Under the pieces are notes generated by a model, which saw nothing but the letters and a program-made list of their open reading frames with translations, searched no databases and had not been told where the DNA came from. A program made the position numbers and the translations under genes. DNA of 64,000 nucleotides from Antarcticibacterium flavum (GTDB taxonomy: Bacteria; Bacteroidota; Bacteroidia; Flavobacteriales; Flavobacteriaceae), in contig NZ_CP040812.1 in the NCBI RefSeq assembly GCF_006159205.1, positions 496,001-560,000 on the forward strand, in the 5' to 3' direction. This document shows, piece by piece, positions 1 to 64,000 of the stretch. How positions within the stretch are numbered: position 1 is the stretch's first letter; the number at the start of each line of letters is the position of its first letter.

Positions 1-400
1 TTTGCCGTTTACGGTTGTAGGTTGTCTCATCAGTTTCGTCATCCTGAGACCCCAATAAAATTTTTTTATTAGCGTGAGGTGATGACGTTTTCCCCGGCCT
101 ACGAAAGTTTATCGTAAAATTTGAAATGAGTGGGGCGTTAGAATTTTAGGCTGTCTGAGCGCAACGGATTAATCTCGCATGAATTCATTTTCCCGCGAGT
201 ACCTAAAATTTAGCCACCGAATGATAAATTTAGATAAGCTTTCGTAAGCCTAGACTTTTTTGCTTCTTTTTCTTGCAACCGACGACCAGAGGGAGAGGAT
301 TGCAGCAAAAAAGAAGGAGTGGTCTTATGAAATGAAGATAACCTCGACACCGTTTCTTCCAGATTCCATAGAATTATATCTAATAAAATACGTCAATGGT
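1..400. other. Intergenic repeat-rich DNA, no gene seen
   Basis: No credible coding region. It opens with a TTGTAGG-type heptamer (about 14-22) and a CATCCTGAG fragment (about 41). An inverted pair, TTTTAGG near 145 and CCTAAAA near 201, brackets about 50 bp and could fold. A second imperfect inverted pair lies at about 255-315: a CTTTTTTGCTTC arm and a TTGCAGCAAAAAAG arm. Segments of this kind recur between genes in flavobacterial chromosomes as far as I remember; that is recollection, not a search result. Confidence 0.5.
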
Positions 401-404
401 AACT

Positions 405-530
405 TGTTTCAGGATCTAATGGAGTTAAATGTTCAGCACCTCGCGTACACATTCCTTCTCTTTTTACCTGGTTTCTGGTTCTTGTTTCCTGGTTCTTAGT
501 TTGGATTGGGTGTGAGCCACGAATGCACGA
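405..530. repeat. Direct repeat, copy A (about 125 bp)
   Basis: This block begins TTTCAGGATCTAATGG and ends at a CCACGAATGCACGAATG segment. It is closely matched by 665-790 with scattered substitutions. The middle holds 7-bp periodic CCTGGTT/CTTGTTT units. Short open frames that cross it come from the repeat and are not genes. Confidence 0.8.
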
Positions 531-664
531 ATGTTTTCTATTTGTTAGTGAATAAAAAGTGAGGGAATGATGAGGACAAATATTTTTATCTGCAGCGTTA
601 GTAGAAGGCAAAATGTATTTTCAAACTCTGTTTTACCAAAACCTATACTCGCACCGTCATCCTG

Positions 665-790
665 AACTCCTTTCAGGATCTAATGGCGTTGAGTGTTCAG
701 CGCTTCGCGTACACATCCCTTCTCTTTTTTCCTGGTTCCTGGTTCTTGTTTCCTGGTTCTTAGTTGGGATTGAGTGTGGGCCACGAATGC
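665..790. repeat. Direct repeat, copy B, with REP-like palindrome
   Basis: Second copy of the block at 405-530. Its left edge holds a fuller palindrome, ATCCTGAA then 5 nt then TTCAGGAT (about 659-679). A third, decayed copy of the left part lies at 830-880 (CATCCTGAACTCGTTTCAG followed by a TATCTAAT segment). The pattern suggests repeated duplication or insertion of one element followed by divergence. Confidence 0.75.
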
Positions 791-897
791 ACTAATATTT
801 TTTTAGTTATGCAGTATTCCCAGTAACATCATCCTGAACTCGTTTCAGTATCTAATATAATTTAGTATTCAGCATTTAGCGTTACATGCATCCCGTC

Positions 898-996
898 TTT
901 TCTCTCTTCTCTCTTCTCTCTTCTCTTGTTTCTTGTTTCTTGTTTCTTGTTTCTTGTTTCTTGTTTCTTGCTTCTTGTTTCTTGTTTCTTGTTCTT
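898..996. repeat. Heptamer tracts (TCTCTTC)n then (TTTCTTG)n
   Basis: About three to four units of TCTCTTC are followed directly by about nine units of TTTCTTG with one variant unit (CTTCTTG). Both tracts have a strict 7-bp period. The tract ends just before the rny terminator. Confidence 0.9.
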
Positions 997-1012
997 TAAA
1001 AATAACATACTA

Positions 1013-1043
1013 AAAAAGCCTTTGATCAATTCAAAGGCTTTTT
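1013..1043 (-). terminator. Rho-independent terminator after rny
   Basis: A-rich and T-rich flanks surround a perfect stem, AAGCCTTTGA pairing with TCAAAGGCTT around a 4-nt loop. It lies 55 bp past the rny stop codon. The symmetric A and T tracts could let it work in both directions. Confidence 0.85.
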
Positions 1044-1097
1044 TAAGTATTTCTGAAGCCTGTTTAGTTAAGGATTCAGATGTGAAATTCTAAAAGA

Positions 1098-2668
1098 TTA
1101 CTTGGCTATGTTAACCGCTCTTGTTTCCCTTATTACTGTTACTTTAACCTGGCCGGGATAGGTCATATCTGTCTGGATCTTTTGAGAAATTTCAAAAGAA
1201 AGGTTTGCAGCCTTATCATCGGTTACCTTTTCACTTTCCACTATTACCCGCAGTTCCCTACCAGCCTGTATGGCATAGGCTTTCTTCACCCCGCCAAATC
1301 CAAAGGCGATATCCTCCAGGTCTTTAAGTCGCTGAATGTAGGAATCAAGCACCTGTCTTCTTGCACCGGGTCTTGCACCGCTTATGGCGTCACAAACCTG
1401 TACAATTGGAGATAACAGGGAATTCATTTCAATCTCATCGTGGTGAGCCCCTATGGCATTGCATACTTCAGGTTTTTCACCATACTTCTCTGCCCACTGC
1501 ATACCAAGTAGCGCGTGAGGCATTTCAGTCTCTGTATCCGGCACTTTTCCTATATCGTGTAGCAACCCTGCTCTTTTTGCCAGTTTTGGGTTTAAACCAA
1601 GTTCTGCCGCCATTACACCACATAGTTTTGCAACTTCCCTTGAGTGCTGTAGCAGGTTTTGCCCATAAGAAGAACGGTATTTCATTCTACCCACCGTCTT
1701 TATCAATTCTGGATGTAAACCATGAATCCCTAAGTCTATAACAGTACGTTTCCCTATATCTATGATCTCCTCATCGATTTGTTTCCTGGTCTTCTTAACC
1801 ACTTCTTCAATCCTGGCAGGATGAATCCTTCCATCGGTTACTAGCTTATGCAGGGATAATCTCGCAACTTCCCTACGAACCGTGTCAAAGCAGGAAAGAA
1901 TGATGGCCTCGGGGTGTCATCTACTATGATTTCCACACCGGTAGCAGCCTCAATTGCTCTAATGTTCCTTCCTTCCCTTCCAATGATCCTTCCTTTAACA
2001 TCATCGCTTTCAAGGTTAAAAACAGAAACGCAGTTATCTATGGCCTCTTCTGTACCTATACGTTGTATCGTATTGATGATCACCTTCCTTGCCTCCTGCT
2101 GGGCAGTTAATTTTGCTTCCTCAACCGTATCCTGGATCATAGACATCGCATCTGCCTTTGCAGTGTCCTTAAGGGATTCTATAAGTTGTGATTTTGCCTC
2201 CTCTGCAGAAAGGCCAGAAATAACTTCCAGTTGTTGCACCTTACTTGCATGAAGCTTGTCTACTTCCTGTTGTTTTTTCTCTAAATATTCATTCCTGTTA
2301 TCATAATCCTTGATCTTGTCTTCCAGGTCCTTATTAAGGTTCTTGTTCTTTGCTATTTCACTTGATACCTGGGATTCCTTATCGCGTATTCTCTTCTCTG
2401 CCTCGCCTATCTTCTTATCCCTTCCAAGGATCACCTTCTCGTGTTCAGCCTTAAGTTCTATGAATTTTTCCTTGGCCTGCAGGATCTTATCCTTCTTGAT
2501 GCTTTCTGCTTCGGTCTTCGCTTCCTTCAGGATCCCCGCAGCCGATTTCTTGGCCCGTTGTACCACTTTGGAGGCGTTATTCCTTTCGAGGACTTTTGCA
2601 ATTCCATATCCAATTGCGAGTCCCACGATAAGGGCAGAAATAATAATTATAATTGTAGTTGTTTCCAT
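1098..2668 (-). pseudogene. rny: Ribonuclease Y, reading frame broken by one apparent missing base
   Basis: Membrane-anchored endoribonuclease that starts mRNA decay. The N-terminal part (2668 down to about 1915) has one membrane helix (residues 4-25), a long Lys/Glu-rich coiled coil and a KH domain ([15 protein letters not shown]). It then leaves frame after [10 protein letters not shown]. The remainder (about 1910 down to 1098) continues in another frame with the HD domain (motif LLHDIGKV, then GAHHDE) to the normal C-terminus. Adding one C to the four-C run at 1911-1914 (minus strand) restores one protein of about 523 residues, the usual size. Both halves are otherwise well conserved, so sequencing or assembly error is more likely than true loss. 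It follows the coiled-coil gene, zapA and 6S RNA on the same strand. Confidence 0.9.
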
Positions 2669-2685
2669 ATAGTTAGATTAGATGT

Positions 2686-2853
2686 AAAAAAAAAGCCTGT
2701 ATTAGCTTCGATTTTGTATAAACTCCTTAAAAACAAGTATAGGGCTAACAAGCTGATCAAGTATCCGCTCAAAGACGGCTCGCTTTTACAACTTAAACTC
2801 ACCCTTTTTAAAGAATCCGTGTTGAGTTTATCAAAAAAATGACTAATACAGGC
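2686..2853 (-). ncRNA. ssrS: 6S RNA, flavobacterial type
   Basis: The 212-bp gap between zapA and rny has no ORF but a clear RNA signature. An 11-bp perfect closing helix joins GCCTGTATTAG (2695-2705) and CTAATACAGGC (2843-2853). Read on the minus strand, the 3' arm is followed by nine T residues, as in a terminated small RNA of about 165 nt. Complementary TGAGTTTA/TAAACTCA segments lie inside, giving a long rod with an open centre like 6S RNA, which binds RNA polymerase holoenzyme. Neighbourhood with zapA is also known for 6S RNA in proteobacteria. The assignment is from structure and context, not a covariance search. Confidence 0.75.
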
Positions 2854-2880
2854 AGTAAACCTTCTTTTATTTTAAAGAAC

Positions 2881-3174
2881 TTAAGTGGTTAAGTGTTGCT
2901 GCAGCAGTTCATTGAGGGATCTCAATTTCTCTTCTGCAAGTTCCACTTCACTTTGATTATCTATACTTTTTTGCTCGGTTTGGGCTGCAAACTGCAAGGC
3001 ACACATCGCCAGCACATCCTGCTTATCCCTAACGGCATAACTCTGCTCAAATTGCTTGATCATCGCCTCAATTTTTTTTGCAGCCTTACGAAGCCCTTCT
3101 TCCTGATGGGATTTTATGGTAAGGGGGTAAACCCTGTCTGCAATTGATAATTTTATTTTCAGCGAATCCGACAT
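2881..3174 (-). CDS. zapA: Cell division protein ZapA
   Basis: 97-residue protein that binds FtsZ and stabilises the Z-ring by bundling protofilaments. The N-terminal globular part (about 1-45, SLKIKLSIADRVYPLTI) and the C-terminal coiled coil (about 50-95, ending NELLQQHL) match the ZapA family in order and length. It starts 9 bp after the 96-residue coiled-coil gene, so both are probably cotranscribed, and 6S RNA and rny lie downstream on the same strand. Confidence 0.85.
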   Translation of the reverse strand: MSDSLKIKLSIADRVYPLTIKSHQEEGLRKAAKKIEAMIKQFEQSYAVRDKQDVLAMCALQFAAQTEQKSIDNQSEVELAEEKLRSLNELLQQHLTT

Positions 3175-3183
3175 TATTTTCTC

Positions 3184-3474
3184 CTATTCTGATAATTGAA
3201 CAATGCATTGATCAATTTCCCTTATTAAGCTGTTTATTTTGAGCTTTGTTTCTTTTTTGAAATCATTACTGCCTAGCATCGCGTTGGCTGCTTTAAGTGT
3301 TTGGACCTGGGACTGGGAACTTTCAATTTCCTGTATCAACCTGGTGTTATCATTTTTAACAGCTGTTAATTCCTCCTGTATAGAATGATGTTGTTGTCTA
3401 AGCACTTCATATTTGTGAAGTAACTTACTTATCCTATTTTCAAGATTATCAACTATTTCTGTCAATTCACTCAT
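3184..3474 (-). CDS. Small coiled-coil protein, possibly ZapB-like
   Basis: 96-residue soluble protein predicted as almost one continuous coiled coil (residues 3-75, LENRISKLLHKYEVL and later heptads). No enzyme motif, signal peptide or membrane helix. It lies directly upstream of zapA, where flavobacteria carry a short uncharacterised coiled-coil gene. A role as a ZapB-like Z-ring partner is inferred from shape and context only. Low sequence complexity makes homology weak evidence here. Confidence 0.7.
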   Translation of the reverse strand: MSELTEIVDNLENRISKLLHKYEVLRQQHHSIQEELTAVKNDNTRLIQEIESSQSQVQTLKAANAMLGSNDFKKETKLKINSLIREIDQCIVQLSE

Positions 3475-3501
3475 AAAAGCTCAACGTGCTACTTATTCAT
3501 A

Positions 3502-3532
3502 CAAAGTTAACATACCGCTTGAAATTTCCCAA
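3502..3532 (-). promoter_or_regulatory. Predicted promoter of the coiled-coil/zapA/6S/rny cluster
   Basis: On the minus strand TAACTTTG (3502-3509) fits the Bacteroidota -7 element TAnnTTTG. A TTG lies 20 bp upstream in the -33 position. The start codon of the first gene (3474) is about 28 bp downstream. Inferred from consensus only. Confidence 0.5.
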
Positions 3533-3653
3533 TACTTTTAAATCTATTTTCAAAATCTATGTAAATTCTTCTACCCCGCACATTACCAGGGCATTATTTT
3601 TGTACAAAAGTTTAATTATCTTTACCCACCCCAAAATTGCTATTACCAATTGT

Positions 3654-5345
3654 ATGACGAAGAAAATTTTTACCCTTTTTTCACTGATAATAACTAGCGG
3701 CCTATGGGCACAACCTCAGGTTCCCGAAGAATACTTCCAGGAGCCGCTGGATGTTCCCCTGGTACTCTCAGGCACATTTGGCGAATTAAGGTCTAATCAC
3801 TTTCACAGTGGCCTGGATATTAAAACCCAGCAACGGGAAGGCCTCAATGTGATTGCTGCTGCAGGAGGCTTTGTAAGCAGGATCAACGTACAGCATTATG
3901 GATACGGGAAAGCACTTTATATCCAGCACCCAAACGGCTACACCACGGTCTATGGCCATTTAAAAGAATTCTCCCCGGAAATTGAAGCTTATATAAAGAA
4001 AATTCAATACGCACAGGAAAGCTATGAAGTAGAAATCTACCCTGAAGCAGGTGTCCTGCCGGTTAACCAGGGAGACCTTGTTGCTTACAGCGGGAATACA
4101 GGAGGTAGTGGCGGGCCACACCTTCACTTCGAAATACGGGATGGCAATCAAAGGCCTATGAACCCAAAATTATTCGGGATCAATGTAAAGGATTCCCAGC
4201 CACCAACCATCAATAGCTTATATGCATATCCTATTGGGGAAGATGCGCATGTGAACGGCTCTACCCGCAGGCAAAGGATAAGGCTTATTCCTTTGAATGA
4301 CGGCTCCTTCAGGACAGAACAAATAGACGCTTGTGGAGAAATTGGTTTTGGGATCTCTGCCATTGATAAGCAGGATGCTGCGGCAAATAATAACGGGGTT
4401 TACAGGGTCCAGGCCAACCTTAACGGGGATGTTGTTTTTGATATGAATATGGACCGGTTCTCATTTAATGAATCAAGACATCTTAACCAGCTTATAGATT
4501 ATGAGTATTATGCAAATAACCGCAGCAGGGTTAAAAAGCTTTTTGTGGGACCAAATAATCACCTGAGCATCTATAACACTGTAGTAGATCGCGGAATTGT
4601 CAATGTACAGGACAGCCTTAATTATATTTACAGTATAAAGGTAACCGACTTTTCCGGAAATGAAAAGATGGTAAGAGTACAGATCCAGGGAAAACAACCT
4701 GCTGTTAAACCCGAAAAACGCCAACCTGAAACCGATTATTTCGTTCAGGCTAACCAGGCTTTTAATGTAGATGAGAACGGTATTGATGCTTACATTCCAA
4801 AGGGCAGCCTGTATGATGACACCTACCTGGACATAAAATTCCAGGGAGACACTATATATTTCCATAAAGATGACACTCCCATTCACAGTAACATCACCCT
4901 TGGATTTAATGTAAGCGATTACCCGCAAGAAGAAAGAGAGAAAATGTTTATTGCCCGTCTTGGTTACGGGGGCAGGCCTTCCTATAACTCCACTACAAAA
5001 AAAGGTGACAGGTTTACTACAGGAATTAGGACCTTTGGCACCTATACCCTGGCAAAAGACACCAGGCCACCTTCCATCACTCCGGTCAATTTTAAGAACG
5101 GCCAGTGGATCTCGGGGAACAGCACCCTGGTGATACGTATAGCCGATGATCTTTCAGGAATAAAGAGCTACAGGGCCACGGTAAACGGAAAGTTCATTCT
5201 AATGGAATATGAATACAAGAACAATACCCTCACTCATAAATTTAGTGACGGTGTTGTTACTGATACCGAGAATAATCTTAAAGTGATAGTTACCGATAAT
5301 GTTGGGAACAGCTCCACTTATGAGGCTACTTTTTTTAGGAAGTAG
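3654..5345 (+). CDS. M23 family metallopeptidase (exported)
   Basis: 563-residue zinc peptidase of the lysostaphin/LytM type, likely acting on cell-wall peptide cross-links. I start it at the ATG at 3654 because that gives a clean signal peptide (MTKKIFTLFSLIITSGLWAQ); the same frame is open upstream to 3486 but that part looks non-coding. Zinc ligands: His51 and Asp55 in HFHSGLD, then the HxH pair (about 156/158) in GPHLHFEIRDG. The C-terminal 350 residues are beta-rich Ig-like modules. It is a lone plus-strand gene divergent from the zapA cluster. All metal-binding residues are present, so activity is plausible. Confidence 0.9.
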   Translation: MTKKIFTLFSLIITSGLWAQPQVPEEYFQEPLDVPLVLSGTFGELRSNHFHSGLDIKTQQREGLNVIAAAGGFVSRINVQHYGYGKALYIQHPNGYTTVYGHLKEFSPEIEAYIKKIQYAQESYEVEIYPEAGVLPVNQGDLVAYSGNTGGSGGPHLHFEIRDGNQRPMNPKLFGINVKDSQPPTINSLYAYPIGEDAHVNGSTRRQRIRLIPLNDGSFRTEQIDACGEIGFGISAIDKQDAAANNNGVYRVQANLNGDVVFDMNMDRFSFNESRHLNQLIDYEYYANNRSRVKKLFVGPNNHLSIYNTVVDRGIVNVQDSLNYIYSIKVTDFSGNEKMVRVQIQGKQPAVKPEKRQPETDYFVQANQAFNVDENGIDAYIPKGSLYDDTYLDIKFQGDTIYFHKDDTPIHSNITLGFNVSDYPQEEREKMFIARLGYGGRPSYNSTTKKGDRFTTGIRTFGTYTLAKDTRPPSITPVNFKNGQWISGNSTLVIRIADDLSGIKSYRATVNGKFILMEYEYKNNTLTHKFSDGVVTDTENNLKVIVTDNVGNSSTYEATFFRK

Positions 5346-5736
5346 GTTTTTGAATACTGTATACTGTAGATTGTATAATGTAATGCTTAGCGGATGTGGT
5401 ACGGAATTTTAATATTGGCCGGATAGTACTTTTGAAATCAAACCGGATGGTTCACATATCCTAAATCAATTATTCCCGGCGGAAAAAGAAATTCGGCATC
5501 ATATAAAAAATGGCATTGCTCTACCATTTGTGGCCTTTTCCAATATTAACCAATACTAATTGCAGAAAGGGAGCAAATATATTCGTGAATTAGTGGTTTA
5601 TTCAGCAGACAAACAGAAAACAGAAAACGGAAAACGGAAAACAGAAAACGGAAAACAGAAAAAGGTAAACAGAAAACAATTTCCCCCGCCACTAATTTAC
5701 CTCCAGCCCCCAATTACAGTATACAGTATACAACAC
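5346..5736. other. Intergenic: heptamer tracts and a possible gene remnant
   Basis: Three parts. At 5355-5390 TACTGTA/GATTGTA/TAATGTA units repeat every 7 bp. At 5413-5559 an open stretch of 48 codons, preceded by TAA and with no start codon, reads like a protein tail (see findings). At 5612-5668 AAAACGG/AAAACAG units repeat every 7 bp, and two ACAGTAT units stand at about 5716-5733 just past the cysteine desulfurase stop. The short open frame over 5560-5760 is caused by the heptamers. Confidence 0.6.
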
Positions 5737-6885
5737 CTACGCTTCAACAAACTCCCTTAGCACCTCCACCACGTAATCTACCTCTTCCCGTGTGTTATAA
5801 TGGGACATAGAGAACCTCAAGGATGGTTTTTGAAGGTCTTCTTCAGGAAGGAAAGCACTTAACACGTGGGAACCCTTATCGCTCCCGCTCTGGCAGGCGC
5901 TACCTTTGGAACAGGCAATACCTTTTAGATCCAACTGGAACAAAAGCATAAGCGCTTTTTCCTGGGTGACCGGTAGACAAACATTGATTAAAGTGTAAGT
6001 ACTATTATCGGGATCTTCACATAGCCCATTAAACTTTACTCCCGGAATATTTTCTTTTAACTGCTCGATAAAATATCCTTTAAGCGAAGCTACATATTCC
6101 TTTTCCTCTTCCAGGTTACTATATGCTATTTTAAGCGCTTCTTCCAGGCCCACGATATTATGAACACTCTCTGTACCGGCACGTTGTCCCCGCTCCTGCT
6201 CCCCTCCAAAGATAAGAGGTTTAAGTCCGCTGTTCTTTCTCACAAAAGCAAATCCCACCCCTTTTGGTCCATGGAATTTATGGGCACTCACTGCTGTGAA
6301 ATCCACAGGCAAGGCTTGAAGGTCCAGTTTAAAATGGCCTATTGATTGTACTGTATCACAGTGAAATAGCGCATTATATTTTTTGCAAATTTGACCTGCC
6401 GCTTCAATATCCAGAATATTCCCAATTTCATTATTCACGTGCATTAAGCTCACCAGGGTTTTGGCTTCCGAATTTTGCAGTAGTTCCTCCAGATGGGACA
6501 ATTTCACCTGTCCCTTTTCATCAAGGCCTACATATTCCACCTCAACCTCAAAACATTTCTTTAATTGGTCTACGGTATAAAGAACGGCATGATGTTCTAT
6601 CCTTGAGGTGATGATCCTTTTTACACCCAGGTCTCGTATGGCCGAATTAAGAGCCAGGTTATCTGCCTCTGTACCTCCTGAAGTAAAAATAATTTCAGAA
6701 GCAGAAACATTTAAAATGCCGGCAACTGTCTTTCGGGCATTTTCAATTAAGGATTTAGATGACCTTCCATATGCATGTGTAGATGAAGGGTTTCCGTAAT
6801 TTTCTTTCATTACGGTAATCATTTTTTCAATGACTTCATCCCGCATTTGGGTGGTGGCAGCGCTGTCGAGGTATACTTTTTTCAT
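5737..6885 (-). CDS. Cysteine desulfurase, IscS/NifS type
   Basis: 382-residue PLP enzyme that takes sulfur from L-cysteine as an enzyme persulfide for Fe-S clusters or tRNA thiolation. The start at 6885 (MKKVYLDSAATTQ) is the conserved family start; three further in-frame codons upstream are less likely. PLP lysine about 203 in SAHKFHGPKG; the catalytic cysteine about 331 is in GSACQSG, the short-loop form of group I enzymes. It stands alone, not in an isc or suf operon, so the acceptor cannot be told from context. Confidence 0.92.
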   Translation of the reverse strand: MKKVYLDSAATTQMRDEVIEKMITVMKENYGNPSSTHAYGRSSKSLIENARKTVAGILNVSASEIIFTSGGTEADNLALNSAIRDLGVKRIITSRIEHHAVLYTVDQLKKCFEVEVEYVGLDEKGQVKLSHLEELLQNSEAKTLVSLMHVNNEIGNILDIEAAGQICKKYNALFHCDTVQSIGHFKLDLQALPVDFTAVSAHKFHGPKGVGFAFVRKNSGLKPLIFGGEQERGQRAGTESVHNIVGLEEALKIAYSNLEEEKEYVASLKGYFIEQLKENIPGVKFNGLCEDPDNSTYTLINVCLPVTQEKALMLLFQLDLKGIACSKGSACQSGSDKGSHVLSAFLPEEDLQKPSLRFSMSHYNTREEVDYVVEVLREFVEA

Positions 6886-6954
6886 GGGCAACAAAATTAA
6901 AATAATTTAAATTATTAGGTCGATGCTCTGCCATAAATTCTTAAAAGTTTATTT

Positions 6955-8016
6955 TTGTTGAAAATGATATCCATGAGAGCATTGCCCTTTATAGCCCTTT
7001 TGTTTTTTCTATTCGCTTCCTGTGATGACGGGGAGATCATCATTACTACTTTTGATTTCGAAGACCAGGCTTTTAGCGGTATGTGCAGCAATGAGAGAAA
7101 CAAGGTTCTCTATCACATCAACAACAGCAATGTATATGAAACCCTTTCCATCCAGATAAATAACTCTGGTTTGTCTGCAGATAATTCGAGGCTCATAAGT
7201 GGCCTACAAAGTTTACGAGTGCCGCTGGATAATGAACAAATTGCACCAATTAGGATCACACTGAGCGGGGCAAATGAAGTGATCTACCGTACTTATGACG
7301 GCGAAATACCCAATGATTATTTTTGCAGGGATGTGCCCCCCGCTTCCCCGCGTGTACTTCAGGAATACAGAAGCGTTGGCGGAGAGATCATTATATCCTC
7401 CTCGATTACATATAACCGGGTAAATAATCAGCTGGACCATGATGGTGACGGGATACCTTCAGCAGAAGAAGGGATGGCCACAAACCGCGATACAGATGGC
7501 GATGGGATCCCAGATTATCTTGATATTGACGATGACGGGGACAATGTGTTAACTTCAGAAGAGATAAGAATTGCAATAGGAGAAAATCCTACAGTTGATG
7601 GATTTTTGGATACAGATGGTGATGGGATACCAAATTACCTGGACCCTGATGATGATGGTGACGGCGTACCAACGCGCCTTGAAATCACCGGGGAGATACA
7701 GGAACCTCACCGGGTTTTTAATGAAGGCGGAAATTTGAGAAGGTATCTTGATCGCTTTACTGCTGAAAGATTCACCGGCGAGATAACTTTCAATATTGTG
7801 AACAACATCCCTGTACGTTATTCCTCTACCATTGAAGCAAGAAACCTGAAGCTAAGGAACCAGGGTGGTGACGGCGAGGAAATCTCTTTCACTGAAAAAA
7901 CTTTGGGTAGCTTCTCTCCCGGCGCTACCACCCCCACTCTTATTGTACCGGCCGGAACCGAAGAACCTGAAGAAGAAGAAGAAGAAGAAGAAGAAGAAAA
8001 TCCTGACGAAGGATAG
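6955..8016 (+). CDS. Lipoprotein with thrombospondin type 3-like Asp-rich repeats
   Basis: About 350 residues, exported and lipid-anchored: the N-terminal hydrophobic helix ends in a lipobox (LFASC). True start may be 6955 or an ATG a few codons later. Central residues about 160-230 hold at least three Asp-rich modules (DHDGDGIPS, DTDGDGIPDYLD, DTDGDGIPNYLD), the calcium-binding type found in thrombospondin and many flavobacterial surface proteins. The C-terminus has a run of ten Glu encoded by a GAA microsatellite (7969-7998) and ends NPDEG. Specific function unknown. Divergent from the cysteine desulfurase, convergent with the Smr gene. Confidence 0.85.
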   Translation: MLKMISMRALPFIALLFFLFASCDDGEIIITTFDFEDQAFSGMCSNERNKVLYHINNSNVYETLSIQINNSGLSADNSRLISGLQSLRVPLDNEQIAPIRITLSGANEVIYRTYDGEIPNDYFCRDVPPASPRVLQEYRSVGGEIIISSSITYNRVNNQLDHDGDGIPSAEEGMATNRDTDGDGIPDYLDIDDDGDNVLTSEEIRIAIGENPTVDGFLDTDGDGIPNYLDPDDDGDGVPTRLEITGEIQEPHRVFNEGGNLRRYLDRFTAERFTGEITFNIVNNIPVRYSSTIEARNLKLRNQGGDGEEISFTEKTLGSFSPGATTPTLIVPAGTEEPEEEEEEEEEENPDEG

Positions 8017-8018
8017 GA

Positions 8019-8570
8019 TCAGGAATTCTGAAAGAAATAGACTTCTGTAGCTCCTACACCGTATTTTTGATAGTCGGCGTCATAGAATTTTAAATTATCA
8101 TAACGGCCCAGCAGGAAATCGAGTTCAGCTTTAAGCACCCCTTCTCCTACTCCATGTATGAATACGATCTTTTGGATACGCTTTCGGGTGGCAAATTCTA
8201 TTTGTCGTTTCGCAGTATCCAGTTGCAGGGTTAGAATATCATAATTGCTCATCCCTCTATAAGAATTCACAAGTTTTTCTATGTGAAGATCTACTTCCAT
8301 AGGAGGGGCATTTCGCTCCTTTGGCTTGATACGTTGGGATCTTGGCTTCTTAGAACCTTGTTTCTCCCTTAGAACATCAGCAATTTTAACATCTGTAGTG
8401 GAGATAAGCCGGCTTTGCTCGTCATTTGTTCCCACCAGCTCATTCTCATGAAACTGAAGCATAAAACCTTCAGTTGTCTCAATGGTAATTTGATCTCCAT
8501 TAATGTCAATGACCTTACCCCTTAAGGCATCATCCAGCACCTCAACCTTATCATTGATCTTAAATTTCAT
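8019..8570 (-). CDS. Smr domain protein (MutS2-like C-terminal domain)
   Basis: 183 residues. The N-terminal part (1-60, VEVLDDALRGKVIDI) resembles the small beta domain found before Smr in Bacteroidota proteins. The C-terminal Smr domain (about 90-180) has the family signatures EVDLHIEKL and IVFIHGVGEGVL. Smr domains act as nucleases on DNA or RNA in recombination control or ribosome rescue; the stand-alone Bacteroidota form has no settled role. It overlaps the upstream 73-residue membrane protein by 11 bp, so the two are translationally coupled. Confidence 0.85.
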   Translation of the reverse strand: MKFKINDKVEVLDDALRGKVIDINGDQITIETTEGFMLQFHENELVGTNDEQSRLISTTDVKIADVLREKQGSKKPRSQRIKPKERNAPPMEVDLHIEKLVNSYRGMSNYDILTLQLDTAKRQIEFATRKRIQKIVFIHGVGEGVLKAELDFLLGRYDNLKFYDADYQKYGVGATEVYFFQNS

Positions 8571-8781
8571 TTTCTTTTTCCTGTTGCTCTTTTTCGATCT
8601 TATGATCGTCTTTTGTTTCTACCCAATAATTAGTAGCTCTGTATAACCCTAGCATAATTAATATAAATCCTGCTATTTGAAGATATTTTTGAGGTTCCTC
8701 AATTGCAATGGTATAAATTAAGATCCCCCCACCTACAACTATGAGGATAGTATTGATCACCTGGCCATTCTTCCTGTCCAT
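8560..8781 (-). CDS. Small two-helix membrane protein, unknown function
   Basis: 73 residues with two hydrophobic segments (about 9-25 and 33-48) and a charged Lys/Glu-rich tail (KTKDDHKIEKEQQEKENEI region). No family recognised. It overlaps the start of the Smr gene by 11 bp, suggesting an operon led by this gene. Real-gene status rests on the coupling, the ATG start and sensible composition. Confidence 0.65.
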   Translation of the reverse strand: MDRKNGQVINTILIVVGGGILIYTIAIEEPQKYLQIAGFILIMLGLYRATNYWVETKDDHKIEKEQQEKENEI

Positions 8782-8867
8782 AATTAACTGATTTTTAGCA
8801 ATTAAAATGTTTTTATTAGTAAAAACACTTTATCTATAGCCCTATCTTTAAAATGATAATTGGCAAT

Positions 8868-10604
8868 ATGAGACAAATATACATCATAGCATTTTTATTA
8901 CTGCCATTTTACGGCATTTCCCAACTTCACATCCAGCCCCGGGGAAGTGAACCGGCCTTTATTTATTCTGAAGGGGAATTGCTGTTTGTTCAAAAGAACA
9001 TTCATACCAAAGCCAACCCCGGTGGGATAGCCAGCATCTATTTAAGGAAGGAAGCCCAGCTCTTACAAGGCAGCCAGAATATGCCCAATACAGGAGATGG
9101 AAAACTCTCTGTTTTCCAGGAAGGTACTGCCTCGGCTTATAGTTACAACTATTGGGCATCTCCTGTACAAAGTATTTCCCCGCATCCTTCTTTTGGTGAA
9201 ATTCTTTATGAGCCACTAACTACACTTGAGAGCCAAAAAGCAATTATCACCACAGGGTTGGATGGGCAGGCTCAACCCTTAACTATTTCCTCCCGGTGGG
9301 TCTACACCCTTGACGGGAGTAATTACGGTGACTGGCAGTTTGCAGGAAATACTTTTGATATACAGCCTGGCGAGGGCTTTACAATGAAGGGTGTAAACGG
9401 CAAAAATTTAAATGTTAGCCTTTATGGGGTGCCCAATAACCCGGGAAATGCTCAACGCTATGATTTTAGAGGAAGGCCTAACAGTGGATTGTTCCCTTTG
9501 CAAATAAAAAAAGATGAGATAAAACTCGTTGGCAACCCCTATCCCTCTGCCCTGGACCTCAATGCATTTTTGACAGATAACACTAACATTACAGGGATTG
9601 CTTATTTCTGGGATTCGAAAGAAGTTAACTCCCATTACCTGCAGGATTACCAGGGAGGCTATGGAGCTTACTCTCCTGCTGCAGGAAATAACGGTTATGT
9701 ACCTGCGGTCTTCTACTCCTATGACCAGGCCGGGAATCCGCTTCAGGAAACAGGTGCAACAGGTGGTAACTACGCTCGTAGATTCTCCCCTATTGGCCAG
9801 GGTTTTATTGTGGAAGGAGCACAAAACGGGGCATTCTTTTTCAGGAATGAATACAGGGTTTTCCAAAAAGAAGCTCCCCGGGTATCACAATTTAAAACAA
9901 CAGCAAATAATAATGAACCAGAACACACTACTTCCATTATAAGATTCAATGTGAAATTCCCTTCTTATACCCGGCAGTTGTTACTGGCTTTGAGGGAAGA
10001 TTCCACTCCTGGCTTTGATCTGGCTATGGATGCCCGTAATCTTACCCCTCTGGTAACAGATGCCGGCTGGTGGTTGCAGGATGAAGCCTTTCTCATAGAC
10101 GTAAGGCCACATCAAGAAGCTGCAGAGATACCTATCCTGCTGGATATTGCGGATTCTTCTATGGTAAGTGTAGAAATATCAGAAAAAGAAAACTTCAGGC
10201 TTCCTTTATTTCTATTAGACAAGGAAATGCAGGTTTACCACGACCTGCAGGCGGGTGCTGCCGTTCTTTTTCCGGAGCAGGGAACCCATCTTGAAAGATT
10301 TTTCATAACCTTTAACGCAGGTGAAGCAGCCGGTGAGGAATTACCGCCCGTAGGCCCTAACCTGGTTAACATATTTCAAAATAACAGGGAAAAAAGGCTG
10401 GAAATTAGAATAGAACCTCAATTTACTGCCGAACGTATCAGGCTTTTTGATATTTCAGGTAAAAGAATATTTGAAATTCAGGGAGAAAAAGGCACTACAA
10501 CTTATGAGCTAAGGACAGATAATCTTGTCAAGGGAGTTTACATTGTGAAAATAAAATCCATAGATGACACCGTAATTTCTAAAAAAGTGATAATTTCAAA
10601 TTAA
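8868..10604 (+). CDS. T9SS type A sorting domain protein (secreted)
   Basis: About 578 residues, secreted by Sec and then the type IX system. The start at 8868 (MRQIYIIAFLLLPFYGISQ) gives a normal signal peptide; an ATG five codons upstream sits almost on a TATCTTTA promoter-like box and is less likely. The large middle has no recognised catalytic domain. The last about 75 residues form the Por-secretion tail: LRLFDISGKRIFEI-like strand, then DNLVKGVYIVKI and VISKKVIISN, which targets the protein to the outer membrane for attachment or release. Two small membrane-protein genes follow within 16 bp. Confidence 0.88.
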   Translation: MRQIYIIAFLLLPFYGISQLHIQPRGSEPAFIYSEGELLFVQKNIHTKANPGGIASIYLRKEAQLLQGSQNMPNTGDGKLSVFQEGTASAYSYNYWASPVQSISPHPSFGEILYEPLTTLESQKAIITTGLDGQAQPLTISSRWVYTLDGSNYGDWQFAGNTFDIQPGEGFTMKGVNGKNLNVSLYGVPNNPGNAQRYDFRGRPNSGLFPLQIKKDEIKLVGNPYPSALDLNAFLTDNTNITGIAYFWDSKEVNSHYLQDYQGGYGAYSPAAGNNGYVPAVFYSYDQAGNPLQETGATGGNYARRFSPIGQGFIVEGAQNGAFFFRNEYRVFQKEAPRVSQFKTTANNNEPEHTTSIIRFNVKFPSYTRQLLLALREDSTPGFDLAMDARNLTPLVTDAGWWLQDEAFLIDVRPHQEAAEIPILLDIADSSMVSVEISEKENFRLPLFLLDKEMQVYHDLQAGAAVLFPEQGTHLERFFITFNAGEAAGEELPPVGPNLVNIFQNNREKRLEIRIEPQFTAERIRLFDISGKRIFEIQGEKGTTTYELRTDNLVKGVYIVKIKSIDDTVISKKVIISN

Positions 10605-10619
10605 AAGAACGAAATTATC

Positions 10620-10904
10620 ATGGAGGAATTCTTGCTCCCTTGTTTAAATAAGGAGATTTTTGGGCTGGATTGTTATGGTTGTGGTGGCCAAAGAGCACTG
10701 CTGCTTCTCTTAAAAGGGGAATTTGGAGCTGCTTTCAAATTATTCCCTCCCATCTACCCTATCCTTTTACTCCTTGCTTTTGTGCTTTTTAACCTGTTTT
10801 ATAAATTTAAAAATGATTTTATCATCAAGATGGGGCTGGTTATTATAACAGCTGCTATCCTGGTGGGCAATTATTTATTTAAAATGTTTCAACTAATCAA
10901 TTAA
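10620..10904 (+). CDS. DUF2752 membrane protein
   Basis: 94 residues. The N-terminal motif GLDCYGCGGQRALLLLLKG is the CxxCG-type signature of DUF2752, followed by hydrophobic segments at about 38-58 and 68-88. Function of the family is unknown. It lies 15 bp after the T9SS cargo gene and 15 bp before the CCC-motif gene, so all three probably form one transcript. Confidence 0.85.
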   Translation: MEEFLLPCLNKEIFGLDCYGCGGQRALLLLLKGEFGAAFKLFPPIYPILLLLAFVLFNLFYKFKNDFIIKMGLVIITAAILVGNYLFKMFQLIN

Positions 10905-10919
10905 CCAAACCAACTCTTT

Positions 10920-11258
10920 ATGGAAATTCACAACACAGAACGACAACAACTTCCTAATGCAACCCTTATTCTCGTATTTGGCATCTTATCCATTGTGGGA
11001 TGTTGCTGCTGGGGAGTAGTGGGTTTAATCTTTGGAATAGTAGCCCTGGTCCTTTCTAAGAAAGCCACAGATCTTTATAACTCTAACCCGGAAGCCTATA
11101 CCGGCTATCAAAATGTAAAAACCGGAAGGATTCTGGCCATTATCGGGGTTATCTTAAGTGTCCTGGTGATCATTGCCAATATAGTAATGCTGGTTCTTTA
11201 TGGTGTGGAAGGCATAGAAGAAATGCAACGGGAAATGATAGAGCAATATGGCGGTTAA
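10920..11258 (+). CDS. CCC-motif membrane protein (DUF4190-like)
   Basis: 112 residues with two or three membrane helices (about 14-45 and 75-100). The first helix contains three consecutive cysteines (IVGCCCWGVVG), typical of the flavobacterial CCC-motif family, which commonly sits beside DUF2752. The cytoplasmic loop includes NPEAYTGYQNVKTGRI. No biochemical function is established. Last gene of the putative operon; a strong terminator follows. Confidence 0.82.
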   Translation: MEIHNTERQQLPNATLILVFGILSIVGCCCWGVVGLIFGIVALVLSKKATDLYNSNPEAYTGYQNVKTGRILAIIGVILSVLVIIANIVMLVLYGVEGIEEMQREMIEQYGG

Positions 11259-11271
11259 TTAAAGCTATAAC

Positions 11272-11302
11272 AAAAAAACCGGGAGAAATCCCGGTTTTTT
11301 TT
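11272..11302. terminator. Bidirectional terminator between CCC-motif gene and hisS
   Basis: Perfect stem ACCGGGA / TCCCGGT around a GAAA loop, with A7 on the left and T8 on the right. It can serve both convergent genes; its right edge touches the hisS stop codon. Confidence 0.9.
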
Positions 11303-12671
11303 ATGATATCCTGGAGATAAGTTCCTCTAAATTGATCTTCTCCTGTTCTCCTGTGTTCATATTCTTAAGGCCGTATTTTTGAGCCTCCATTTCCTCGGCA
11401 CCTGCCAGCACAACAAATGGAATTTGCCTTTTATTGGCATAATTCATTTGTTTTTTCATTTTGGCGGGATCGGGATAGAGCTCAGCAACTATTCCCTCCT
11501 TGCGTAAGGCATTCACAGCTCTTAGGGCATACAGCCCTTCCTTCTCTCCAAAATTAATGAACATGATTTTGGTAGACACAGTTACAGTTTCAGGAAAGAG
11601 ATTGAGCTCCTCAAGCACCAGGTAGATCCTATCCAGGCCAAATGAGATCCCAACCCCACTCATATTTTTTAATCCAAAGATGCCGGTAAGATCATCATAG
11701 CGGCCACCGCCTCCAATGGATCCCATTTTGACCCTTGCAGGTGCACCCACTTCAAAGATCGCCCCTGTGTAATAATTGAGTCCACGGGCAAGGGTAACAT
11801 CAAGTTCCAGTCTTGCAGTCTCCAGTCCTAACTCCTTCACGGCATTTTCTACAAATTCCAGCTCTTCAATTCCCTTTTTTCCAGTTTCTGAATTCTTTAG
11901 GATATCCTTGAGAATATCCATCTTATCCTGAAAAGTTCCCGTTAAACCAAAGACCGGTTCTATTTTCGTCAAAGCTTCAGCTGAAATTCCTTTCTCGAGC
12001 ATTTCCTTCTGCACTCCATCTTTTCCAATCTTGTCAAGCTTGTCCAGGGCTACGGTAAAATCTATGAGCTTATCCTGCTCCCCAATCACTTCAGCAAAAC
12101 CAGAAAGTATTTTCCTATTATTAATCTTAATTAAGGTTCCTTCTAAGTGCAGGGCACTAAACACAGCATCGTACAACTGCACAAATTCTACCTCCTGCCA
12201 AAGGCTGTCACTCCCTACAACATCTGCATCACATTGATAGAATTCCCTAAAGCGACCTTTTTGGGGCCTGTCGGCCCGCCACACCGGCTGAATTTGATAC
12301 CGTTTAAATGGAAATTCAAGTTCGCTTTGGTGCTGTACTACATATCTTGCAAAAGGCACCGTGAGATCATAGCGAAGAGCTTTTTCACTTATGGAGGAAG
12401 TTAATTTTGTACTATCCCTCTCGGTATATGCCTCCTCATTAGCTTTTTTTAAATAATCCCCGGAGTTGAGGATCTTAAAAATAAGCCTGTCGCCCTCTTC
12501 TCCATACTTACCCATAAGGGTATCAGAATTTTCAAAGCTGGGGGTTTCAATAGGCTGAAATCCAAAATTCTCAAATTTGGACCTTATAGTGTTTATAATA
12601 TAATTGCGCTTTGCAACTTCAACCGGGGTAAAGTCCCTTGTTCCTTTTGGAATGGAAGGTTTTTGTGCCAT
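11301..12671 (-). CDS. hisS: Histidine--tRNA ligase
   Basis: 456-residue class II synthetase charging tRNA-His. The start at 12671 gives [16 protein letters not shown], the conserved N-terminus; the open frame extends 25 codons further up but this is not conserved-looking. Class II motif 2 lies in [14 protein letters not shown], the histidine-A loop region in [12 protein letters not shown], and motif 3 in GGGGRYDDL to [10 protein letters not shown]. The C-terminal anticodon-binding domain covers the last about 90 residues. Complete, single gene, convergent with the CCC-motif gene. Confidence 0.95.
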
Positions 12672-12844
12672 GATGGATATGTGCTGTTTTCCTGTTCTCT
12701 CCCTGTAACCCTTAAGACCACAAAAAGCAGAACTTTTGAGCTGCAAATATCTTAATTTTTATACGAACCCAAACAATTTTCAGTTTTTAAGTAACATTAA
12801 GCCTCCTTGTTAGTCTAATCCTGTAGACCAGTTAAAAGAATTAT

Positions 12845-14086
12845 ATGTTTCCACTGCTTAAGGAAAATATTAGGATCGCTTTCGACTCTATTAAAAGTCA
12901 GTTACTCAGGACTATTCTCACAGTCCTAATTATAGCCATAGGAATTACTGCCCTGGTAGGGATTTTAAGTGCTGTTAGCGCCCTGGAGAACACTATAAGC
13001 AGTGATTTCGCATCCATGGGGGCAAATACCTTTAATCTACAGCGTTATTCCTTTACAGCCCAGGCACGCGGTGGCGGACAAAGGGAAAAGGTACACCCTG
13101 TGATCTCTTACCGCGAGGTAAGGAAATTCAAAGAGGTTTATGAATACCCCGGCACCCAAACTTCCATCTCTTTTACCGGGACCAGTGGTGCAGAGGTTAA
13201 ATATGAAGATAAAAAAACAGATCCTGAGGTTTCCATTCTTGGTGTAAATGAACATTTCCTTTCAAATTCGGGCCTGGACCTCGAGGAAGGCCACGATTTC
13301 AGCTATTTCGATATCCAGAATAATAATAACGTAGCCATCCTGGGTGCCGATTTTGCTACAGGACTTTTTAAAGACATTTCTCCCATTGATAAAACTATTA
13401 GTATAAGGGGCGCAAAATTCAGGGTAATAGGAATCCTGGAATCCAAGGGATCCACATTTGGGAATAACCAGGACCTACGGGTATTGATTCCCGTAGAAAT
13501 CGCCCGCTCCATTTTTACACAGCCAAATATTAATTATAATATTAGTGTGAAAGTAGATGACAAGGAAAAACTGGAAGGCGCACAAAGTGAAGCTGTTATT
13601 ACCTTCAGAAATATTAGGGGTTTAAATCCTGTGGAGGAGGATAACTTTGGAATGGCACGTAGTGATGACCTTATAAACCAGATCTTTCAAATTACAGGTT
13701 ATCTCAATGTGGCAGCCTGGATCATTTCCATCATTACTATTTTTGGCTCCTCAATTGCCCTTATGAATATCATGCTCGTATCTGTAGCAGAGCGTACCCG
13801 GGAAATTGGGATTAGGAAAGCCCTGGGCGCTAAAAGGGGTACTATTGCCACACAATTCTTCATGGAAACCCTTATCATAGGCCAAATTGGCGGCCTGTTT
13901 GGAATCCTGTTTGGAATACTTATAGGATATGCAGTGGCAACAGCGGCTAGTTTTGATTTTGTGACTCCCTGGAGGGCGATGTTATGGGCAACCGGGATTA
14001 CCATCCTGGTGGCGATCCTGGCCGGCAGTTACCCTGCCAGCAAGGCAGCAAAACAAGACCCTGTGGAATCACTGCATTACGAATAG
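12845..14086 (+). CDS. ABC transporter permease, MacB/FtsX type
   Basis: 413 residues: one N-terminal helix (about 20-45), a large periplasmic MacB-type domain (about 50-275), then three helices (about 285-310, 335-360, 375-400) forming the FtsX domain with VAERTREIGIRKALGAKR. Such permeases move lipoproteins, peptides or drugs by mechanotransmission with an ATPase and often an adaptor. No ATPase gene lies beside it, so the partner and substrate are unknown. It ends 3 bp from the convergent 158-residue gene. Confidence 0.88.
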   Translation: MFPLLKENIRIAFDSIKSQLLRTILTVLIIAIGITALVGILSAVSALENTISSDFASMGANTFNLQRYSFTAQARGGGQREKVHPVISYREVRKFKEVYEYPGTQTSISFTGTSGAEVKYEDKKTDPEVSILGVNEHFLSNSGLDLEEGHDFSYFDIQNNNNVAILGADFATGLFKDISPIDKTISIRGAKFRVIGILESKGSTFGNNQDLRVLIPVEIARSIFTQPNINYNISVKVDDKEKLEGAQSEAVITFRNIRGLNPVEEDNFGMARSDDLINQIFQITGYLNVAAWIISIITIFGSSIALMNIMLVSVAERTREIGIRKALGAKRGTIATQFFMETLIIGQIGGLFGILFGILIGYAVATAASFDFVTPWRAMLWATGITILVAILAGSYPASKAAKQDPVESLHYE

Positions 14087-14089
14087 CTG

Positions 14090-14566
14090 TTAGCTTTCGT
14101 TTACAACAGTGTCAAAGTACCTATATAGATCACCTTTGGTGATCACGGCCCCTTGTTGAATAAGAGCAAAAATATCCTTATTCCTGTCCTCTTTAAGAAC
14201 TTTGGAAGAAGTATAAAGATTTACACTATCATCCATTAAATTCTTTTGCAGCCACTGGTAACCTGCAGGGGTCCTAATATCAATATCATCCTTCTCGATC
14301 TTCACAGCTATCAAATTAATTTGAATAGAGGTGATATTGAACAGGAACATTTGATTTGCAGAAAAATGTTCAAGGTACTCTACTTTATCGAGTACGCCTT
14401 CCCATACCAGGTCACTAAATATATCCAGTTCTTCCTCTGCTACTTCAGGTTTATCCTTCTTAATAGACTCCCACTCTGCAGCAGTAATGGACTGGGTGGC
14501 CAGAAAGTTTATGAATTCCTGGTGTAGCTCTTCAAATTGTTCTTTTGTGAGGCGGGTATACTTCAT
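14090..14566 (-). CDS. Conserved hypothetical protein, probably DUF6495
   Basis: 158-residue soluble protein (MKYTRLTKEQFEELHQEF), no signal peptide or membrane helix, and no catalytic motif I can name. Composition and position beside the rpsF-rpsR-rplI operon fit a conserved flavobacterial family that I recall as DUF6495; that name is from memory. Separated from rplI by a terminator hairpin at 14615-14642, so it is not simply part of the ribosomal operon upstream. Confidence 0.7.
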   Translation of the reverse strand: MKYTRLTKEQFEELHQEFINFLATQSITAAEWESIKKDKPEVAEEELDIFSDLVWEGVLDKVEYLEHFSANQMFLFNITSIQINLIAVKIEKDDIDIRTPAGYQWLQKNLMDDSVNLYTSSKVLKEDRNKDIFALIQQGAVITKGDLYRYFDTVVNES

Positions 14567-14614
14567 CTTCAGTCTAAAATAAAATTTTTATAAAACTTCG
14601 CATTATTAAACAGA

Positions 14615-14642
14615 AAAGCCTACTCGCGGGGAGTAGGCCTTT
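14615..14642 (-). terminator. Terminator of the rpsF-rpsR-rplI operon
   Basis: Stem AAGCCTACTC with GAGTAGGCCTT across a short G/C loop. It lies just past the rplI stop, before the start of the 158-residue gene on the same strand. The T-run is weak. Confidence 0.65.
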
Positions 14643-14660
14643 AAGCTATTCTTATTTCAA

Positions 14661-15110
14661 TTATGCCTCAGCAACAACATCAAAGTTGAAGGTAGATATT
14701 ACTTCACGGTGAAAACGCAAAGTAGCTTCATATTGTCCTAAACGCTTAATGTTACCACCTGCAATAGTGATATATTTTTTGTCCAGCTCGATCCCTTCTT
14801 TAGCCAAAGCCTCAGCAAGGTCTGCATCTGTAATAGATCCAAACATTTTATCACCGGCACCTGCTTTTGCAGTAAGCTTAAGTTCAAGTCCATTTAATTT
14901 GGCAGCTTGCTTCTTAGCTTCTTCGATATTCTTTTGCTCTTTGAAGGCACGTTGCTTCATAGTTTCAGCCAATACTTTCTTTGCAGAAGGTGTAGCCAAA
15001 GTTGCAAATCCCTGTGGAATTAGGAAGTTTCTTGCATAACCGTTCTTCACAGTTACCAAATCGTCTTTAAACCCTAAATTCTCTACGTCTTTTTTAAGTA
15101 TCAATTCCAT
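14661..15110 (-). CDS. rplI: 50S ribosomal protein L9
   Basis: 149 residues. N-terminal domain MELILKKDVENLGFKDDLVTVKNGYARNF contains the rRNA-binding signature (G-x2-GYARNFLIP). A long central helix and C-terminal domain (FGSITDADLAEAL) follow; length is normal. Third gene of the rpsF-rpsR-rplI operon, 13 bp after rpsR. Confidence 0.97.
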   Translation of the reverse strand: MELILKKDVENLGFKDDLVTVKNGYARNFLIPQGFATLATPSAKKVLAETMKQRAFKEQKNIEEAKKQAAKLNGLELKLTAKAGAGDKMFGSITDADLAEALAKEGIELDKKYITIAGGNIKRLGQYEATLRFHREVISTFNFDVVAEA

Positions 15111-15123
15111 AATTGCCTCCTAA

Positions 15124-15420
15124 TTATTTTAATAAATCGCCAACATACGGCATTAATGCTAAATGACGTGCACGCTTTACAGCCACAGCCACTTTACGCT
15201 GATATTTTAAAGAAGTACCTGTTAGACGACGGGGTAATAATTTCCCTTGTTCGTTTACAAAGCTCATTAAAAAGTCCGGATCCTTATAATCGATATACTT
15301 GATACCAGATCTTTTGAATCTACAATACTTTTTAGCTTTGTTGGTTTCTATGTTAAGCGGAGTAAGATACCTAATCTCTCCGTCTTTTTTACCTTTTGCT
15401 TGTTGTTCAATAGATGACAT
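15124..15420 (-). CDS. rpsR: 30S ribosomal protein S18
   Basis: 98 residues with the S18 core [19 protein letters not shown] and [29 protein letters not shown]. The N-terminal extension of about 25 residues is normal for Bacteroidota. S18 forms a heterodimer with S6 on the platform of the small subunit; rpsF stands 2 bp upstream, consistent with coupled synthesis. Confidence 0.97.
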
Positions 15421-15422
15421 AA

Positions 15423-15761
15423 CTACGCTTTTTCTTTGTTTCTGTTTCTTCTCTTTTCTGCCCAGGCAGCTGCATGCTTGTCAAGCTTTACAGTAAGATA
15501 ACGCATCATGCGCTCATCTCTTCTAAATTCAACCTCAAGAGGATTTATAGCCTCTCCCGGAGCTTTGAATTCAAATAAGTGATAGAAACCACTCTTTTTG
15601 TGTTGGATTGGGTAAGCAAGTTTTTTAAGCCCCCAATTCTCTTTGGATATCATCTCGGCACCGTTAGAAACAAGAAAATCTTCGTATTTCTTAACTGTTT
15701 CCTTTATCTGGTCATCAGATAAAACGGGATTCAAGATGAAAACAGTTTCATAATGATTCAT
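15423..15761 (-). CDS. rpsF: 30S ribosomal protein S6
   Basis: 112 residues, N-terminal [18 protein letters not shown] and the family segment [21 protein letters not shown]. The basic C-terminus ([11 protein letters not shown]) is lineage-typical. First gene of the operon, with a strong promoter about 30 bp upstream of the start codon. Confidence 0.97.
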
Positions 15762-15788
15762 AAAATATGATTTAAATTAAATTGGCTG

Positions 15789-15819
15789 CAAAAGTAACAT
15801 GTTTTTTTATAACCGCAAA
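15789..15819 (-). promoter_or_regulatory. Promoter of rpsF operon, Bacteroidota consensus
   Basis: On the minus strand TTTG (15816-15819), 19 bp, then TACTTTTG (15789-15796): an exact fit to the -33/-7 pattern TTTG, N19, TAnnTTTG. Transcription would start about 20 bp before the rpsF ATG. Confidence 0.8.
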
Positions 15820-15922
15820 GCCTTTCTCACACGGCAAAGTACATTTTTAATCGATGAAATTCATATTTATCTTGTATTAATAAAATTTAATGTTTAATAT
15901 TGTTTAGACTTAACCTTTTACC

Positions 15923-16633
15923 GTGGAAGAAACTTTACTTAAATGTGCTGTAGTTGATGATTCAAGTTTACAACGCCTGTCGATTGTTAAGCTCATCAAA
16001 GACCATCCAAATTTAAAGCTGGTAGCCGAGTACAACAACGCCATTGAGACCAAAAATGGCCTGCTGGATACAGAGGTTGATCTTATTTTTCTTGATATAG
16101 AAATGCCTATCCTTACCGGGTTTGAACTGCTGGATGACCTGCCAAATAAACCACAGATCATCTTTGTTACCGGGAAGACCAAATACGCGTTTAAGGCCTT
16201 TGATTATGATGCTGTAGATTATATACATAAACCTGTAAGCAAAGAAAGGTTCAATAATGCAGTGAGTAAGGCAATTAACCTTCACAACTTAAAAACCCAT
16301 GGAACTCCCCTGGAAGATGAAAATTTCATTTTCGTAAAGAGCAACCTGAAGAACCGAAAGGTATTTTTAAACAAACTAAAATATATAGAAGCTCTGGGTG
16401 ACTATGTGAAATTTGTGACAGAGAAGGATACCTTTGTAGTTCTTGCTACTATGAAATCCTTTGAAGAACAATTACCCCGGGACCAGTTCCTGCGCATCCA
16501 TAAATCATATATAGTAAACCTTGAGAAGGTGGAGCGCTATAACAGTAAGAATATTGAAATAGACAAACAGCAAATCCCATTGAGCAGGCATAAGAAATCA
16601 AATCTTATAGACGCTCTTAGTGCAATGCAATAG
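15923..16633 (+). CDS. LytTR-family response regulator
   Basis: 236 residues with a GTG start. Receiver domain 1-125: acidic pair in VVDDSS, phosphoacceptor Asp58 in LIFLDIEMP, and the Lys in HKPVSKERF. LytTR DNA-binding domain about 138-236, including KYIEALGDYVKF and FLRIHKSYIVNLEKV, where the conserved HKSYIVN motif lies. No histidine kinase is adjacent, so it is an orphan regulator here. Target genes cannot be told from sequence. A hairpin terminator follows. Confidence 0.92.
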   Translation: MEETLLKCAVVDDSSLQRLSIVKLIKDHPNLKLVAEYNNAIETKNGLLDTEVDLIFLDIEMPILTGFELLDDLPNKPQIIFVTGKTKYAFKAFDYDAVDYIHKPVSKERFNNAVSKAINLHNLKTHGTPLEDENFIFVKSNLKNRKVFLNKLKYIEALGDYVKFVTEKDTFVVLATMKSFEEQLPRDQFLRIHKSYIVNLEKVERYNSKNIEIDKQQIPLSRHKKSNLIDALSAMQ

Positions 16634-16652
16634 TAACTCTATAATATTCAAA

Positions 16653-16686
16653 AATATATCCTGACCTTCGGATCAGGATTTTTTAT
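16653..16686 (+). terminator. Terminator after the LytTR regulator
   Basis: ATCCTGA pairs with TCAGGAT across a loop holding CTTCG, followed by a T-run. It sits between the convergent regulator and priA, so it may also help to end priA transcription. Confidence 0.8.
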
Positions 16687-16687
16687 T

Positions 16688-19141
16688 TTAATAAGGGTCT
16701 ACATTGATGATCACCCGCACACTTCTCCAGGCACCTATAGCCTTAAAACTACCCATGATCTTCTCTATATAAGCTTTGGTTTTACCTAAAGATTGCTTTG
16801 GGGGGATCTTGAGCAGTATGTTCTTATAATATTCATTTCTTATCCTTGCAACCGGTGGAAATTCAGGGCCCAGAACATGCTCCCTGAAAACGTTCTGCAA
16901 AGACCTCGCAAGCCAGTCTGCCGCTTCGTTTGTCTTACTATAGTCCCTGCTTTTAAGAGTAAACCTTATAAGTTTATAATATGGCGGGTATTGGTACTGG
17001 TACCTGTCCTCCAGTTGCTCTTTGTACATTCCCTTATAATCATTAACCGATACCTGTTTGACAATTTGATGGTGCGGATTGTAGGTTTGTATCAAAACCT
17101 TACCACGATCTTTGGTCCTGCCCGCTCTTCCTGCCACCTGCAGCATCAACTGGAAACTGCGCTCATGAGCCCTGAAATCTGGAAAATTTAGCAGGGTATC
17201 TGCATTCATAATTCCAACGAGCCTCACTTTCCTAAAGTCCAGTCCTTTACTAAGCATTTGGGTTCCTACCAGGATATCTATCTCCTCCTGCTCAAAGGAG
17301 GTAATGATCTTTTGATGCCCATGCTTCCCCCGGGTAGTATCCTGGTCCATTCTTCCAATGCGTGCCTCAGGCAGTAGTGCCTTAAGTTCAGTTTCAATTT
17401 GCTCTGTTCCAAATCCTTTTGTAGTTAATTCGGGGCTGTCACAGGCCATACATTTCTTCTGCATTGCAATGTGATATCCACAGTAATGGCATCGTAACTG
17501 GTTACTATTGCTATGGTAGGTCAAACTTACATCACAATTGGGACACTGCGGGGAATGACCGCAGGTGGTACATTCCAGGATAGGAGAATAGCCGCGCCTG
17601 TTTTGAAAAAGGATCACCTGCTCCTCTTCAGCGAGGGCAAGCTTGATCTCTTCCAGCAGGCGGTCAGAAAAATGACCGGTCATTCTTTTCTTGCGGTATT
17701 TTTCCTTAATATCTACTATTTCAATCTCGGGCAACAACACTTCCCCGTAACGCCTGTCCAGGTTTACCAACCGGTATTTATCATGTGAAGCATTATAATA
17801 GGATTCGATAGATGGGGTAGCACTACCCAAAATGAGATTGGCCCCATGCATATTTGCCAGGACAACAGCTGCATCCCTGGCATTATACCTTGGAGCGGGA
17901 TCAAATTGCTTAAACGTGGTTTCATGTTCCTCGTCAACAACTATTAATCCCAGATCATTGAAAGGCAGGAACAAAGAGGACCTTGCACCCAATATCACCT
18001 GTGCTTTCTCACTGGCTTTAAGTACGTGCTCATAAATCTCCATGCGCTCATTCACTGAATATTTGCTGTGATATACCAGCACCTTTTCTCCAAAAAAGGC
18101 TTGCAACCGGGCTACCAGTTGTGCAGTTAAGGCAATTTCCGGTAACAGGTATAATACCTGCTTTCCATTTGCAATGGCAGCTTCAATAAGCCTGATGTAC
18201 ACCTCTGTCTTTCCAGAAGAAGTGATGCCGTGCAGCAAACATACTTCCTTCTCATTAAAGTGTTTTTTGATCTCACTTAAGGCCTTTTGCTGCCATTCAT
18301 TAAGCTCCAAAACGGTAGTGGATTTATTTATTTCAAAACTCACCCTGTCCTCCTGAAGCTTAAAATCGATTAGAACCTTTTTATCAATGAGGGTTTTCAC
18401 TACTGCTGCTGAACTGCCACTGGCCTTAACAAGGTTCTTGAGCTTTATTGGTTTTTTAGAACCGGCCTGCAACTGGAATAAAGTAAGGATCACCTCCCGC
18501 TGTTTAGGGGCTCTTCCTAAATCATCAAGAAGTACGTGCATCGCAGCCTCTGAAGCATGTTCCTTATTGAGTTTTACATATTTTATAAGCTTTGGCTTAT
18601 ACTGCTCATAGATCTCCTGGTTGACCACGACGATGCCCCTGGTAACCATTTTGTTGATAACGGGTAAGACTGTTTTTTTATCGAGCAGCTGGATGATCTC
18701 TTTTATCTTTAATGAAGATTGTCTTTGCAAAGCTTCATATAAGAGGTATTCATCATCTCCCAGCTCATCCTCATTCACCTCCTTCGTATTGCCAAGCTGG
18801 ACAAGAGTCTCACTTTCCAGCAAGAATCCGCCGGGCAATGCCGCTCTAAGCACTTCGCCTTCACTGCACATATAGTATTTGGCTAACCAGTTCCAAAACT
18901 TCAGCTGGCCCGGTGTTACCACAGGAGCGTTATCCAGGATCTGTTCTATAGGTTTAGCATCGTATAACTGTGGTGGGGTGTTATGAACTTCAGCAACAAT
19001 ACCGGTATATATTTTAGATTTTCCAAACGGCACTGCCACTCTCATCCCCGGCTGAATAAAGCTGGCCTCCTCCCTGCTAATTTCATAGGTGAAGCGCTTT
19101 TCAAGTGGTAATGGCAGGATAACATTTAAAAAAAAACTCAT
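16688..19141 (-). CDS. priA: Primosomal protein N' (PriA helicase)
   Basis: 817-residue 3'-to-5' helicase that restarts stalled replication forks. N-terminal DNA-binding domains (about 1-200), helicase core with Walker A HGITSSGKTEVYI (about 303) and Walker B VDEEHE, and a zinc-binding region between the helicase lobes with paired cysteines CTTCG, CPNCD, CHYCG, CMACD. C-terminal helicase motifs (LVGTQMLSKGLDF, QVAGRAGR) are present. Length is normal for Bacteroidota. It is convergent with the regulator and may be read through from the upstream minus-strand gene. Confidence 0.95.
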   Translation of the reverse strand: MSFFLNVILPLPLEKRFTYEISREEASFIQPGMRVAVPFGKSKIYTGIVAEVHNTPPQLYDAKPIEQILDNAPVVTPGQLKFWNWLAKYYMCSEGEVLRAALPGGFLLESETLVQLGNTKEVNEDELGDDEYLLYEALQRQSSLKIKEIIQLLDKKTVLPVINKMVTRGIVVVNQEIYEQYKPKLIKYVKLNKEHASEAAMHVLLDDLGRAPKQREVILTLFQLQAGSKKPIKLKNLVKASGSSAAVVKTLIDKKVLIDFKLQEDRVSFEINKSTTVLELNEWQQKALSEIKKHFNEKEVCLLHGITSSGKTEVYIRLIEAAIANGKQVLYLLPEIALTAQLVARLQAFFGEKVLVYHSKYSVNERMEIYEHVLKASEKAQVILGARSSLFLPFNDLGLIVVDEEHETTFKQFDPAPRYNARDAAVVLANMHGANLILGSATPSIESYYNASHDKYRLVNLDRRYGEVLLPEIEIVDIKEKYRKKRMTGHFSDRLLEEIKLALAEEEQVILFQNRRGYSPILECTTCGHSPQCPNCDVSLTYHSNSNQLRCHYCGYHIAMQKKCMACDSPELTTKGFGTEQIETELKALLPEARIGRMDQDTTRGKHGHQKIITSFEQEEIDILVGTQMLSKGLDFRKVRLVGIMNADTLLNFPDFRAHERSFQLMLQVAGRAGRTKDRGKVLIQTYNPHHQIVKQVSVNDYKGMYKEQLEDRYQYQYPPYYKLIRFTLKSRDYSKTNEAADWLARSLQNVFREHVLGPEFPPVARIRNEYYKNILLKIPPKQSLGKTKAYIEKIMGSFKAIGAWRSVRVIINVDPY

Positions 19142-19188
19142 AGAAGGTTTATGGGATCACAAATTTAAACTTCTTTTGATACCAAATA

Positions 19189-19221
19189 AAAAACCACTCT
19201 TTAAAAAAGAATGGTTTTTAA
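19189..19221 (-). terminator. Terminator after the DUF2147 gene
   Basis: AAACCACTCTTT pairs with AAAGAATGGTTT with one mismatch around a short A loop, flanked by A and T runs. It separates the DUF2147 gene from priA on the same strand. Confidence 0.7.
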
Positions 19222-19237
19222 AAGTATGGAAAAATCT

Positions 19238-19669
19238 TTATTCCAGGCGATGCCAGGTCTTGGTCTTATAAAAGAAGGCTATATACCCCCTCACTTTTAA
19301 CAGGTCTGGATTAGTCTCGTCAACCCATATTTTGCATTTGTATTCCTTACCGGTCTCGGGATCTACTATTACTCCCCCGGAGTATTCGTTTCCGTTTTTT
19401 TCAAGGCCGGTCATCAATTCAAGGCCTTCCAAAGGCTTGTCTTTCAAGTGACCTTCACAATTGGAACATGTGCGATCCCGGTCCTCCTTTTTAAGGATCC
19501 TAACCACTTTCCCATGCACCCGGCCATCTTCCTCGTATATTTCTATAATTGAATTAGGCTTACCGGTTTCTTCATTAATGGTTTCCCATTTCCCGAATAC
19601 GCTTTGCCCGTTCATGTGAGTTACCACAAATAACAAAGCCAGCAAACATATGTTTTTGATCTTCTTCAT
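19238..19669 (-). CDS. DUF2147 protein, exported
   Basis: 143 residues with a signal peptide (MKKIKNICLLALLFVVTHMNGQ). The mature part has the DUF2147 features: GKWETINEETGKPNSIIEIY near the start, a CSNCEG cysteine pair, ELMTGLEK, and the end VRGYIAFFYKTKTWHRL. The fold is a small beta barrel; function is unknown. Periplasmic by signal peptide. Likely transcribed alone or after the chalcone-isomerase-like gene 48 bp upstream. Confidence 0.88.
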   Translation of the reverse strand: MKKIKNICLLALLFVVTHMNGQSVFGKWETINEETGKPNSIIEIYEEDGRVHGKVVRILKKEDRDRTCSNCEGHLKDKPLEGLELMTGLEKNGNEYSGGVIVDPETGKEYKCKIWVDETNPDLLKVRGYIAFFYKTKTWHRLE

Positions 19670-19717
19670 CTCAATATTTAATTAAAAATTAAATTATCCC
19701 TTACATTAAGACCAAAA

Positions 19718-20281
19718 CTATTTTTTTCCAAGCATGCCCTCTTTTAGTTTTTTATCTGCCGGGTTGTTAGATAACCATATCCCAAAAAGAGCTTTCTTAA
19801 ACTCCATCCCTTTTATAGTACCTCTTTCATTTCCGTTCTTGTAAACAATCACACCTTTTGAAGGAAGATATACAATATCAAAAACATCATCCTTGGTTAT
19901 TTCATCCCTAAAAAAGCTTATAAATTTATCTATTTCAGGCTTTATAGGAGTGATATTACCATTGGTAGAATTTTCAAAACCTTCATTCACCGCATCTATC
20001 ATTTTATCACTGGATATAAGTTTTGACACTATATGTAATTTAATGGCCATGGGCTCATTGGCATTTAAAATGGTATTGGCATTGGAAGATTTGTTATTAA
20101 GATACAGTGCTCCCGCATACATATCCATCCAAAATTTTTCCCTTACCCCTACCCCGTTAAGAACGAGTTTTTCACCTTCAAAACTTACAGTGTTAGGGAT
20201 CGTGGCTCCACCAGCTTTTGTTTGTGCAGGGGCAACAGCTATAAAAGCCATGGCAAAAAATAAGATAAACGCTTTTTTCAT
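19718..20281 (-). CDS. Chalcone isomerase-like protein, exported
   Basis: 187 residues with a signal peptide (MKKAFILFFAMAFIAVAPAQT). The mature part fits the bacterial chalcone-isomerase-like family: VSFEGEKLVLNGVGVREKFWMDMYAGALYL and GIWLSNNPADKKLKEGMLG. Bacterial members are not known to make flavonoids and probably bind fatty acids or other lipids; no active-site claim is made here. Located between yihY and the DUF2147 gene, all on the minus strand. Confidence 0.87.
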   Translation of the reverse strand: MKKAFILFFAMAFIAVAPAQTKAGGATIPNTVSFEGEKLVLNGVGVREKFWMDMYAGALYLNNKSSNANTILNANEPMAIKLHIVSKLISSDKMIDAVNEGFENSTNGNITPIKPEIDKFISFFRDEITKDDVFDIVYLPSKGVIVYKNGNERGTIKGMEFKKALFGIWLSNNPADKKLKEGMLGKK

Positions 20282-20306
20282 TGTGTTTTAGTTTATAATA
20301 ATTAAT

Positions 20307-21230
20307 CTATTTAAAATTCTTTCTCATTTTTAAAAGTGAGGCGTTGAGTTCAAAGCCAAGCAGCAATATATTAGAATTTAACCAAATATATACCATAAGG
20401 ACTAATAGTGCCCCAATGGACCCATATAATTCGTTATACGAGGAAAAATTCTCAATATAAAGTCCAAATAAAAATGTTGTAACCATTATAAGGACGGTGG
20501 TAAATAATGCACCCGGAGAGAAGAAACTCGTTTGCCTTCCTTCTTTGGTGCCAAAGTAATAAAGAGTTGCAACCGCCATATAAATTAATATTACCAATAC
20601 GGTATAAATCAAAAATTGAGAGGTGATGGTCTTTTCAAACAGCACCCCCAGTTCACTTAGATCATCTACCGCATAGGTAAGATAAACCCAGATTATCACA
20701 GTAATGAGCAACAACAATGCCATTATAATTGAGACACCCACTGCTATAATATACTGCCGTACAATAGAACGGTTCTTATGGGTATGGTATGAGAATTCAA
20801 AGCCTGTAAAGATCGCATTAACCCCGTTGGTCATTAAAAAAATTGAAAGTATAAACGCAAACGACAGCAACCCACCGCGAGGGTTGTTGGCTATATCCAG
20901 AAAAATGTCCTCAAAAGTTTCTGAAGTCGTAGGTGGTAAAAGCGAATCCATGAAGATTAGGAACTCGATCTGGAAATCATCAATTATGGTTATATAGGGA
21001 ATGAGGTTAAGAATGAACAGCAGGAATGGGAAGATGGCCATAAAGAAACTGAAAGCAATAGCACTGGCCCTGGTAGAGAAGGTTCCTTCTATGATCCCAC
21101 CGGAGTAGATCACCCAAAGGTCATAAAGGCTCAAGCCATCCATACCCGGGAGGATTACCTTACGGGCCCTTCTTTCCAGGGAGGAAGTGAACCTTTCCAG
21201 CAAGGTGGTGGCCTTTTTCTTTACGCGCAT
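20307..21230 (-). CDS. YihY/BrkB family inner membrane protein
   Basis: 307 residues with about six membrane helices (around 45-70, 100-120, 145-170, 185-205, 220-240, 255-280) and the family segment TRASAIAFSFFMAIFPFLLFI. Often mislabelled ribonuclease BN; the true activity of YihY proteins is not settled. Begins 3 bp after nadC, so the two are cotranscribed. Confidence 0.88.
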   Translation of the reverse strand: MRVKKKATTLLERFTSSLERRARKVILPGMDGLSLYDLWVIYSGGIIEGTFSTRASAIAFSFFMAIFPFLLFILNLIPYITIIDDFQIEFLIFMDSLLPPTTSETFEDIFLDIANNPRGGLLSFAFILSIFLMTNGVNAIFTGFEFSYHTHKNRSIVRQYIIAVGVSIIMALLLLITVIIWVYLTYAVDDLSELGVLFEKTITSQFLIYTVLVILIYMAVATLYYFGTKEGRQTSFFSPGALFTTVLIMVTTFLFGLYIENFSSYNELYGSIGALLVLMVYIWLNSNILLLGFELNASLLKMRKNFK

Positions 21231-21233
21231 CTA

Positions 21234-22091
21234 TTACACGGCTTTTAAACTAAGGTCCATATTATATACAGAATGGGTAAGTGCCCCGCTGGATACATAA
21301 TCTACACCGCAGTCTGCATATTTCCTCACCGTTTCCAGAGTGATACCTCCACTGGATTCTGTTTGACATTTATTATTTATAAGCTTCACTGCCTGCCTGG
21401 TCTCCTCAAAATCAAAATTATCAATAAGTATCCTATGAATGCCCCCGCATTGCAGGATCTCTTCGATCTCCTCCATATCCCGGGCCTCTACAATGATCTT
21501 AAGGTCAAGATTGTTTCTATGTAAATAATCCTTTGTTTTCCTTATAGCCTCTGTGATTCCACCCGCAAAATCTATATGATTGTCCTTTAGCATCACCATA
21601 TCAAATAATCCAAACCTGTGATTTTCACCACCACCTATGGTTACTGCCCATTTTTCCAGGGCCCGTATCCCCGGGGTGGTCTTTCTTGTATCAAGGATCT
21701 TTGTCTTTGTGCCCTCCAGCCTGCTGGCAAACTCGTATGTTTTAGTTGCAATAGCGCTCATACGCTGCATCCCATTAAGGACCAGCCTTTCAGCCTTCAG
21801 GATAGACCTGGAGGAACCTTCAACATAGAAACCAATATCACCTCTCTTTACGGCATCCCCGTCTTTAAGCACCTGTTCAACAACCAGGCTGCTATCCACG
21901 TAATCAAAGACCATTTTTGCAAATTCTACCCCCGCAAGCAAACCCTTATCTTTCACAAGTAATTTCGCCCTGCCTTTGGCATTTTCGGGAATGCAGGCCA
22001 TAGAGCTATGATCCCCTTCCCCTACATCTTCCCTCACAGCGTTCTTAATAATTAAATCAATTTCCTTGTCAAATTGTGCCTTTGAGATCAT
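21234..22091 (-). CDS. nadC: Quinolinate phosphoribosyltransferase
   Basis: 285-residue enzyme of de novo NAD synthesis: quinolinate plus PRPP gives nicotinate mononucleotide, CO2 and PPi. Typical motifs: TRKTTPGIRALEKWAV with GGGENHRFGL for substrate and PRPP binding, DMVMLKDNH, and IDNFDFEE. Length is standard. No nadA or nadB lies next to it. Divergent from rlmH with only 41 bp between, in which -7-like boxes can be seen on both strands. Confidence 0.95.
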   Translation of the reverse strand: MISKAQFDKEIDLIIKNAVREDVGEGDHSSMACIPENAKGRAKLLVKDKGLLAGVEFAKMVFDYVDSSLVVEQVLKDGDAVKRGDIGFYVEGSSRSILKAERLVLNGMQRMSAIATKTYEFASRLEGTKTKILDTRKTTPGIRALEKWAVTIGGGENHRFGLFDMVMLKDNHIDFAGGITEAIRKTKDYLHRNNLDLKIIVEARDMEEIEEILQCGGIHRILIDNFDFEETRQAVKLINNKCQTESSGGITLETVRKYADCGVDYVSSGALTHSVYNMDLSLKAV

Positions 22092-22132
22092 TGCAATAGT
22101 TATTTTTGTAAATGTAGCAAAGTCTAAGGAAA

Positions 22133-22606
22133 ATGACCATAAAATTACTGGGTATAGGCAAAACAGATGATCCTGCTCTTCAGGATCTAACGAATGTCTA
22201 TATAAAACGTCTTCAGTTTTACACCAAATTTGAGCTGGAACTTATTCCAGATATAAAGAATGCAAAGAACCTGGATGAAAATCAGCAAAAACAAAAAGAG
22301 GGCGAATTGCTGCTTAGCCGTCTAACCGCTTCAGATTTTGTGGTTCTCCTTGATGAGAATGGCAAGCAATTTTCTTCAGTAGGATTTTCAGAATTCCTTC
22401 AAAAACGAATGAACAGTGGATTAAAGCAGCTTGTTTTCATAATTGGCGGGCCTTACGGGTTCTCAAGTGAGGTATACCAGCGTGCCGATTCCAAATTATC
22501 ATTGTCAAAAATGACTTTTTCCCACCAAATGGTACGCCTATTCTTCGTGGAGCAACTATACCGTGGCTTTACCATTTTACGAAACGAACCCTACCACCAT
22601 CGATAA
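22133..22606 (+). CDS. rlmH: 23S rRNA pseudouridine-1915 N3-methyltransferase RlmH
   Basis: 157-residue SPOUT enzyme methylating pseudouridine 1915 in helix 69. Contains the cofactor knot motif FIIGGPYGFSSEVYQRA and the invariant C-terminus LRNEPYHHR. Complete. rdgB follows 11 bp later on the same strand. Confidence 0.96.
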   Translation: MTIKLLGIGKTDDPALQDLTNVYIKRLQFYTKFELELIPDIKNAKNLDENQQKQKEGELLLSRLTASDFVVLLDENGKQFSSVGFSEFLQKRMNSGLKQLVFIIGGPYGFSSEVYQRADSKLSLSKMTFSHQMVRLFFVEQLYRGFTILRNEPYHHR

Positions 22607-22617
22607 AACCCCTCTAA

Positions 22618-23190
22618 ATGAAACTTATTTTTGCAACACACAATAAAAACAAACTACAGGAAGTACAGGCTCTGATGCCCCAGAGTATAGAATTGCTCTC
22701 ACTGGATGATATTGGCTGCTTTGAAGAGATCCCTGAAACGGCTGATACTATCGATGGGAATGCCATTCTAAAGGCAGATCATATTAAAGAGCATTACAGG
22801 CTGGATTGTTTTGCCGATGATACAGGCCTGGAAGTAGAAGCCCTTCACGGTGCACCGGGGGTTTACTCTGCCCGATACGCCGGTGAAGGCAAAAGCAATG
22901 AAGATAACGTTCAAAAACTGCTTGAAGAATTGAAAGATGAGGATAACAGGAGAGCACAATTTAAAACTGTCATAGCTCTTAACCTGCACGACCACCAGTT
23001 TTTATTCCAGGGGATTTGTACCGGCACTATCACCCGGGAAAAACGGGGCGATAAAGGTTTTGGTTATGACCCTGTCTTCCAGCCAGATGGAAGTAATAAG
23101 ACATTTGCCCAAATGAGCATGGAGGAGAAAGCAATATTAAGCCATAGAGGAAAGGCACTAAGAGATCTTATAGAATATCTCTCTAAATAG
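22618..23190 (+). CDS. rdgB: Non-canonical purine NTP pyrophosphatase (ITP/XTP)
   Basis: 190-residue Ham1/RdgB enzyme that cleans the nucleotide pool by hydrolysing ITP, dITP and XTP to the monophosphates. Signatures: FATHNKNKLQEVQAL at the N-terminus, DTGLEVEALHGAPGVYSARYAG with the catalytic Asp, GFGYDPVFQPDG and SHRGKALRDL near the C-terminus. Likely cotranscribed with rlmH. Confidence 0.95.
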   Translation: MKLIFATHNKNKLQEVQALMPQSIELLSLDDIGCFEEIPETADTIDGNAILKADHIKEHYRLDCFADDTGLEVEALHGAPGVYSARYAGEGKSNEDNVQKLLEELKDEDNRRAQFKTVIALNLHDHQFLFQGICTGTITREKRGDKGFGYDPVFQPDGSNKTFAQMSMEEKAILSHRGKALRDLIEYLSK

Positions 23191-23239
23191 CTCATTTTTA
23201 TTCATTTAAAATTTCTGCAAATAGCTGTAAACTAATGCT

Positions 23240-23247
23240 TACCTTTG
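23240..23247 (+). promoter_or_regulatory. -7 element before the DEAD-box helicase
   Basis: TACCTTTG matches TAnnTTTG 20 bp before the ATG at 23267. No clear TTTG is seen at the -33 position, so the call is weak. Confidence 0.4.
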
Positions 23248-23266
23248 CAACTTATTAAAATTTTTT

Positions 23267-25072
23267 ATGAGTAAATTTGAACAATTAGGGTTGAATCCTG
23301 CCATTCTTAAAGCTGTCGAAGATATGGGCTTTACGAGTCCAAGTGAGGTACAGGAGAAAGCAATCCCTATTTTATTGCAAGAAAACACCGATATGGTGGC
23401 ACTTGCCCAAACCGGTACAGGGAAAACAGCTGCTTTTGGTTTCCCACTAATTCAAAAGATCAATGCAGATAAGAAGCATACGCAAGGATTAATCCTATCT
23501 CCCACAAGGGAATTGTGTTTACAAATTACCAATGAGCTTAAAAACTATTCCAAATATACGCCGGGATTAAATACCGTGGCTATATATGGTGGCGCAAGCA
23601 TTACAGACCAGTCCAAACAAATCCAGAGAGGTGCTCAAATCATTGTGGCTACTCCGGGAAGGATGCAGGATATGATCAACCGCCGCCTGGTTGATATTTC
23701 AAAGATTGAATTTTGCATCCTTGATGAGGCCGATGAGATGCTGAACATGGGCTTCTTTGAAGATATCACTGCAATTTTATCGCATACACCAAAAGATAAG
23801 CATACGTGGTTATTTTCTGCCACAATGCCTAAAGAGGTTTCTACTATCGCAAAGAAATTTATGCGCACTCCTGTAGAGATCACTGTTGGTACCAAAAATC
23901 AGGGAACATCAAATGTATCCCATGAGTATTATGCTGTGAATTCAAGGGATAGATATTCTGCGCTTAAAAGGCTTGCAGATGCCAATCCTGATATATTTTC
24001 AGTGGTTTTTTGTAGAACTAAGCGTGATACTCAAAAAGTAGCAGAACAACTTATTGAGGATGGATATAATGCAGCAGCATTACACGGTGATCTTAGCCAG
24101 AACCAGCGGGACCTGGTAATGAAAAGCTTTAGAAGCCGCCAGATCCAGATGCTTGTGGCAACAGATGTTGCAGCAAGGGGAATTGACGTAGATGATATCA
24201 CCCACGTAATTCATTATCAATTACCAGATGAACCCGAAGTTTATACCCACCGTAGCGGTAGGACCGGCCGTGCCGGAAAAAGCGGGGTTTCCATGGTGAT
24301 CGTATCAAAAAGTGAGGTGAGGAAGATCAAAAGTATTGAACGCATCATAAAACAACCATTTGAGCATAAAGAAATTCCAGACGGAATGGAAATTTGCCGG
24401 GTACAGTTGTTCCACCTTGCAAACGATATTAAGAATACAGAGATCAATCACGATATAGACCCATACCTTCCAAGTATAGAAGAGGTTTTACAGGATTTCA
24501 CCAAAGAAGAGCTTATAAAGAAAGTCTTTTCTGTTGAGTTTACCAGGTTCTTTAATTATTACAAGAATTCTTCTAATTTAAACGTGAATGCCTCTGCGGG
24601 GCGTGATGATCGTTCCTCTGGTGGTGACTCTACAAGGTACTTCATAAATGTGGGTGCAAAGGACGATTTTGACTGGATGACCTTAAAGGATTTCCTTAAG
24701 GCAACCCTGGACCTGGGTCGTGATGATGTATCAAGAGTGGATGTTAAGGATAGTTTTTCTTTCTTTAATACCAGCTCTGAATTTTCAGACAAGGTACTTT
24801 CAACTTTTGAGAACTTCCAGCATCATGGAAGACGTATAAGCGTTGAGATCTCCCAGGATGGCGGTGGCCGCTCTTCAGGAAGAAGCAAAAGCAGGAAACC
24901 CAGAGGTGAGTTTAAGCCACGTGAAGGTGCCGGTGCATCTGATGGTGGAGGAAGACGAAGAAGCGCCAAACCTAAAGAAGGTGGAGACAAATCTTCCTCC
25001 AAAGGAAAAGGCGGAAGCCGTAAAAAGAACATAGAAAGTTCTGTGAACAGAAGAAAATCAAGAAGATCATAA
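23267..25072 (+). CDS. DEAD-box RNA helicase, DeaD/DbpA-like
   Basis: 601-residue ATP-dependent RNA helicase. Motifs in order: Q motif (GFTSPSEVQEKAIP), AQTGTGKTAAF, PTRELCLQ, DEADEM, SATMP, ARGIDVDDITHVIHY and HRSGRTGRAG. After the core there is a DbpA-type RNA-binding domain (about 460-530, FINVGAKDDFDW), then a Gly/Arg/Lys-rich tail (about 540-601) for non-specific RNA binding. Probable roles are ribosome assembly or cold adaptation, as in CsdA. Monocistronic. Confidence 0.93.
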   Translation: MSKFEQLGLNPAILKAVEDMGFTSPSEVQEKAIPILLQENTDMVALAQTGTGKTAAFGFPLIQKINADKKHTQGLILSPTRELCLQITNELKNYSKYTPGLNTVAIYGGASITDQSKQIQRGAQIIVATPGRMQDMINRRLVDISKIEFCILDEADEMLNMGFFEDITAILSHTPKDKHTWLFSATMPKEVSTIAKKFMRTPVEITVGTKNQGTSNVSHEYYAVNSRDRYSALKRLADANPDIFSVVFCRTKRDTQKVAEQLIEDGYNAAALHGDLSQNQRDLVMKSFRSRQIQMLVATDVAARGIDVDDITHVIHYQLPDEPEVYTHRSGRTGRAGKSGVSMVIVSKSEVRKIKSIERIIKQPFEHKEIPDGMEICRVQLFHLANDIKNTEINHDIDPYLPSIEEVLQDFTKEELIKKVFSVEFTRFFNYYKNSSNLNVNASAGRDDRSSGGDSTRYFINVGAKDDFDWMTLKDFLKATLDLGRDDVSRVDVKDSFSFFNTSSEFSDKVLSTFENFQHHGRRISVEISQDGGGRSSGRSKSRKPRGEFKPREGAGASDGGGRRRSAKPKEGGDKSSSKGKGGSRKKNIESSVNRRKSRRS

Positions 25073-25141
25073 GAAAAATTATCATTGGGAGTATTTTGGT
25101 ATAATATTTACTGTACTATTACTCCCAATGTATTCTACTAT

Positions 25142-25900
25142 ATGAGATTACTTTTTACCCTTACAGCCTCCTTAGCATTAAGTTTCTATGGTTTTGCCCA
25201 GGAACAGGATATTGTAACCGGAAAAGTCCTCAATGCAGCAAACGATCTCCCGCTGGAGAGCGTGCACATTGTGAACCTTAACCAGGTAAAAGGAACAACT
25301 TCCAGCGAGGACGGAGACTTTGAGCTACCCGCCACTGTAAATGATACTTTATATTTTTCATACCTGGGTTTCAGAACCATTAAAGTACGTGTAACAAACG
25401 ACTGGTTAAAATATGGGGTTGTTAAGGTTAAGATGACAGAGTTGGGAATTGCTTTGGAAGAAGTGGTGGTAAAACCCATCCAGCTTACTGGATATTTAGA
25501 AATAGACGTCAAGAATATTCCTATATATGAGAATTACCGCTATAGCATTTCTGGTCTTGATGCTTCCTATGAAGGTGGAAATACTTCTCCTTCTGCAGCC
25601 ACAAAATTAATCGGAGCGATCTTTAATCCCGCCGATGCACTTTATAATCAATTTGGTGCAAAGCCACGGCAAATGAAAAAGTTGCGGCAAATGAAGGATG
25701 ATGATGAGATAAGGAATTTATTGAAGTCCAAGTATGACAGGCAAACCCTGGCAGCAGTACTTCAAATAACCAATGTCGAGATTGACGAGATCCTGGCGCG
25801 TTGCAATTACTCCAAGTCATTTATGAGAAGTGCCAACGACCTCCAGATACTGGATGCACTAAGTGGGTGCTATGAAGAATTCCGGGTATTAAAAAGATAA
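25142..25900 (+). CDS. Carboxypeptidase-like regulatory domain protein, exported
   Basis: About 252 residues. The start at 25142 gives the signal peptide MRLLFTLTASLALSFYGFAQ; the open frame 57 bp upstream is probably untranslated. Residues about 25-105 form a CarboxypepD_reg-like beta-sandwich (VTGKVLNAANDLPLESVHIV, YLGFRTIKV), the domain also found before TonB receptors. The C-terminal 130 residues contain no known domain. Found widely in Bacteroidota envelopes with no defined function. Convergent with the SRPBCC gene. Confidence 0.85.
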   Translation: MRLLFTLTASLALSFYGFAQEQDIVTGKVLNAANDLPLESVHIVNLNQVKGTTSSEDGDFELPATVNDTLYFSYLGFRTIKVRVTNDWLKYGVVKVKMTELGIALEEVVVKPIQLTGYLEIDVKNIPIYENYRYSISGLDASYEGGNTSPSAATKLIGAIFNPADALYNQFGAKPRQMKKLRQMKDDDEIRNLLKSKYDRQTLAAVLQITNVEIDEILARCNYSKSFMRSANDLQILDALSGCYEEFRVLKR

Positions 25901-25905
25901 AACAT

Positions 25906-25932
25906 AAAAAGCTTCCTAAACGGAAGCTTTTT
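25906..25932. terminator. Bidirectional terminator between convergent genes
   Basis: AAAAAGCTTCC pairs perfectly with GGAAGCTTTTT around a 5-nt loop. It overlaps the last codons of the SRPBCC gene and follows the plus-strand gene by 6 bp. Confidence 0.88.
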
Positions 25933-26464
25933 CATTTTTGGACTCCAGGATAGTTTTAATGTTCTTCAAACCTTCTTCGAGTTGACCCCCATAAGCCTTA
26001 TCAACAGGATGAATAAGTGATATAATAGAAAGTGGGAAAGCCAAATTTCCTCTTACTCCCCATACCATTTTAGTCTTATTTTCATCAATTTCCTTGAGAC
26101 CTTTGTATTCCAGTATTACCAGCCTGAAGGGTTTTACAATAAGAAACCGGGTTTCCATTATTTTGCCCTGGTTGAGCTTTACGATCTTTTGGGTACCCTC
26201 ATAAAATTTCCTGTGGCCTCTCCAGTACAATAGAGAATCCAGTTTTCCATCTTCCCCCTTATATTTAAGGATGCCTTCAAAATTTTTTACAAACCATGGC
26301 ATCCACTGTCGTTCCTTCTTCAGTTGCCGTACAAAATTAAAAACCTCCTCCTTGGGGCGATTTATAACCACTGTCCTGTTTATGTCATATTCTTTCTTTG
26401 CCCAGGCATGCAAGAATGCAAAAAACGTGATGATGGCAATGAAAATATAAAAAACGAGGGTCAT
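25916..26464 (-). CDS. SRPBCC family protein (START-like)
   Basis: 182 residues. One N-terminal membrane helix (1-18, TLVFYIFIAIITFFAFLHAW), then a polyketide cyclase/START-like domain with the usual beginning INRPKEEVFNFVRQLKKERQW. Such folds bind hydrophobic ligands; the ligand is unknown. It starts immediately after the trmH-like gene on the same strand (no gap), so they are cotranscribed. Confidence 0.85.
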   Translation of the reverse strand: MTLVFYIFIAIITFFAFLHAWAKKEYDINRTVVINRPKEEVFNFVRQLKKERQWMPWFVKNFEGILKYKGEDGKLDSLLYWRGHRKFYEGTQKIVKLNQGKIMETRFLIVKPFRLVILEYKGLKEIDENKTKMVWGVRGNLAFPLSIISLIHPVDKAYGGQLEEGLKNIKTILESKNEKASV

Positions 26465-27154
26465 TTAAATTTCTTTAGGGGGTATAAAAATAGGAAAATA
26501 CACATTATCCTGAAACCTTTTCAATATTTCAGGGAAATTTTTAAAACTTTTACTTAACCAATCATATTTGAGAGTAGTTTTCTCATTTTCAGATAATTCC
26601 CATTGGACATCACTTTGTCGTAACCGCTGGGTAAGTTGCTGAAGGATAATAGCTGCAGAAACCGATATGTTTAAACTCTCTGTAAACCCCACCATTGGTA
26701 TTTGCAAAAATTCATCGGCTTCATTTATAACATCAGCTGAAAGTCCGTCCTGTTCTGTACCGAAAAAGAAGGCAGATGGTTTTTCTATATTGAAATTACC
26801 AGGGTTGCTAGCTTTTCCATGAGGGATCGTGGCAACTATCTGGTAACCCTTTTCCCGTAAATGGGCAATACATTCACGGCTCGAATGGTGCCGATTCAAA
26901 CTCACCCACTTCTGGGCCCCCATAGCTATTTCCCTGTCTATCTTCCTGCGGTTGCGCTCTTCGATGACATGGATATTCTGCACTCCAAAGACGTCGCAGC
27001 TTCTTATGACGGCACTGGTATTATGCAGCTGGTAAACATCCTCTGTAGCTACAGTAAAATGATTGGTTCTTAAATTTATAACCCTGTCAAATTTTTCTTT
27101 ACGTTCAGGCGTAATGAGGTTTTCCAGGAAGGAATTTAATTGGGCTGAGGCCAT
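26465..27154 (-). CDS. tRNA/rRNA 2'-O-methyltransferase, TrmH family
   Basis: 229-residue SPOUT methyltransferase. Motif 1 NTSAVIRSCDVFGVQNIHVIE, motif 2 FFFGTEQDGLS and motif 3 MVGFTESLNISVSAAIIL form the knotted SAM site; the N-terminal helices match TrmH, which methylates Gm18 of tRNA. Substrate assigned by family only. Terminator-like hairpin upstream belongs to rocD. Confidence 0.9.
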   Translation of the reverse strand: MASAQLNSFLENLITPERKEKFDRVINLRTNHFTVATEDVYQLHNTSAVIRSCDVFGVQNIHVIEERNRRKIDREIAMGAQKWVSLNRHHSSRECIAHLREKGYQIVATIPHGKASNPGNFNIEKPSAFFFGTEQDGLSADVINEADEFLQIPMVGFTESLNISVSAAIILQQLTQRLRQSDVQWELSENEKTTLKYDWLSKSFKNFPEILKRFQDNVYFPIFIPPKEI

Positions 27155-27167
27155 TTTTGATAAAAAA

Positions 27168-27196
27168 AAGGCTGCCCGAAAACAGGGACAGCCTTA
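27168..27196 (-). terminator. Terminator after rocD
   Basis: AAGGCTG-CCC pairs with GGGACAGCCTT with one bulge around an A-rich loop, with an A8 run on the upstream side (T-run on the minus strand). Confidence 0.75.
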
Positions 27197-27214
27197 TTAC
27201 TAATATGAATTCAA

Positions 27215-28459
27215 TTATTTCTCAAAATCCTTCAAGGTGGTTGTAATGATATTGACACAATCCAGCAATTCCTCTTCATTCATTACTAGAGGAGGTGCAA
27301 ATCTTATTATGTTACCATGTGTAGGTTTTGCAAGCAGGCCATTTTCCTTTAAAGCCATACAAATATCCCAGGCAGTAGAACTGTCTTCAGTATCATTGAT
27401 CACTATAGCATTTAAAAGTCCCTTTCCTCTTACAAGGTTCACAATAGAGGAGTTTCTTATGTAATCATTCATTTTTCTGCGGAAAAGATTCCCCAGCTTT
27501 TCAGCATTCTCTGCCAGGTTCTCATCCTTGATCACCTCCAGGGCGGCCATTGCAACTGCACATGCCACAGGATTTCCACCAAAGGTGGAGCCGTGCTGTC
27601 CAGGCTGTATAACGTCCATCACCTCATTGTTGGCCAGTACTGCAGATACGGGATATACCCCGCCTGAAATGGCTTTTCCAAGTATAAGGATATCGGGCTT
27701 AACATTTTCATGGTCCACTGCGAGTAATTTTCCGGTACGGGCAATACCTGTTTGTACTTCATCTGCAATGAAAAGGACATTATGTTGTTCACATAAGGCT
27801 TTTGCTCGTGACAAATAACCTTCAGAAGGGACATAAACCCCGGCTTCTCCCTGTATTGGCTCCAGCATCAATGCTGCTATATTCTTATTATTCTTAAGTG
27901 TTTCTTCCAATGCCTCTGTATCATCATAAGGTATCTTTAAAAACCCTGGCGTGTATGGCCCAAAGTTCTTACGGGCACCTTCATCATTGGAAAAAGATAT
28001 TATAGTAGTTGTTCTACCGTGAAAGTTATTCTCGCAAACTATGATCTGTGCTTCTGTTTCCTTAACACCTTTTTTCTCATAAGCCCATTTCCTGGCGATC
28101 TTGATAGCAGTCTCCACAGCTTCTGCCCCCGTATTCATTGGGAGTAGTTTATCAAATCCAAAATATTCTGTAGCATACTTCTCGTATGGCCCAAGCACAT
28201 CATTGTGAAAAGCCCTTGAGGTAAGGCCCAATTTTGAAGCCTGCTCATACATTGCATTTACGATCCTTGGATGGCAATGACCCTGGTTCACAGCTGAATA
28301 TGCCGAGAGGAAATCATAATATTTCTTCCCTTCTACATCCCAAACGTGGACACCTTCCCCTTTACTTAATACCACCGGCAGGGGATGATAGTTGTGAGCT
28401 CCGTGTTTGTCTTCCAGGTCAATAGCCTGTTGCGATGATGTGATTTGTTCTAATTGCAT
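27215..28459 (-). CDS. rocD: Ornithine--oxo-acid transaminase
   Basis: About 414 residues; PLP enzyme converting ornithine plus 2-oxoglutarate into glutamate semialdehyde and glutamate. I prefer the start at 28459 ([20 protein letters not shown]), which matches the family N-terminus; an in-frame start at 28513 adds 18 residues. Motifs: [32 protein letters not shown] with the PLP-ring Asp, and the PLP lysine in [15 protein letters not shown]. Complete. Confidence 0.92.
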
Positions 28460-28659
28460 TTCAAGTAATTTTAAATTTAATCTATCAATTCCTTCTTTAT
28501 TGTTTCCAGTCATTGAAAACCATTAGGAGAGAAATCATCCGGGAGTGCCACAAAATTACCTAATATTCCTGTAAATACCTTAGGCTAACTCATAAGATTC
28601 CCTGTGTATTAATTATTCCAGATATACTTATTATCTTTATAAAGAAACTCACCCCTTTA

Positions 28660-30087
28660 ATGTCTGATTCCAGGTATTATTCTCTAAAACAAATCGCCGG
28701 CTTCCCCATTCGCTATGCACGGGAAACTAAAACCGGGATGTTCCTGGTTTGTGTGATTGTAAGCACATTGCTTACCTTTCTTTTAAGAGATCCGGAATTT
28801 GCAAAAACCCAGCACCTGGTGCTCTTTCTCCTGTTCCTTTCAATAGGACTTTGGATTACAGAGGCAATTCCACCTTTTGCTGTTGGAATACTTATCATTG
28901 GCTTTCTCGTCTTTACAATGGGGAGGGAAGATACTATGGATGTAAAACAATATGTCCAAACATGGAGTGATGGGGTTATTTGGCTTTTCCTTGGTGGGTT
29001 CTTCCTGGCTTCAGGTATGAAAAAAACAGGATTGGATACCAGGTTGCTCCTTATCGCGGCACCCCGGTTTGGTTCTATGGCAAAATATATTGTCCTGGGG
29101 CTTATGATGGTTACTGCAGTACTTTCAATGGTAATGAGCAATACAGCAACTACCGCAATGATGATCGCCACAGTTGCTCCTCTTCTCAACCAGCCTTCAG
29201 GAAGGCAGCTGTCCAAAATTCTATATCTGGGTATTCCCGCCGCAGCAGCAATTGGAGGAATGGGAACTATTATAGGTTCTGCTCCCAATGCCATAGCTGT
29301 GGGTGCGCTGGAAGCTGTAGGCATACAGGTAAGTTTTATTGAATGGATGCTGGTAGGTATACCGGTAGCATTGCTGCTCACACTTTTATTCTGGCTTGTC
29401 CTTATAAAGAAATATGGAATAGGAAATGAAACTTTATCCCTTAATTTTTTAAAACGGACGGCACTTGAAGCCATTCCCACGGAAGAGATAATTCAGAAAA
29501 ATGTGGTCCTGGTAATTCTAACCCTCACAGTATTCCTTTGGCTCACCTCCCAATGGACCGGGATTCCGGTGGCGGTGGTATCCGGAGTTCCTATAGTGGG
29601 ACTAACAATGCTGGGGATCATAGATGCAGACGAGGTAAGAACCCTCCCCTGGGATACTTTGATGCTTGTGGCGGGAGGCTTGTCCCTTGGCCTGGCCATA
29701 CAAGAGCAGGGATTGATCGTATACTTCATTGACCAGATGAGTACTATAGAGATTAATTTTTATGTTTTGCTTGTACTCTTCAGCTTCATATCTGTAGTAC
29801 TCTCTAACTTTATGAGCAACACAGCCGCAACTACTATTCTCATTCCCATCGCAATTTCGTTTTCAGCAGCTTCGGGTGCCGTAAACCCGGTAGTCCTACC
29901 AATCGCAATAGGCCTTTGTGCCTCCTGCGCCCTCCTGCTTCCCGTCTCCACCCCACCCAACGCTATAGTCTACAGCACCGGAAGGGTTGAACAAAGCGAA
30001 TTTAGATTAGGAGGAGTATTTGTAGGACTTTTGGGGCCAGTACTAATTATTCTTTGGACATTGCTTGTTAGTTATATTTTCTTTTGA
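28660..30087 (+). CDS. SLC13/DASS family anion permease
   Basis: 475 residues, about eleven to twelve membrane segments. Two inverted repeats each carry the sodium-carboxylate signature SNTA-T: MSNTATTAMMIATVAP (about 165) and MSNTAATTILIPIAIS (about 385). Proteins of this family import dicarboxylates such as succinate or, in other branches, sulfate, with Na+. The exact substrate is not readable. Isolated gene, divergent from rocD; heptamer repeats and the group II intron follow. Confidence 0.9.
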   Translation: MSDSRYYSLKQIAGFPIRYARETKTGMFLVCVIVSTLLTFLLRDPEFAKTQHLVLFLLFLSIGLWITEAIPPFAVGILIIGFLVFTMGREDTMDVKQYVQTWSDGVIWLFLGGFFLASGMKKTGLDTRLLLIAAPRFGSMAKYIVLGLMMVTAVLSMVMSNTATTAMMIATVAPLLNQPSGRQLSKILYLGIPAAAAIGGMGTIIGSAPNAIAVGALEAVGIQVSFIEWMLVGIPVALLLTLLFWLVLIKKYGIGNETLSLNFLKRTALEAIPTEEIIQKNVVLVILTLTVFLWLTSQWTGIPVAVVSGVPIVGLTMLGIIDADEVRTLPWDTLMLVAGGLSLGLAIQEQGLIVYFIDQMSTIEINFYVLLVLFSFISVVLSNFMSNTAATTILIPIAISFSAASGAVNPVVLPIAIGLCASCALLLPVSTPPNAIVYSTGRVEQSEFRLGGVFVGLLGPVLIILWTLLVSYIFF

Positions 30088-30225
30088 AATAGGATCGCTG
30101 CGTAACAGTTGTCAGTTTTCGGTTAAAAAAGGTGGAAAGTGGAGAGTGGAAAGTTTGAGCGTAATTAAAAAAAGATCATCTCTTCGCAATATTTTTACCG
30201 GAAAGTACGCAAAGGTATACGCCGA
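30088..30225. repeat. Intergenic heptamer stretch and intron 3' exon
   Basis: At 30105-30160 TTGTCAG/TTTTCGG and GGAAAGT/GGAGAGT units repeat every 7 bp. After this comes an A-rich stretch and the sequence TACGCAAAGGTATACGCC, which is the exon flanking the 3' end of the group II intron. Confidence 0.75.
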
Positions 30226-30262
30226 GTAGGCAAAGGGGAGTTTCACCCCTAAGCCTCTCACA

Positions 30263-30296
30263 GAACCGTACGTGACAGTCTCCCGTCATACGGCTC
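30263..30296 (-). ncRNA. Group II intron domain V
   Basis: 34-nt hairpin that starts GAGCCGTATG and ends CACGTACGGTTC on the minus strand, the canonical size and pattern, with the AGC catalytic triad and a GAGA-type tetraloop region. It is the catalytic core of the intron ribozyme. Confidence 0.88.
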
Positions 30297-30313
30297 GTGT
30301 TATTCTTTATAAA

Positions 30314-31552
30314 TCAACAGTAACCAGTTTGCCAATGATAAAACAGGTTGGGTTTTAACTGTTTTATCTGTTTGAGCTTAATGATAGATTTTCCGGTGTT
30401 GATCTTGTATTTGTTTTTCATCCACTTGATCAGTCGTGAATCTACCTTTATTAGTGAGCGTCTTAGTTTATTTTTGCTGTATTTACTGTAATAGTTTATC
30501 CAACCTATAAGTTTCATATTGAGACTTTTGGCTATGTCCATTATATCCAACGTTGTGTTGTTCCATAACTTATTATCTCTAATAATCTCTCTAATCCGCT
30601 TTTGATTGGATTGACTGATTTCTGCTGTGAAGGCAGTATAAATTTGACCATCAAATTTTCCTATTCTCGCTCCTGGCTGATAGCTAAAGCCCAGAAATTC
30701 AAATTTGACCGTCTCGTGTTTTTCCTTCCGCTTGTAATCCTTACAGTAAGCGATGCGTGTTTTGGATTCGTTGACCTGTAGCTTTACTTCAGTCAGTCTT
30801 TGTTTGACTGCCTCAAGTACCATTTCCGCTTCTTCCTTGCTGTTGCAATGGATGACGATGTCATCTGCATACCTAACAAAGTTTACCTGAGGGTAGTGTT
30901 TGCTCAGCCACATATCAAGGGAGAAGTGTAGATACAGATTGGCAAGCAAAGGACTTATCACACCTCCCTGAGGTGTTCCTTTTCCTTCTTTTTGTTGCAG
31001 GGTGCCATCCTTCTTCTGGACAGGCATCTTTAACCATCTCTCTACATACAGTTTCACCCATTTTTCGTCCATAACGTGTTGGGTCGCTTTTAGCACCAAC
31101 TCGTGATCCATTTCATCAAAGAACTTACTGATGTCCATATCTATCACCCAGTCCTGCTTGAAGCAGTTCTGCCTGACCTGTTCAACGGCATCGTGTGCAC
31201 TCTTTAGTGGCCTGTAACCATACGAGTTGTCATGAAAGAGCCGGTCTATCCGCTTTTCCATATAATCCTTCAACACCTGTTGGGCTATTCTATCCTTAAG
31301 GGTTGGGATTCCTAATTTGCGCACCTTGCCGTCCTTTTTAGGTATCTCTACCTCTCGGACAGCCTGAGGGTGGTAACTGCCAGAGGCTAATCGGTTCCAG
31401 ATAACGTAGAGATTGCGCTCAGTTTGTTTATCAAACTCAACCCAGCTCTGGTTGTCTATCCCAACGGCTTTACCCCCTTTTTTCACCTTGCGGTAAGCTT
31501 TCACCACCTGTGAAAACTCAATTGGTACTGTTTTCTTTACGTGTACATTCAT
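30314..31552 (-). CDS. ltrA: Group II intron reverse transcriptase/maturase
   Basis: 412-residue intron-encoded protein. RT blocks: GIPTLKDRIAQQVL, YGYRPLKSAHDAV, catalytic Asp in WVIDMDISKFFDEMDH, GTPQGGVISPLLANLYL, and YADD at residues 228-231. The maturase (GIIM) domain covers about 325-390 (KLIGWINYYSKYSKNKLRR). No HNH endonuclease follows, so retrohoming would need an alternative primer, such as a replication fork strand. All catalytic residues are present. Encoded within intron domain IV. Confidence 0.93.
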   Translation of the reverse strand: MNVHVKKTVPIEFSQVVKAYRKVKKGGKAVGIDNQSWVEFDKQTERNLYVIWNRLASGSYHPQAVREVEIPKKDGKVRKLGIPTLKDRIAQQVLKDYMEKRIDRLFHDNSYGYRPLKSAHDAVEQVRQNCFKQDWVIDMDISKFFDEMDHELVLKATQHVMDEKWVKLYVERWLKMPVQKKDGTLQQKEGKGTPQGGVISPLLANLYLHFSLDMWLSKHYPQVNFVRYADDIVIHCNSKEEAEMVLEAVKQRLTEVKLQVNESKTRIAYCKDYKRKEKHETVKFEFLGFSYQPGARIGKFDGQIYTAFTAEISQSNQKRIREIIRDNKLWNNTTLDIMDIAKSLNMKLIGWINYYSKYSKNKLRRSLIKVDSRLIKWMKNKYKINTGKSIIKLKQIKQLKPNLFYHWQTGYC

Positions 31553-32082
31553 TTGTTAATCATCCCTTTTTATCGGTTGTAGTAGTGAACATTCAACTGA
31601 ATAACCCGAACCCTTCGCTCCTTCCTGCTTTCACAGGACATCATCACTACTATGGTTCGGTCCGACTTCCGTTTCCCTGCTCTTCACAGTTCCCTGAAAC
31701 GGAGATCCCGAGTTCCGTAATAAAGCCCGGATATAAGTCATGTCGCCTGTATAACGGTGGGCACACGGCCAGTAAATCAGGTTTCCGCCGTGCTTATCTC
31801 TGCATCCTCAGCATAATGCGATTTTGCCACACAACTATGCGATTTCGTTACTTCATCAGCGATTTATTTTCATTCATCTCTTATATCCATACCTGATGGA
31901 TTTGTTCCACCTTTTCCCTGAACGTTCACCACAGCGGCCTTACGGCTTTTGCAGCACAGGGTGGTTTGGCAACCCCGCCTGCACAGCGTTGCCGATACTT
32001 CGTTCTTATTGCTAAGAGTTGTATCATCTTTATTACAGCATGTTAAAGAACTTCAGCCGTCTTTAACTTCACGGCACAAGCA

Positions 32083-32268
32083 AAGAGCGCAAAGTTTTTT
32101 CTCTGCGTCCTTTGCGATCTTTCTTTGCGACCTTTGCGGTTAAACTCCGTGTATAATTTCGTAATTGATTTTTTACCACCAGGAACGCTAAGGTTTACGC
32201 AAAGAGCGCCAAGTTTTTTCTCTGCGTCCTTTGCGATCTTTCTTTGCGACCTTTGCGGTTAAACTCCG
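32083..32268. repeat. Direct repeat of about 65 bp (TTTGCG-rich), two copies
   Basis: The segment AAGTTTTTTCTCTGCGTCCT to the GGTTAAACTCCGTG end occurs at about 32083-32149 and again at about 32200-32268, nearly identical. The intron 5' end directly abuts the first copy, and the exon on the other side of the intron (CTTTGCGTAC region) belongs to the same repeat type. Sequences of this kind recur in Bacteroidota intergenic DNA from memory. Confidence 0.85.
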
Positions 32269-32477
32269 TGGTACTCCGTGCAAAACTCCCTAACTCCGTG
32301 GTTAAATTCAACTAGAATGGAGAAAATGAGAATCTTTCCTCTAAACAAACTCCAAACAACAAACACATAACGCTAAACAGCGAACAGAAAACGGTGAACA
32401 GAAAACAGTAAACAATTTCTCAAAAATTTGCCCTCCTTATTATTCCTATTCCCTCCTCAAAAGTTTATTTTTGCCCT
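32269..32477. other. Intergenic: A-rich heptamer stretch before rlmD
   Basis: From about 32355 to 32420 AACAGAA/AACGGTG/AACAGTA units repeat every 7 bp, the same family as 5612-5668 and 60826-60925. No gene or clear terminator. The rlmD promoter should lie in the last 60 bp but no exact consensus is visible. Confidence 0.6.
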
Positions 32478-33887
32478 ATGGGAAGAAAGAATAAGAATAA
32501 ACTCTTCGAGGAACTGGAGATCACAGGTGCAGGAGCAAAAGGAAAAGCCATTGCAAAAGCGCCAGATGGAAAGGTGATATTTATTACCAATGCAGTACCG
32601 GGAGATGTGGCAGATGTGCAGACCACCAAAAAGAAAAAATCCTTTTACGAAGGCACCGCGGTTAAGATCCATAAGTATTCAGAACGTCGGGCGGAGCCTG
32701 TTTGTCAGCATTTTGGAAACTGTGGCGGGTGTAAATGGCAATTTATGGGCTATGAGCACCAATTGTTCTTTAAACAGGAAGAGGTAATGAACAACTTGCG
32801 CAGAATTGGAAAGATCGACCTGCCAGAAGTTACCCCTATTCTTGGAAGTGAGGACATTTACTTCTACCGTAATAAAATGGAATTCTCATTTAGTGACAGC
32901 CGGTGGCTCACACTGGAGGAAATTAAAAGCAACAGGGAGTTTGAAGACAAGAATGCACTGGGATTCCATATACCCGGGATGTGGGATAAGATCCTGGATA
33001 TAAAGAAATGCCACCTGCAGGAAGATCCCAGCAATGCCATTAGGAATTTTGTAAAGGAATTTGCCATCGCAAATGACATTTCCTTTTTTAATACCAGGGA
33101 GCAACACGGACTTTTACGCACCCTTATGATACGTACCACTTCTACGAATGAGATCATGGTGGTGGTGCAATTTTTTGCTGAAGATGCTGTAAAAAGGACC
33201 ATGCTCCTGGACGCGATTGCTAAAGAATTCCCGGAGATCACCTCGCTGCAGTACGTGATCAATGGAAAGGGAAATGACACCATCTATGATCAGGATGTTA
33301 TTTGTTATGTGGGCAGGGATCATATCTTCGAGGAGATGGAAGGCCTTAAGTTTAAGATCAATGCAAAATCCTTTTATCAAACCAATTCAAAACAGGCTTA
33401 TGAGCTGTATAAAATTACCCGCGATTTTGCCCAATTGAGCGGGGAAGAATTGGTGTATGATCTATACACCGGCACAGGGACCATCGCACAGTTCGTGGCG
33501 CGTAATGCCCGCAAGGTGGTTGGAATAGAAGCCGTTCCCGTTGCGATTGAAGATGCTAAGGAAAATGCAAGGGAAAATAATATTGAAAACACAGAGTTCT
33601 TTGCTGGAGATATGCGTAAGGTGTTTACCAGAGAATTCATCGCACAACACGGCCATCCCGATGTTATCATTACAGATCCTCCAAGGGATGGGATGCACAA
33701 GGATGTAGTTGAGCAAATTATTGGTATCTTGCCTCAGCGAATTGTTTATGTAAGTTGTAACTCTGCCACCCAGGCTCGCGATCTTGCGTTGCTTGATGAA
33801 CATTACAAAGTTACCAAAGTACAACCCGTAGATATGTTTCCGCAAACATTTCACGTAGAAAATGTAGTATGCTTAGAAAGAAGATAA
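32478..33887 (+). CDS. rlmD: 23S rRNA uracil-1939 C5-methyltransferase RlmD
   Basis: 469-residue TrmA/RumA-type enzyme. N-terminal TRAM RNA-binding domain (about 10-65), then a 4Fe-4S site of cysteines in CQHFGNCGGCKW with a later Cys (KKCHLQEDP), and a SAM domain (DLYTGTGTIAQFVA, ITDPPRDGMH). Nucleophilic cysteine in IVYVSCNSATQARDL. RlmD or RlmCD specificity is not certain in Bacteroidota. Overlaps the next gene by 19 bp. Confidence 0.9.
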   Translation: MGRKNKNKLFEELEITGAGAKGKAIAKAPDGKVIFITNAVPGDVADVQTTKKKKSFYEGTAVKIHKYSERRAEPVCQHFGNCGGCKWQFMGYEHQLFFKQEEVMNNLRRIGKIDLPEVTPILGSEDIYFYRNKMEFSFSDSRWLTLEEIKSNREFEDKNALGFHIPGMWDKILDIKKCHLQEDPSNAIRNFVKEFAIANDISFFNTREQHGLLRTLMIRTTSTNEIMVVVQFFAEDAVKRTMLLDAIAKEFPEITSLQYVINGKGNDTIYDQDVICYVGRDHIFEEMEGLKFKINAKSFYQTNSKQAYELYKITRDFAQLSGEELVYDLYTGTGTIAQFVARNARKVVGIEAVPVAIEDAKENARENNIENTEFFAGDMRKVFTREFIAQHGHPDVIITDPPRDGMHKDVVEQIIGILPQRIVYVSCNSATQARDLALLDEHYKVTKVQPVDMFPQTFHVENVVCLERR

Positions 33888-34426
33888 GGATCGCAGGGAT
33901 ACCTGCGCTGTTGCTTTCCATCGTTATAATAAATCTGGGTTGCCAGCGGGATGATATTTGCCCTGCTTCAACGGTAACCACCCCTATGCTGAATATCGCC
34001 TTTTTTGATGCCGAGGAGACCGATGTTCCAAAACCTCCGGTAAATTTAAGGGTTAAGGCCGTAGATTATGACTCGGTGTATGTTAACAGGTATAATCAAT
34101 CCACTATAAGTATCCCGCTAAGGACAGATGTGGATATCACCCAATACGAGTTTACCATCAATGCTCCTGAATTGCCTGCTGAGGGAGAAGAAGAAATTCC
34201 GGGAGAAAATACCAATATGGATGTGCTCACTTTCACGTATAATGCCAACAGGATCTATGTGAACAGGGCCTGCAGTTATAAAGTTAATTATCTTGATTTC
34301 CAGGCAAGGCTGGAAATTGATGAAAATAATTGGATCAATTCGGTCTTACCAGAAGACGGGATAGAAGATATCGAAGTAGATATAATTGGAAATGAAGTAC
34401 AAACACATATTAATATTTACCACTAG
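33869..34426 (+). CDS. DUF6452 family lipoprotein
   Basis: 185 residues, lipobox INLGC after a hydrophobic segment, followed by QRDDICP. No catalytic motif; the rest looks beta-rich (PVNLRVKAVDYDSVYV). Name by recollection of a flavobacterial family found downstream of RlmD-like genes. Its start overlaps rlmD by 19 bp and its end overlaps DUF6048 by about 35-41 bp, so all three are translationally coupled. Confidence 0.8.
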   Translation: MLRKKIRIAGIPALLLSIVIINLGCQRDDICPASTVTTPMLNIAFFDAEETDVPKPPVNLRVKAVDYDSVYVNRYNQSTISIPLRTDVDITQYEFTINAPELPAEGEEEIPGENTNMDVLTFTYNANRIYVNRACSYKVNYLDFQARLEIDENNWINSVLPEDGIEDIEVDIIGNEVQTHINIYH

Positions 34427-35096
34427 CCTCCTTCTTTTATTCACTTCGCTTCTGCAGGCACAAACTGCACTGGATACGGTGAATTACCGGGAACGCTATG
34501 GCCTGAGGGTTGGGGTAGATCTAAGCAAGCCATTACGAACCCTTTTACAGGAGGATTACCGCGGCCTGGAGATCATGGGTGATTACAGGATCTATAAGGA
34601 TTACTACCTTGCAGCCGAACTTGGTAACGAGCAGCTGCCATTTGAGGCCGATAACCTGCGGGTTACCTCAAACGGTAGTTATATAAAGATTGGAGGCGAC
34701 TACAACGCCTATGATAACTGGGCCGGGATGGAGAATATAATTTTTGGTGGCCTGCGGTATGGTTTCGCAACTTTTTCCCAAACCCTGGAAGAATATGATA
34801 TTTATACCAGGAATAAGTATTTCCCCCCACAGACCATAGAGGGTCCCTTTGAGAATGCAGGTTTAACCGCCCACTGGGTGGAACTTGTCGTGGGGCTTAA
34901 AGTGGAGATCCTGCATAACCTTTACCTTGGTGGGAACGTACAGTTAAAAAGAATGATAACGCAAAACAGTCCTAATAACCTGGACAATCTAACCATACCG
35001 GGTTTTAACAGGACTTATGATGAAAGTTCCTTTGGAGTAGGATACAGCTATAACCTCTCTTATTTGATCCCTCTTTACAGAAGGGAAAGAAATTAA
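34392..35096 (+). CDS. DUF6048 family outer-membrane beta protein
   Basis: About 234 residues from the ATG at 34392 (MKYKHILIFTTSLLLLFTSL), giving a signal peptide ending LLQAQ; an ATG two codons earlier (34386) is also open. The mature part has alternating strands typical of small outer-membrane barrels: YGLRVGVDLS, YIKIGGDYN, FGVGYSYNLSYLIPL at the end. Likely works with the overlapping DUF6452 lipoprotein at the envelope (inference). Its stop overlaps the stop of the convergent THUMP methyltransferase by 4 bp. Confidence 0.82.
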   Translation: MKYKHILIFTTSLLLLFTSLLQAQTALDTVNYRERYGLRVGVDLSKPLRTLLQEDYRGLEIMGDYRIYKDYYLAAELGNEQLPFEADNLRVTSNGSYIKIGGDYNAYDNWAGMENIIFGGLRYGFATFSQTLEEYDIYTRNKYFPPQTIEGPFENAGLTAHWVELVVGLKVEILHNLYLGGNVQLKRMITQNSPNNLDNLTIPGFNRTYDESSFGVGYSYNLSYLIPLYRRERN

Positions 35097-36259
35097 TCCC
35101 TGTCTTTGATTTTATGAAGCTTTTTTGTGCCTTCATAAATATCATATTTAAGAAATTTAGACTCCAGGGCCCCATTGTATAACTTTATCTTTCGTGTGGG
35201 CCTTAAACCTACATTCTTTATCGCTTCCAAATTGGAAGTAATGAACCAGGCCTCGGTGCCGGGATAACTTTGTTTAAGTGTATCTCCAATTCTTTTGTAG
35301 AAGACAGGCATATCTATATCCAGGCGTTCCCCGTACGGCGGATTAAAAACCATATGTAGTCTCCTGTCCCGTTCTTTTTCACTTTCGAAAAAATCCTGCT
35401 GTTTAACAGTGATGAATTCTGAAAGATTTGCATTCTCCACATTATCTATAGCCTTTTGTACTGCTGAAGGTGCTGTGTCATACCCCGTGATCGTGAAATG
35501 AAAATCTCTTACTTTCTTAAGTACAGAATCTTCTATTTTTTCAAACAGGTCTACATCCCAGTCTTTCCATTTTTCAAAGGCAAATTCCTTGCGGTTCAAA
35601 TTTGGCGGTATGTTACAGGCTATCATAGCAGCCTCGATGAGGATCGTCCCGCTCCCGCACATAGGATCCAGGAAATCACATTGGCCGTCCCAACCCGAAA
35701 GCAGCAAAAGCCCTGCCGCCAGCACCTCGTTTATTGGAGCAATGTTGGTTGCAGTCTTATAGCCTCTTTTATGAAGGGATTGTCCTGAGCTGTCAAAACT
35801 TAGGTTACATATATCATTTTCTATATGAACATTGATACGTAAGGTGGGAAAATCCAGGTCCACATCTGGCCTCTCCCCAAATTTATCCCTAAACCTGTCT
35901 ACGATCGCATCTTTGGTCTTTTGAGCAATATATTTTGAATGGGTGAATTTTTCTGAGTGTACGGTAGCGTCAATAGCAAGGGTATCTTTCACCTCAAGCT
36001 CCTCCTCCCAGGCGATCTTCTTAACCTCACGGTAAAGATCCTCCTCGTTGGAAATACGAAATGTCTTGAAAGGTTTCAGGATCTTTATAGCAGTACGAAG
36101 GCTCAAATTAGCCTTATACATAAAGCCTTTATCCCCCGTAAATTTTACGTTACGTGTGCCCTCCTGAATATCCATCGCCCCCAGGGCCCGTAATTCCTTT
36201 GCAAGTATAGGTTCAAACCCGTAAAGGGTCTTGGCCACCATTTCAAAATTATTTCCCAT
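35093..36259 (-). CDS. THUMP-domain RNA methyltransferase, RlmL N-domain type
   Basis: 388 residues. N-terminal THUMP domain (about 1-160; GFEPILAKELRALGA, FTHSKYIAQKTKDAIVD), then a Rossmann SAM domain with FLDPMCGSGTILIEAAM and the N6-type catalytic motif FNPPYGERLD. The family methylates guanine N2 in 23S rRNA (G2445) or tRNA; which substrate applies here is unclear. Complete. Confidence 0.9.
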   Translation of the reverse strand: MGNNFEMVAKTLYGFEPILAKELRALGAMDIQEGTRNVKFTGDKGFMYKANLSLRTAIKILKPFKTFRISNEEDLYREVKKIAWEEELEVKDTLAIDATVHSEKFTHSKYIAQKTKDAIVDRFRDKFGERPDVDLDFPTLRINVHIENDICNLSFDSSGQSLHKRGYKTATNIAPINEVLAAGLLLLSGWDGQCDFLDPMCGSGTILIEAAMIACNIPPNLNRKEFAFEKWKDWDVDLFEKIEDSVLKKVRDFHFTITGYDTAPSAVQKAIDNVENANLSEFITVKQQDFFESEKERDRRLHMVFNPPYGERLDIDMPVFYKRIGDTLKQSYPGTEAWFITSNLEAIKNVGLRPTRKIKLYNGALESKFLKYDIYEGTKKLHKIKDRD

Positions 36260-36387
36260 TGTTAAAATTTATTCTACCGCAAAAATACGTTAATTTTGCT
36301 GCAAATAATAGCAAAGCCCGGGGCATATTGCCTGTAATTAATGGCTCATTAAAAACCATACATCCTTAAAGCAGGCAATACCAACAG

Positions 36388-37056
36388 ATGATATATTTTT
36401 TACCCTTACTTGCTGTTTTCCTTGGTTACCTTATAGCATTATTTATCAAACCCGGCTCCTCCATAGGCTTTAAACTACTCCTGGCATTTAGTGGTGCCTA
36501 TCTTCTTTCAGTAACTGTTTTTGAGCTTTTACCGGAAGTTTATGAAACCGGAGATAATAAAGTTGGGATATTTATCATGATTGGCCTGCTCTTGCAAATA
36601 ATACTTGAATTTGGTTCAAAGGGGGTAGAACATGGCCATATTCACCACGAAGGAAATAAAGGTGCCTTCCCATTTGCCTTACTTATAAGTTTATGCATAC
36701 ACGCCTTTTTGGAAGGATTCCCGCTAAATACAAGCGAACATTTATTGCACGGGGTGGTGATCCATAAGATTCCGGTTGCAGCAATTCTTTCAACCTTTCT
36801 TTTGCAATCGGGTATAAGCAAGGCTAAGGTTTTCCTTTTCCTGGGGCTGTTTGCTTTGATGACCCCGCTTGGCAGCTGGATACAGCTTAACAATGGTAGC
36901 ATTACCCAATATTCAGCATACATACACGCGATTGTAATTGGTATTTTCCTTCATGTTTCGACAACCATTCTCTTCGAAGCTTCCAAGAATCATAAGTTCA
37001 ATGCATCAAAACTGGCAGTGATAATCTTCGGGATCCTGCTGGCCTATTTTCTTTAA
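36388..37056 (+). CDS. ZIP family metal transporter
   Basis: 222 residues with about seven membrane segments and a His-rich loop (EHGHIHHEGNK, about 90). TM4 contains CIHAFLEGFPLN and TM5 HKIPVAAI, which form the binuclear metal site of ZIP proteins. Imports divalent metals, probably zinc. Very short spacing (3 bp) to the DUF4268 gene. No Fur/Zur box recognised upstream. Confidence 0.88.
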   Translation: MIYFLPLLAVFLGYLIALFIKPGSSIGFKLLLAFSGAYLLSVTVFELLPEVYETGDNKVGIFIMIGLLLQIILEFGSKGVEHGHIHHEGNKGAFPFALLISLCIHAFLEGFPLNTSEHLLHGVVIHKIPVAAILSTFLLQSGISKAKVFLFLGLFALMTPLGSWIQLNNGSITQYSAYIHAIVIGIFLHVSTTILFEASKNHKFNASKLAVIIFGILLAYFL

Positions 37057-37059
37057 AAA

Positions 37060-37488
37060 ATGTTCAGCAAAGAAGAATCAAAAAGGATAAGACAGGAATT
37101 CTGGACGGCGTTTGGAAAGGAACATCCGCGTAAATGGTTGCTGTATAATACCAGGATCAAGGATGTGCAATTGAAATTTAGCTTCGATAATGAGAAAGCA
37201 GAGGTATCCATTGACTTCACATCCAGCGATGAACTAATGCGGGATTATTATTTTGAAAAACTGGAATCTTTAAAAACAATACTCCTGGAAGAATACCTTC
37301 CAGATGCTGTTTATGAAGAAACCTATCCTCTTCCCGAGGGAAAGATCATTTCCAGGGTTTATACCCGGCTTAATAAAGTGAACATACATAATAGAAAAGA
37401 CTGGCCCCCGGTAATGGATTTCCTGGAAGACAGGATGGATGCCCTGGAGCGGTTCTTCCTGGAGTATGCCGATTTCATTGCTGACTAG
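37060..37488 (+). CDS. DUF4268 domain protein
   Basis: 142-residue soluble protein (MFSKEESKRIRQEFWTAFGKE) matching DUF4268 over its full length, with the NIHNRKDWPPVMDFLEDRMDALERFF end. Function unknown. Starts 3 bp after the ZIP transporter, so cotranscription is likely; convergent with the lipoprotein gene which stops 1 bp away. Confidence 0.85.
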   Translation: MFSKEESKRIRQEFWTAFGKEHPRKWLLYNTRIKDVQLKFSFDNEKAEVSIDFTSSDELMRDYYFEKLESLKTILLEEYLPDAVYEETYPLPEGKIISRVYTRLNKVNIHNRKDWPPVMDFLEDRMDALERFFLEYADFIAD

Positions 37489-38055
37489 TTATTGAATATT
37501 AACTGTTTTGGTCTCAAAAGTGAGGTTATTAAAGTTACCATTGCTTATTTCAATAAATTCTGGATATTCACCTTCATCTTCCTGCGAGACTTGATAAATT
37601 ATTCCCGAAAATGTTCCTGAAATTCTGCTGTTCGTAGAAGCTGTTATTTGTATAGTGAAGGGTTCCTCATCAGTATTGGAAGCAAGGGGTTTATATTCTA
37701 CTACATAATCTCCCTCCTCATCGCCCATGAAGAGGCTCAAAAACATTTCTTCTGAACCTTCATAGATACCTTCCGTAATTGTCCCGTTTGCAGTACCAAA
37801 TTCCAGAACTGAAAGTTTGAGACTGTAGCCAGCACCTGCCGCGTCCAGTTCAAAGTATTGCCCCTTCTGCGGAATCACATTTACTGCCGACTCAAAAGTT
37901 ACAGCTTCCCATTGCTCCTCCTCTATTTGTGCTGTGACTGAAGGTTCTCCCACGGGTTCATTAACAGGCCCATCATCGGTTGAACAGGCTGCTATCCCAA
38001 AAACCAGCACAATGAGCAATAACTTTATCCCTCTATTCATACTCTTTGTCTTCAT
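37489..38055 (-). CDS. DUF6252-like lipoprotein
   Basis: 188 residues, lipobox IAACS after a hydrophobic N-terminus. The mature region has beta strands (TFSGIIYQVS, FIEISNGNFNN) matching what I recall of DUF6252, a calycin-like flavobacterial family. Function unknown. Repeat-filled DNA begins directly upstream. Confidence 0.75.
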   Translation of the reverse strand: MKTKSMNRGIKLLLIVLVFGIAACSTDDGPVNEPVGEPSVTAQIEEEQWEAVTFESAVNVIPQKGQYFELDAAGAGYSLKLSVLEFGTANGTITEGIYEGSEEMFLSLFMGDEEGDYVVEYKPLASNTDEEPFTIQITASTNSRISGTFSGIIYQVSQEDEGEYPEFIEISNGNFNNLTFETKTVNIQ

Positions 38056-38129
38056 TATCTAATGTATCAAAAGGAAAACGTTTCTAAAGAGGATTTATCA
38101 TAAAGGAAATGTGAAAGTTTTGGTAAGAA

Positions 38130-38540
38130 GCAGGGAATGTGGATTTCGGAAACTGAAATCTAGGGTCTGGAGTCTGGAAGCTAGAGCCTAGACTTTTTAT
38201 TCCCTCTATACCCCCGCTTTATCCTTAGCCTCCCGGTTTGTCATCCTGTAAGGATCCCACGCCCAAGTGAGCGGGCAAGCGTAGTGGATGGTTATGGAGA
38301 ATGAGGATCCAAGAAACAAGAGAAGAGAGAAGAGAGAAGAGAAAAAACTTGGAGTCTAGAACCCGATGGCGCGGATTTGCAATCCGTGACGAGTACACCA
38401 CACCCGACGACTTGTACTTTCCAGTGTCCCCAATCCAATCCACCCCCCTGCCTTTGTCATCCTGCAAGAATCCCACGCCCGAGTGAGTGAACAAGAGTGG
38501 CCTGTTGTGGAGAGTCAGGAGACGAGGGCAAGCCCTGTTT
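38130..38540. repeat. Dispersed-repeat block downstream of rRNA operon, part 1
   Basis: Contains 7-bp periodic GTCTGGA and CTAGAGC units (38160-38190), a palindromic CATCCTGTAAGGATCCC element at about 38240 and its partner CATCCTGCAAGAATCCC at about 38458, an AGAGAAG heptamer tract (38316-38345), and the palindromic repeat CGGATTTGCAATCCG at about 38374-38388. No gene. Confidence 0.75.
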
Positions 38541-38544
38541 TTTT

Positions 38545-38704
38545 GTCCCATAGGGACTATATATGGGTAGAAAAAAGGGGAAATTAATTCCTGTGCCTTT
38601 AGGTACGGCATATAGCTACGTCTGGCATTTTATATTTCGTACCTAACGGCACGATAATACCTTTTTGATTGTAATTTCTACCCATATGAGGTCCCTAACG
38701 GGAC
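38545..38704. repeat. 160-bp imperfect inverted repeat (MITE- or REP-like)
   Basis: Left end GTCCCATAGGGACTATATA matches right end CCCTAACGGGAC in reverse, with TGGGTAGAAA/TTTCTACCCA as the next pair and GTGCCTTTAGGTACG/CGTACCTAACGGCAC as inner arms. The whole block can form one long interrupted hairpin. It has no ORF. Confidence 0.85.
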
Positions 38705-38877
38705 ATAGTATTGGCAATGAAGAAACAAGAGAAGAGAGGATAGAAAAAAGAGCCTGGAGTATAGAATCTAGAGCCTGGACTTCCCGATGGCGCGGATTTG
38801 CTATCCGTGACGAATACTCAATACCCGATGTCTGTACTTATACCATCTTTCAGCCTCCCAGGTTGACTTTACTCCAT
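38705..38877. repeat. Dispersed-repeat block downstream of rRNA operon, part 2
   Basis: Heptamer-like AGAGAGG/TAGAAAA and GAGCCTG/GAATCTA units (38725-38775) followed by a second copy of the CGGATTTG-type element at about 38795-38809, here CGGATTTGCTATCCG. No gene. Confidence 0.65.
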
Positions 38878-38912
38878 AAAAAAACCCTTCATCGGTATGA
38901 TGAAGGGTTTTC
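38878..38912 (-). terminator. rrn: rRNA operon terminator 2
   Basis: AACCCTTCATC pairs with GATGAAGGGTT across a short loop, with T-run on the minus strand. Second of two in tandem after 5S rRNA. Confidence 0.8.
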
Positions 38913-38929
38913 AAAATGGTATAAAACAA

Positions 38930-38960
38930 AAAAAGCACCTATCTTTCGATAAGTGCTTTT
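38930..38960 (-). terminator. rrn: rRNA operon terminator 1
   Basis: AAAAGCAC-TATC pairs with GATA-GTGCTTTT, loop TTTC, directly after the 5S gene on the minus strand. Together with the hairpin at 38878-38912 it makes a double stop for the operon. Confidence 0.82.
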
Positions 38961-38968
38961 CAAAAACA

Positions 38969-39079
<111 letters not shown>

Positions 39080-39085
39080 TTAAAG

Positions 39086-39172
39086 GAGATATTAGATCTT
39101 AGATGTTAGACTTGAGATTTAAAAAGTTTCCCTTTTATCTCACGTCTCATATCTGATATCTCACTTCTAATA
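39086..39172. repeat. Heptad hairpin in 23S-5S spacer
   Basis: Left arm made of AGATATT/AGATCTT/AGATGTT/AGACTTG units and right arm made of the reverse type, TCTCACG/TCTCATA/TCTGATA. Arms of about 33 nt can pair imperfectly around a loop rich in A and T. Same family as the hairpins at 42271, 42647 and 42731. Confidence 0.8.
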
Positions 39173-39282
39173 ACATAACATATAAGGAAATAAACAATAG
39201 AAGATATCATTGATATTTTAATAAAATAAAATGAGTACTAGGTTATCCTGTCCTCCTTCGCCCGAAGGCTCCGGAGGACGGG

Positions 39283-42122
<2,840 letters not shown>

Positions 42123-42270
42123 TTTTACCTAATATGCTCTTGTCACTATAAACAGCCGTGCAGCATGTCTATAGAAACGATTTTATTCTATTATTCTATC
42201 TACTTGTATTTCTACAAATTCGATTTTTCTCGTATTCTTTATTTCCCAATATGTCAATGAACGTTTTGTA

Positions 42271-42341
42271 GATTTGAGATCTTAGACGTGAGATATTAGA
42301 CAAATAAATGTCTCAAATCTCATATCTCAGGTCTCTTATCT
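42271..42341. repeat. Heptad hairpin between tRNA-Ala and 23S
   Basis: Left arm GATTTGAGATCTTAGACG and onward, right arm GTCTCAAATCTCATATCT and onward: about 31-nt arms, 7-bp periodic, pairing imperfectly around an AAATAAAT loop. Confidence 0.8.
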
Positions 42342-42345
42342 AACC

Positions 42346-42422
42346 TGGTGGAGAATATCGGAGTCGAACCGATGACCTCCTGCGTGCAAGGCAGGCGCTC
42401 TAGCCAGCTGAGCTAATCCCCC
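42346..42422 (-). tRNA. tRNA-Ala (anticodon TGC)
   Basis: 77 nt including an encoded CCA end. Acceptor GGGGGAT/ATTCTCC, anticodon loop CTTGCAC with TGC, T-loop GGTTCGACTCC. Part of the 16S-23S spacer of the operon. Confidence 0.96.
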
Positions 42423-42519
42423 ATTTTTTAAATTGAAATTCCAAAAAACCAAAATTCCAAATTCCAAAAAGGATAGGTATCCCAACTTCTAAAATTTCCT
42501 TTCAATACTTGTAATGAAC

Positions 42520-42562
42520 TTAATCCCCTTTTTTTACTCCCCCTTCGGGGGTTGGGGGGCCT
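42520..42562. repeat. G/C-run palindromic repeat between the two tRNAs
   Basis: ACTCCCCCTTCGGGGGTTGG with a following GGGGCC: a strong CCCCC/GGGGG hairpin with TTCG loop. A close relative stands at 56373-56412 (CCCCCTAACCCCCAAAGGGG). It is not a terminator in the sense of T-run, though it has T7 on one side. Confidence 0.75.
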
Positions 42563-42563
42563 G

Positions 42564-42637
42564 TAGTCTCAGGCAGACTCGAACTGCCGACCTCTACATT
42601 ATCAGTGTAGCGCTCTAACCAGCTGAGCTATGAGACT
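42564..42637 (-). tRNA. tRNA-Ile (anticodon GAT)
   Basis: 74 nt, acceptor AGTCTCA/TGAGACT, anticodon loop CTGATAA with GAT, T-arm CAGTTCGAGTCTG. The genome does not encode its CCA end (sequence after the discriminator A is CAGG), so a CCA-adding enzyme is needed. Confidence 0.96.
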
Positions 42638-42646
42638 GCAAATAGA

Positions 42647-42812
42647 TACTAGATTTTAGATCTGAGACTTGAGATTTCTTTTCATCCCTCTCTTTATCTC
42701 ACATCTCATATCTGATATCTCACATCTAATATTAGATCTTAGACTTTAGATTTTAGACGTGAGACTTATTCTCTCACTCATCTCATATCTCAAATCTAAT
42801 ATCTCATATCTT
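42647..42812. repeat. Two tandem heptad hairpins between 16S and tRNA-Ile
   Basis: First hairpin 42647-42731: arms of AGATTTT/AGATCTG/AGACTTG and their reverse type TCACATC/TCATATC. Second hairpin 42731-42812: AGATCTT/AGACTTT/AGATTTT/AGACGTG with ATCTCATATCTCAAATC. Both are 7-bp periodic. Confidence 0.8.
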
Positions 42813-42915
42813 TTATAATATAATATATCGAAATTGACAGCTAAATTAAGACCAAAGAGTTCCTTTTGAGAACCTTGAGTGGTAATTGCGATTGCTCTTT
42901 AATAAGCAATGCTCT

Positions 42916-44433
<1,518 letters not shown>

Positions 44434-44704
44434 GTTAATCTTTAAATAAATTTACAATTACCAAGGTTCGTATCTGCCTCTTATAAATAAGAGACACTCA
44501 AAATGACTTTCTAGTCTTAATTTAATTTCTTTGCTTTACTACCTAAGTAGTAAAACGCGCTGTCAATTCAATATATCAAAGAACATATGTCGCACCGCGA
44601 CTTTGTTAAAATAAAAGGAGTCGAACCTCTTCTCACCCACCCGGGATTTTATTTCTTTATCTCAATAACTCTTAAAGAACATTCGCTCGTTTTTAAAGCG
44701 GCTG

Positions 44705-44736
44705 CAAATGTACAACCAATTTTAATTACCGGCAAA
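44705..44736 (-). promoter_or_regulatory. rRNA promoter P1 (proximal)
   Basis: TTTG (44733-44736), 20 bp, TACATTTG (44705-44712) on the minus strand, matching the Bacteroidota sigma-A consensus. Followed by GCAGCCGC. Confidence 0.8.
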
Positions 44737-44808
44737 ACTTTTTTTGAAGTTTTTTTCGAGGGAATTTCTTTTTGAAGAACAACCGCCTTTTTCTCATTTA
44801 GCGGGGTG

Positions 44809-44839
44809 CAAATATACACCCTATTTTGTTCCCGCCAAA
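44809..44839 (-). promoter_or_regulatory. rRNA promoter P2
   Basis: TTTG (44836-44839), 19 bp, TATATTTG (44809-44816) on the minus strand. Followed by GCACCCCGC. Exact consensus. Confidence 0.82.
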
Positions 44840-44965
44840 ACCTTTTTTAAAGTTTTTTTAAGAAGCTGCTCCAACAAGGAAGTAACCTCCCCTCTCTTCG
44901 CAATCCCAGTCTCTGCTCAATGAACTCCGCTACTCTTAAGATATTACTCCCTCGCTAAGCGGCTG

Positions 44966-44998
44966 CAAATATACACCGCTTTTTTCCTTTCCCGCAAA
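44966..44998 (-). promoter_or_regulatory. rRNA promoter P3 (distal)
   Basis: TTTG (44995-44998), 21 bp, TATATTTG (44966-44973) on the minus strand. Followed by GCAGCCGC, the same as after P1. Confidence 0.78.
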
Positions 44999-44999
44999 T

Positions 45000-45377
45000 A
45001 TTATTTGAGGTTTTTTTAGGAAAAAAATTTATGCCCGGGTAATTAGTTGAGATCTTGCTTTTTACCTTACAAAGAAAATTAAAAAAAATTCATTTTAACC
45101 TCCCTCCCCTCCAGGCCAGATTAAAAATACGATTATCCTTAATATTCCCAGGTGTCAATCTTAAGAATGAACCTTTCCTGGATGGGATTGACAAACACAA
45201 ATTTGTCCTGGATCCCTTCTGTTTAAAATAGAAGAAACCAATGTCATCCCGGGGGAATTTATTCTTCTATTACACTTTAGGAGTCTTCAGGTTGTCCAGC
45301 GGTGGATTAAACTTCTATTTTCAAATCCGTTGAATTTATGTCTGGATTACAGCAGCGCCAGCAATACAGACTCTTAT
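45000..45377. other. Intergenic between DUF4294 gene and rRNA promoters
   Basis: 378 bp with no gene seen. It holds a GTCAATC/GATTGAC inverted pair (45155-45195) and a GTCCTGGAT repeat (45169 and 45204 regions). No clear terminator for the DUF4294 gene, so read-through toward the rRNA operon cannot be excluded. Confidence 0.5.
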
Positions 45378-46061
45378 TTACCTGCTCGTAGTACTTACTT
45401 TCCACTTATTGCGCAGCTCAAGGAATTTAAAATCCAGGGCACTTGGTTGTGGCTCAAGAACCTTCTGCTGGAAAGAGCGTTGAAGGATATCTTCTATAAG
45501 ATAATCTTCCTTATCATTTTCAGGATTGTATTCCTCTTTAAGGGAAATATCAAAGATACTTGCAGTGGAATTATACCAGAATGCACGCCAGCCGCTTTTC
45601 AGATCTTTAACCAACTCAAAAGCAGTAACCCCGGTTTGCCTGTGAATAAGCTTTACGAGAATCTGGCCTTCAGTTTTTGTGAGTTTCTTCAGTTCGGCAG
45701 AGAATTGGTCTTCTATATAATCCTGCACAATCTTGGTATAGCGCTTTCTATCCCTTTTAGTTTTAATTTGGTCCAGCCTGGATTGTAATTCCACCAAACG
45801 CTCTGAAGCCAATTTGGCATACGGATATACTTTCCTGGTTTTCCTTCTCAATATCAAGTAATCCCGACGCTCTTTTTCACTATTGAATTTAAGACGGTTA
45901 AGGATCATCACTTCATCCAGGTCTATTGTTTCCCTCACAAGTGTATCACCCATAACGATAAAGTATTCCTTAGCCGTGGAATCCTCTACAGGTTCCCGGG
46001 TTTGGGCATATCCTCCCATCATCACAAAAAGCAGCGAAGCCGTTATTGTTAATCTCAACAT
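45378..46061 (-). CDS. DUF4294 family protein, exported
   Basis: 227 residues with a signal peptide (MLRLTITASLLFVMMGGYAQ). The mature region fits DUF4294: EYFIVMGDTLVRETIDLDEV, then the basic KFNSEKERRDYLILRRKTRKVYPYAK. Charged, helical and of unknown function, limited to Bacteroidota as far as I know. Divergent from the M42 peptidase gene. Confidence 0.88.
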   Translation of the reverse strand: MLRLTITASLLFVMMGGYAQTREPVEDSTAKEYFIVMGDTLVRETIDLDEVMILNRLKFNSEKERRDYLILRRKTRKVYPYAKLASERLVELQSRLDQIKTKRDRKRYTKIVQDYIEDQFSAELKKLTKTEGQILVKLIHRQTGVTAFELVKDLKSGWRAFWYNSTASIFDISLKEEYNPENDKEDYLIEDILQRSFQQKVLEPQPSALDFKFLELRNKWKVSTTSR

Positions 46062-46168
46062 ACTAATCTATAAGATTTCATTTTCATAAACCAAAACCAT
46101 TCCAAATTTACAATTATTGCTCTTGCTATGCATTTAATTCTTATTAAATTCGTGCAAAATAATATGTA

Positions 46169-47257
46169 ATGAAAGAAAAAGAAATACTAGACCAGGACTC
46201 CATAGATTTTCTTGAGAAATATTTGAACAACCCTTCCCCTACCGGTTACGAATGGGAGGGGCAGAAGATATGGATGGATTACCTTAAACCGTATGTTGAC
46301 GAATTTATCACAGATACTTATGGTACGGCTGTAGGAGTGATCAACCCAAAAGCGAAATTTAAAGTGGTTATAGAAGGACATGCCGATGAGATCTCCTGGT
46401 ATGTCAATTATATTACAGATGATGGACTCATATATGTAATTCGAAATGGAGGAAGCGACCACCAGATCGCAGCTTCAAAGAGGGTTAATATACACACAAA
46501 GAAAGGGATCGTAAAAGGAGTTTTTGGATGGCCGGCTATTCACACCCGCGATAAGGAAAAGGAGCAGGCTCCAAAAATGGACAACATTTGTATTGACGTA
46601 GGATGTTCTTCCAAGGATGAAGTAGAAGCTTTGGGGGTTCATGTAGGCTGTGTGATCACCTATCCCGATGAATTCTTTATTCTTAATGAGAATAAATTTG
46701 TATCCCGCGCCCTGGACAACAGGATTGGCGGATTTATGATCTCCCAGGTAGCGAGGCTACTCAAGGAGAACAAGAATAAATTACCATTTGGACTATATAT
46801 TACCAACTCTGTCCAGGAAGAGATTGGCCTGCGCGGTGCAGAAATGATCACCCAGCGTATTAAACCAAATGTTGCCATAGTGACAGATGTTACACACGAC
46901 ACAACTACCCCAATGATAGAAAAGAAGACAAACGGGTACGCGAGGATAAGCGAGGGCCCGGTGATCACTTACGCTCCTGCTGTGCAAAATAAACTAAGGG
47001 AATTATTGATCGAAACTGCTGAAAAGAATGAGATCCCATTCCAGCGCGCGGCGTCAAGCCGAATGACGGGAACAGATACAGATGCTTTTGCCTACAGCAA
47101 TGGAGGGGTAGCCTCTGCCCTTATTTCGCTTCCGCTTAGGTATATGCATACAACAGTGGAAATGGTACATAAAGATGACGTTGAAAATGTAATTCGTCTT
47201 ATTTATGAGAGCCTTTTGCAAATAAAAGATGGGGAGACTTTTAGTTATTTTAACTAA
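46169..47257 (+). CDS. M42 family metallopeptidase
   Basis: 362-residue cytosolic aminopeptidase of the glutamyl-aminopeptidase/endoglucanase-like family (members form large tetrahedral complexes). Di-metal ligands: His in IEGHADEISWYV, Asp in ALDNRIGG, catalytic Glu pair in VQEEIGLRGA, Asp in VTDVTHD, His near the C-terminus in YMHTTVEMVHKDD. No signal peptide. Complete; a terminator follows. Confidence 0.92.
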   Translation: MKEKEILDQDSIDFLEKYLNNPSPTGYEWEGQKIWMDYLKPYVDEFITDTYGTAVGVINPKAKFKVVIEGHADEISWYVNYITDDGLIYVIRNGGSDHQIAASKRVNIHTKKGIVKGVFGWPAIHTRDKEKEQAPKMDNICIDVGCSSKDEVEALGVHVGCVITYPDEFFILNENKFVSRALDNRIGGFMISQVARLLKENKNKLPFGLYITNSVQEEIGLRGAEMITQRIKPNVAIVTDVTHDTTTPMIEKKTNGYARISEGPVITYAPAVQNKLRELLIETAEKNEIPFQRAASSRMTGTDTDAFAYSNGGVASALISLPLRYMHTTVEMVHKDDVENVIRLIYESLLQIKDGETFSYFN

Positions 47258-47278
47258 TCCTCAATACACATATCTATA

Positions 47279-47317
47279 AAAAAGCCTTTTCCGGAATATG
47301 GAAGAGGCTTTTTTTTA
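47279..47317 (+). terminator. Terminator after the M42 peptidase gene
   Basis: AAAAAGCC-TTTTCC with GGAAGAGGCTTTTTT, one internal mismatch, then a T-run. Confidence 0.85.
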
Positions 47318-47461
47318 TGTCTTAATTAACGGGCCTGGAGTTGTACTTGCAACAATTATCAGCAGATGTTATTTCCCGGGCTTAAATAATCCTTAGCTTA
47401 ACTTTCACAATTCTTTATCAAAGGGTTATGTCATTTACAATTATCTTTCAGCAAAAACAAC

Positions 47462-48541
47462 ATGACCCTTTCTCCTGAAGATGTAAATTCCCTTTTGGAA
47501 AATCCTTCCGAAGCCACTGAACTGGCTAACCTAACATATATAGTTGAAGATAGACTTTCCATTCAGCGAAAAAAAGTAGGCAGGGGCTTTTCCTATTATA
47601 AGAATGGGGAAAAGGTTAAAGATCAAAGGACCCTGGAACGCATCAAGAGCCTGGTGATCCCCCCGGCCTGGACCAATGTTAGGATATGTTCGATCAAAAA
47701 GGGACACCTGCAGGTAATAGGACGGGATGAAAAAAACAGGAAGCAATACCTATATCACCCGCTGTGGTCAAAGTTACGTAATCAAACGAAGTTCTTTAAA
47801 ATGGCTTCTTTTGGTAAAACCCTTCCCCGCATAAGGAAACAGGTAGAACAGGACCTGGAGCTTCCAAAAATGACCCGCAGGAAGGTACTCGCACTGGTGA
47901 TAAGGCTTATGGAAGAAACCCATATTCGAATAGGTAATGCCTATTACGCCCGGGAAAACAAAACCTACGGACTTTCGACCTTAAGAGGAAAACACCTTAA
48001 AACCGATAAGAATAAGATAAGGTTCGAATTCATTGGAAAAAAAGGCAAGGAACAATCTGTTACCATTAAAAATAAACGGCTTATTAAACTGGTCAACCAA
48101 TGCGAGGAGATCCCCGGCTGGGAGTTGTTTAAATTTTATGACGAGGACGGGGATAAAACTCCCATAGACAGTGGGATGATCAATGAGTATATACAGGACA
48201 TTAGTGGGGGCGATAAATTTTCAGCCAAAGATTTTCGCACCTGGTCTGCGTCCAAGATTTTCTTTGAAACCCTTTACGAACTTGGATATGAAGAAGATGA
48301 AAAACGAAATAAAAAAAATATACTTACGGCTTACGACACGGCGGCGCAGGGATTAGGGAATACCAGGGCCGTTTGCCGGGAGTACTACGTGCATCCCAGT
48401 ATTGTAAAAAATTATGAAACCGGTGAAATTGTAGAGCATTTTAAAAAAGTACGGGTGCGAAAAGAAAAGAATTACCAAACCCTCTCTGGTACTGAAAAGG
48501 TAATGCTGAAAATGATCGAGGATTACCAGATAGATATATAA
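47462..48541 (+). CDS. DNA topoisomerase IB (poxvirus type)
   Basis: 359 residues. N-terminal domain about 1-110 (KVGRGFSYYKNGEKVKD, IPPAWTNVRI) and catalytic domain with MEETHIRIGNAYYARENKTYGLSTLR holding the first active Arg, KDFRTWSAS with the second Arg, and the nucleophile Tyr about 309 in CREYYVHPSIV. Relaxes supercoils of both signs without ATP. Scattered in bacteria, common in soil and marine groups; often considered horizontally spread. Single gene. Confidence 0.92.
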   Translation: MTLSPEDVNSLLENPSEATELANLTYIVEDRLSIQRKKVGRGFSYYKNGEKVKDQRTLERIKSLVIPPAWTNVRICSIKKGHLQVIGRDEKNRKQYLYHPLWSKLRNQTKFFKMASFGKTLPRIRKQVEQDLELPKMTRRKVLALVIRLMEETHIRIGNAYYARENKTYGLSTLRGKHLKTDKNKIRFEFIGKKGKEQSVTIKNKRLIKLVNQCEEIPGWELFKFYDEDGDKTPIDSGMINEYIQDISGGDKFSAKDFRTWSASKIFFETLYELGYEEDEKRNKKNILTAYDTAAQGLGNTRAVCREYYVHPSIVKNYETGEIVEHFKKVRVRKEKNYQTLSGTEKVMLKMIEDYQIDI

Positions 48542-48739
48542 AAAAGAGACTGGAACGCTACGCTTTCAGAATCTAGAATCCAGACGCTGACGATGAAGGG
48601 AATGATCATTTAGACTCTGCTCCAAAACTTCATTTCTATATAATCTTAGAGTTCAAACTAATTTCCCAATTTTCATCCTGCTGAAGGAAAAGACCAAAAG
48701 CCATAAGAACACATCCAAAATGTAAGGCAACCATAATTA

Positions 48740-48772
48740 AAAAACCCATCCTGCTGCAGGATGGGTTTTTTA
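48740..48772. terminator. Terminator between topoisomerase and SGNH genes
   Basis: AAAACCCATCCTG pairs with CAGGATGGGTTTT around CTG, T6 on the right and A run on the left, so it can serve both convergent genes. Confidence 0.88.
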
Positions 48773-48790
48773 ATTTATAATGTTACTGTC

Positions 48791-50362
48791 TTACATAGAA
48801 GAGGGATACATTGTTGTATAATCTGCAGCTTTTACCGGCGGAAGGTTAGAGCCGTAGGTTTCATTGATAGCCTCCAGGAATTTATTTGCAAGATAGGCTC
48901 CTCCCCTTGCGGTGGGATGTATCCCATCCAGGGAAAAGGCATTTCCGAACACCAGGCGGGCATTCAATGTATATTCGTCAAAATCTACCCCACTCTCTGC
49001 CACTTCATCCAGGAGAGCGTTTACATCTACAAAGGCAAGGTCAAATTGTTGTGCCACAGCTTCAATAACCTCATTAAAGGCAGTTGTGGCTTCCAGTACA
49101 TCCTGTTGTTCTGAAGGTAGAAGTACATATTCATCTTCCAGAGGAAAAGTTACCCCGTTTATGGCCAGCTGGCCTGCAGTTGCTTCGGGCACCTGCATGT
49201 TAACTAACATTTGAAAGGCATCTGTGTTCAATTGTCCAATGACAGATGAGGAAGGAAGCACTAAAAGGTCATCCTCTGTAGCCTGTCGCGCCTGCCCGTA
49301 AAGCAAACCAAACAATCCTGCTGTTGCGGGATCCACGTTCGCCATTTGCATAGCACCGGTAATTTGCTGTGAAAGATCTGGAAGAGATTCATCCTTTATG
49401 ATCACAGCACTCGCTTCTGTTTCAGAGAAAACGAAAGACCTCTCTGGCACACCCAGTGCAGCAAAAACCTGGTTCAAACCTGCAAAAGTTGCATTTAGTG
49501 TTGGGATCATTGGCCCAAAAGATTCATTTGCCGGGCTTAAAGGTTTGTAAGAAACAGTATTAAAATATGGAACATTTAAAACATTAGGGATATTGGCAAC
49601 CACCCCTTGCGCTCCATTGGCGGTTAAGGCGGTGACGATACCGGTATAGACCTGTTCAAAAATCATGGGATCTGTGATATCGTTCATCCCATAAGATGAA
49701 GGATCATAATCTCCTTCCCGGTTAACTCCTGCCCCACCTGCCGTGGCATATAAGAGCACATCGTTATTCCCAATCCAAAGGGAAAAGAAGGTAGGATCCT
49801 GGCTAAGGGCATCTTCCAAAACAGTGGTGCCGGGGCTGCTTGCAAACCTTGCGAAATAAGGATTGGCAGTGCCCTGTGGTACTCCTGCAACACTCCCATA
49901 CCCGGGAGCCATAAGATGATAACTTTTGGCCCCTGGTATTCCCAGGTTATTAAAAGGTCCTGCCTGCACATTGGTTATCTCTGTTCCCGGTGCGCTACTC
50001 ACCCGCTCCGGTGTTGCACCATTAAAGAAAAGGCGCGGTTGTGTAATAACATTCCCGCCCAAAAGCAGGCCTCCAATATTATCACTTACCAGTGGCTGCG
50101 TAAACTCACCTCCGCCTGCCAATGCGAAGCGACTGGCCAGAATATTGGGAATGGAGTTTTGTTGACCTGCCCTAAATAATGCCCCGTCTGTATATCCCGC
50201 GGTAAGGCTATTTCCAATAGCAACATAATGCGAAAAATCTGCACTACCCGAGGTATATTCCACCGGTTCTTCAATCCCGGTGCCATTATCATCATCATTA
50301 CTACATCCTGAAACAATACCTGCCAGCAGTAATAAAAGCCATTTATAATTACGTATTTTCAT
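48791..50362 (-). CDS. SGNH/GDSL hydrolase lipoprotein
   Basis: 523 residues. Lipobox VSGCS after a hydrophobic segment, then NDDDNGTG. Block I with nucleophile serine in VAIGNSLTAGYTDG (about 45-60), block III LWIGNNDVLLYA, and block V DGIHPTARGGAYLANKF with the catalytic Asp and His. An esterase or acylhydrolase on the outer membrane. It lies 48 bp after the TonB receptor on the same strand, suggesting a joint role in taking up an ester or lipid substrate (inference). Confidence 0.88.
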   Translation of the reverse strand: MKIRNYKWLLLLLAGIVSGCSNDDDNGTGIEEPVEYTSGSADFSHYVAIGNSLTAGYTDGALFRAGQQNSIPNILASRFALAGGGEFTQPLVSDNIGGLLLGGNVITQPRLFFNGATPERVSSAPGTEITNVQAGPFNNLGIPGAKSYHLMAPGYGSVAGVPQGTANPYFARFASSPGTTVLEDALSQDPTFFSLWIGNNDVLLYATAGGAGVNREGDYDPSSYGMNDITDPMIFEQVYTGIVTALTANGAQGVVANIPNVLNVPYFNTVSYKPLSPANESFGPMIPTLNATFAGLNQVFAALGVPERSFVFSETEASAVIIKDESLPDLSQQITGAMQMANVDPATAGLFGLLYGQARQATEDDLLVLPSSSVIGQLNTDAFQMLVNMQVPEATAGQLAINGVTFPLEDEYVLLPSEQQDVLEATTAFNEVIEAVAQQFDLAFVDVNALLDEVAESGVDFDEYTLNARLVFGNAFSLDGIHPTARGGAYLANKFLEAINETYGSNLPPVKAADYTTMYPSSM

Positions 50363-50410
50363 ATTCTAAGTTTTTTGTTCAACCTTTTACTATTAAAGGC
50401 TATGATATAC

Positions 50411-53170
50411 CTATAGGTTATTGAATGTTAATGAAAGGAAGTATTGCTGCCCTATCAATCCTGTTCCATAAGCGGTGAAATAATCCCTCCCGCCAATGTT
50501 TGTAGCACCGGCCTTGAGCATCAATTTATATTCAGGAAAAATATAATTTACCTGCGCGTCCACAACCGAGAAGGAAGGTACCTGCCCATCGGCAAACGTA
50601 GATTGCCAGAAATAAGAGTCACTCCACCTGTAATTCACATTGAATCCAAAATTTTCATATAAGGATGGATTCCCAAAGGACATTTTTACTTTATGTTTTG
50701 GAGTGTTAAAGGCCGTACGGAAATCTGGAGCTGAAGACTGGTCAAAATCCTGTTCAGCATAGGTGTAATTTCCTTCAAGGTCATAATTACCAAAGATCTT
50801 TGTACTAAGCCCTATAGTTGCTCCAAAGGATTTTACATCTGCCGGGGAATTGGTATATGTTTGGAAGGCTCTAAAATCTCCTTGTTGCAATGCAAGTAAG
50901 GAAAGGGAATTATCACCTACCTGCCCATATAATGGCACCAGTACAGTTTCATTGGAGATAAAGTCCTGGTAACGGTTATAATAAGCATTTACATCTACTA
51001 TGACATTTCTCACACGGCCGCGATATCCAACTTCATAAGCTGTTACCTGTTCCGGTTTTACGATATCCACATCGGAGGCAGTAGGAGCTCCTGTTTGTAC
51101 AGAATTTAAGGAAAAAGAATTCTCATAAGCATCTCTACCTGAAATCGTCGCGTTTTCACTTCCTATAACTCCTGCTCCTACACCACTTACCGGGAAGGTC
51201 CTTACATACCTGTCAAGGTTTGCTTCTGCAGAACCTACAAGAATGGCCCTTCCAACATCAAGGCCAATAAAAAGATCCTGGGTTGTAGGATATCTGAAAC
51301 CGGTTTGAACAGAGGCCCGAATGTTATGATTCCTGGAAGCCCCGGCGGTATAGGCTACAGAGAGCCTAGGGGAATAGTTCCCTTCGAAAAGTTCAGATTT
51401 GTCATAGCGCATGGACCCCGTAAGCTTCAGGCGCTCGTCAATTAATTTTTTCTGAATTTGAGTATAGATACCATATTCAGCATATGTAATTGGCCCATCA
51501 AAATCGGTAAAAATAGTTCCAAAAGAATTAAGGCGGTATTCCCTGAAGGATCCTCCTACCTGTATCTCTGCAATGTCCTCGGTCAAATGAGTAAAGTTAT
51601 AGTTGGCATCGGCATGACGAAGTTGCGAGGCATCCCTGAACTGGGAACCGGCAGCAAGGTCGGGGTTGGAGGTCACCCTGTCAAATGCCTCCTGGAATTC
51701 AGCCGTGCCTGGCTCCAGCCTTCCGGTGTCTGCAGTTTGTCTTGCTATCGCATGAGCCTGCTCCGGCGACACCCCCTGAAGAGTACTTTGGATAAAAGCT
51801 CCTGCATATTGCCCAAACCATACCTGATCTGATTTCCAGTCCCTGTTCACGTTAATGGCAGTAAAACGCATATCGTAAGAATCCCCTGCATCCTCATCTG
51901 TTAGATAGGCACGTAAAAAGAAATTATTGTTGGCCACCTCCAGTTTATGTTGCTGAAGGAAAAAGTTCTTGATGGAATACCTATTGGCTCCCTGGTAAAT
52001 AGTTGAACCAAGTCCAACTTTACCTAAATAAGTGATCTCAAAATCATTGGCAAATGGGCGGTAATGAAGTGCAGCATCCATTTTAATACTTTCCGCATCA
52101 TAATCGGTTAAAGCGGTTTCTGCATAACCCGTCCTGCTTACGCTCGCATTTGGAAGAAGGTTTTGGGCCCCATCAGGGATCATGCCTGCATTCACCAGTG
52201 CCTCTCCAACCCCACGAATATTGGTAGAAACTTCATCCCCGTATATATTGAGCCCGTCATAGTTGGGATGGGACCTGTCCCTGCCGGGATTAAGAACATC
52301 TTCCTCACTTACCGCATACCAGTCTGTTCCCTTTAAATAAGAAAAGTTTGCCTTGGCTGCGAATTTATCTGAAAATCTATGTGCCACCCTTACACCAAAA
52401 TCGTAAAACGGATTGGTGCCTGCAGCATCTTGCGAAGTTAATCCCTGTTTGTAATAAGCGCTTATGCCCGGAAAATCAAACGGATTTTTACTGGTCATAA
52501 ATAAGATCCCGTTAAAGGCATTTGCACCATACAGGGCTGAAGATGCACCCGGAAGTAATTCCACGCTGTGTACATCAAGTTCTGTCATCCCTAATAAATT
52601 CCCCAGTACGAAGTTAAGAGCAGGGGCAGCATTATCCATACCGTCTACAAGCTGCACGAAACGGGTATTGGCAAAGGTTGCAAAACCACGGGTGTTAACA
52701 CTCTGGAAAGTTAAACTGTTGGTGTTTACATCTACCCCTTTCAGGTTCTCAAGGCCCCCGTAAAAAGAGGCAGCTGTGGTATTTCTAATTTCCCGCAGGC
52801 CAAATCTTTCGATTGTTACCGGGGATTCAAAGATACGTTCAGGCGTACGGGATGCAGATACAACGATTTCGTCAAGAGCCGTGCCTTCCACCAGGGTGAC
52901 GTTTAGCTGCTGATTATTGGAGGTAACCCTCGCTGTTTGAGTTTCATAACCAACCATGCTCACCTGAATATTAAATGGGGGCTGGAGGTCTACTACAAAA
53001 CTAAAATTACCATCAAAATCTGTCACCGTACCCTGGGTTGTACCGGCCACTGTGATATTGGCCCCGGGGAGCGGTAGGTTGTTGTTATCTACTACTGTTC
53101 CTGAAACTGTTGTTTGAGCTGAAACCGACAGGCACAGGAAAATAAGAATAACAGAAAAAAATGTTCTCAT
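50411..53170 (-). CDS. TonB-dependent receptor with carboxypeptidase-like N-domain
   Basis: About 919 residues. I start at 53170 (MRTFFSVILIFLCLSVSAQ) since this gives a clean signal peptide; the frame is open 48 bp further up. CarboxypepD_reg-like domain about 22-105, plug domain about 110-230 (FESPVTIERFGLREIRNT, SSALYGANAFNGILFMTSKN), then a 22-strand barrel ending QQYFLSLTFNNL. Resembles general TonB receptors rather than SusC of a polysaccharide locus: no SusD follows, but the SGNH lipoprotein does. Cargo unknown. Confidence 0.9.
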   Translation of the reverse strand: MRTFFSVILIFLCLSVSAQTTVSGTVVDNNNLPLPGANITVAGTTQGTVTDFDGNFSFVVDLQPPFNIQVSMVGYETQTARVTSNNQQLNVTLVEGTALDEIVVSASRTPERIFESPVTIERFGLREIRNTTAASFYGGLENLKGVDVNTNSLTFQSVNTRGFATFANTRFVQLVDGMDNAAPALNFVLGNLLGMTELDVHSVELLPGASSALYGANAFNGILFMTSKNPFDFPGISAYYKQGLTSQDAAGTNPFYDFGVRVAHRFSDKFAAKANFSYLKGTDWYAVSEEDVLNPGRDRSHPNYDGLNIYGDEVSTNIRGVGEALVNAGMIPDGAQNLLPNASVSRTGYAETALTDYDAESIKMDAALHYRPFANDFEITYLGKVGLGSTIYQGANRYSIKNFFLQQHKLEVANNNFFLRAYLTDEDAGDSYDMRFTAINVNRDWKSDQVWFGQYAGAFIQSTLQGVSPEQAHAIARQTADTGRLEPGTAEFQEAFDRVTSNPDLAAGSQFRDASQLRHADANYNFTHLTEDIAEIQVGGSFREYRLNSFGTIFTDFDGPITYAEYGIYTQIQKKLIDERLKLTGSMRYDKSELFEGNYSPRLSVAYTAGASRNHNIRASVQTGFRYPTTQDLFIGLDVGRAILVGSAEANLDRYVRTFPVSGVGAGVIGSENATISGRDAYENSFSLNSVQTGAPTASDVDIVKPEQVTAYEVGYRGRVRNVIVDVNAYYNRYQDFISNETVLVPLYGQVGDNSLSLLALQQGDFRAFQTYTNSPADVKSFGATIGLSTKIFGNYDLEGNYTYAEQDFDQSSAPDFRTAFNTPKHKVKMSFGNPSLYENFGFNVNYRWSDSYFWQSTFADGQVPSFSVVDAQVNYIFPEYKLMLKAGATNIGGRDYFTAYGTGLIGQQYFLSLTFNNL

Positions 53171-53349
53171 AAATCCAAGGTTGTTAATTGTTCTCACCGA
53201 ATATAATAAAATATTCATTGATTAACACTTTTTAACACCTGTTAGAGAAATTATTTCTAAAACCTGTATGTGATCGATATTTAAATTTGCTATCCCTCGC
53301 GAATCCAGGGAAGGTGATAATTAAGACCAAAGGAAAAACCAGTGAAATA

Positions 53350-53378
53350 AAAAAAGCTACCATAATGATAGCTTTTTC
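53350..53378 (-). terminator. Terminator after the 214-residue exported protein
   Basis: AAAAAGCTA pairs with TAGCTTTTT around CCATAATGA, T-run on the minus strand, 20 bp past the stop codon. Confidence 0.75.
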
Positions 53379-53396
53379 CAGAGAAGTTTATAAAAT

Positions 53397-54041
53397 TCAG
53401 GAATTATGTAACCACTTTAGCAAGGCGGCATAATCTTGCGGTGTTTTTAATTGGGTTGAAGATAAATAATTATTCAGTTCAGAAGAATTTGGCAGGACTT
53501 TCCTAAAATCTCGGTTCTTGAGTTTTACGTTTTGAAGGATACCATCCTCTGTCATTATATAGTATTCTATTTTAACATCAAGGTGAGCTGTTTCAAGTTG
53601 CGAGATAGTGGCTTTTGGTACAGGATGTCCATACAAGCCATAACGATCTCCTTTATAATATTCAATTAGATAACCGTTGATCTTTTCTCCCTTGTGGGTC
53701 GTGAATTCCTCCAGGACATAAGTATAATCATTTACAGAATAGGAAAGCTCCTTAATTTTAGGAAGAACCCTTACCTCTGTTTCACCATCATTATGAATTT
53801 TAATTTCTACAATATCCTCTATTGCATTATATCTTAATAAAGCCTCCTGTGAATTTCCTTTATTATCTAAAATAGTCCCCTTTACAAATTCTTTCTCGAC
53901 ATATGGGGAACCCTCAAATTTTTCAGGGGTGTTTAAAGACTTATGGGTACCAAATGGAGGGATCCAGGGCTTCCAGCCAACCTGTGCACTCACAGTATTC
54001 GCAATCAATAAGACAATAAGAAACAAAGTAAATTTTTTCAT
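53397..54041 (-). CDS. Exported protein of unknown function
   Basis: About 214 residues from the start at 54041, giving the signal peptide MKKFTLFLIVLLIANTVSAQ; the upstream extension to 54098 is unlikely to be translated. The mature part has beta-strand repeats (KGTILDNKGNSQEALLRYNA, VKLKNRDFRKVLPN) and looks like the kind of periplasmic flavobacterial proteins with no family I can name. Monocistronic, with terminator after it. No catalytic motif. Confidence 0.7.
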   Translation of the reverse strand: MKKFTLFLIVLLIANTVSAQVGWKPWIPPFGTHKSLNTPEKFEGSPYVEKEFVKGTILDNKGNSQEALLRYNAIEDIVEIKIHNDGETEVRVLPKIKELSYSVNDYTYVLEEFTTHKGEKINGYLIEYYKGDRYGLYGHPVPKATISQLETAHLDVKIEYYIMTEDGILQNVKLKNRDFRKVLPNSSELNNYLSSTQLKTPQDYAALLKWLHNS

Positions 54042-54184
54042 AATAAATGGTTTAAAAATACTACAGGAAGAAAATATTTCTACCCAGTTCTCCTTCAAAG
54101 TAAAATTTTTGAATGTAATTAAGATAAATTACCTCAATTTATTCAACAAAATTCATACCGAATTACTTATTCCTATTATTTCTT

Positions 54185-56110
54185 CTATATTTTCTGGTTT
54201 CCTTCAATAATTTCCTCTATAATTTCAGGATTCAGTAAAGTGGAAGTGTCTCCCAGATTTTCAGTATCCCTGGAAGCGATCTTTCGCAGGATCCTTCGCA
54301 TGATCTTTCCGCTTCGGGTTTTGGGGAGGCTGCTTACAAACTGGATCTTATCGGGTTTGGCAATGGGGCCCACAATCTTGGAAACCTGTTCCCTGATCTC
54401 CTGCTTTAGTTCATCTGCAGGTTCCACATCGTCATATAAAATTACATATGCATAAAGGGCATTTCCCTTCACATCATGAGGGAAGCCCACTACAGCACTT
54501 TCAGCTACCTTAGTATGTTCATTGATTGCATTCTCAATTGGTGCGGTACCCAGATTGTGGCCGGAGACTATTACCACATCATCTACTCTCCCGGTTATTC
54601 TGTAGTTTCCGGTGGCATCACGGTAGGCCCCGTCACCGGTAAAATACATATTTTCATAGGCACTAAAATACACTTGCTTATATCTATCGTGATCCCCGTA
54701 GATTGTGCGGGCCATTGCGGGCCAGGGGAATTTAATCGCCAGGCGGCCTTCTGCCTTTTCGTGTATATTTTCTATCTCTTTGGAATTCTCATCCATAAGC
54801 GCGGGTTGAACCCCGGGTAAAGGGAGGGTAGCAAAAGTCGGCCTTGTAGGGGTAATCCCTGCCAGGGGAGAGATCATGATCATCCCGGTCTCGGTTTGCC
54901 ACCAGGTATCTACGATTGGCGCATTTCCCTTCCCAATATTATCATTATACCAGTGCCAGGCTTCTTCATTAATAGGCTCTCCTACACTTCCCAATACTTT
55001 AATTGATGAAAGGTCATGTTTTTCCACAAACTTTAATGGATGTTTAGCCAAAGCTCGAATGGCTGTTGGCGCTGTATAAAAATGAGTAACCTTGAGCTTA
55101 TCTACAATTTCCCAAAAACGTCCGTGGTCCGGATAGCTTGGGATTCCCTCAAACATCACCGTGGTTGCACCAGCAGCCAGCGGACCGTATATTATATAAG
55201 AGTGTCCCGTTATCCAGCCTATGTCTGCTGTACACCAGTAAACATCCTCTGTTCTTGGGTTATCTGAATTATACTGAAAGACATTGGAAAAGGTATATGC
55301 CGTACCTATAAGATAGCCCGCGGTAGTGTGGACCATTCCTTTGGGCTTTCCGGTAGAACCTGAAGTATATAATATGAAAAGAAGATCTTCAGCATCCATT
55401 TCTTCTGCCGGGCATTCCTTTGCTGCTTTCTGTAATTCATCAAACCAGAATTTATCCCGTCCCTCCTTCATTTTAGTTGGTTCTACAGATCTGCGGTAAA
55501 CGATCACCGTTTCAATGGAAGGAGTTTTTTCCAAAGCTTCATCGCAAATCGCTTTCAGATTAACCGGTTTGGAACCCCGGTTAACCTGATTGGCGGTGAT
55601 AAGCATCTTACATTGGGAATCATTGATCCTGTTGGCAATAGCGGTACTTGAAAAACCTGCAAATACTATGGAATGCACGGCGCCAATACGCGCACAGGCC
55701 AGCATAGCGATCGCCAGTTCAGGGATCATTGGCATATAAAGACAAACCCTGTCCCCTTTTTTGATCCCGTTATTCTTCAGCACATTGGCAAATTGAGAAA
55801 CCTTTACAAAAAGCTGTCTGTAAGAAATATACCTGGATTCCTCATCTGGATCATTTGGTTCCCAAATGATGGCAGTTTTGTTTCCCAGCTTCTCCAAATG
55901 CCGGTCCAGGCAGTTTTCTGTAATATTCAGTTTCCCGCCCTGGAACCACTTGACCTCGGGTTTGGAAAAATCCCATTCCAGGGTCTTATCCCACTTCTTC
56001 TGCCAGGTAAACTCGTTTGCAATTCTACTCCAAAAGGCCTCAGGATCTTCAACACTTTCCTGATATGCCCTCTTATATTCCGCGAAAGATTTGATCTGTA
56101 TATTTTTCAT
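54185..56110 (-). CDS. acs: Acetyl-coenzyme A synthetase
   Basis: 641 residues. AMP-forming enzyme making acetyl-CoA from acetate, ATP and CoA. Motifs: ILYTSGSTGKPKGMVHTT (P-loop-like A3), DTWWQTETGMIM, ITGRVDDVVIVSGHNLGT, and the C-terminal acetylation motif PKTRSGKIMRR whose Lys (about 607) is the usual control site. Full length, no neighbour of the acetate-switch pathway visible. Confidence 0.95.
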   Translation of the reverse strand: MKNIQIKSFAEYKRAYQESVEDPEAFWSRIANEFTWQKKWDKTLEWDFSKPEVKWFQGGKLNITENCLDRHLEKLGNKTAIIWEPNDPDEESRYISYRQLFVKVSQFANVLKNNGIKKGDRVCLYMPMIPELAIAMLACARIGAVHSIVFAGFSSTAIANRINDSQCKMLITANQVNRGSKPVNLKAICDEALEKTPSIETVIVYRRSVEPTKMKEGRDKFWFDELQKAAKECPAEEMDAEDLLFILYTSGSTGKPKGMVHTTAGYLIGTAYTFSNVFQYNSDNPRTEDVYWCTADIGWITGHSYIIYGPLAAGATTVMFEGIPSYPDHGRFWEIVDKLKVTHFYTAPTAIRALAKHPLKFVEKHDLSSIKVLGSVGEPINEEAWHWYNDNIGKGNAPIVDTWWQTETGMIMISPLAGITPTRPTFATLPLPGVQPALMDENSKEIENIHEKAEGRLAIKFPWPAMARTIYGDHDRYKQVYFSAYENMYFTGDGAYRDATGNYRITGRVDDVVIVSGHNLGTAPIENAINEHTKVAESAVVGFPHDVKGNALYAYVILYDDVEPADELKQEIREQVSKIVGPIAKPDKIQFVSSLPKTRSGKIMRRILRKIASRDTENLGDTSTLLNPEIIEEIIEGNQKI

Positions 56111-56846
56111 TTCCTAAAAATAGAGAAAGAAGGTTTAATTGCAAAGGAAATTTCAGTTGTTGTCGGTTGTCGGTTGTCGGTTGTCGGTTGTCAGTTGTCA
56201 GTTGTTGTAGGTTGAAAAAAGTGGAGAGTGGAAAGTGGAGAGTGGATAATTGGATGCTGTAGGGGTTGGGCTTGCCCCTACCCGGAAGTTGGCAGTTGCG
56301 GTTGGCGGTTGTAGGTTTGTTAGTTGTAAGTTGTAGGTTGTAGGTTTTTTGCAAAAAGTGGAGAGTGGAGAGTCTGGACGCAGCCCCCTAACCCCCAAAG
56401 GGGGAACAAAAAATATAAATGCATTCGTGGCTAAAAATTTTAAGGTAACAGAAGACTGAAAAAAACTCCGGGCAACTCTGTGCCATACTCCAAGAACTCC
56501 GTGGTTAAAAAGCAATGAGGGAGCTATTCATTACCAAATTCCACATTTTTCCCCCGCACCACACCTAAAAAACTTTAGTGCATTCGTGGCTAAAAAGTTT
56601 GAAGAGGACAGAGGGCAGAGGACAGAGGACAGAAAAAAACTCCGTTTACTCCGTGCCGTACTCCCAATACTCCGTGGTTAAATAGCAACGAGTGAGCCAT
56701 ACACCAGGAATACAAACCAAAAAACATTCGTGCATTCGTGGCTAACCTCTTTAACACACGACAAACACAAAAACCGAGAACATCTAGCCACGAAAATCAA
56801 GTCTATGTTCTAGACTCCAGACTCTAGACTCCCTCTTTCACCCCAA
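56111..56846. repeat. Repeat-filled intergenic region between acs and purC
   Basis: 736 bp without a gene. In order: TTGTCGG/TTGTCAG heptamers (56157-56215), TTGAAAAAAG then GTGGAGA/GTGGAAA heptamers (56216-56250), a GGGCTTGCCCC palindrome (about 56268), TTGTAAG/TTGTAGG units (56319-56345), a CCCCC/GGGGG element (56373-56412), CATTCGTGGCTAA segments (56413, 56581, 56733), ACTCCGTGG segments (56500, 56676), an AGAGGAC heptamer tract (56604-56636) and TAGACTC units (56805-56832). Confidence 0.8.
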
Positions 56847-57803
56847 TTAACTTCTTTGTTCCAAATAACCAACCACATTCCTCTCAATCCTCTCCTCAAT
56901 ATTCGAAACATCTGCCTTTTCAAATTTGGAGCCGGTGATGTTTTCGTAGAGCTCGATATATCTTTCAGAAACTGTTTCTATGTACTCGTCACTCATCACG
57001 GGGACTGTTTGGCCCGGAAGGCCCTGGAAGTCATTTTGAATAAGCCACTGCCTTACGAATTCCTTGGAAAGTTGCTTCTGCGGTTCTCCCTGCCGCTGCC
57101 TTTCCTCATAACCCTTCATATAAAAATACCTGGAAGAATCGGGGGTGTGGATCTCGTCTATGAGGACGATCTTTCCATCGGCAGTTTTTCCGAATTCATA
57201 TTTTGTGTCAACCAGGATCAGCTCTCTTTCTGCAGCTATTTCAGTCCCGCGTTGGAAAAGCTTCCTTGTATAATCCTCCAGCACCTTATAATCTTCTTCA
57301 GACACAATTCCGCGGCCAATTATATCTTCACGGGAAATATCCTCGTCGTGGTCCCCCATTTCAGCCTTGGTGGCCGGGGTAATAATTGGCTCAGGAAAAG
57401 CATCGTTTTCTTTAAGTCCGTCCGGTAATGTCACGCCGCACAACTCCCTTTTCCCTGCTTTATATTCCCTGGCTGCATGGCCTGCCATATATCCACGAAT
57501 CACCATTTCCACTTTGAACGGCTCGCACTTGGCGCCCACTGCCACATTGGGATCTGGTGTTGCTTCCAGCCAGTTGGGAACTATATCGCTGGTGGCATCC
57601 ATCATTTTTGTGGCGATCTGGTTAAGGATCTGTCCTTTACATGGAATTCCTTTCGGCATCACCACGTCAAAGGCCGAAAGCCTGTCAGTCGCGATCATCA
57701 CCAGCAGATCATCCTCTAGTTCGTAGACTTCGCGCACCTTGCCTTTATAAACATTTTTTTGTCCGGGGAAATTATAATTGGTATTCGTAATGGTATTGGC
57801 CAT
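56847..57803 (-). CDS. purC: SAICAR synthase
   Basis: 318 residues, the longer form typical of Bacteroidota. Purine step joining CAIR and aspartate. N-terminal [31 protein letters not shown] and the ATP-grasp parts ([31 protein letters not shown]) with the Glu/Asp metal ligands. Downstream of phoH by 44 bp on the same strand. Confidence 0.95.
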
Positions 57804-57847
57804 AATATATTATTCTGCCTCTGCCTCTGGGGTTTGGCTGTATTTTT

Positions 57848-58816
57848 TTAAAAATTGGATTGTCCTTCTGCGTGTTCGATCTCTTTATATGCTGCAATGA
57901 TATTCTTCACCAGCTTATGGCGAATCACGTCCTTATCGTCCAGGTATACCATACCTATTCCATTGATGTCCTTGAGGACCAATAGAGCTTCTTTAAGACC
58001 CGAGGTAACTCTCCTTGGAAGGTCAATTTGGCCGGGGTCCCCGGTGATCATAAACTTCGCGCTTTTCCCCATACGGGTAAGGAACATTTTCATTTGGGCG
58101 TGGGTAGTATTCTGCGCCTCATCAAGGATCACAAATGCATTATCCAGCGTTCTTCCTCTCATAAATGCCAGTGGCGCGATCTGTATCACCTGCTTCTCGA
58201 TAAGCACCTCCAGCTTTTCGTGGGGGATCATATCCCTAAGCGCATCATACAACGGCTGCATATACGGGTCCAGTTTTTCCTTTAGGTCCCCCGGCAGGAA
58301 ACCAAGGTTCTCACCTGCTTCCACCGCAGGCCTGGTAAGAATGATTCTTTTCACCTGTTTTTCTTTCAAAGCTTTAACCGCCAGGGCTACACCGGTATAG
58401 GTTTTTCCTGTTCCTGCAGGGCCTATGGCAAAGACCATATCATTCTTGAACATAAGCTCCACCAGTTTACGCTGATTGGCGGTCTGGGCCTTTATGAGCT
58501 TGCCTCCTACCCCGTGAACCAGGACCTCCCCACTTTCAGCAGATGTGGAATAATCCTCTTTATTATCGCTGGTGAGCACCCGCTCAATGGTATTTTCATC
58601 GAGCTTGTTGAATTTTCCGAAGTGGTCCATAAGCATGGTAAAGCGCCTGTCAAATTCCTCCAGCATATCCTCATCGCCATACACCATAATTCTGGTACCG
58701 CGGGCTACGATCTTAAGCTTGGGGAAATACTTTTTTAGAAGTTCAATGTGTGCATTTTGATGCCCAAAAAATTCCCTTGGGCTAATTTCGGAAAGTTCGA
58801 TGATGAGTTCGTTCAA
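57848..58816 (-). CDS. PhoH-like ATPase
   Basis: 322 residues with Walker A AIGPAGTGKTYTGVALA (about 137), Walker B FVILDEAQNTTHAQMKMF and RPAVEAGENLGFLPGDLKEK. N-terminal segment about 1-110 carries the PhoH_N/KH-type RNA-binding region (KLKIVARGTRIMVYGDE). Role unsettled, linked to RNA metabolism; often next to ybeY/ybeZ but not here. Likely cotranscribed with purC. Confidence 0.92.
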   Translation of the reverse strand: MNELIIELSEISPREFFGHQNAHIELLKKYFPKLKIVARGTRIMVYGDEDMLEEFDRRFTMLMDHFGKFNKLDENTIERVLTSDNKEDYSTSAESGEVLVHGVGGKLIKAQTANQRKLVELMFKNDMVFAIGPAGTGKTYTGVALAVKALKEKQVKRIILTRPAVEAGENLGFLPGDLKEKLDPYMQPLYDALRDMIPHEKLEVLIEKQVIQIAPLAFMRGRTLDNAFVILDEAQNTTHAQMKMFLTRMGKSAKFMITGDPGQIDLPRRVTSGLKEALLVLKDINGIGMVYLDDKDVIRHKLVKNIIAAYKEIEHAEGQSNF

Positions 58817-59026
58817 AAGCTGTTGAGTTTAGTATTCATTTATACATTTCTTTAGAGAGAAAATTTGCTTTCCCCCGGTGCAGATCCTAATTTTGCACTT
58901 CAGGAAATTACAGAATTTTCTTTTAAATTTGACACAAGCTGGAAGAAATAAAATTATCTTCGCCCCTATTACAAACTTACATAAAAATTAAAGTTACAGC
59001 CCTTAAAAAATATTAACAATCCCCCT
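58817..59026. other. Divergent intergenic region phoH / SAM hydrolase
   Basis: 210 bp. A TTTG (about 58929) and a TATCTTCG (about 58954) on the plus strand are separated by more than the normal 19-20 bp, so no confident promoter is called. No repeats. Confidence 0.4.
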
Positions 59027-59890
59027 ATGGCAATAATCACTTTGACGACAGATTTTGGAGAGAAAGACCATTTTGCCGGAGCCGTTAAAGGGACTATTTA
59101 TTCTGAAATGAATGAGGTGCGAATTGTTGATATCTCCCATTCCATTTCGCCGTTTCATATTACCGAAGCATCTTACATTATCAAAAATGCATACAAGTGT
59201 TTTCCTGAAGGCACCATCCATATCATAGGTATAGACAGCGAACTTACCCCCGAGAATAAACATTTGGCGGTACTCCTTGACGGACATTATTTTATTTGTG
59301 CCAATAACGGGATCCTGTCCTTAATTGCTTCAGAAATTAAGCCTGAAAAGATCGTGGAGATCAACATCCACAATACCGTGGACACCAATTTCCCCGTGCT
59401 GGATGTATTTGTAAGAGTGGCCTGTCACCTCGCCCGTGGTGGAACGCTGGAGGTAGTGGGAAAAACCATTGAGAACCTCAAATACCTCAAGGAAGTTGAA
59501 CCCTATATCAATGCTGAAAAAGACCAGATCATAGGCCACGTTCTCTATATTGATAACTACGGAAACGTGGTAACTAATATTAACCGTAAACTCTTTGACA
59601 ATACCGGGAAAGGAAGGTCTTTTACCATCAAAGCGAGGACGGCGAAATTCACTGAAATTCATGAGACTTACAGCGACGCCATCAATTTTAAACTAGAGAA
59701 GGAAAAACGCGAAGAAGACGGAAAGAAACTGGCTATTTTCAATTCTGCCGGGTATATTGAACTGGCGATCTATAAAAGCAACCCCAGCACCGTAGGAAGT
59801 GCCTCCACCCTTTTCGGACTGGACCTACGGGATAGTATTACCATAAATTTTAATAAAGATGTTCGTACGAATAGTAAAGATGGGCTTTAA
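59027..59890 (+). CDS. SAM hydroxide adenosyltransferase (DUF62) family
   Basis: 287 residues. N-terminal TLTTDFGEKDHFAGAVKG is the hallmark of the SAM chlorinase/fluorinase/hydrolase family. ISHSISPFHITEASYII and the C-terminal beta barrel complete the fold. Such proteins mostly hydrolyse SAM to adenosine and methionine; halogenase activity is restricted to a few members with an extra loop that I do not see here. Overlaps the next gene by 32 bp. Confidence 0.9.
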   Translation: MAIITLTTDFGEKDHFAGAVKGTIYSEMNEVRIVDISHSISPFHITEASYIIKNAYKCFPEGTIHIIGIDSELTPENKHLAVLLDGHYFICANNGILSLIASEIKPEKIVEINIHNTVDTNFPVLDVFVRVACHLARGGTLEVVGKTIENLKYLKEVEPYINAEKDQIIGHVLYIDNYGNVVTNINRKLFDNTGKGRSFTIKARTAKFTEIHETYSDAINFKLEKEKREEDGKKLAIFNSAGYIELAIYKSNPSTVGSASTLFGLDLRDSITINFNKDVRTNSKDGL

Positions 59891-60155
59891 ACCGGAAGAG
59901 ATAGAAACCTTCCTGTCCAATTTTGACCAACATAAAGAAAAGATAAGAGGTTTCGAGGGATGTGAGTTCCTTGAACTTTACCGCGATAAGAACAATACCA
60001 ACCAGTTTTTTACGTATAGTTACTGGAAGGACGAAACCGCCCTGGAAAATTACCGAAATTCAAATCTTTTCAACGAGGTGTGGGCAGAAACGAAAGTAAT
60101 GTTCAACCAGAAGCCGGAAGCGTGGAGTGTGGATAAGGTGGTGAGTATCCCGTAG
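59859..60155 (+). CDS. Antibiotic biosynthesis monooxygenase domain protein
   Basis: 98 residues, ABM-type dimeric alpha/beta barrel fold: FVRIVKMGFKPEEIETFL, FEGCEFLELYRDKNNTNQFFTYSYWKDETALENYRNS. In such small proteins the role is often quinol or heme-related and not antibiotic synthesis. The start at 59859 overlaps the SAM hydrolase gene by 32 bp; an internal ATG at 59880 would overlap by 11 bp. Repeats begin right after the stop. Confidence 0.88.
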   Translation: MFVRIVKMGFKPEEIETFLSNFDQHKEKIRGFEGCEFLELYRDKNNTNQFFTYSYWKDETALENYRNSNLFNEVWAETKVMFNQKPEAWSVDKVVSIP

Positions 60156-60438
60156 GGTACGGGCTTGCCCGGATCCGGTTGTCGGTTGTCAGTTGTAGGT
60201 TGAAAACAGTGGAGAGTGGAAAGTGGAGAGAGGATAGTCAATGCGGGTTGTAAGTTGTAGGTTGTAGGTTGTAGGTTGAAAAAAGTGGAGAGTGGAAAGA
60301 GGAAAGTGGATAGTTGACGCGTGTTAAATGTTATAGGGTCTAGGTTGTAGGTTGTAGGTTGAAAATAGTGGAAAGTGGAGAGAGGATAGTCAATGCGTGA
60401 TGTAGGGGCCGGGCTTGCCCCGACCCGGAGGAAGGCAG
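60156..60438. repeat. Composite repeats downstream of the ABM gene
   Basis: Modules recur in the same order: a GGGCTTGCCC palindrome (60167), TTGTCGG/TTGTAGG heptamers, TTGAAAA, GTGGAGA/GTGGAAA heptamers, a short unique piece, then heptamers again (about 60178-60300 and 60342-60390). A second GGGCTTGCCCCGACCCGG palindrome stands at about 60411. The order copies that seen at 56157-56300. Confidence 0.8.
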
Positions 60439-60676
60439 TTGTAGGTTGTAGGTTGTAGGTTGTAGGTTGTAGGTTGTAGGTTGTAGGTTGTAGGTTGTAG
60501 GTTGTAGGTTGTAGGTTGTAGGTTGTAGGTTGTAGGTTGTAGGTTGTAGGTTGTAGGTTGTAGGTTGTAGGTTGTAGGTTGTAGGTTGTAGGTTGTAGGT
60601 TGTAGGTTGTAGGTTGTAGGTTGTAGGTTGTAGGTTGTAGGTTGTAGGTTGTAGGTTGTAGGTTGTAGGTTGTAGG
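60439..60676. repeat. 34 perfect copies of TTGTAGG (238 bp)
   Basis: Uninterrupted tandem array, 34 x 7 bp, no variation visible. It ends 260 bp before gldF. On the minus strand each of the three frames encodes the same heptapeptide cycle (NLQPTTY permutations), so long open frames here are artefacts. Confidence 0.97.
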
Positions 60677-60759
60677 TAAAAATAAAAAATTCTCCTGCAA
60701 TAGCCGAGCTTGACCCGATCATTTAAAGAATAATCTACCGCAACACAACAAAAAAAACA

Positions 60760-60936
60760 TTCGTGCATTCGTGGCTAACTTTTTTTCAGATAAAACTAAA
60801 ACAGAAAAAACATACAAAACGGTAAACAGAGAACAGAAAACAGTAAACAGTAAACAGTAAACGGAAAACACCAAACAACAAACCCCAAACACCAAACACC
60901 AAACACCAAACACCAAACCCTAAACAGTAAAAGCAC
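60760..60936. repeat. A-rich heptamers before gldF
   Basis: A CATTCGTGGCTAA segment, then AACAGAA/AACAGTA/AACGGAA and ACACCAA/ACCCTAA units (60826-60925) with 7-bp period, running right up to the gldF start codon. No promoter consensus is apparent in this stretch. Confidence 0.75.
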
Positions 60937-61686
60937 GTGACAGCAATACTTAACAAAGAAATACGATCCTTTTTTTCCTCCCCAACGGGATACCTGGTGG
61001 TGGGGTTGTTTTTGGTGGTTTGCGGACTTTTCCTTTTTGTTTTTGAAGGTTCTTATAATATTCTGGATAATGGGTTTGCAGATATGAGCCCATTCTTTGA
61101 GCTGGCGCCGTGGATCTTTATTTTTCTTATCCCCGCGATCACGATGAAGAGTTTTGCCGAGGAATATAAGCAGGGTACTATGGAGATCCTTCTTACCCGC
61201 CCAATCGGGATCAGGCAGCTGGTGTGGGGGAAATTCCTGGGTGCTTTTTTTCTGGCGGTTATTGCTATTATACCCTCTATTCTGTACGTTTTCACCATTT
61301 CACAACTTGGAGCTCCCGCGGGAAATTTTGATACCGGGGCTACGCTTGGCTCCTATTTTGGACTGTTTCTGCTGGCATTCAGCTATACCGCTATTGGGAT
61401 CTTTGCTTCGGCATTGACCAATAACCAGATCACGGCTTTTATAGTCGCGGTATTCCTTTGTTTCTTCCTTTTTTTTGGCTTTGAAGGTCTTGCGGGTTAT
61501 AACGTTTTTGGCGACTCGGCGTATGGAATGGAGTACCTGGGGATGAGCTTTCACTATAAAAGTATGAGCCGTGGGGTGATTGACACCCGGGACATCATCT
61601 ATTTCCTTAGTATTATCATCCTCTTTTTGACCCTTACTTTTTATAAGATCCAACTTCCGGTTCGCAGCAAAGGAATCAAAACCTAA
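60937..61686 (+). CDS. gldF: Gliding motility ABC permease GldF
   Basis: 249 residues with about six membrane helices (18-38, 58-78, 100-125, 135-160, 168-190, 218-238). Starts with GTG. EEYKQGTMEILLTRPIGIRQLVWGKF and FFLFFGFEGLAGY are typical. Forms a putative ABC transporter with GldG and GldA, needed for gliding in Flavobacterium johnsoniae. gldA is not in the window. gldG follows after 3 bp. Confidence 0.94.
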   Translation: MTAILNKEIRSFFSSPTGYLVVGLFLVVCGLFLFVFEGSYNILDNGFADMSPFFELAPWIFIFLIPAITMKSFAEEYKQGTMEILLTRPIGIRQLVWGKFLGAFFLAVIAIIPSILYVFTISQLGAPAGNFDTGATLGSYFGLFLLAFSYTAIGIFASALTNNQITAFIVAVFLCFFLFFGFEGLAGYNVFGDSAYGMEYLGMSFHYKSMSRGVIDTRDIIYFLSIIILFLTLTFYKIQLPVRSKGIKT

Positions 61687-61689
61687 GAT

Positions 61690-63363
61690 TTGGAAAAATT
61701 ACGACCATATAAATACCTGCTTATCCTTGTCATTGGCCTTGTGCTGGCAAATATTCTCGCTGCCAATTATCACCAAAGGTTTGACCTCACCCAGGATAAC
61801 CGCTATACCCTCTCCCCTGCTGCAAAAGAACTGATAAATGACGTGGAGTCGCCGGTGATCATAGATGTATTCCTGAAGGGGAATTTTCCGCCGGAATTCC
61901 GAAGGCTGCAGAACGAAACCCGGCAAATGCTGGAAGAATTTGCCGCTTATAACAGCAATATCCGTTTTAATTTCATAGATCCTTTAGCTGAAGGTGATGA
62001 CGCCAATGCCATTGCTGAAGAATTCTATAAGTTGGGGATGACCCCAGCCCGGCTTAGCGTAATGGAAAGCGGCAAGGCCAGTGAAACCATTATTTTCCCG
62101 TGGGCCATTGCAAATTATAAGGACCAAACGGTAAAGATCCCTTTGCTGAAAAATAAACTTGGTACTACAGATGAGGAACGGGTAAACAACTCTGTACAAC
62201 AACTGGAATATGCCTTTGCCGATGCCCTGGGGCAGCTGGTAAGGCCACGGGAGAAAAAGATCGCCGTAATGCGCGGCAACGGCGAACTGGCGGATGCTTA
62301 CCTGGCCGACTTTATCCAGACCATACGCCGGTATTATTTCGTAGCACCGTTTACTTTGGATTCTGCCGCAGCACATTCAGAAAAGACTTTACAGGATCTT
62401 AATGAATTTGATCTCATTTTAGAAGCAAAACCCACCCAACCTTATACAGAACAGGAGAAATATGTGCTGGATCAGTATATGATGCAAGGAGGAAAAGCCT
62501 TGTGGCTTGTTGAAAATGTAGCGATGGAGACAGACAGCCTGCTCAACGAGACCGGCCGTGCTTTTGCCCTGCCGCGGGATCTTAACCTGGGAGATATGTT
62601 CTTCTCCTATGGGGTAAGGATCAATCCGCTGCTGGTGAATGACATTTATTCTGCTCCTATTATCCTGGCCAGTGGTGGTGGAAATGAGACCAGGTTCAAT
62701 CCGTATCCCTGGTTCTACAGTCCGCTTACCACCTCTCCAAACACGCATCCAATTATTAACAACCTGGAAGCAGTGAAATTTGAATGGGCAAACCCCATTG
62801 ACACCCTGCGTAATAACATTCAAAAAACGGTGCTGCTTAGCAGTTCTCCACAAACGAAACTGGAGGGAGCTCCACGCGAGATTAGTCTTGGAATAATACA
62901 GACCCCACCGGACCTTTCTACCTACACTGCGGGAGAACAACCGCTGGCTGTGCTGCTGGAGGGGGAATTCACCTCGGCTTACAGGAACAGGATAAAGCCC
63001 TTTAAAACCGCGAATCCGCTGGAGAACGGGGTGGAAACTCAGATGATAGTGGTGAGTGATGGAGATGTTATTAAAAATCAGTTACAACGCGGGGAACCTT
63101 TGGAATTAGGTTTTGATCGTTATACCGGCAATACCTATGGCAACAAAGAGTTTTTGCTGAATGCTGTAAATTATCTCCTGGATGATTCGGGGCTTATTGA
63201 GATCAGGTCCAAAGAGATCAATATCCCGTTCCTGGATGCAGAGAAAGTCGCTGCTGAAAAGGAGCAGTGGCAAATCATCAATCTGGTAGTACCACTTTCT
63301 GGGCTGGCCCTGGGAGCCTTTCTGTTCAATTACTTCAGAAGGAAGCGTTATATTAAAAAGTAA
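61690..63363 (+). CDS. gldG: Gliding motility protein GldG
   Basis: 557 residues from a TTG start. One membrane helix near the N-terminus (about 8-26) and one near the C-terminus (about 527-547), with a large periplasmic ABC-auxiliary domain between (SPVIIDVFLKGNFPPEFRRL, GGKALWLVENVAMETD). Works with GldF. Nearby dnaN downstream is common in flavobacteria. Confidence 0.94.
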   Translation: MEKLRPYKYLLILVIGLVLANILAANYHQRFDLTQDNRYTLSPAAKELINDVESPVIIDVFLKGNFPPEFRRLQNETRQMLEEFAAYNSNIRFNFIDPLAEGDDANAIAEEFYKLGMTPARLSVMESGKASETIIFPWAIANYKDQTVKIPLLKNKLGTTDEERVNNSVQQLEYAFADALGQLVRPREKKIAVMRGNGELADAYLADFIQTIRRYYFVAPFTLDSAAAHSEKTLQDLNEFDLILEAKPTQPYTEQEKYVLDQYMMQGGKALWLVENVAMETDSLLNETGRAFALPRDLNLGDMFFSYGVRINPLLVNDIYSAPIILASGGGNETRFNPYPWFYSPLTTSPNTHPIINNLEAVKFEWANPIDTLRNNIQKTVLLSSSPQTKLEGAPREISLGIIQTPPDLSTYTAGEQPLAVLLEGEFTSAYRNRIKPFKTANPLENGVETQMIVVSDGDVIKNQLQRGEPLELGFDRYTGNTYGNKEFLLNAVNYLLDDSGLIEIRSKEINIPFLDAEKVAAEKEQWQIINLVVPLSGLALGAFLFNYFRRKRYIKK

Positions 63364-63521
63364 GTCTGCTTCAGCTGAATAACCACCTAAGCGGAAATAT
63401 TAACAATCTTCAGAAATTTATATTTTTAAGTAATTAGTAATCAATACTTTAAATTATTTCAGCAGTAAAAGCCTGTTGATAAAATATCCTCAGTTGTACT
63501 ATGCTTTTTGAATGATTAGGA

Positions 63522-63529
63522 TATATTTG
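63522..63529 (+). promoter_or_regulatory. -7 element before dnaN
   Basis: TATATTTG, exact TAnnTTTG, 27 bp before the dnaN ATG. No TTTG stands at the expected -33 distance (one is 11 bp and one 25 bp upstream). Confidence 0.45.
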
Positions 63530-63556
63530 TATTGATTAAAACCAATCGATACGTCC

Positions 63557-64000
63557 ATGAAATTTATTGTCTCCAGTACATATTTGCTGAAACAGCTTCA
63601 AATTTTAGGAGGGTTATCAACAACAATAACACCCTGCCTATTTTAGATAATTTTTTATTCGAATTAAAACAGGATGAGTTAACTGTTTCTGCTTCAGATC
63701 TTGAAACTACCATGTCTGCCAAGCTGCAGGTAGAATCAGACTCAGAAGGTGCAATTGCGGTTCCTGCAAAGTTGTTACTGGAAACTTTAAAGACCTTCCC
63801 GGAGCAGCCGCTAACTTTTGTGGTGGAGGATAACAACACAATAGAATTAAGTTCAAATCACGGGAAATACGCCCTGGCCTATGCCAATGGTGAGGAATTC
63901 CCGAATGCGGTAGAACTTAGCGATCCTAGCAGTACTGTTGTCCAGGGAGACGTGCTGGCAACTGCCATAAGCAAGACCATCTTTGCCTCGGGGAACGATG
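63557..64000 (+). pseudogene. dnaN: DNA polymerase III beta clamp, partial, apparent frameshift
   Basis: Sliding clamp of the replisome. The gene begins MKFIVSSTYLLKQLQILGG at 63557, then the frame runs into a TAG. Shifting by one base at the GGG run (63611-63613), that is adding one G, gives VINNNNTLPILDNFLFELKQ and an open frame to the window edge (TVSASDLETTMSAKLQVES, PAKLLLETLKTFPEQPL), a perfect dnaN pattern. The gene is essential, so a sequencing or assembly error is more likely than inactivation. 3' end lies outside the window. Confidence 0.9.

Follow-up and report, generated by a model that had tools for sequence, protein, structure and literature searches.

Why should intergenic tandem tracts built from quite different words all repeat with a single period? 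The question is raised by a 64-kb stretch of the Antarcticibacterium flavum genome (the window, meaning the whole stretch of DNA analysed), for which a preliminary description had listed many low-complexity tracts of period 7. In 14 of 14 listed intervals, lag 7 gave the best self-match among lags 4-11 (lag-7 match 0.50-1.00), and in 13 of the 14 that match was never equalled by 1000 letter shuffles per interval; the weakest listed tract, 30120-30160, was equalled by 10 of its 1000. Raising the threshold leaves 12 intergenic tracts in the window, each of which (12 of 12) has period 7 or 14, and Tandem Repeats Finder concurs with the lag analysis of the window's tracts. The claim of many words sharing one period is thereby upheld, with one qualification to the claim that all listed tracts are intergenic: the tract at 38316-38345 sits within a 128-aa ORF, which may be a spurious call. 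The features of the window are:

471..502, plus strand: weak CCTGGTT-type tract 5' of a GCCACGAATGCACGAATG copy, under the strict threshold
729..761, plus strand: CCTGGTT/CTTGTTT words of period 7/14, 5' of a second GCCACGAATGCACGAATG motif copy
896..993, plus strand: TCTCTTC grading into TTTCTTG, period 7, 98 bp (lag test, Tandem Repeats Finder, strict-threshold set)
5611..5676, minus strand: GTTTTCT/GTTTTCC words (on the plus strand AAACAGA/AAACGGA)
30120..30160, plus strand: degenerate AGTGGAG/AAGTGGA words (lag test)
32375..32414, minus strand: GTTTACT/GTTTTCT-type words, absent from the earlier list
38316..38345, plus strand: AGAGAAG words, within the 128-aa ORF
39086..39172, unstranded: degenerate AGATNTT words, inverted pair, 23S-5S spacer
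42271..42341, unstranded: degenerate AGATNTT word class, inverted pair, tRNA-Ala to 23S spacer
42647..42812, unstranded: degenerate AGATNTT word class, 16S to tRNA-Ile spacer, passes the strict threshold
56157..56346, plus strand: GTTGTCG/GTTGTAG words, GTTGAAAAAAGTGG linker, AGTGGAG words, palindrome GTAGGGGTTGGGCTTGCCCCTAC, GTTGTAG words
56414..56742, minus strand: three GCCACGAATG-type motif copies in direct order, spacing 152-159 bp, with AGAGGAC (CTGTCCT) heptads at 56603-56633
56805..56832, unstranded: TCTAGAC/TCCAGAC words (lag test)
60176..60390, plus strand: tandem modules with a period of about 76-83 bp, each GTTGTAG words, GTTGAAAA linker, AGTGGAG words and GATAGTC
60438..60677, plus strand: perfect GTTGTAG array, 34.3 copies (Tandem Repeats Finder, lag test)
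60759..60775, minus strand: GCCACGAATGCACGAAT motif, 3' of the minus-strand array at 60817..60931
60817..60931, minus strand: GTTTACT grading into GTTTGGT words (on the plus strand AAACAGT/AAACACC)

With a lag-7 match of 0.56-0.60, the AGATCTT tracts of the rRNA spacers count as degenerate; they are arranged as inverted pairs. A 6S-Flavo RNA is also encoded in the window.

The genome-wide period spectrum that had been proposed as a check leaves the excess at 7 standing. We sampled 1.264 Mb of the 4.35-Mb genome, taking the window and, at even intervals, 60 stretches of 20 kb; simple ORF-based gene calls on this sample gave 700 intergenic segments totalling 179 kb. These segments contain 146 tandem tracts, 138 of them with period 7 (113) or 14 (25) and 8 spread over all other periods from 1 to 20 (each at most 1), and their autocorrelation has maxima at 7, 14, 21, 28, 35 and 42. 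Dinucleotide shuffles of the same segments produced no tract at 7 or 14 and 7 at other periods, and the coding segments of the sample hold 5 tracts at period 7 and 2 at 14, against the 138 intergenic ones. Run on 100 kb of E. coli, this detector found no tract; on 200 kb of an archaeal plasmid (a single plasmid with an incomplete gene table) it gave a broad spectrum, 7 of 30 tracts falling at 7 or 14. The period-7 observation is real, and stronger than first described. That it should be an assembly or sequencing artefact, as one might fear of error-prone tandem repeats in one single-contig assembly, is scarcely credible: independent genomes of the genus carry such tracts at the same spacer and elsewhere, and four copies of GGTTGTA occur in at least 116 stretches of other bacteria, with bacterial titles on all among the matches listed.

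The reading we prefer, at roughly even odds (about 0.5), is that the tracts are intergenic heptanucleotide microsatellites which arise by slippage during replication, the core replicase favouring a 7-nt step, and which in part ride on dispersed repeats. It starts from what is observed, namely the period, the drift along arrays, the placement, the turnover between species, the strand polarity of the long GTTGTAG and TTTCTTG arrays and the dispensability of several enzymes. As the mechanism we infer tandem duplication coupled to replication, advancing by a strongly preferred 7 nt at a time; this step would be set by the minimal core of the bacterial replication machinery, most economically by the grip of the DnaE polymerase on the primer-template. 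The word would be whichever local sequence was duplicated first, after which point mutation would let words drift while the 7-nt spacing stays. Tracts would survive where they are least harmful (convergent spacers) and turn over between species, and some would be copied or seeded by short dispersed repeats within which, or next to which, they lie. The preliminary description had dismissed slippage alone as not expected to fix one period for all units; this was too hasty, since slippage with a polymerase-set 7-nt step, as proposed in 2007, fits the data.

Within arrays, unit identity drops with separation, from 0.89 at 1 unit to 0.72 at 10, so that neighbouring units resemble each other more than distant ones, as in replication-slippage microsatellites. 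Outside tracts, exact two-copy 7-bp duplications number 71 against 23.6 expected, and in tract-free spacers 36 against 18.6 (p 2e-4), while two-copy duplications of 4-6 bp show no excess over expectation in the same genome sample. Against a step of exactly 7, two-copy 8-bp duplications are also somewhat raised (18 versus 7.2), and other periods do exist, accounting for 90 of the 200 further tracts in the 116 loci fetched with GGTTGTA (led by 8, with 29, and 9, with 15). Congeners that are poor in heptads but share this type of replicase show no excess of two-copy 7-bp duplications (12 versus 11.1), and so the replicase alone does not account for the heptad load.

Some of the tracts are also polar with respect to replication. 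Arrays of four GTTGTAG copies are distributed 12 plus/2 minus on one replichore and 4 plus/10 minus on the other (Fisher 0.006; 0.015 after merging within 5 kb), the G-C skew of tracts by replichore is +0.148/-0.101 against a background of -0.048/+0.042, and in convergent spacers the T-rich strand switches with the replichore (19:10 versus 5:11, p 0.03). The dispersed GCCACGAATGCACGAATG motif likewise tracks the replichore in its orientation (4 plus/18 minus versus 18 plus/6 minus; p 0.026 merged). Replichore polarity rests on the long GTTGTAG and TTTCTTG arrays, the bulk G-C skew and this dispersed motif. Two results count against the preferred reading here: an orientation permutation test across all words was negative (532/2000), and the polarity of TTTCTTG arrays is weaker after merging (p 0.16).

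The dispersed motif brings in a different explanation, in which composite mobile repeats carry the arrays: a copy-and-paste element would consist of a heptad part plus the GCCACGAATGCACGAATG motif or a palindrome, and the heptads would be an inherited, later mutated tail. Of the 26 motif copies, 22 have a tract within 60 bp on their 5' side and 3 on their 3' side (4.3% at random places); counted by spacer, 10 of 11 have one just 5'. Moreover, 50 of the 138 tracts have a member of three motif families no more than 100 bp away (for random placement 8.6 on average, at most 21), higher-order tandem modules of 145-264 bp occur, and the replichore-tracking orientation of the motif is what elements inserting at forks would show. 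The palindrome GTAGGGG...CCCCTAC adjoins GTTGT arrays, and the heptads are not part of it. However, 10 of the 26 copies belong to one block (L143), words differ among motif copies, and 88 of the 138 tracts are not near these motifs. Genomes G003 and G013 have heptads yet no exact motif copy, whereas the congener G002 has 13 copies yet few heptads. Such elements also leave the period in Portiera and the two-copy excess of tract-free spacers unexplained, and we consider them a doubtful explanation for the tracts as a whole. The recurrent linkers and the motif association nonetheless mean that in-place slippage is not the whole story. Virus-borne arrays were considered and rejected: among 2.9 million viral contigs, three copies of GGTTGTA occur in just 2 stretches and the GCCACGAATGCACGAATG motif in none.

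A common generator, which the preliminary description had called for, is indeed needed; its suggestion of a RAYT-like enzyme fares worse. A dedicated writer (RAYT, reverse transcriptase or telomerase-like) would suit the uniform period, and the A. flavum genome has 5 Y1_Tnp and 6 RVT_1 matches. Yet in the endosymbiont Portiera BT-B 41 of 69 tracts have period 7/14 (with 11 of period 6), and its genome has no Pol I and no match to RVT_1 or Y1_Tnp, the two families searched, so neither a RAYT nor a reverse transcriptase is required. G013 has heptads and lacks RVT_1; G002 has 16 RVT_1 and 13 Y1_Tnp matches, and in 260 kb sampled from it a single tract has period 7. At the two A. flavum Y1_Tnp loci inspected, out of five, the flanks contain palindromic repeats of other kinds, and no heptad tract lies closer than 1.5 kb. 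A dedicated enzyme is accordingly very improbable. According to passages of PMC5322561, dnaQ, dnaX, dnaN, holA, holB, ruvC, ssb and mutL have been lost in the Portiera lineage, apparently on the B. tabaci branch. Two points here weigh against the preferred reading: Portiera may import proteins of its host, and its two-copy excess is gone in tract-free spacers (6 versus 4.1). Mismatch-repair loss was rejected as a cause in A. flavum because MutS1 is intact (890.8 bits). In G013, mutS is split and another gene also has stops, which suggests assembly indels.

Placement speaks to selection, the remaining explanation. Convergent spacers carry 14.4 tracts per 10 kb, co-directional ones 7.7 and divergent ones 3.8 (p 9e-7), leaving the earlier idea of selection for spacing unsupported. 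More broadly, regulatory spacing, G-quadruplexes, hairpins or protein binding might maintain period 7; functions have been proposed for G4 heptads of the GGGNATC and GGGGAYT types (Xanthomonas, Nostoc) and for TAACTGA repeats (Beggiatoaceae), and the rRNA-spacer tracts form inverted pairs. Against this, the divergent spacers are the poorest, and orthologous spacers in congeners carry other words or no tract. A. flavum words fold neither better nor worse than letter-permuted words, with no consistent difference in hairpin propensity over four word sets, and doublets of GGGAATC, GGGGATT, GGGGACT and TAACTGA number 0 in the 1.264 Mb. We regard functional maintenance as highly unlikely. A universal word set is also unsupported, A. 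flavum and Portiera sharing 4 words (null 3.7, letter-permuted words). The 116-locus set shares 9 words with A. flavum (null 4.4, maximum 9), but some of its loci are Bacteroidota and all were fetched by one of the words (uncounted). The 21 words it has in common with Portiera (null 8.9) are no usable evidence, since 3 of the 116 loci are Portiera.

Returning to slippage with a 7-nt step, a bolder version is possible, and we offer it tentatively: DnaE, the C-family replicase, may have an intrinsic, strand-polar 7-nt slip, independent of clamp, clamp loader, SSB, proofreading, MutL, Pol I, transposase and reverse transcriptase, that writes heptad spacer DNA in Bacteroidota, Cyanobacteria, Patescibacteria, Planctomycetota and endosymbionts. 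Archaeal absence is not claimed as proof for DnaE, as the 116 bacterial stretches are a lower bound, a single plasmid was profiled and an excess of 6-11 bp repeats is reported in three archaea (PMC4060949). The lead of heptamers among longer bacterial microsatellites has been a question since 2007, and it becomes testable with a genome of near-exclusive period 7 whose genus includes both heptad-rich and heptad-poor species. Comparison with Portiera moves the search away from repeat-writing enzymes of whatever sort and closer to the minimal core of replication; the polarity by replichore links the process to the fork. Should slipping by 7 nt indeed be a property of DnaE, it would bear on the evolution of spacer DNA, strain-typing loci and phase-variable switches in many bacteria.

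Among known systems, Nostoc reportedly has small dispersed repeats embedded in its heptameric repeats (an account of Elhai's, from 2008), and by that account resembles A. flavum in having a short dispersed motif close to heptad arrays. The cyanobacterial heptads themselves (STRR of Calothrix; G-rich Nostoc heptads, PMC4692102) are likewise intergenic arrays of variable words, and in a Symploca sample 15 of 22 tracts have period 7/14, but doublets of the words GGGGATT and GGGGACT are absent from the A. flavum sample. TAACTGA direct repeats of Beggiatoaceae, Cyanobacteria and some Bacteroidetes (PMC4679880) are intergenic heptads, in some Bacteroidetes mixed with other heptamers; they consist of a single word often just upstream of start codons, whereas A. 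flavum has many words and is poorest in divergent spacers. REP/REPIN sequences and RAYTs (PMC3116915) share short extragenic repeats, tandem clusters with flanks and a palindrome beside some tracts, yet the inspected A. flavum Y1 loci (2 of 5) carry other palindromes, and heptads exist where Y1 transposases are absent. Portiera of Bemisia tabaci has proliferated short tandem repeats in spacers, like A. flavum, but is a reduced endosymbiont with large replication-gene loss; the passages on these repeats in PMC5322561 and PMC7821994 do not name a period. Mrázek, Guo and Shah (2007) described heptameric long simple sequence repeats, which PMC4692102 and PMC4679880 quote: 7-nt units are over-represented in many bacteria, with the idea that 7 nt is the stretch contacting the polymerase. 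Strand polarity, an excess of two-copy duplications and dispersed neighbours do not come up in the quoted passages. The A. flavum tracts belong to this kind, having 7-nt units beyond chance and mainly noncoding placement, and with 138 of 146 at period 7/14 they are an extreme case of this already published excess. To it the present analysis adds the Portiera peak, the two-copy excess of tract-free spacers, the replichore flip of long GTTGTAG and TTTCTTG arrays and the GCCACGAATGCACGAATG motif association.

The 7-bp period of these tracts is real and extreme. The best lag was 7 in all 14 intervals for which the preliminary description had reported period 7, and at a stricter threshold all 12 intergenic tracts of the window had period 7 or 14. 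The genome-wide period spectrum, drawn from 1.264 Mb of the 4.35-Mb genome (the window and 60 stretches of 20 kb at even spacing, in which simple ORF-based gene calls delimit 179 kb of intergenic DNA in 700 segments), bears out the same preference: 113 of 146 intergenic tracts have period 7 and 25 have period 14, leaving 8 for all remaining periods from 1 to 20, at most one each. Dinucleotide shuffles of the intergenic DNA gave no tracts at 7 or 14 and seven at other periods, coding DNA of the sample held five tracts of period 7 and two of period 14, and the autocorrelation maxima fell at 7 and its multiples as far as 42. With the same detector, 100 kb of E. coli yielded no tracts, and 200 kb of an archaeal plasmid yielded a broad spectrum (7 of 30 at 7 or 14).

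Counting perfect runs of 17 nt or longer, with rotations and strands merged, gives 48 different heptamers, chiefly GTTGTAG, GTTGTCG, TTTCTTG, TTAGTCG, TTAGACG, TCTCTTC, GGAATTT, GTTTTCT, GTTTGGT, AGTGGAG and GAGTATT. Along a single array one word grades into another while the 7-nt spacing is kept, and unit identity declines with separation, starting at 0.89 and reaching 0.72 in A. flavum and 0.57 in Portiera BT-B, a reduced endosymbiont of Bemisia tabaci. Word overlap between the two genomes is at chance level (4 in common, null 3.7), so it is the period and not the words that they share. In four Portiera stretches (L232, L235, L236 and L240) the word switches stepwise, about three copies each at constant 7-nt spacing, which we read as the trace of arrays that grew while errors arose in the copies. 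Every internal spacer of the rRNA operon in the window (39086-42812), three in all, also holds heptad tracts, arranged as inverted pairs that could pair within the transcript.

Portiera BT-B bears directly on the generator. Over 200 of its 352 kb, period 7 or 14 accounts for 41 of the 69 intergenic tracts, followed by periods 6 (11 tracts) and 5 (5 tracts). Searches of its whole genome for DNA_pol_A, RVT_1 and Y1_Tnp gave no match; MutS1 is intact. PMC5322561 places losses of dnaQ, dnaX, dnaN, holA, holB, ruvC, ssb and mutL on one branch, by our reading of its text the B. tabaci lineage of Portiera, and employs the dnaE gene of these strains as a marker. If the reported losses apply, the peak is independent of RAYT, reverse transcriptase, Pol I, clamp, SSB, proofreading and MutL, with the possible proviso that host proteins imported into Portiera stand in for the lost ones. 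A RAYT-like enzyme, earlier offered as one possible common generator, is not supported, as the peak occurs in Portiera with neither an RVT_1 nor a Y1_Tnp match. The A. flavum genome has five Y1_Tnp matches, two of which fall in fetched stretches (L130 and L154) and were inspected:

L130, 4359-5500: Y1_Tnp gene, both flanks with many copies of AAGCCCTGAAAGGGCG and GCAGCCCCTCG
L154, 15298-16050: Y1_Tnp gene, one side with CCCCGGCGGGGCG / GGCGCTCCTC-type repeats

Both look like putative RAYT-REP pairs with repeats of their own, and no heptads lie within 1.5 kb of either gene. Two further elements of the window may be recorded here; four RVT_1 copies in the genome score equally.

30221-32005, minus strand: group II intron (Rfam) with a 412-aa reverse transcriptase ORF
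2720-2827, minus strand: 6S-Flavo RNA

The best-supported mechanism is slippage during replication, with the core replicase favouring a step of 7 nt, and we give it a probability of about one half. Isolated exact two-copy duplications outside tracts, compared with first-order resampling, are in excess at 7 bp (71 against 23.6 expected) and somewhat high at 8 bp (18 against 7.2) in A. flavum, with no excess at 4, 5 or 6 bp. Spacers lacking any 7-periodic tract still hold 36 7-bp pairs for 18.6 expected (Poisson 2e-4) and 9 8-bp pairs for 4.8. Corresponding 7-bp counts were 12 for 11.1 expected in two heptad-poor congeners, 13 for 11.4 in the congener G013, and 49 for 15 in Portiera overall (6 for 4.1 in its tract-free spacers). 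Some pairs may be relics of decayed arrays.

The orientation of long arrays of two words follows the replichore. We took the replichore borders to lie near 0.29 and 2.25 Mb, the maximum and minimum of cumulative G-C skew across the sampled stretches. Genome-wide, four-copy GTTGTAG arrays run 12+/2- in one replichore and 4+/10- in the other (Fisher 0.006; 0.015 and 0.03 after merging within 5 and 20 kb), and TTTCTTG arrays 16+/4- against 2+/6- (0.011; merged, 0.16); a permutation test of orientation covering every word of the sample gave a negative result. By replichore, tract G-C skew is +0.148 and -0.101 (background -0.048 and +0.042) and T-A skew +0.304 and -0.005. Transcription is symmetric in convergent spacers, yet the T-rich strand still flips there (19:10 versus 5:11, p 0.03). 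Tract density is highest in these spacers, at 14.4 per 10 kb, and lowest in divergent spacers, at 3.8, a distribution that speaks against a role in promoters.

The chief alternative to slippage purely in place is spread by dispersed repeats, with heptad DNA as their passenger or seeded by them. The motif GCCAC(G/T)AATGCAC(G/T)AATG has 26 intergenic copies in the sample: within 60 bp, a heptad tract ends on the 5' side of 22 and on the 3' side of 3 (random positions, 4.3%). These copies lack independence, as a single block of stretch L143 holds 10 of the 26; counted by spacer, 10 of 11 have the tract. The motif repeats in direct order at 145-264 bp spacing and is itself oriented by replichore (4+/18- versus 18+/6-; p 1e-4, merged within 5 kb 0.026). 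That block (L143, 6398-8301) is non-coding, and its ten tandem modules (170, 176 and 238 bp; 584-bp higher-order repeat) each have the motif at their head and bear TTTCTTG/TCTCTTC/TCTAGAC heptads. Of the 10 intergenic matches to a second element, the palindrome GTAGGGG-TTGGGCTTG-CCCCTAC, 7 have a tract within 60 bp downstream and 3 have one upstream. Altogether 50 of 138 tracts fall within 100 bp of three tested motif families (random places: mean 8.6, maximum 21), and such proximity suggests that dispersed repeats may have carried or seeded part of the heptad DNA. An exact 17-nt form of the GCCAC(G/T)AATGCAC(G/T)AATG motif occurs in 11 of 39 relatives (35 copies in G008 and 32 in G011, some of them in inverted pairs with a distance of about 40 bp). 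Against a general role, exact copies of this motif are absent from the congeners G003 and G013, both with heptads, and the congener G002, with 13 copies, is poor in heptads. At G002:C1:1310212-1310271, similarly in G008 and G011, inverted pairs of GCCACGAATGCACGAAT about 40 bp apart resemble a small hairpin element. Both processes can act together: alongside 7-nt slippage, dispersed repeats would help arrays to spread or seed them.

Load varies within the genus. Period-7/14 tracts per 10 kb of spacer number 7.7 in A. flavum, 2.0 in G003, 1.0 in G013 and 0.23 in G002, with 5/5, 8/13 and 1/2 of all tracts at these periods in the respective congeners, each sampled over 260 to 420 kb. In the spacer that precedes the gene at 60937, A. 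flavum, G008 and G003 (3 of 12 loci) carry heptad DNA several hundred bases long, or longer, in differing words, one locus has a single short tract, and the other 8 loci fetched have none. In G013, mutS and the gene at C1:278866 are interrupted by stops and frame changes, probably reflecting an indel-rich assembly. Four-copy GGTTGTA occurs in at least 116 stretches of genome contigs, with bacterial titles on all among the matches listed; of 200 further tracts in 116 such stretches (3 from Portiera), counted over whole stretches including coding DNA, 110 have period 7 or 14, followed by 8 (29), 9 (15) and 16 (10). Four Saprospiraceae stretches (L016, L022, L055, L062) carry period-8 arrays (AGCAAATC, GGTGACAA, AGTCGTAC) that rival period 7 in these genomes. 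In genomes picked for GTTGTAG arrays but sampled away from the matches, tracts of period 7 or 14 number 15 out of 22 for Symploca, 3 out of 4 for a parcubacterium and 2 out of 2 for a planctomycete; 60 kb of Flavobacterium antarcticum had no tracts.

We found no report in the open-licence literature of a period-7 peak in Portiera, of replichore polarity of heptads or, in queries made without its sequence as a term, of the GCCAC(G/T)AATGCAC(G/T)AATG motif. The heptad excess as such is a phenomenon of an already known kind. A 2007 report, as quoted in PMC4692102 and PMC4679880, described heptamers as over-represented among long simple repeats in many bacteria and suggested polymerase contact length as the cause. 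In PMC4060949 the phylum median for 7n3 repeats is above zero for Bacteroidetes (0.75), Chloroflexi (1.00), Verrucomicrobia (0.50), Deferribacteres (1.00) and Planctomycetes (2.00); for both of the archaeal phyla that it lists, the median is zero. Heptad cases on record include Xanthomonas, Nostoc, Beggiatoaceae and Geobacter.
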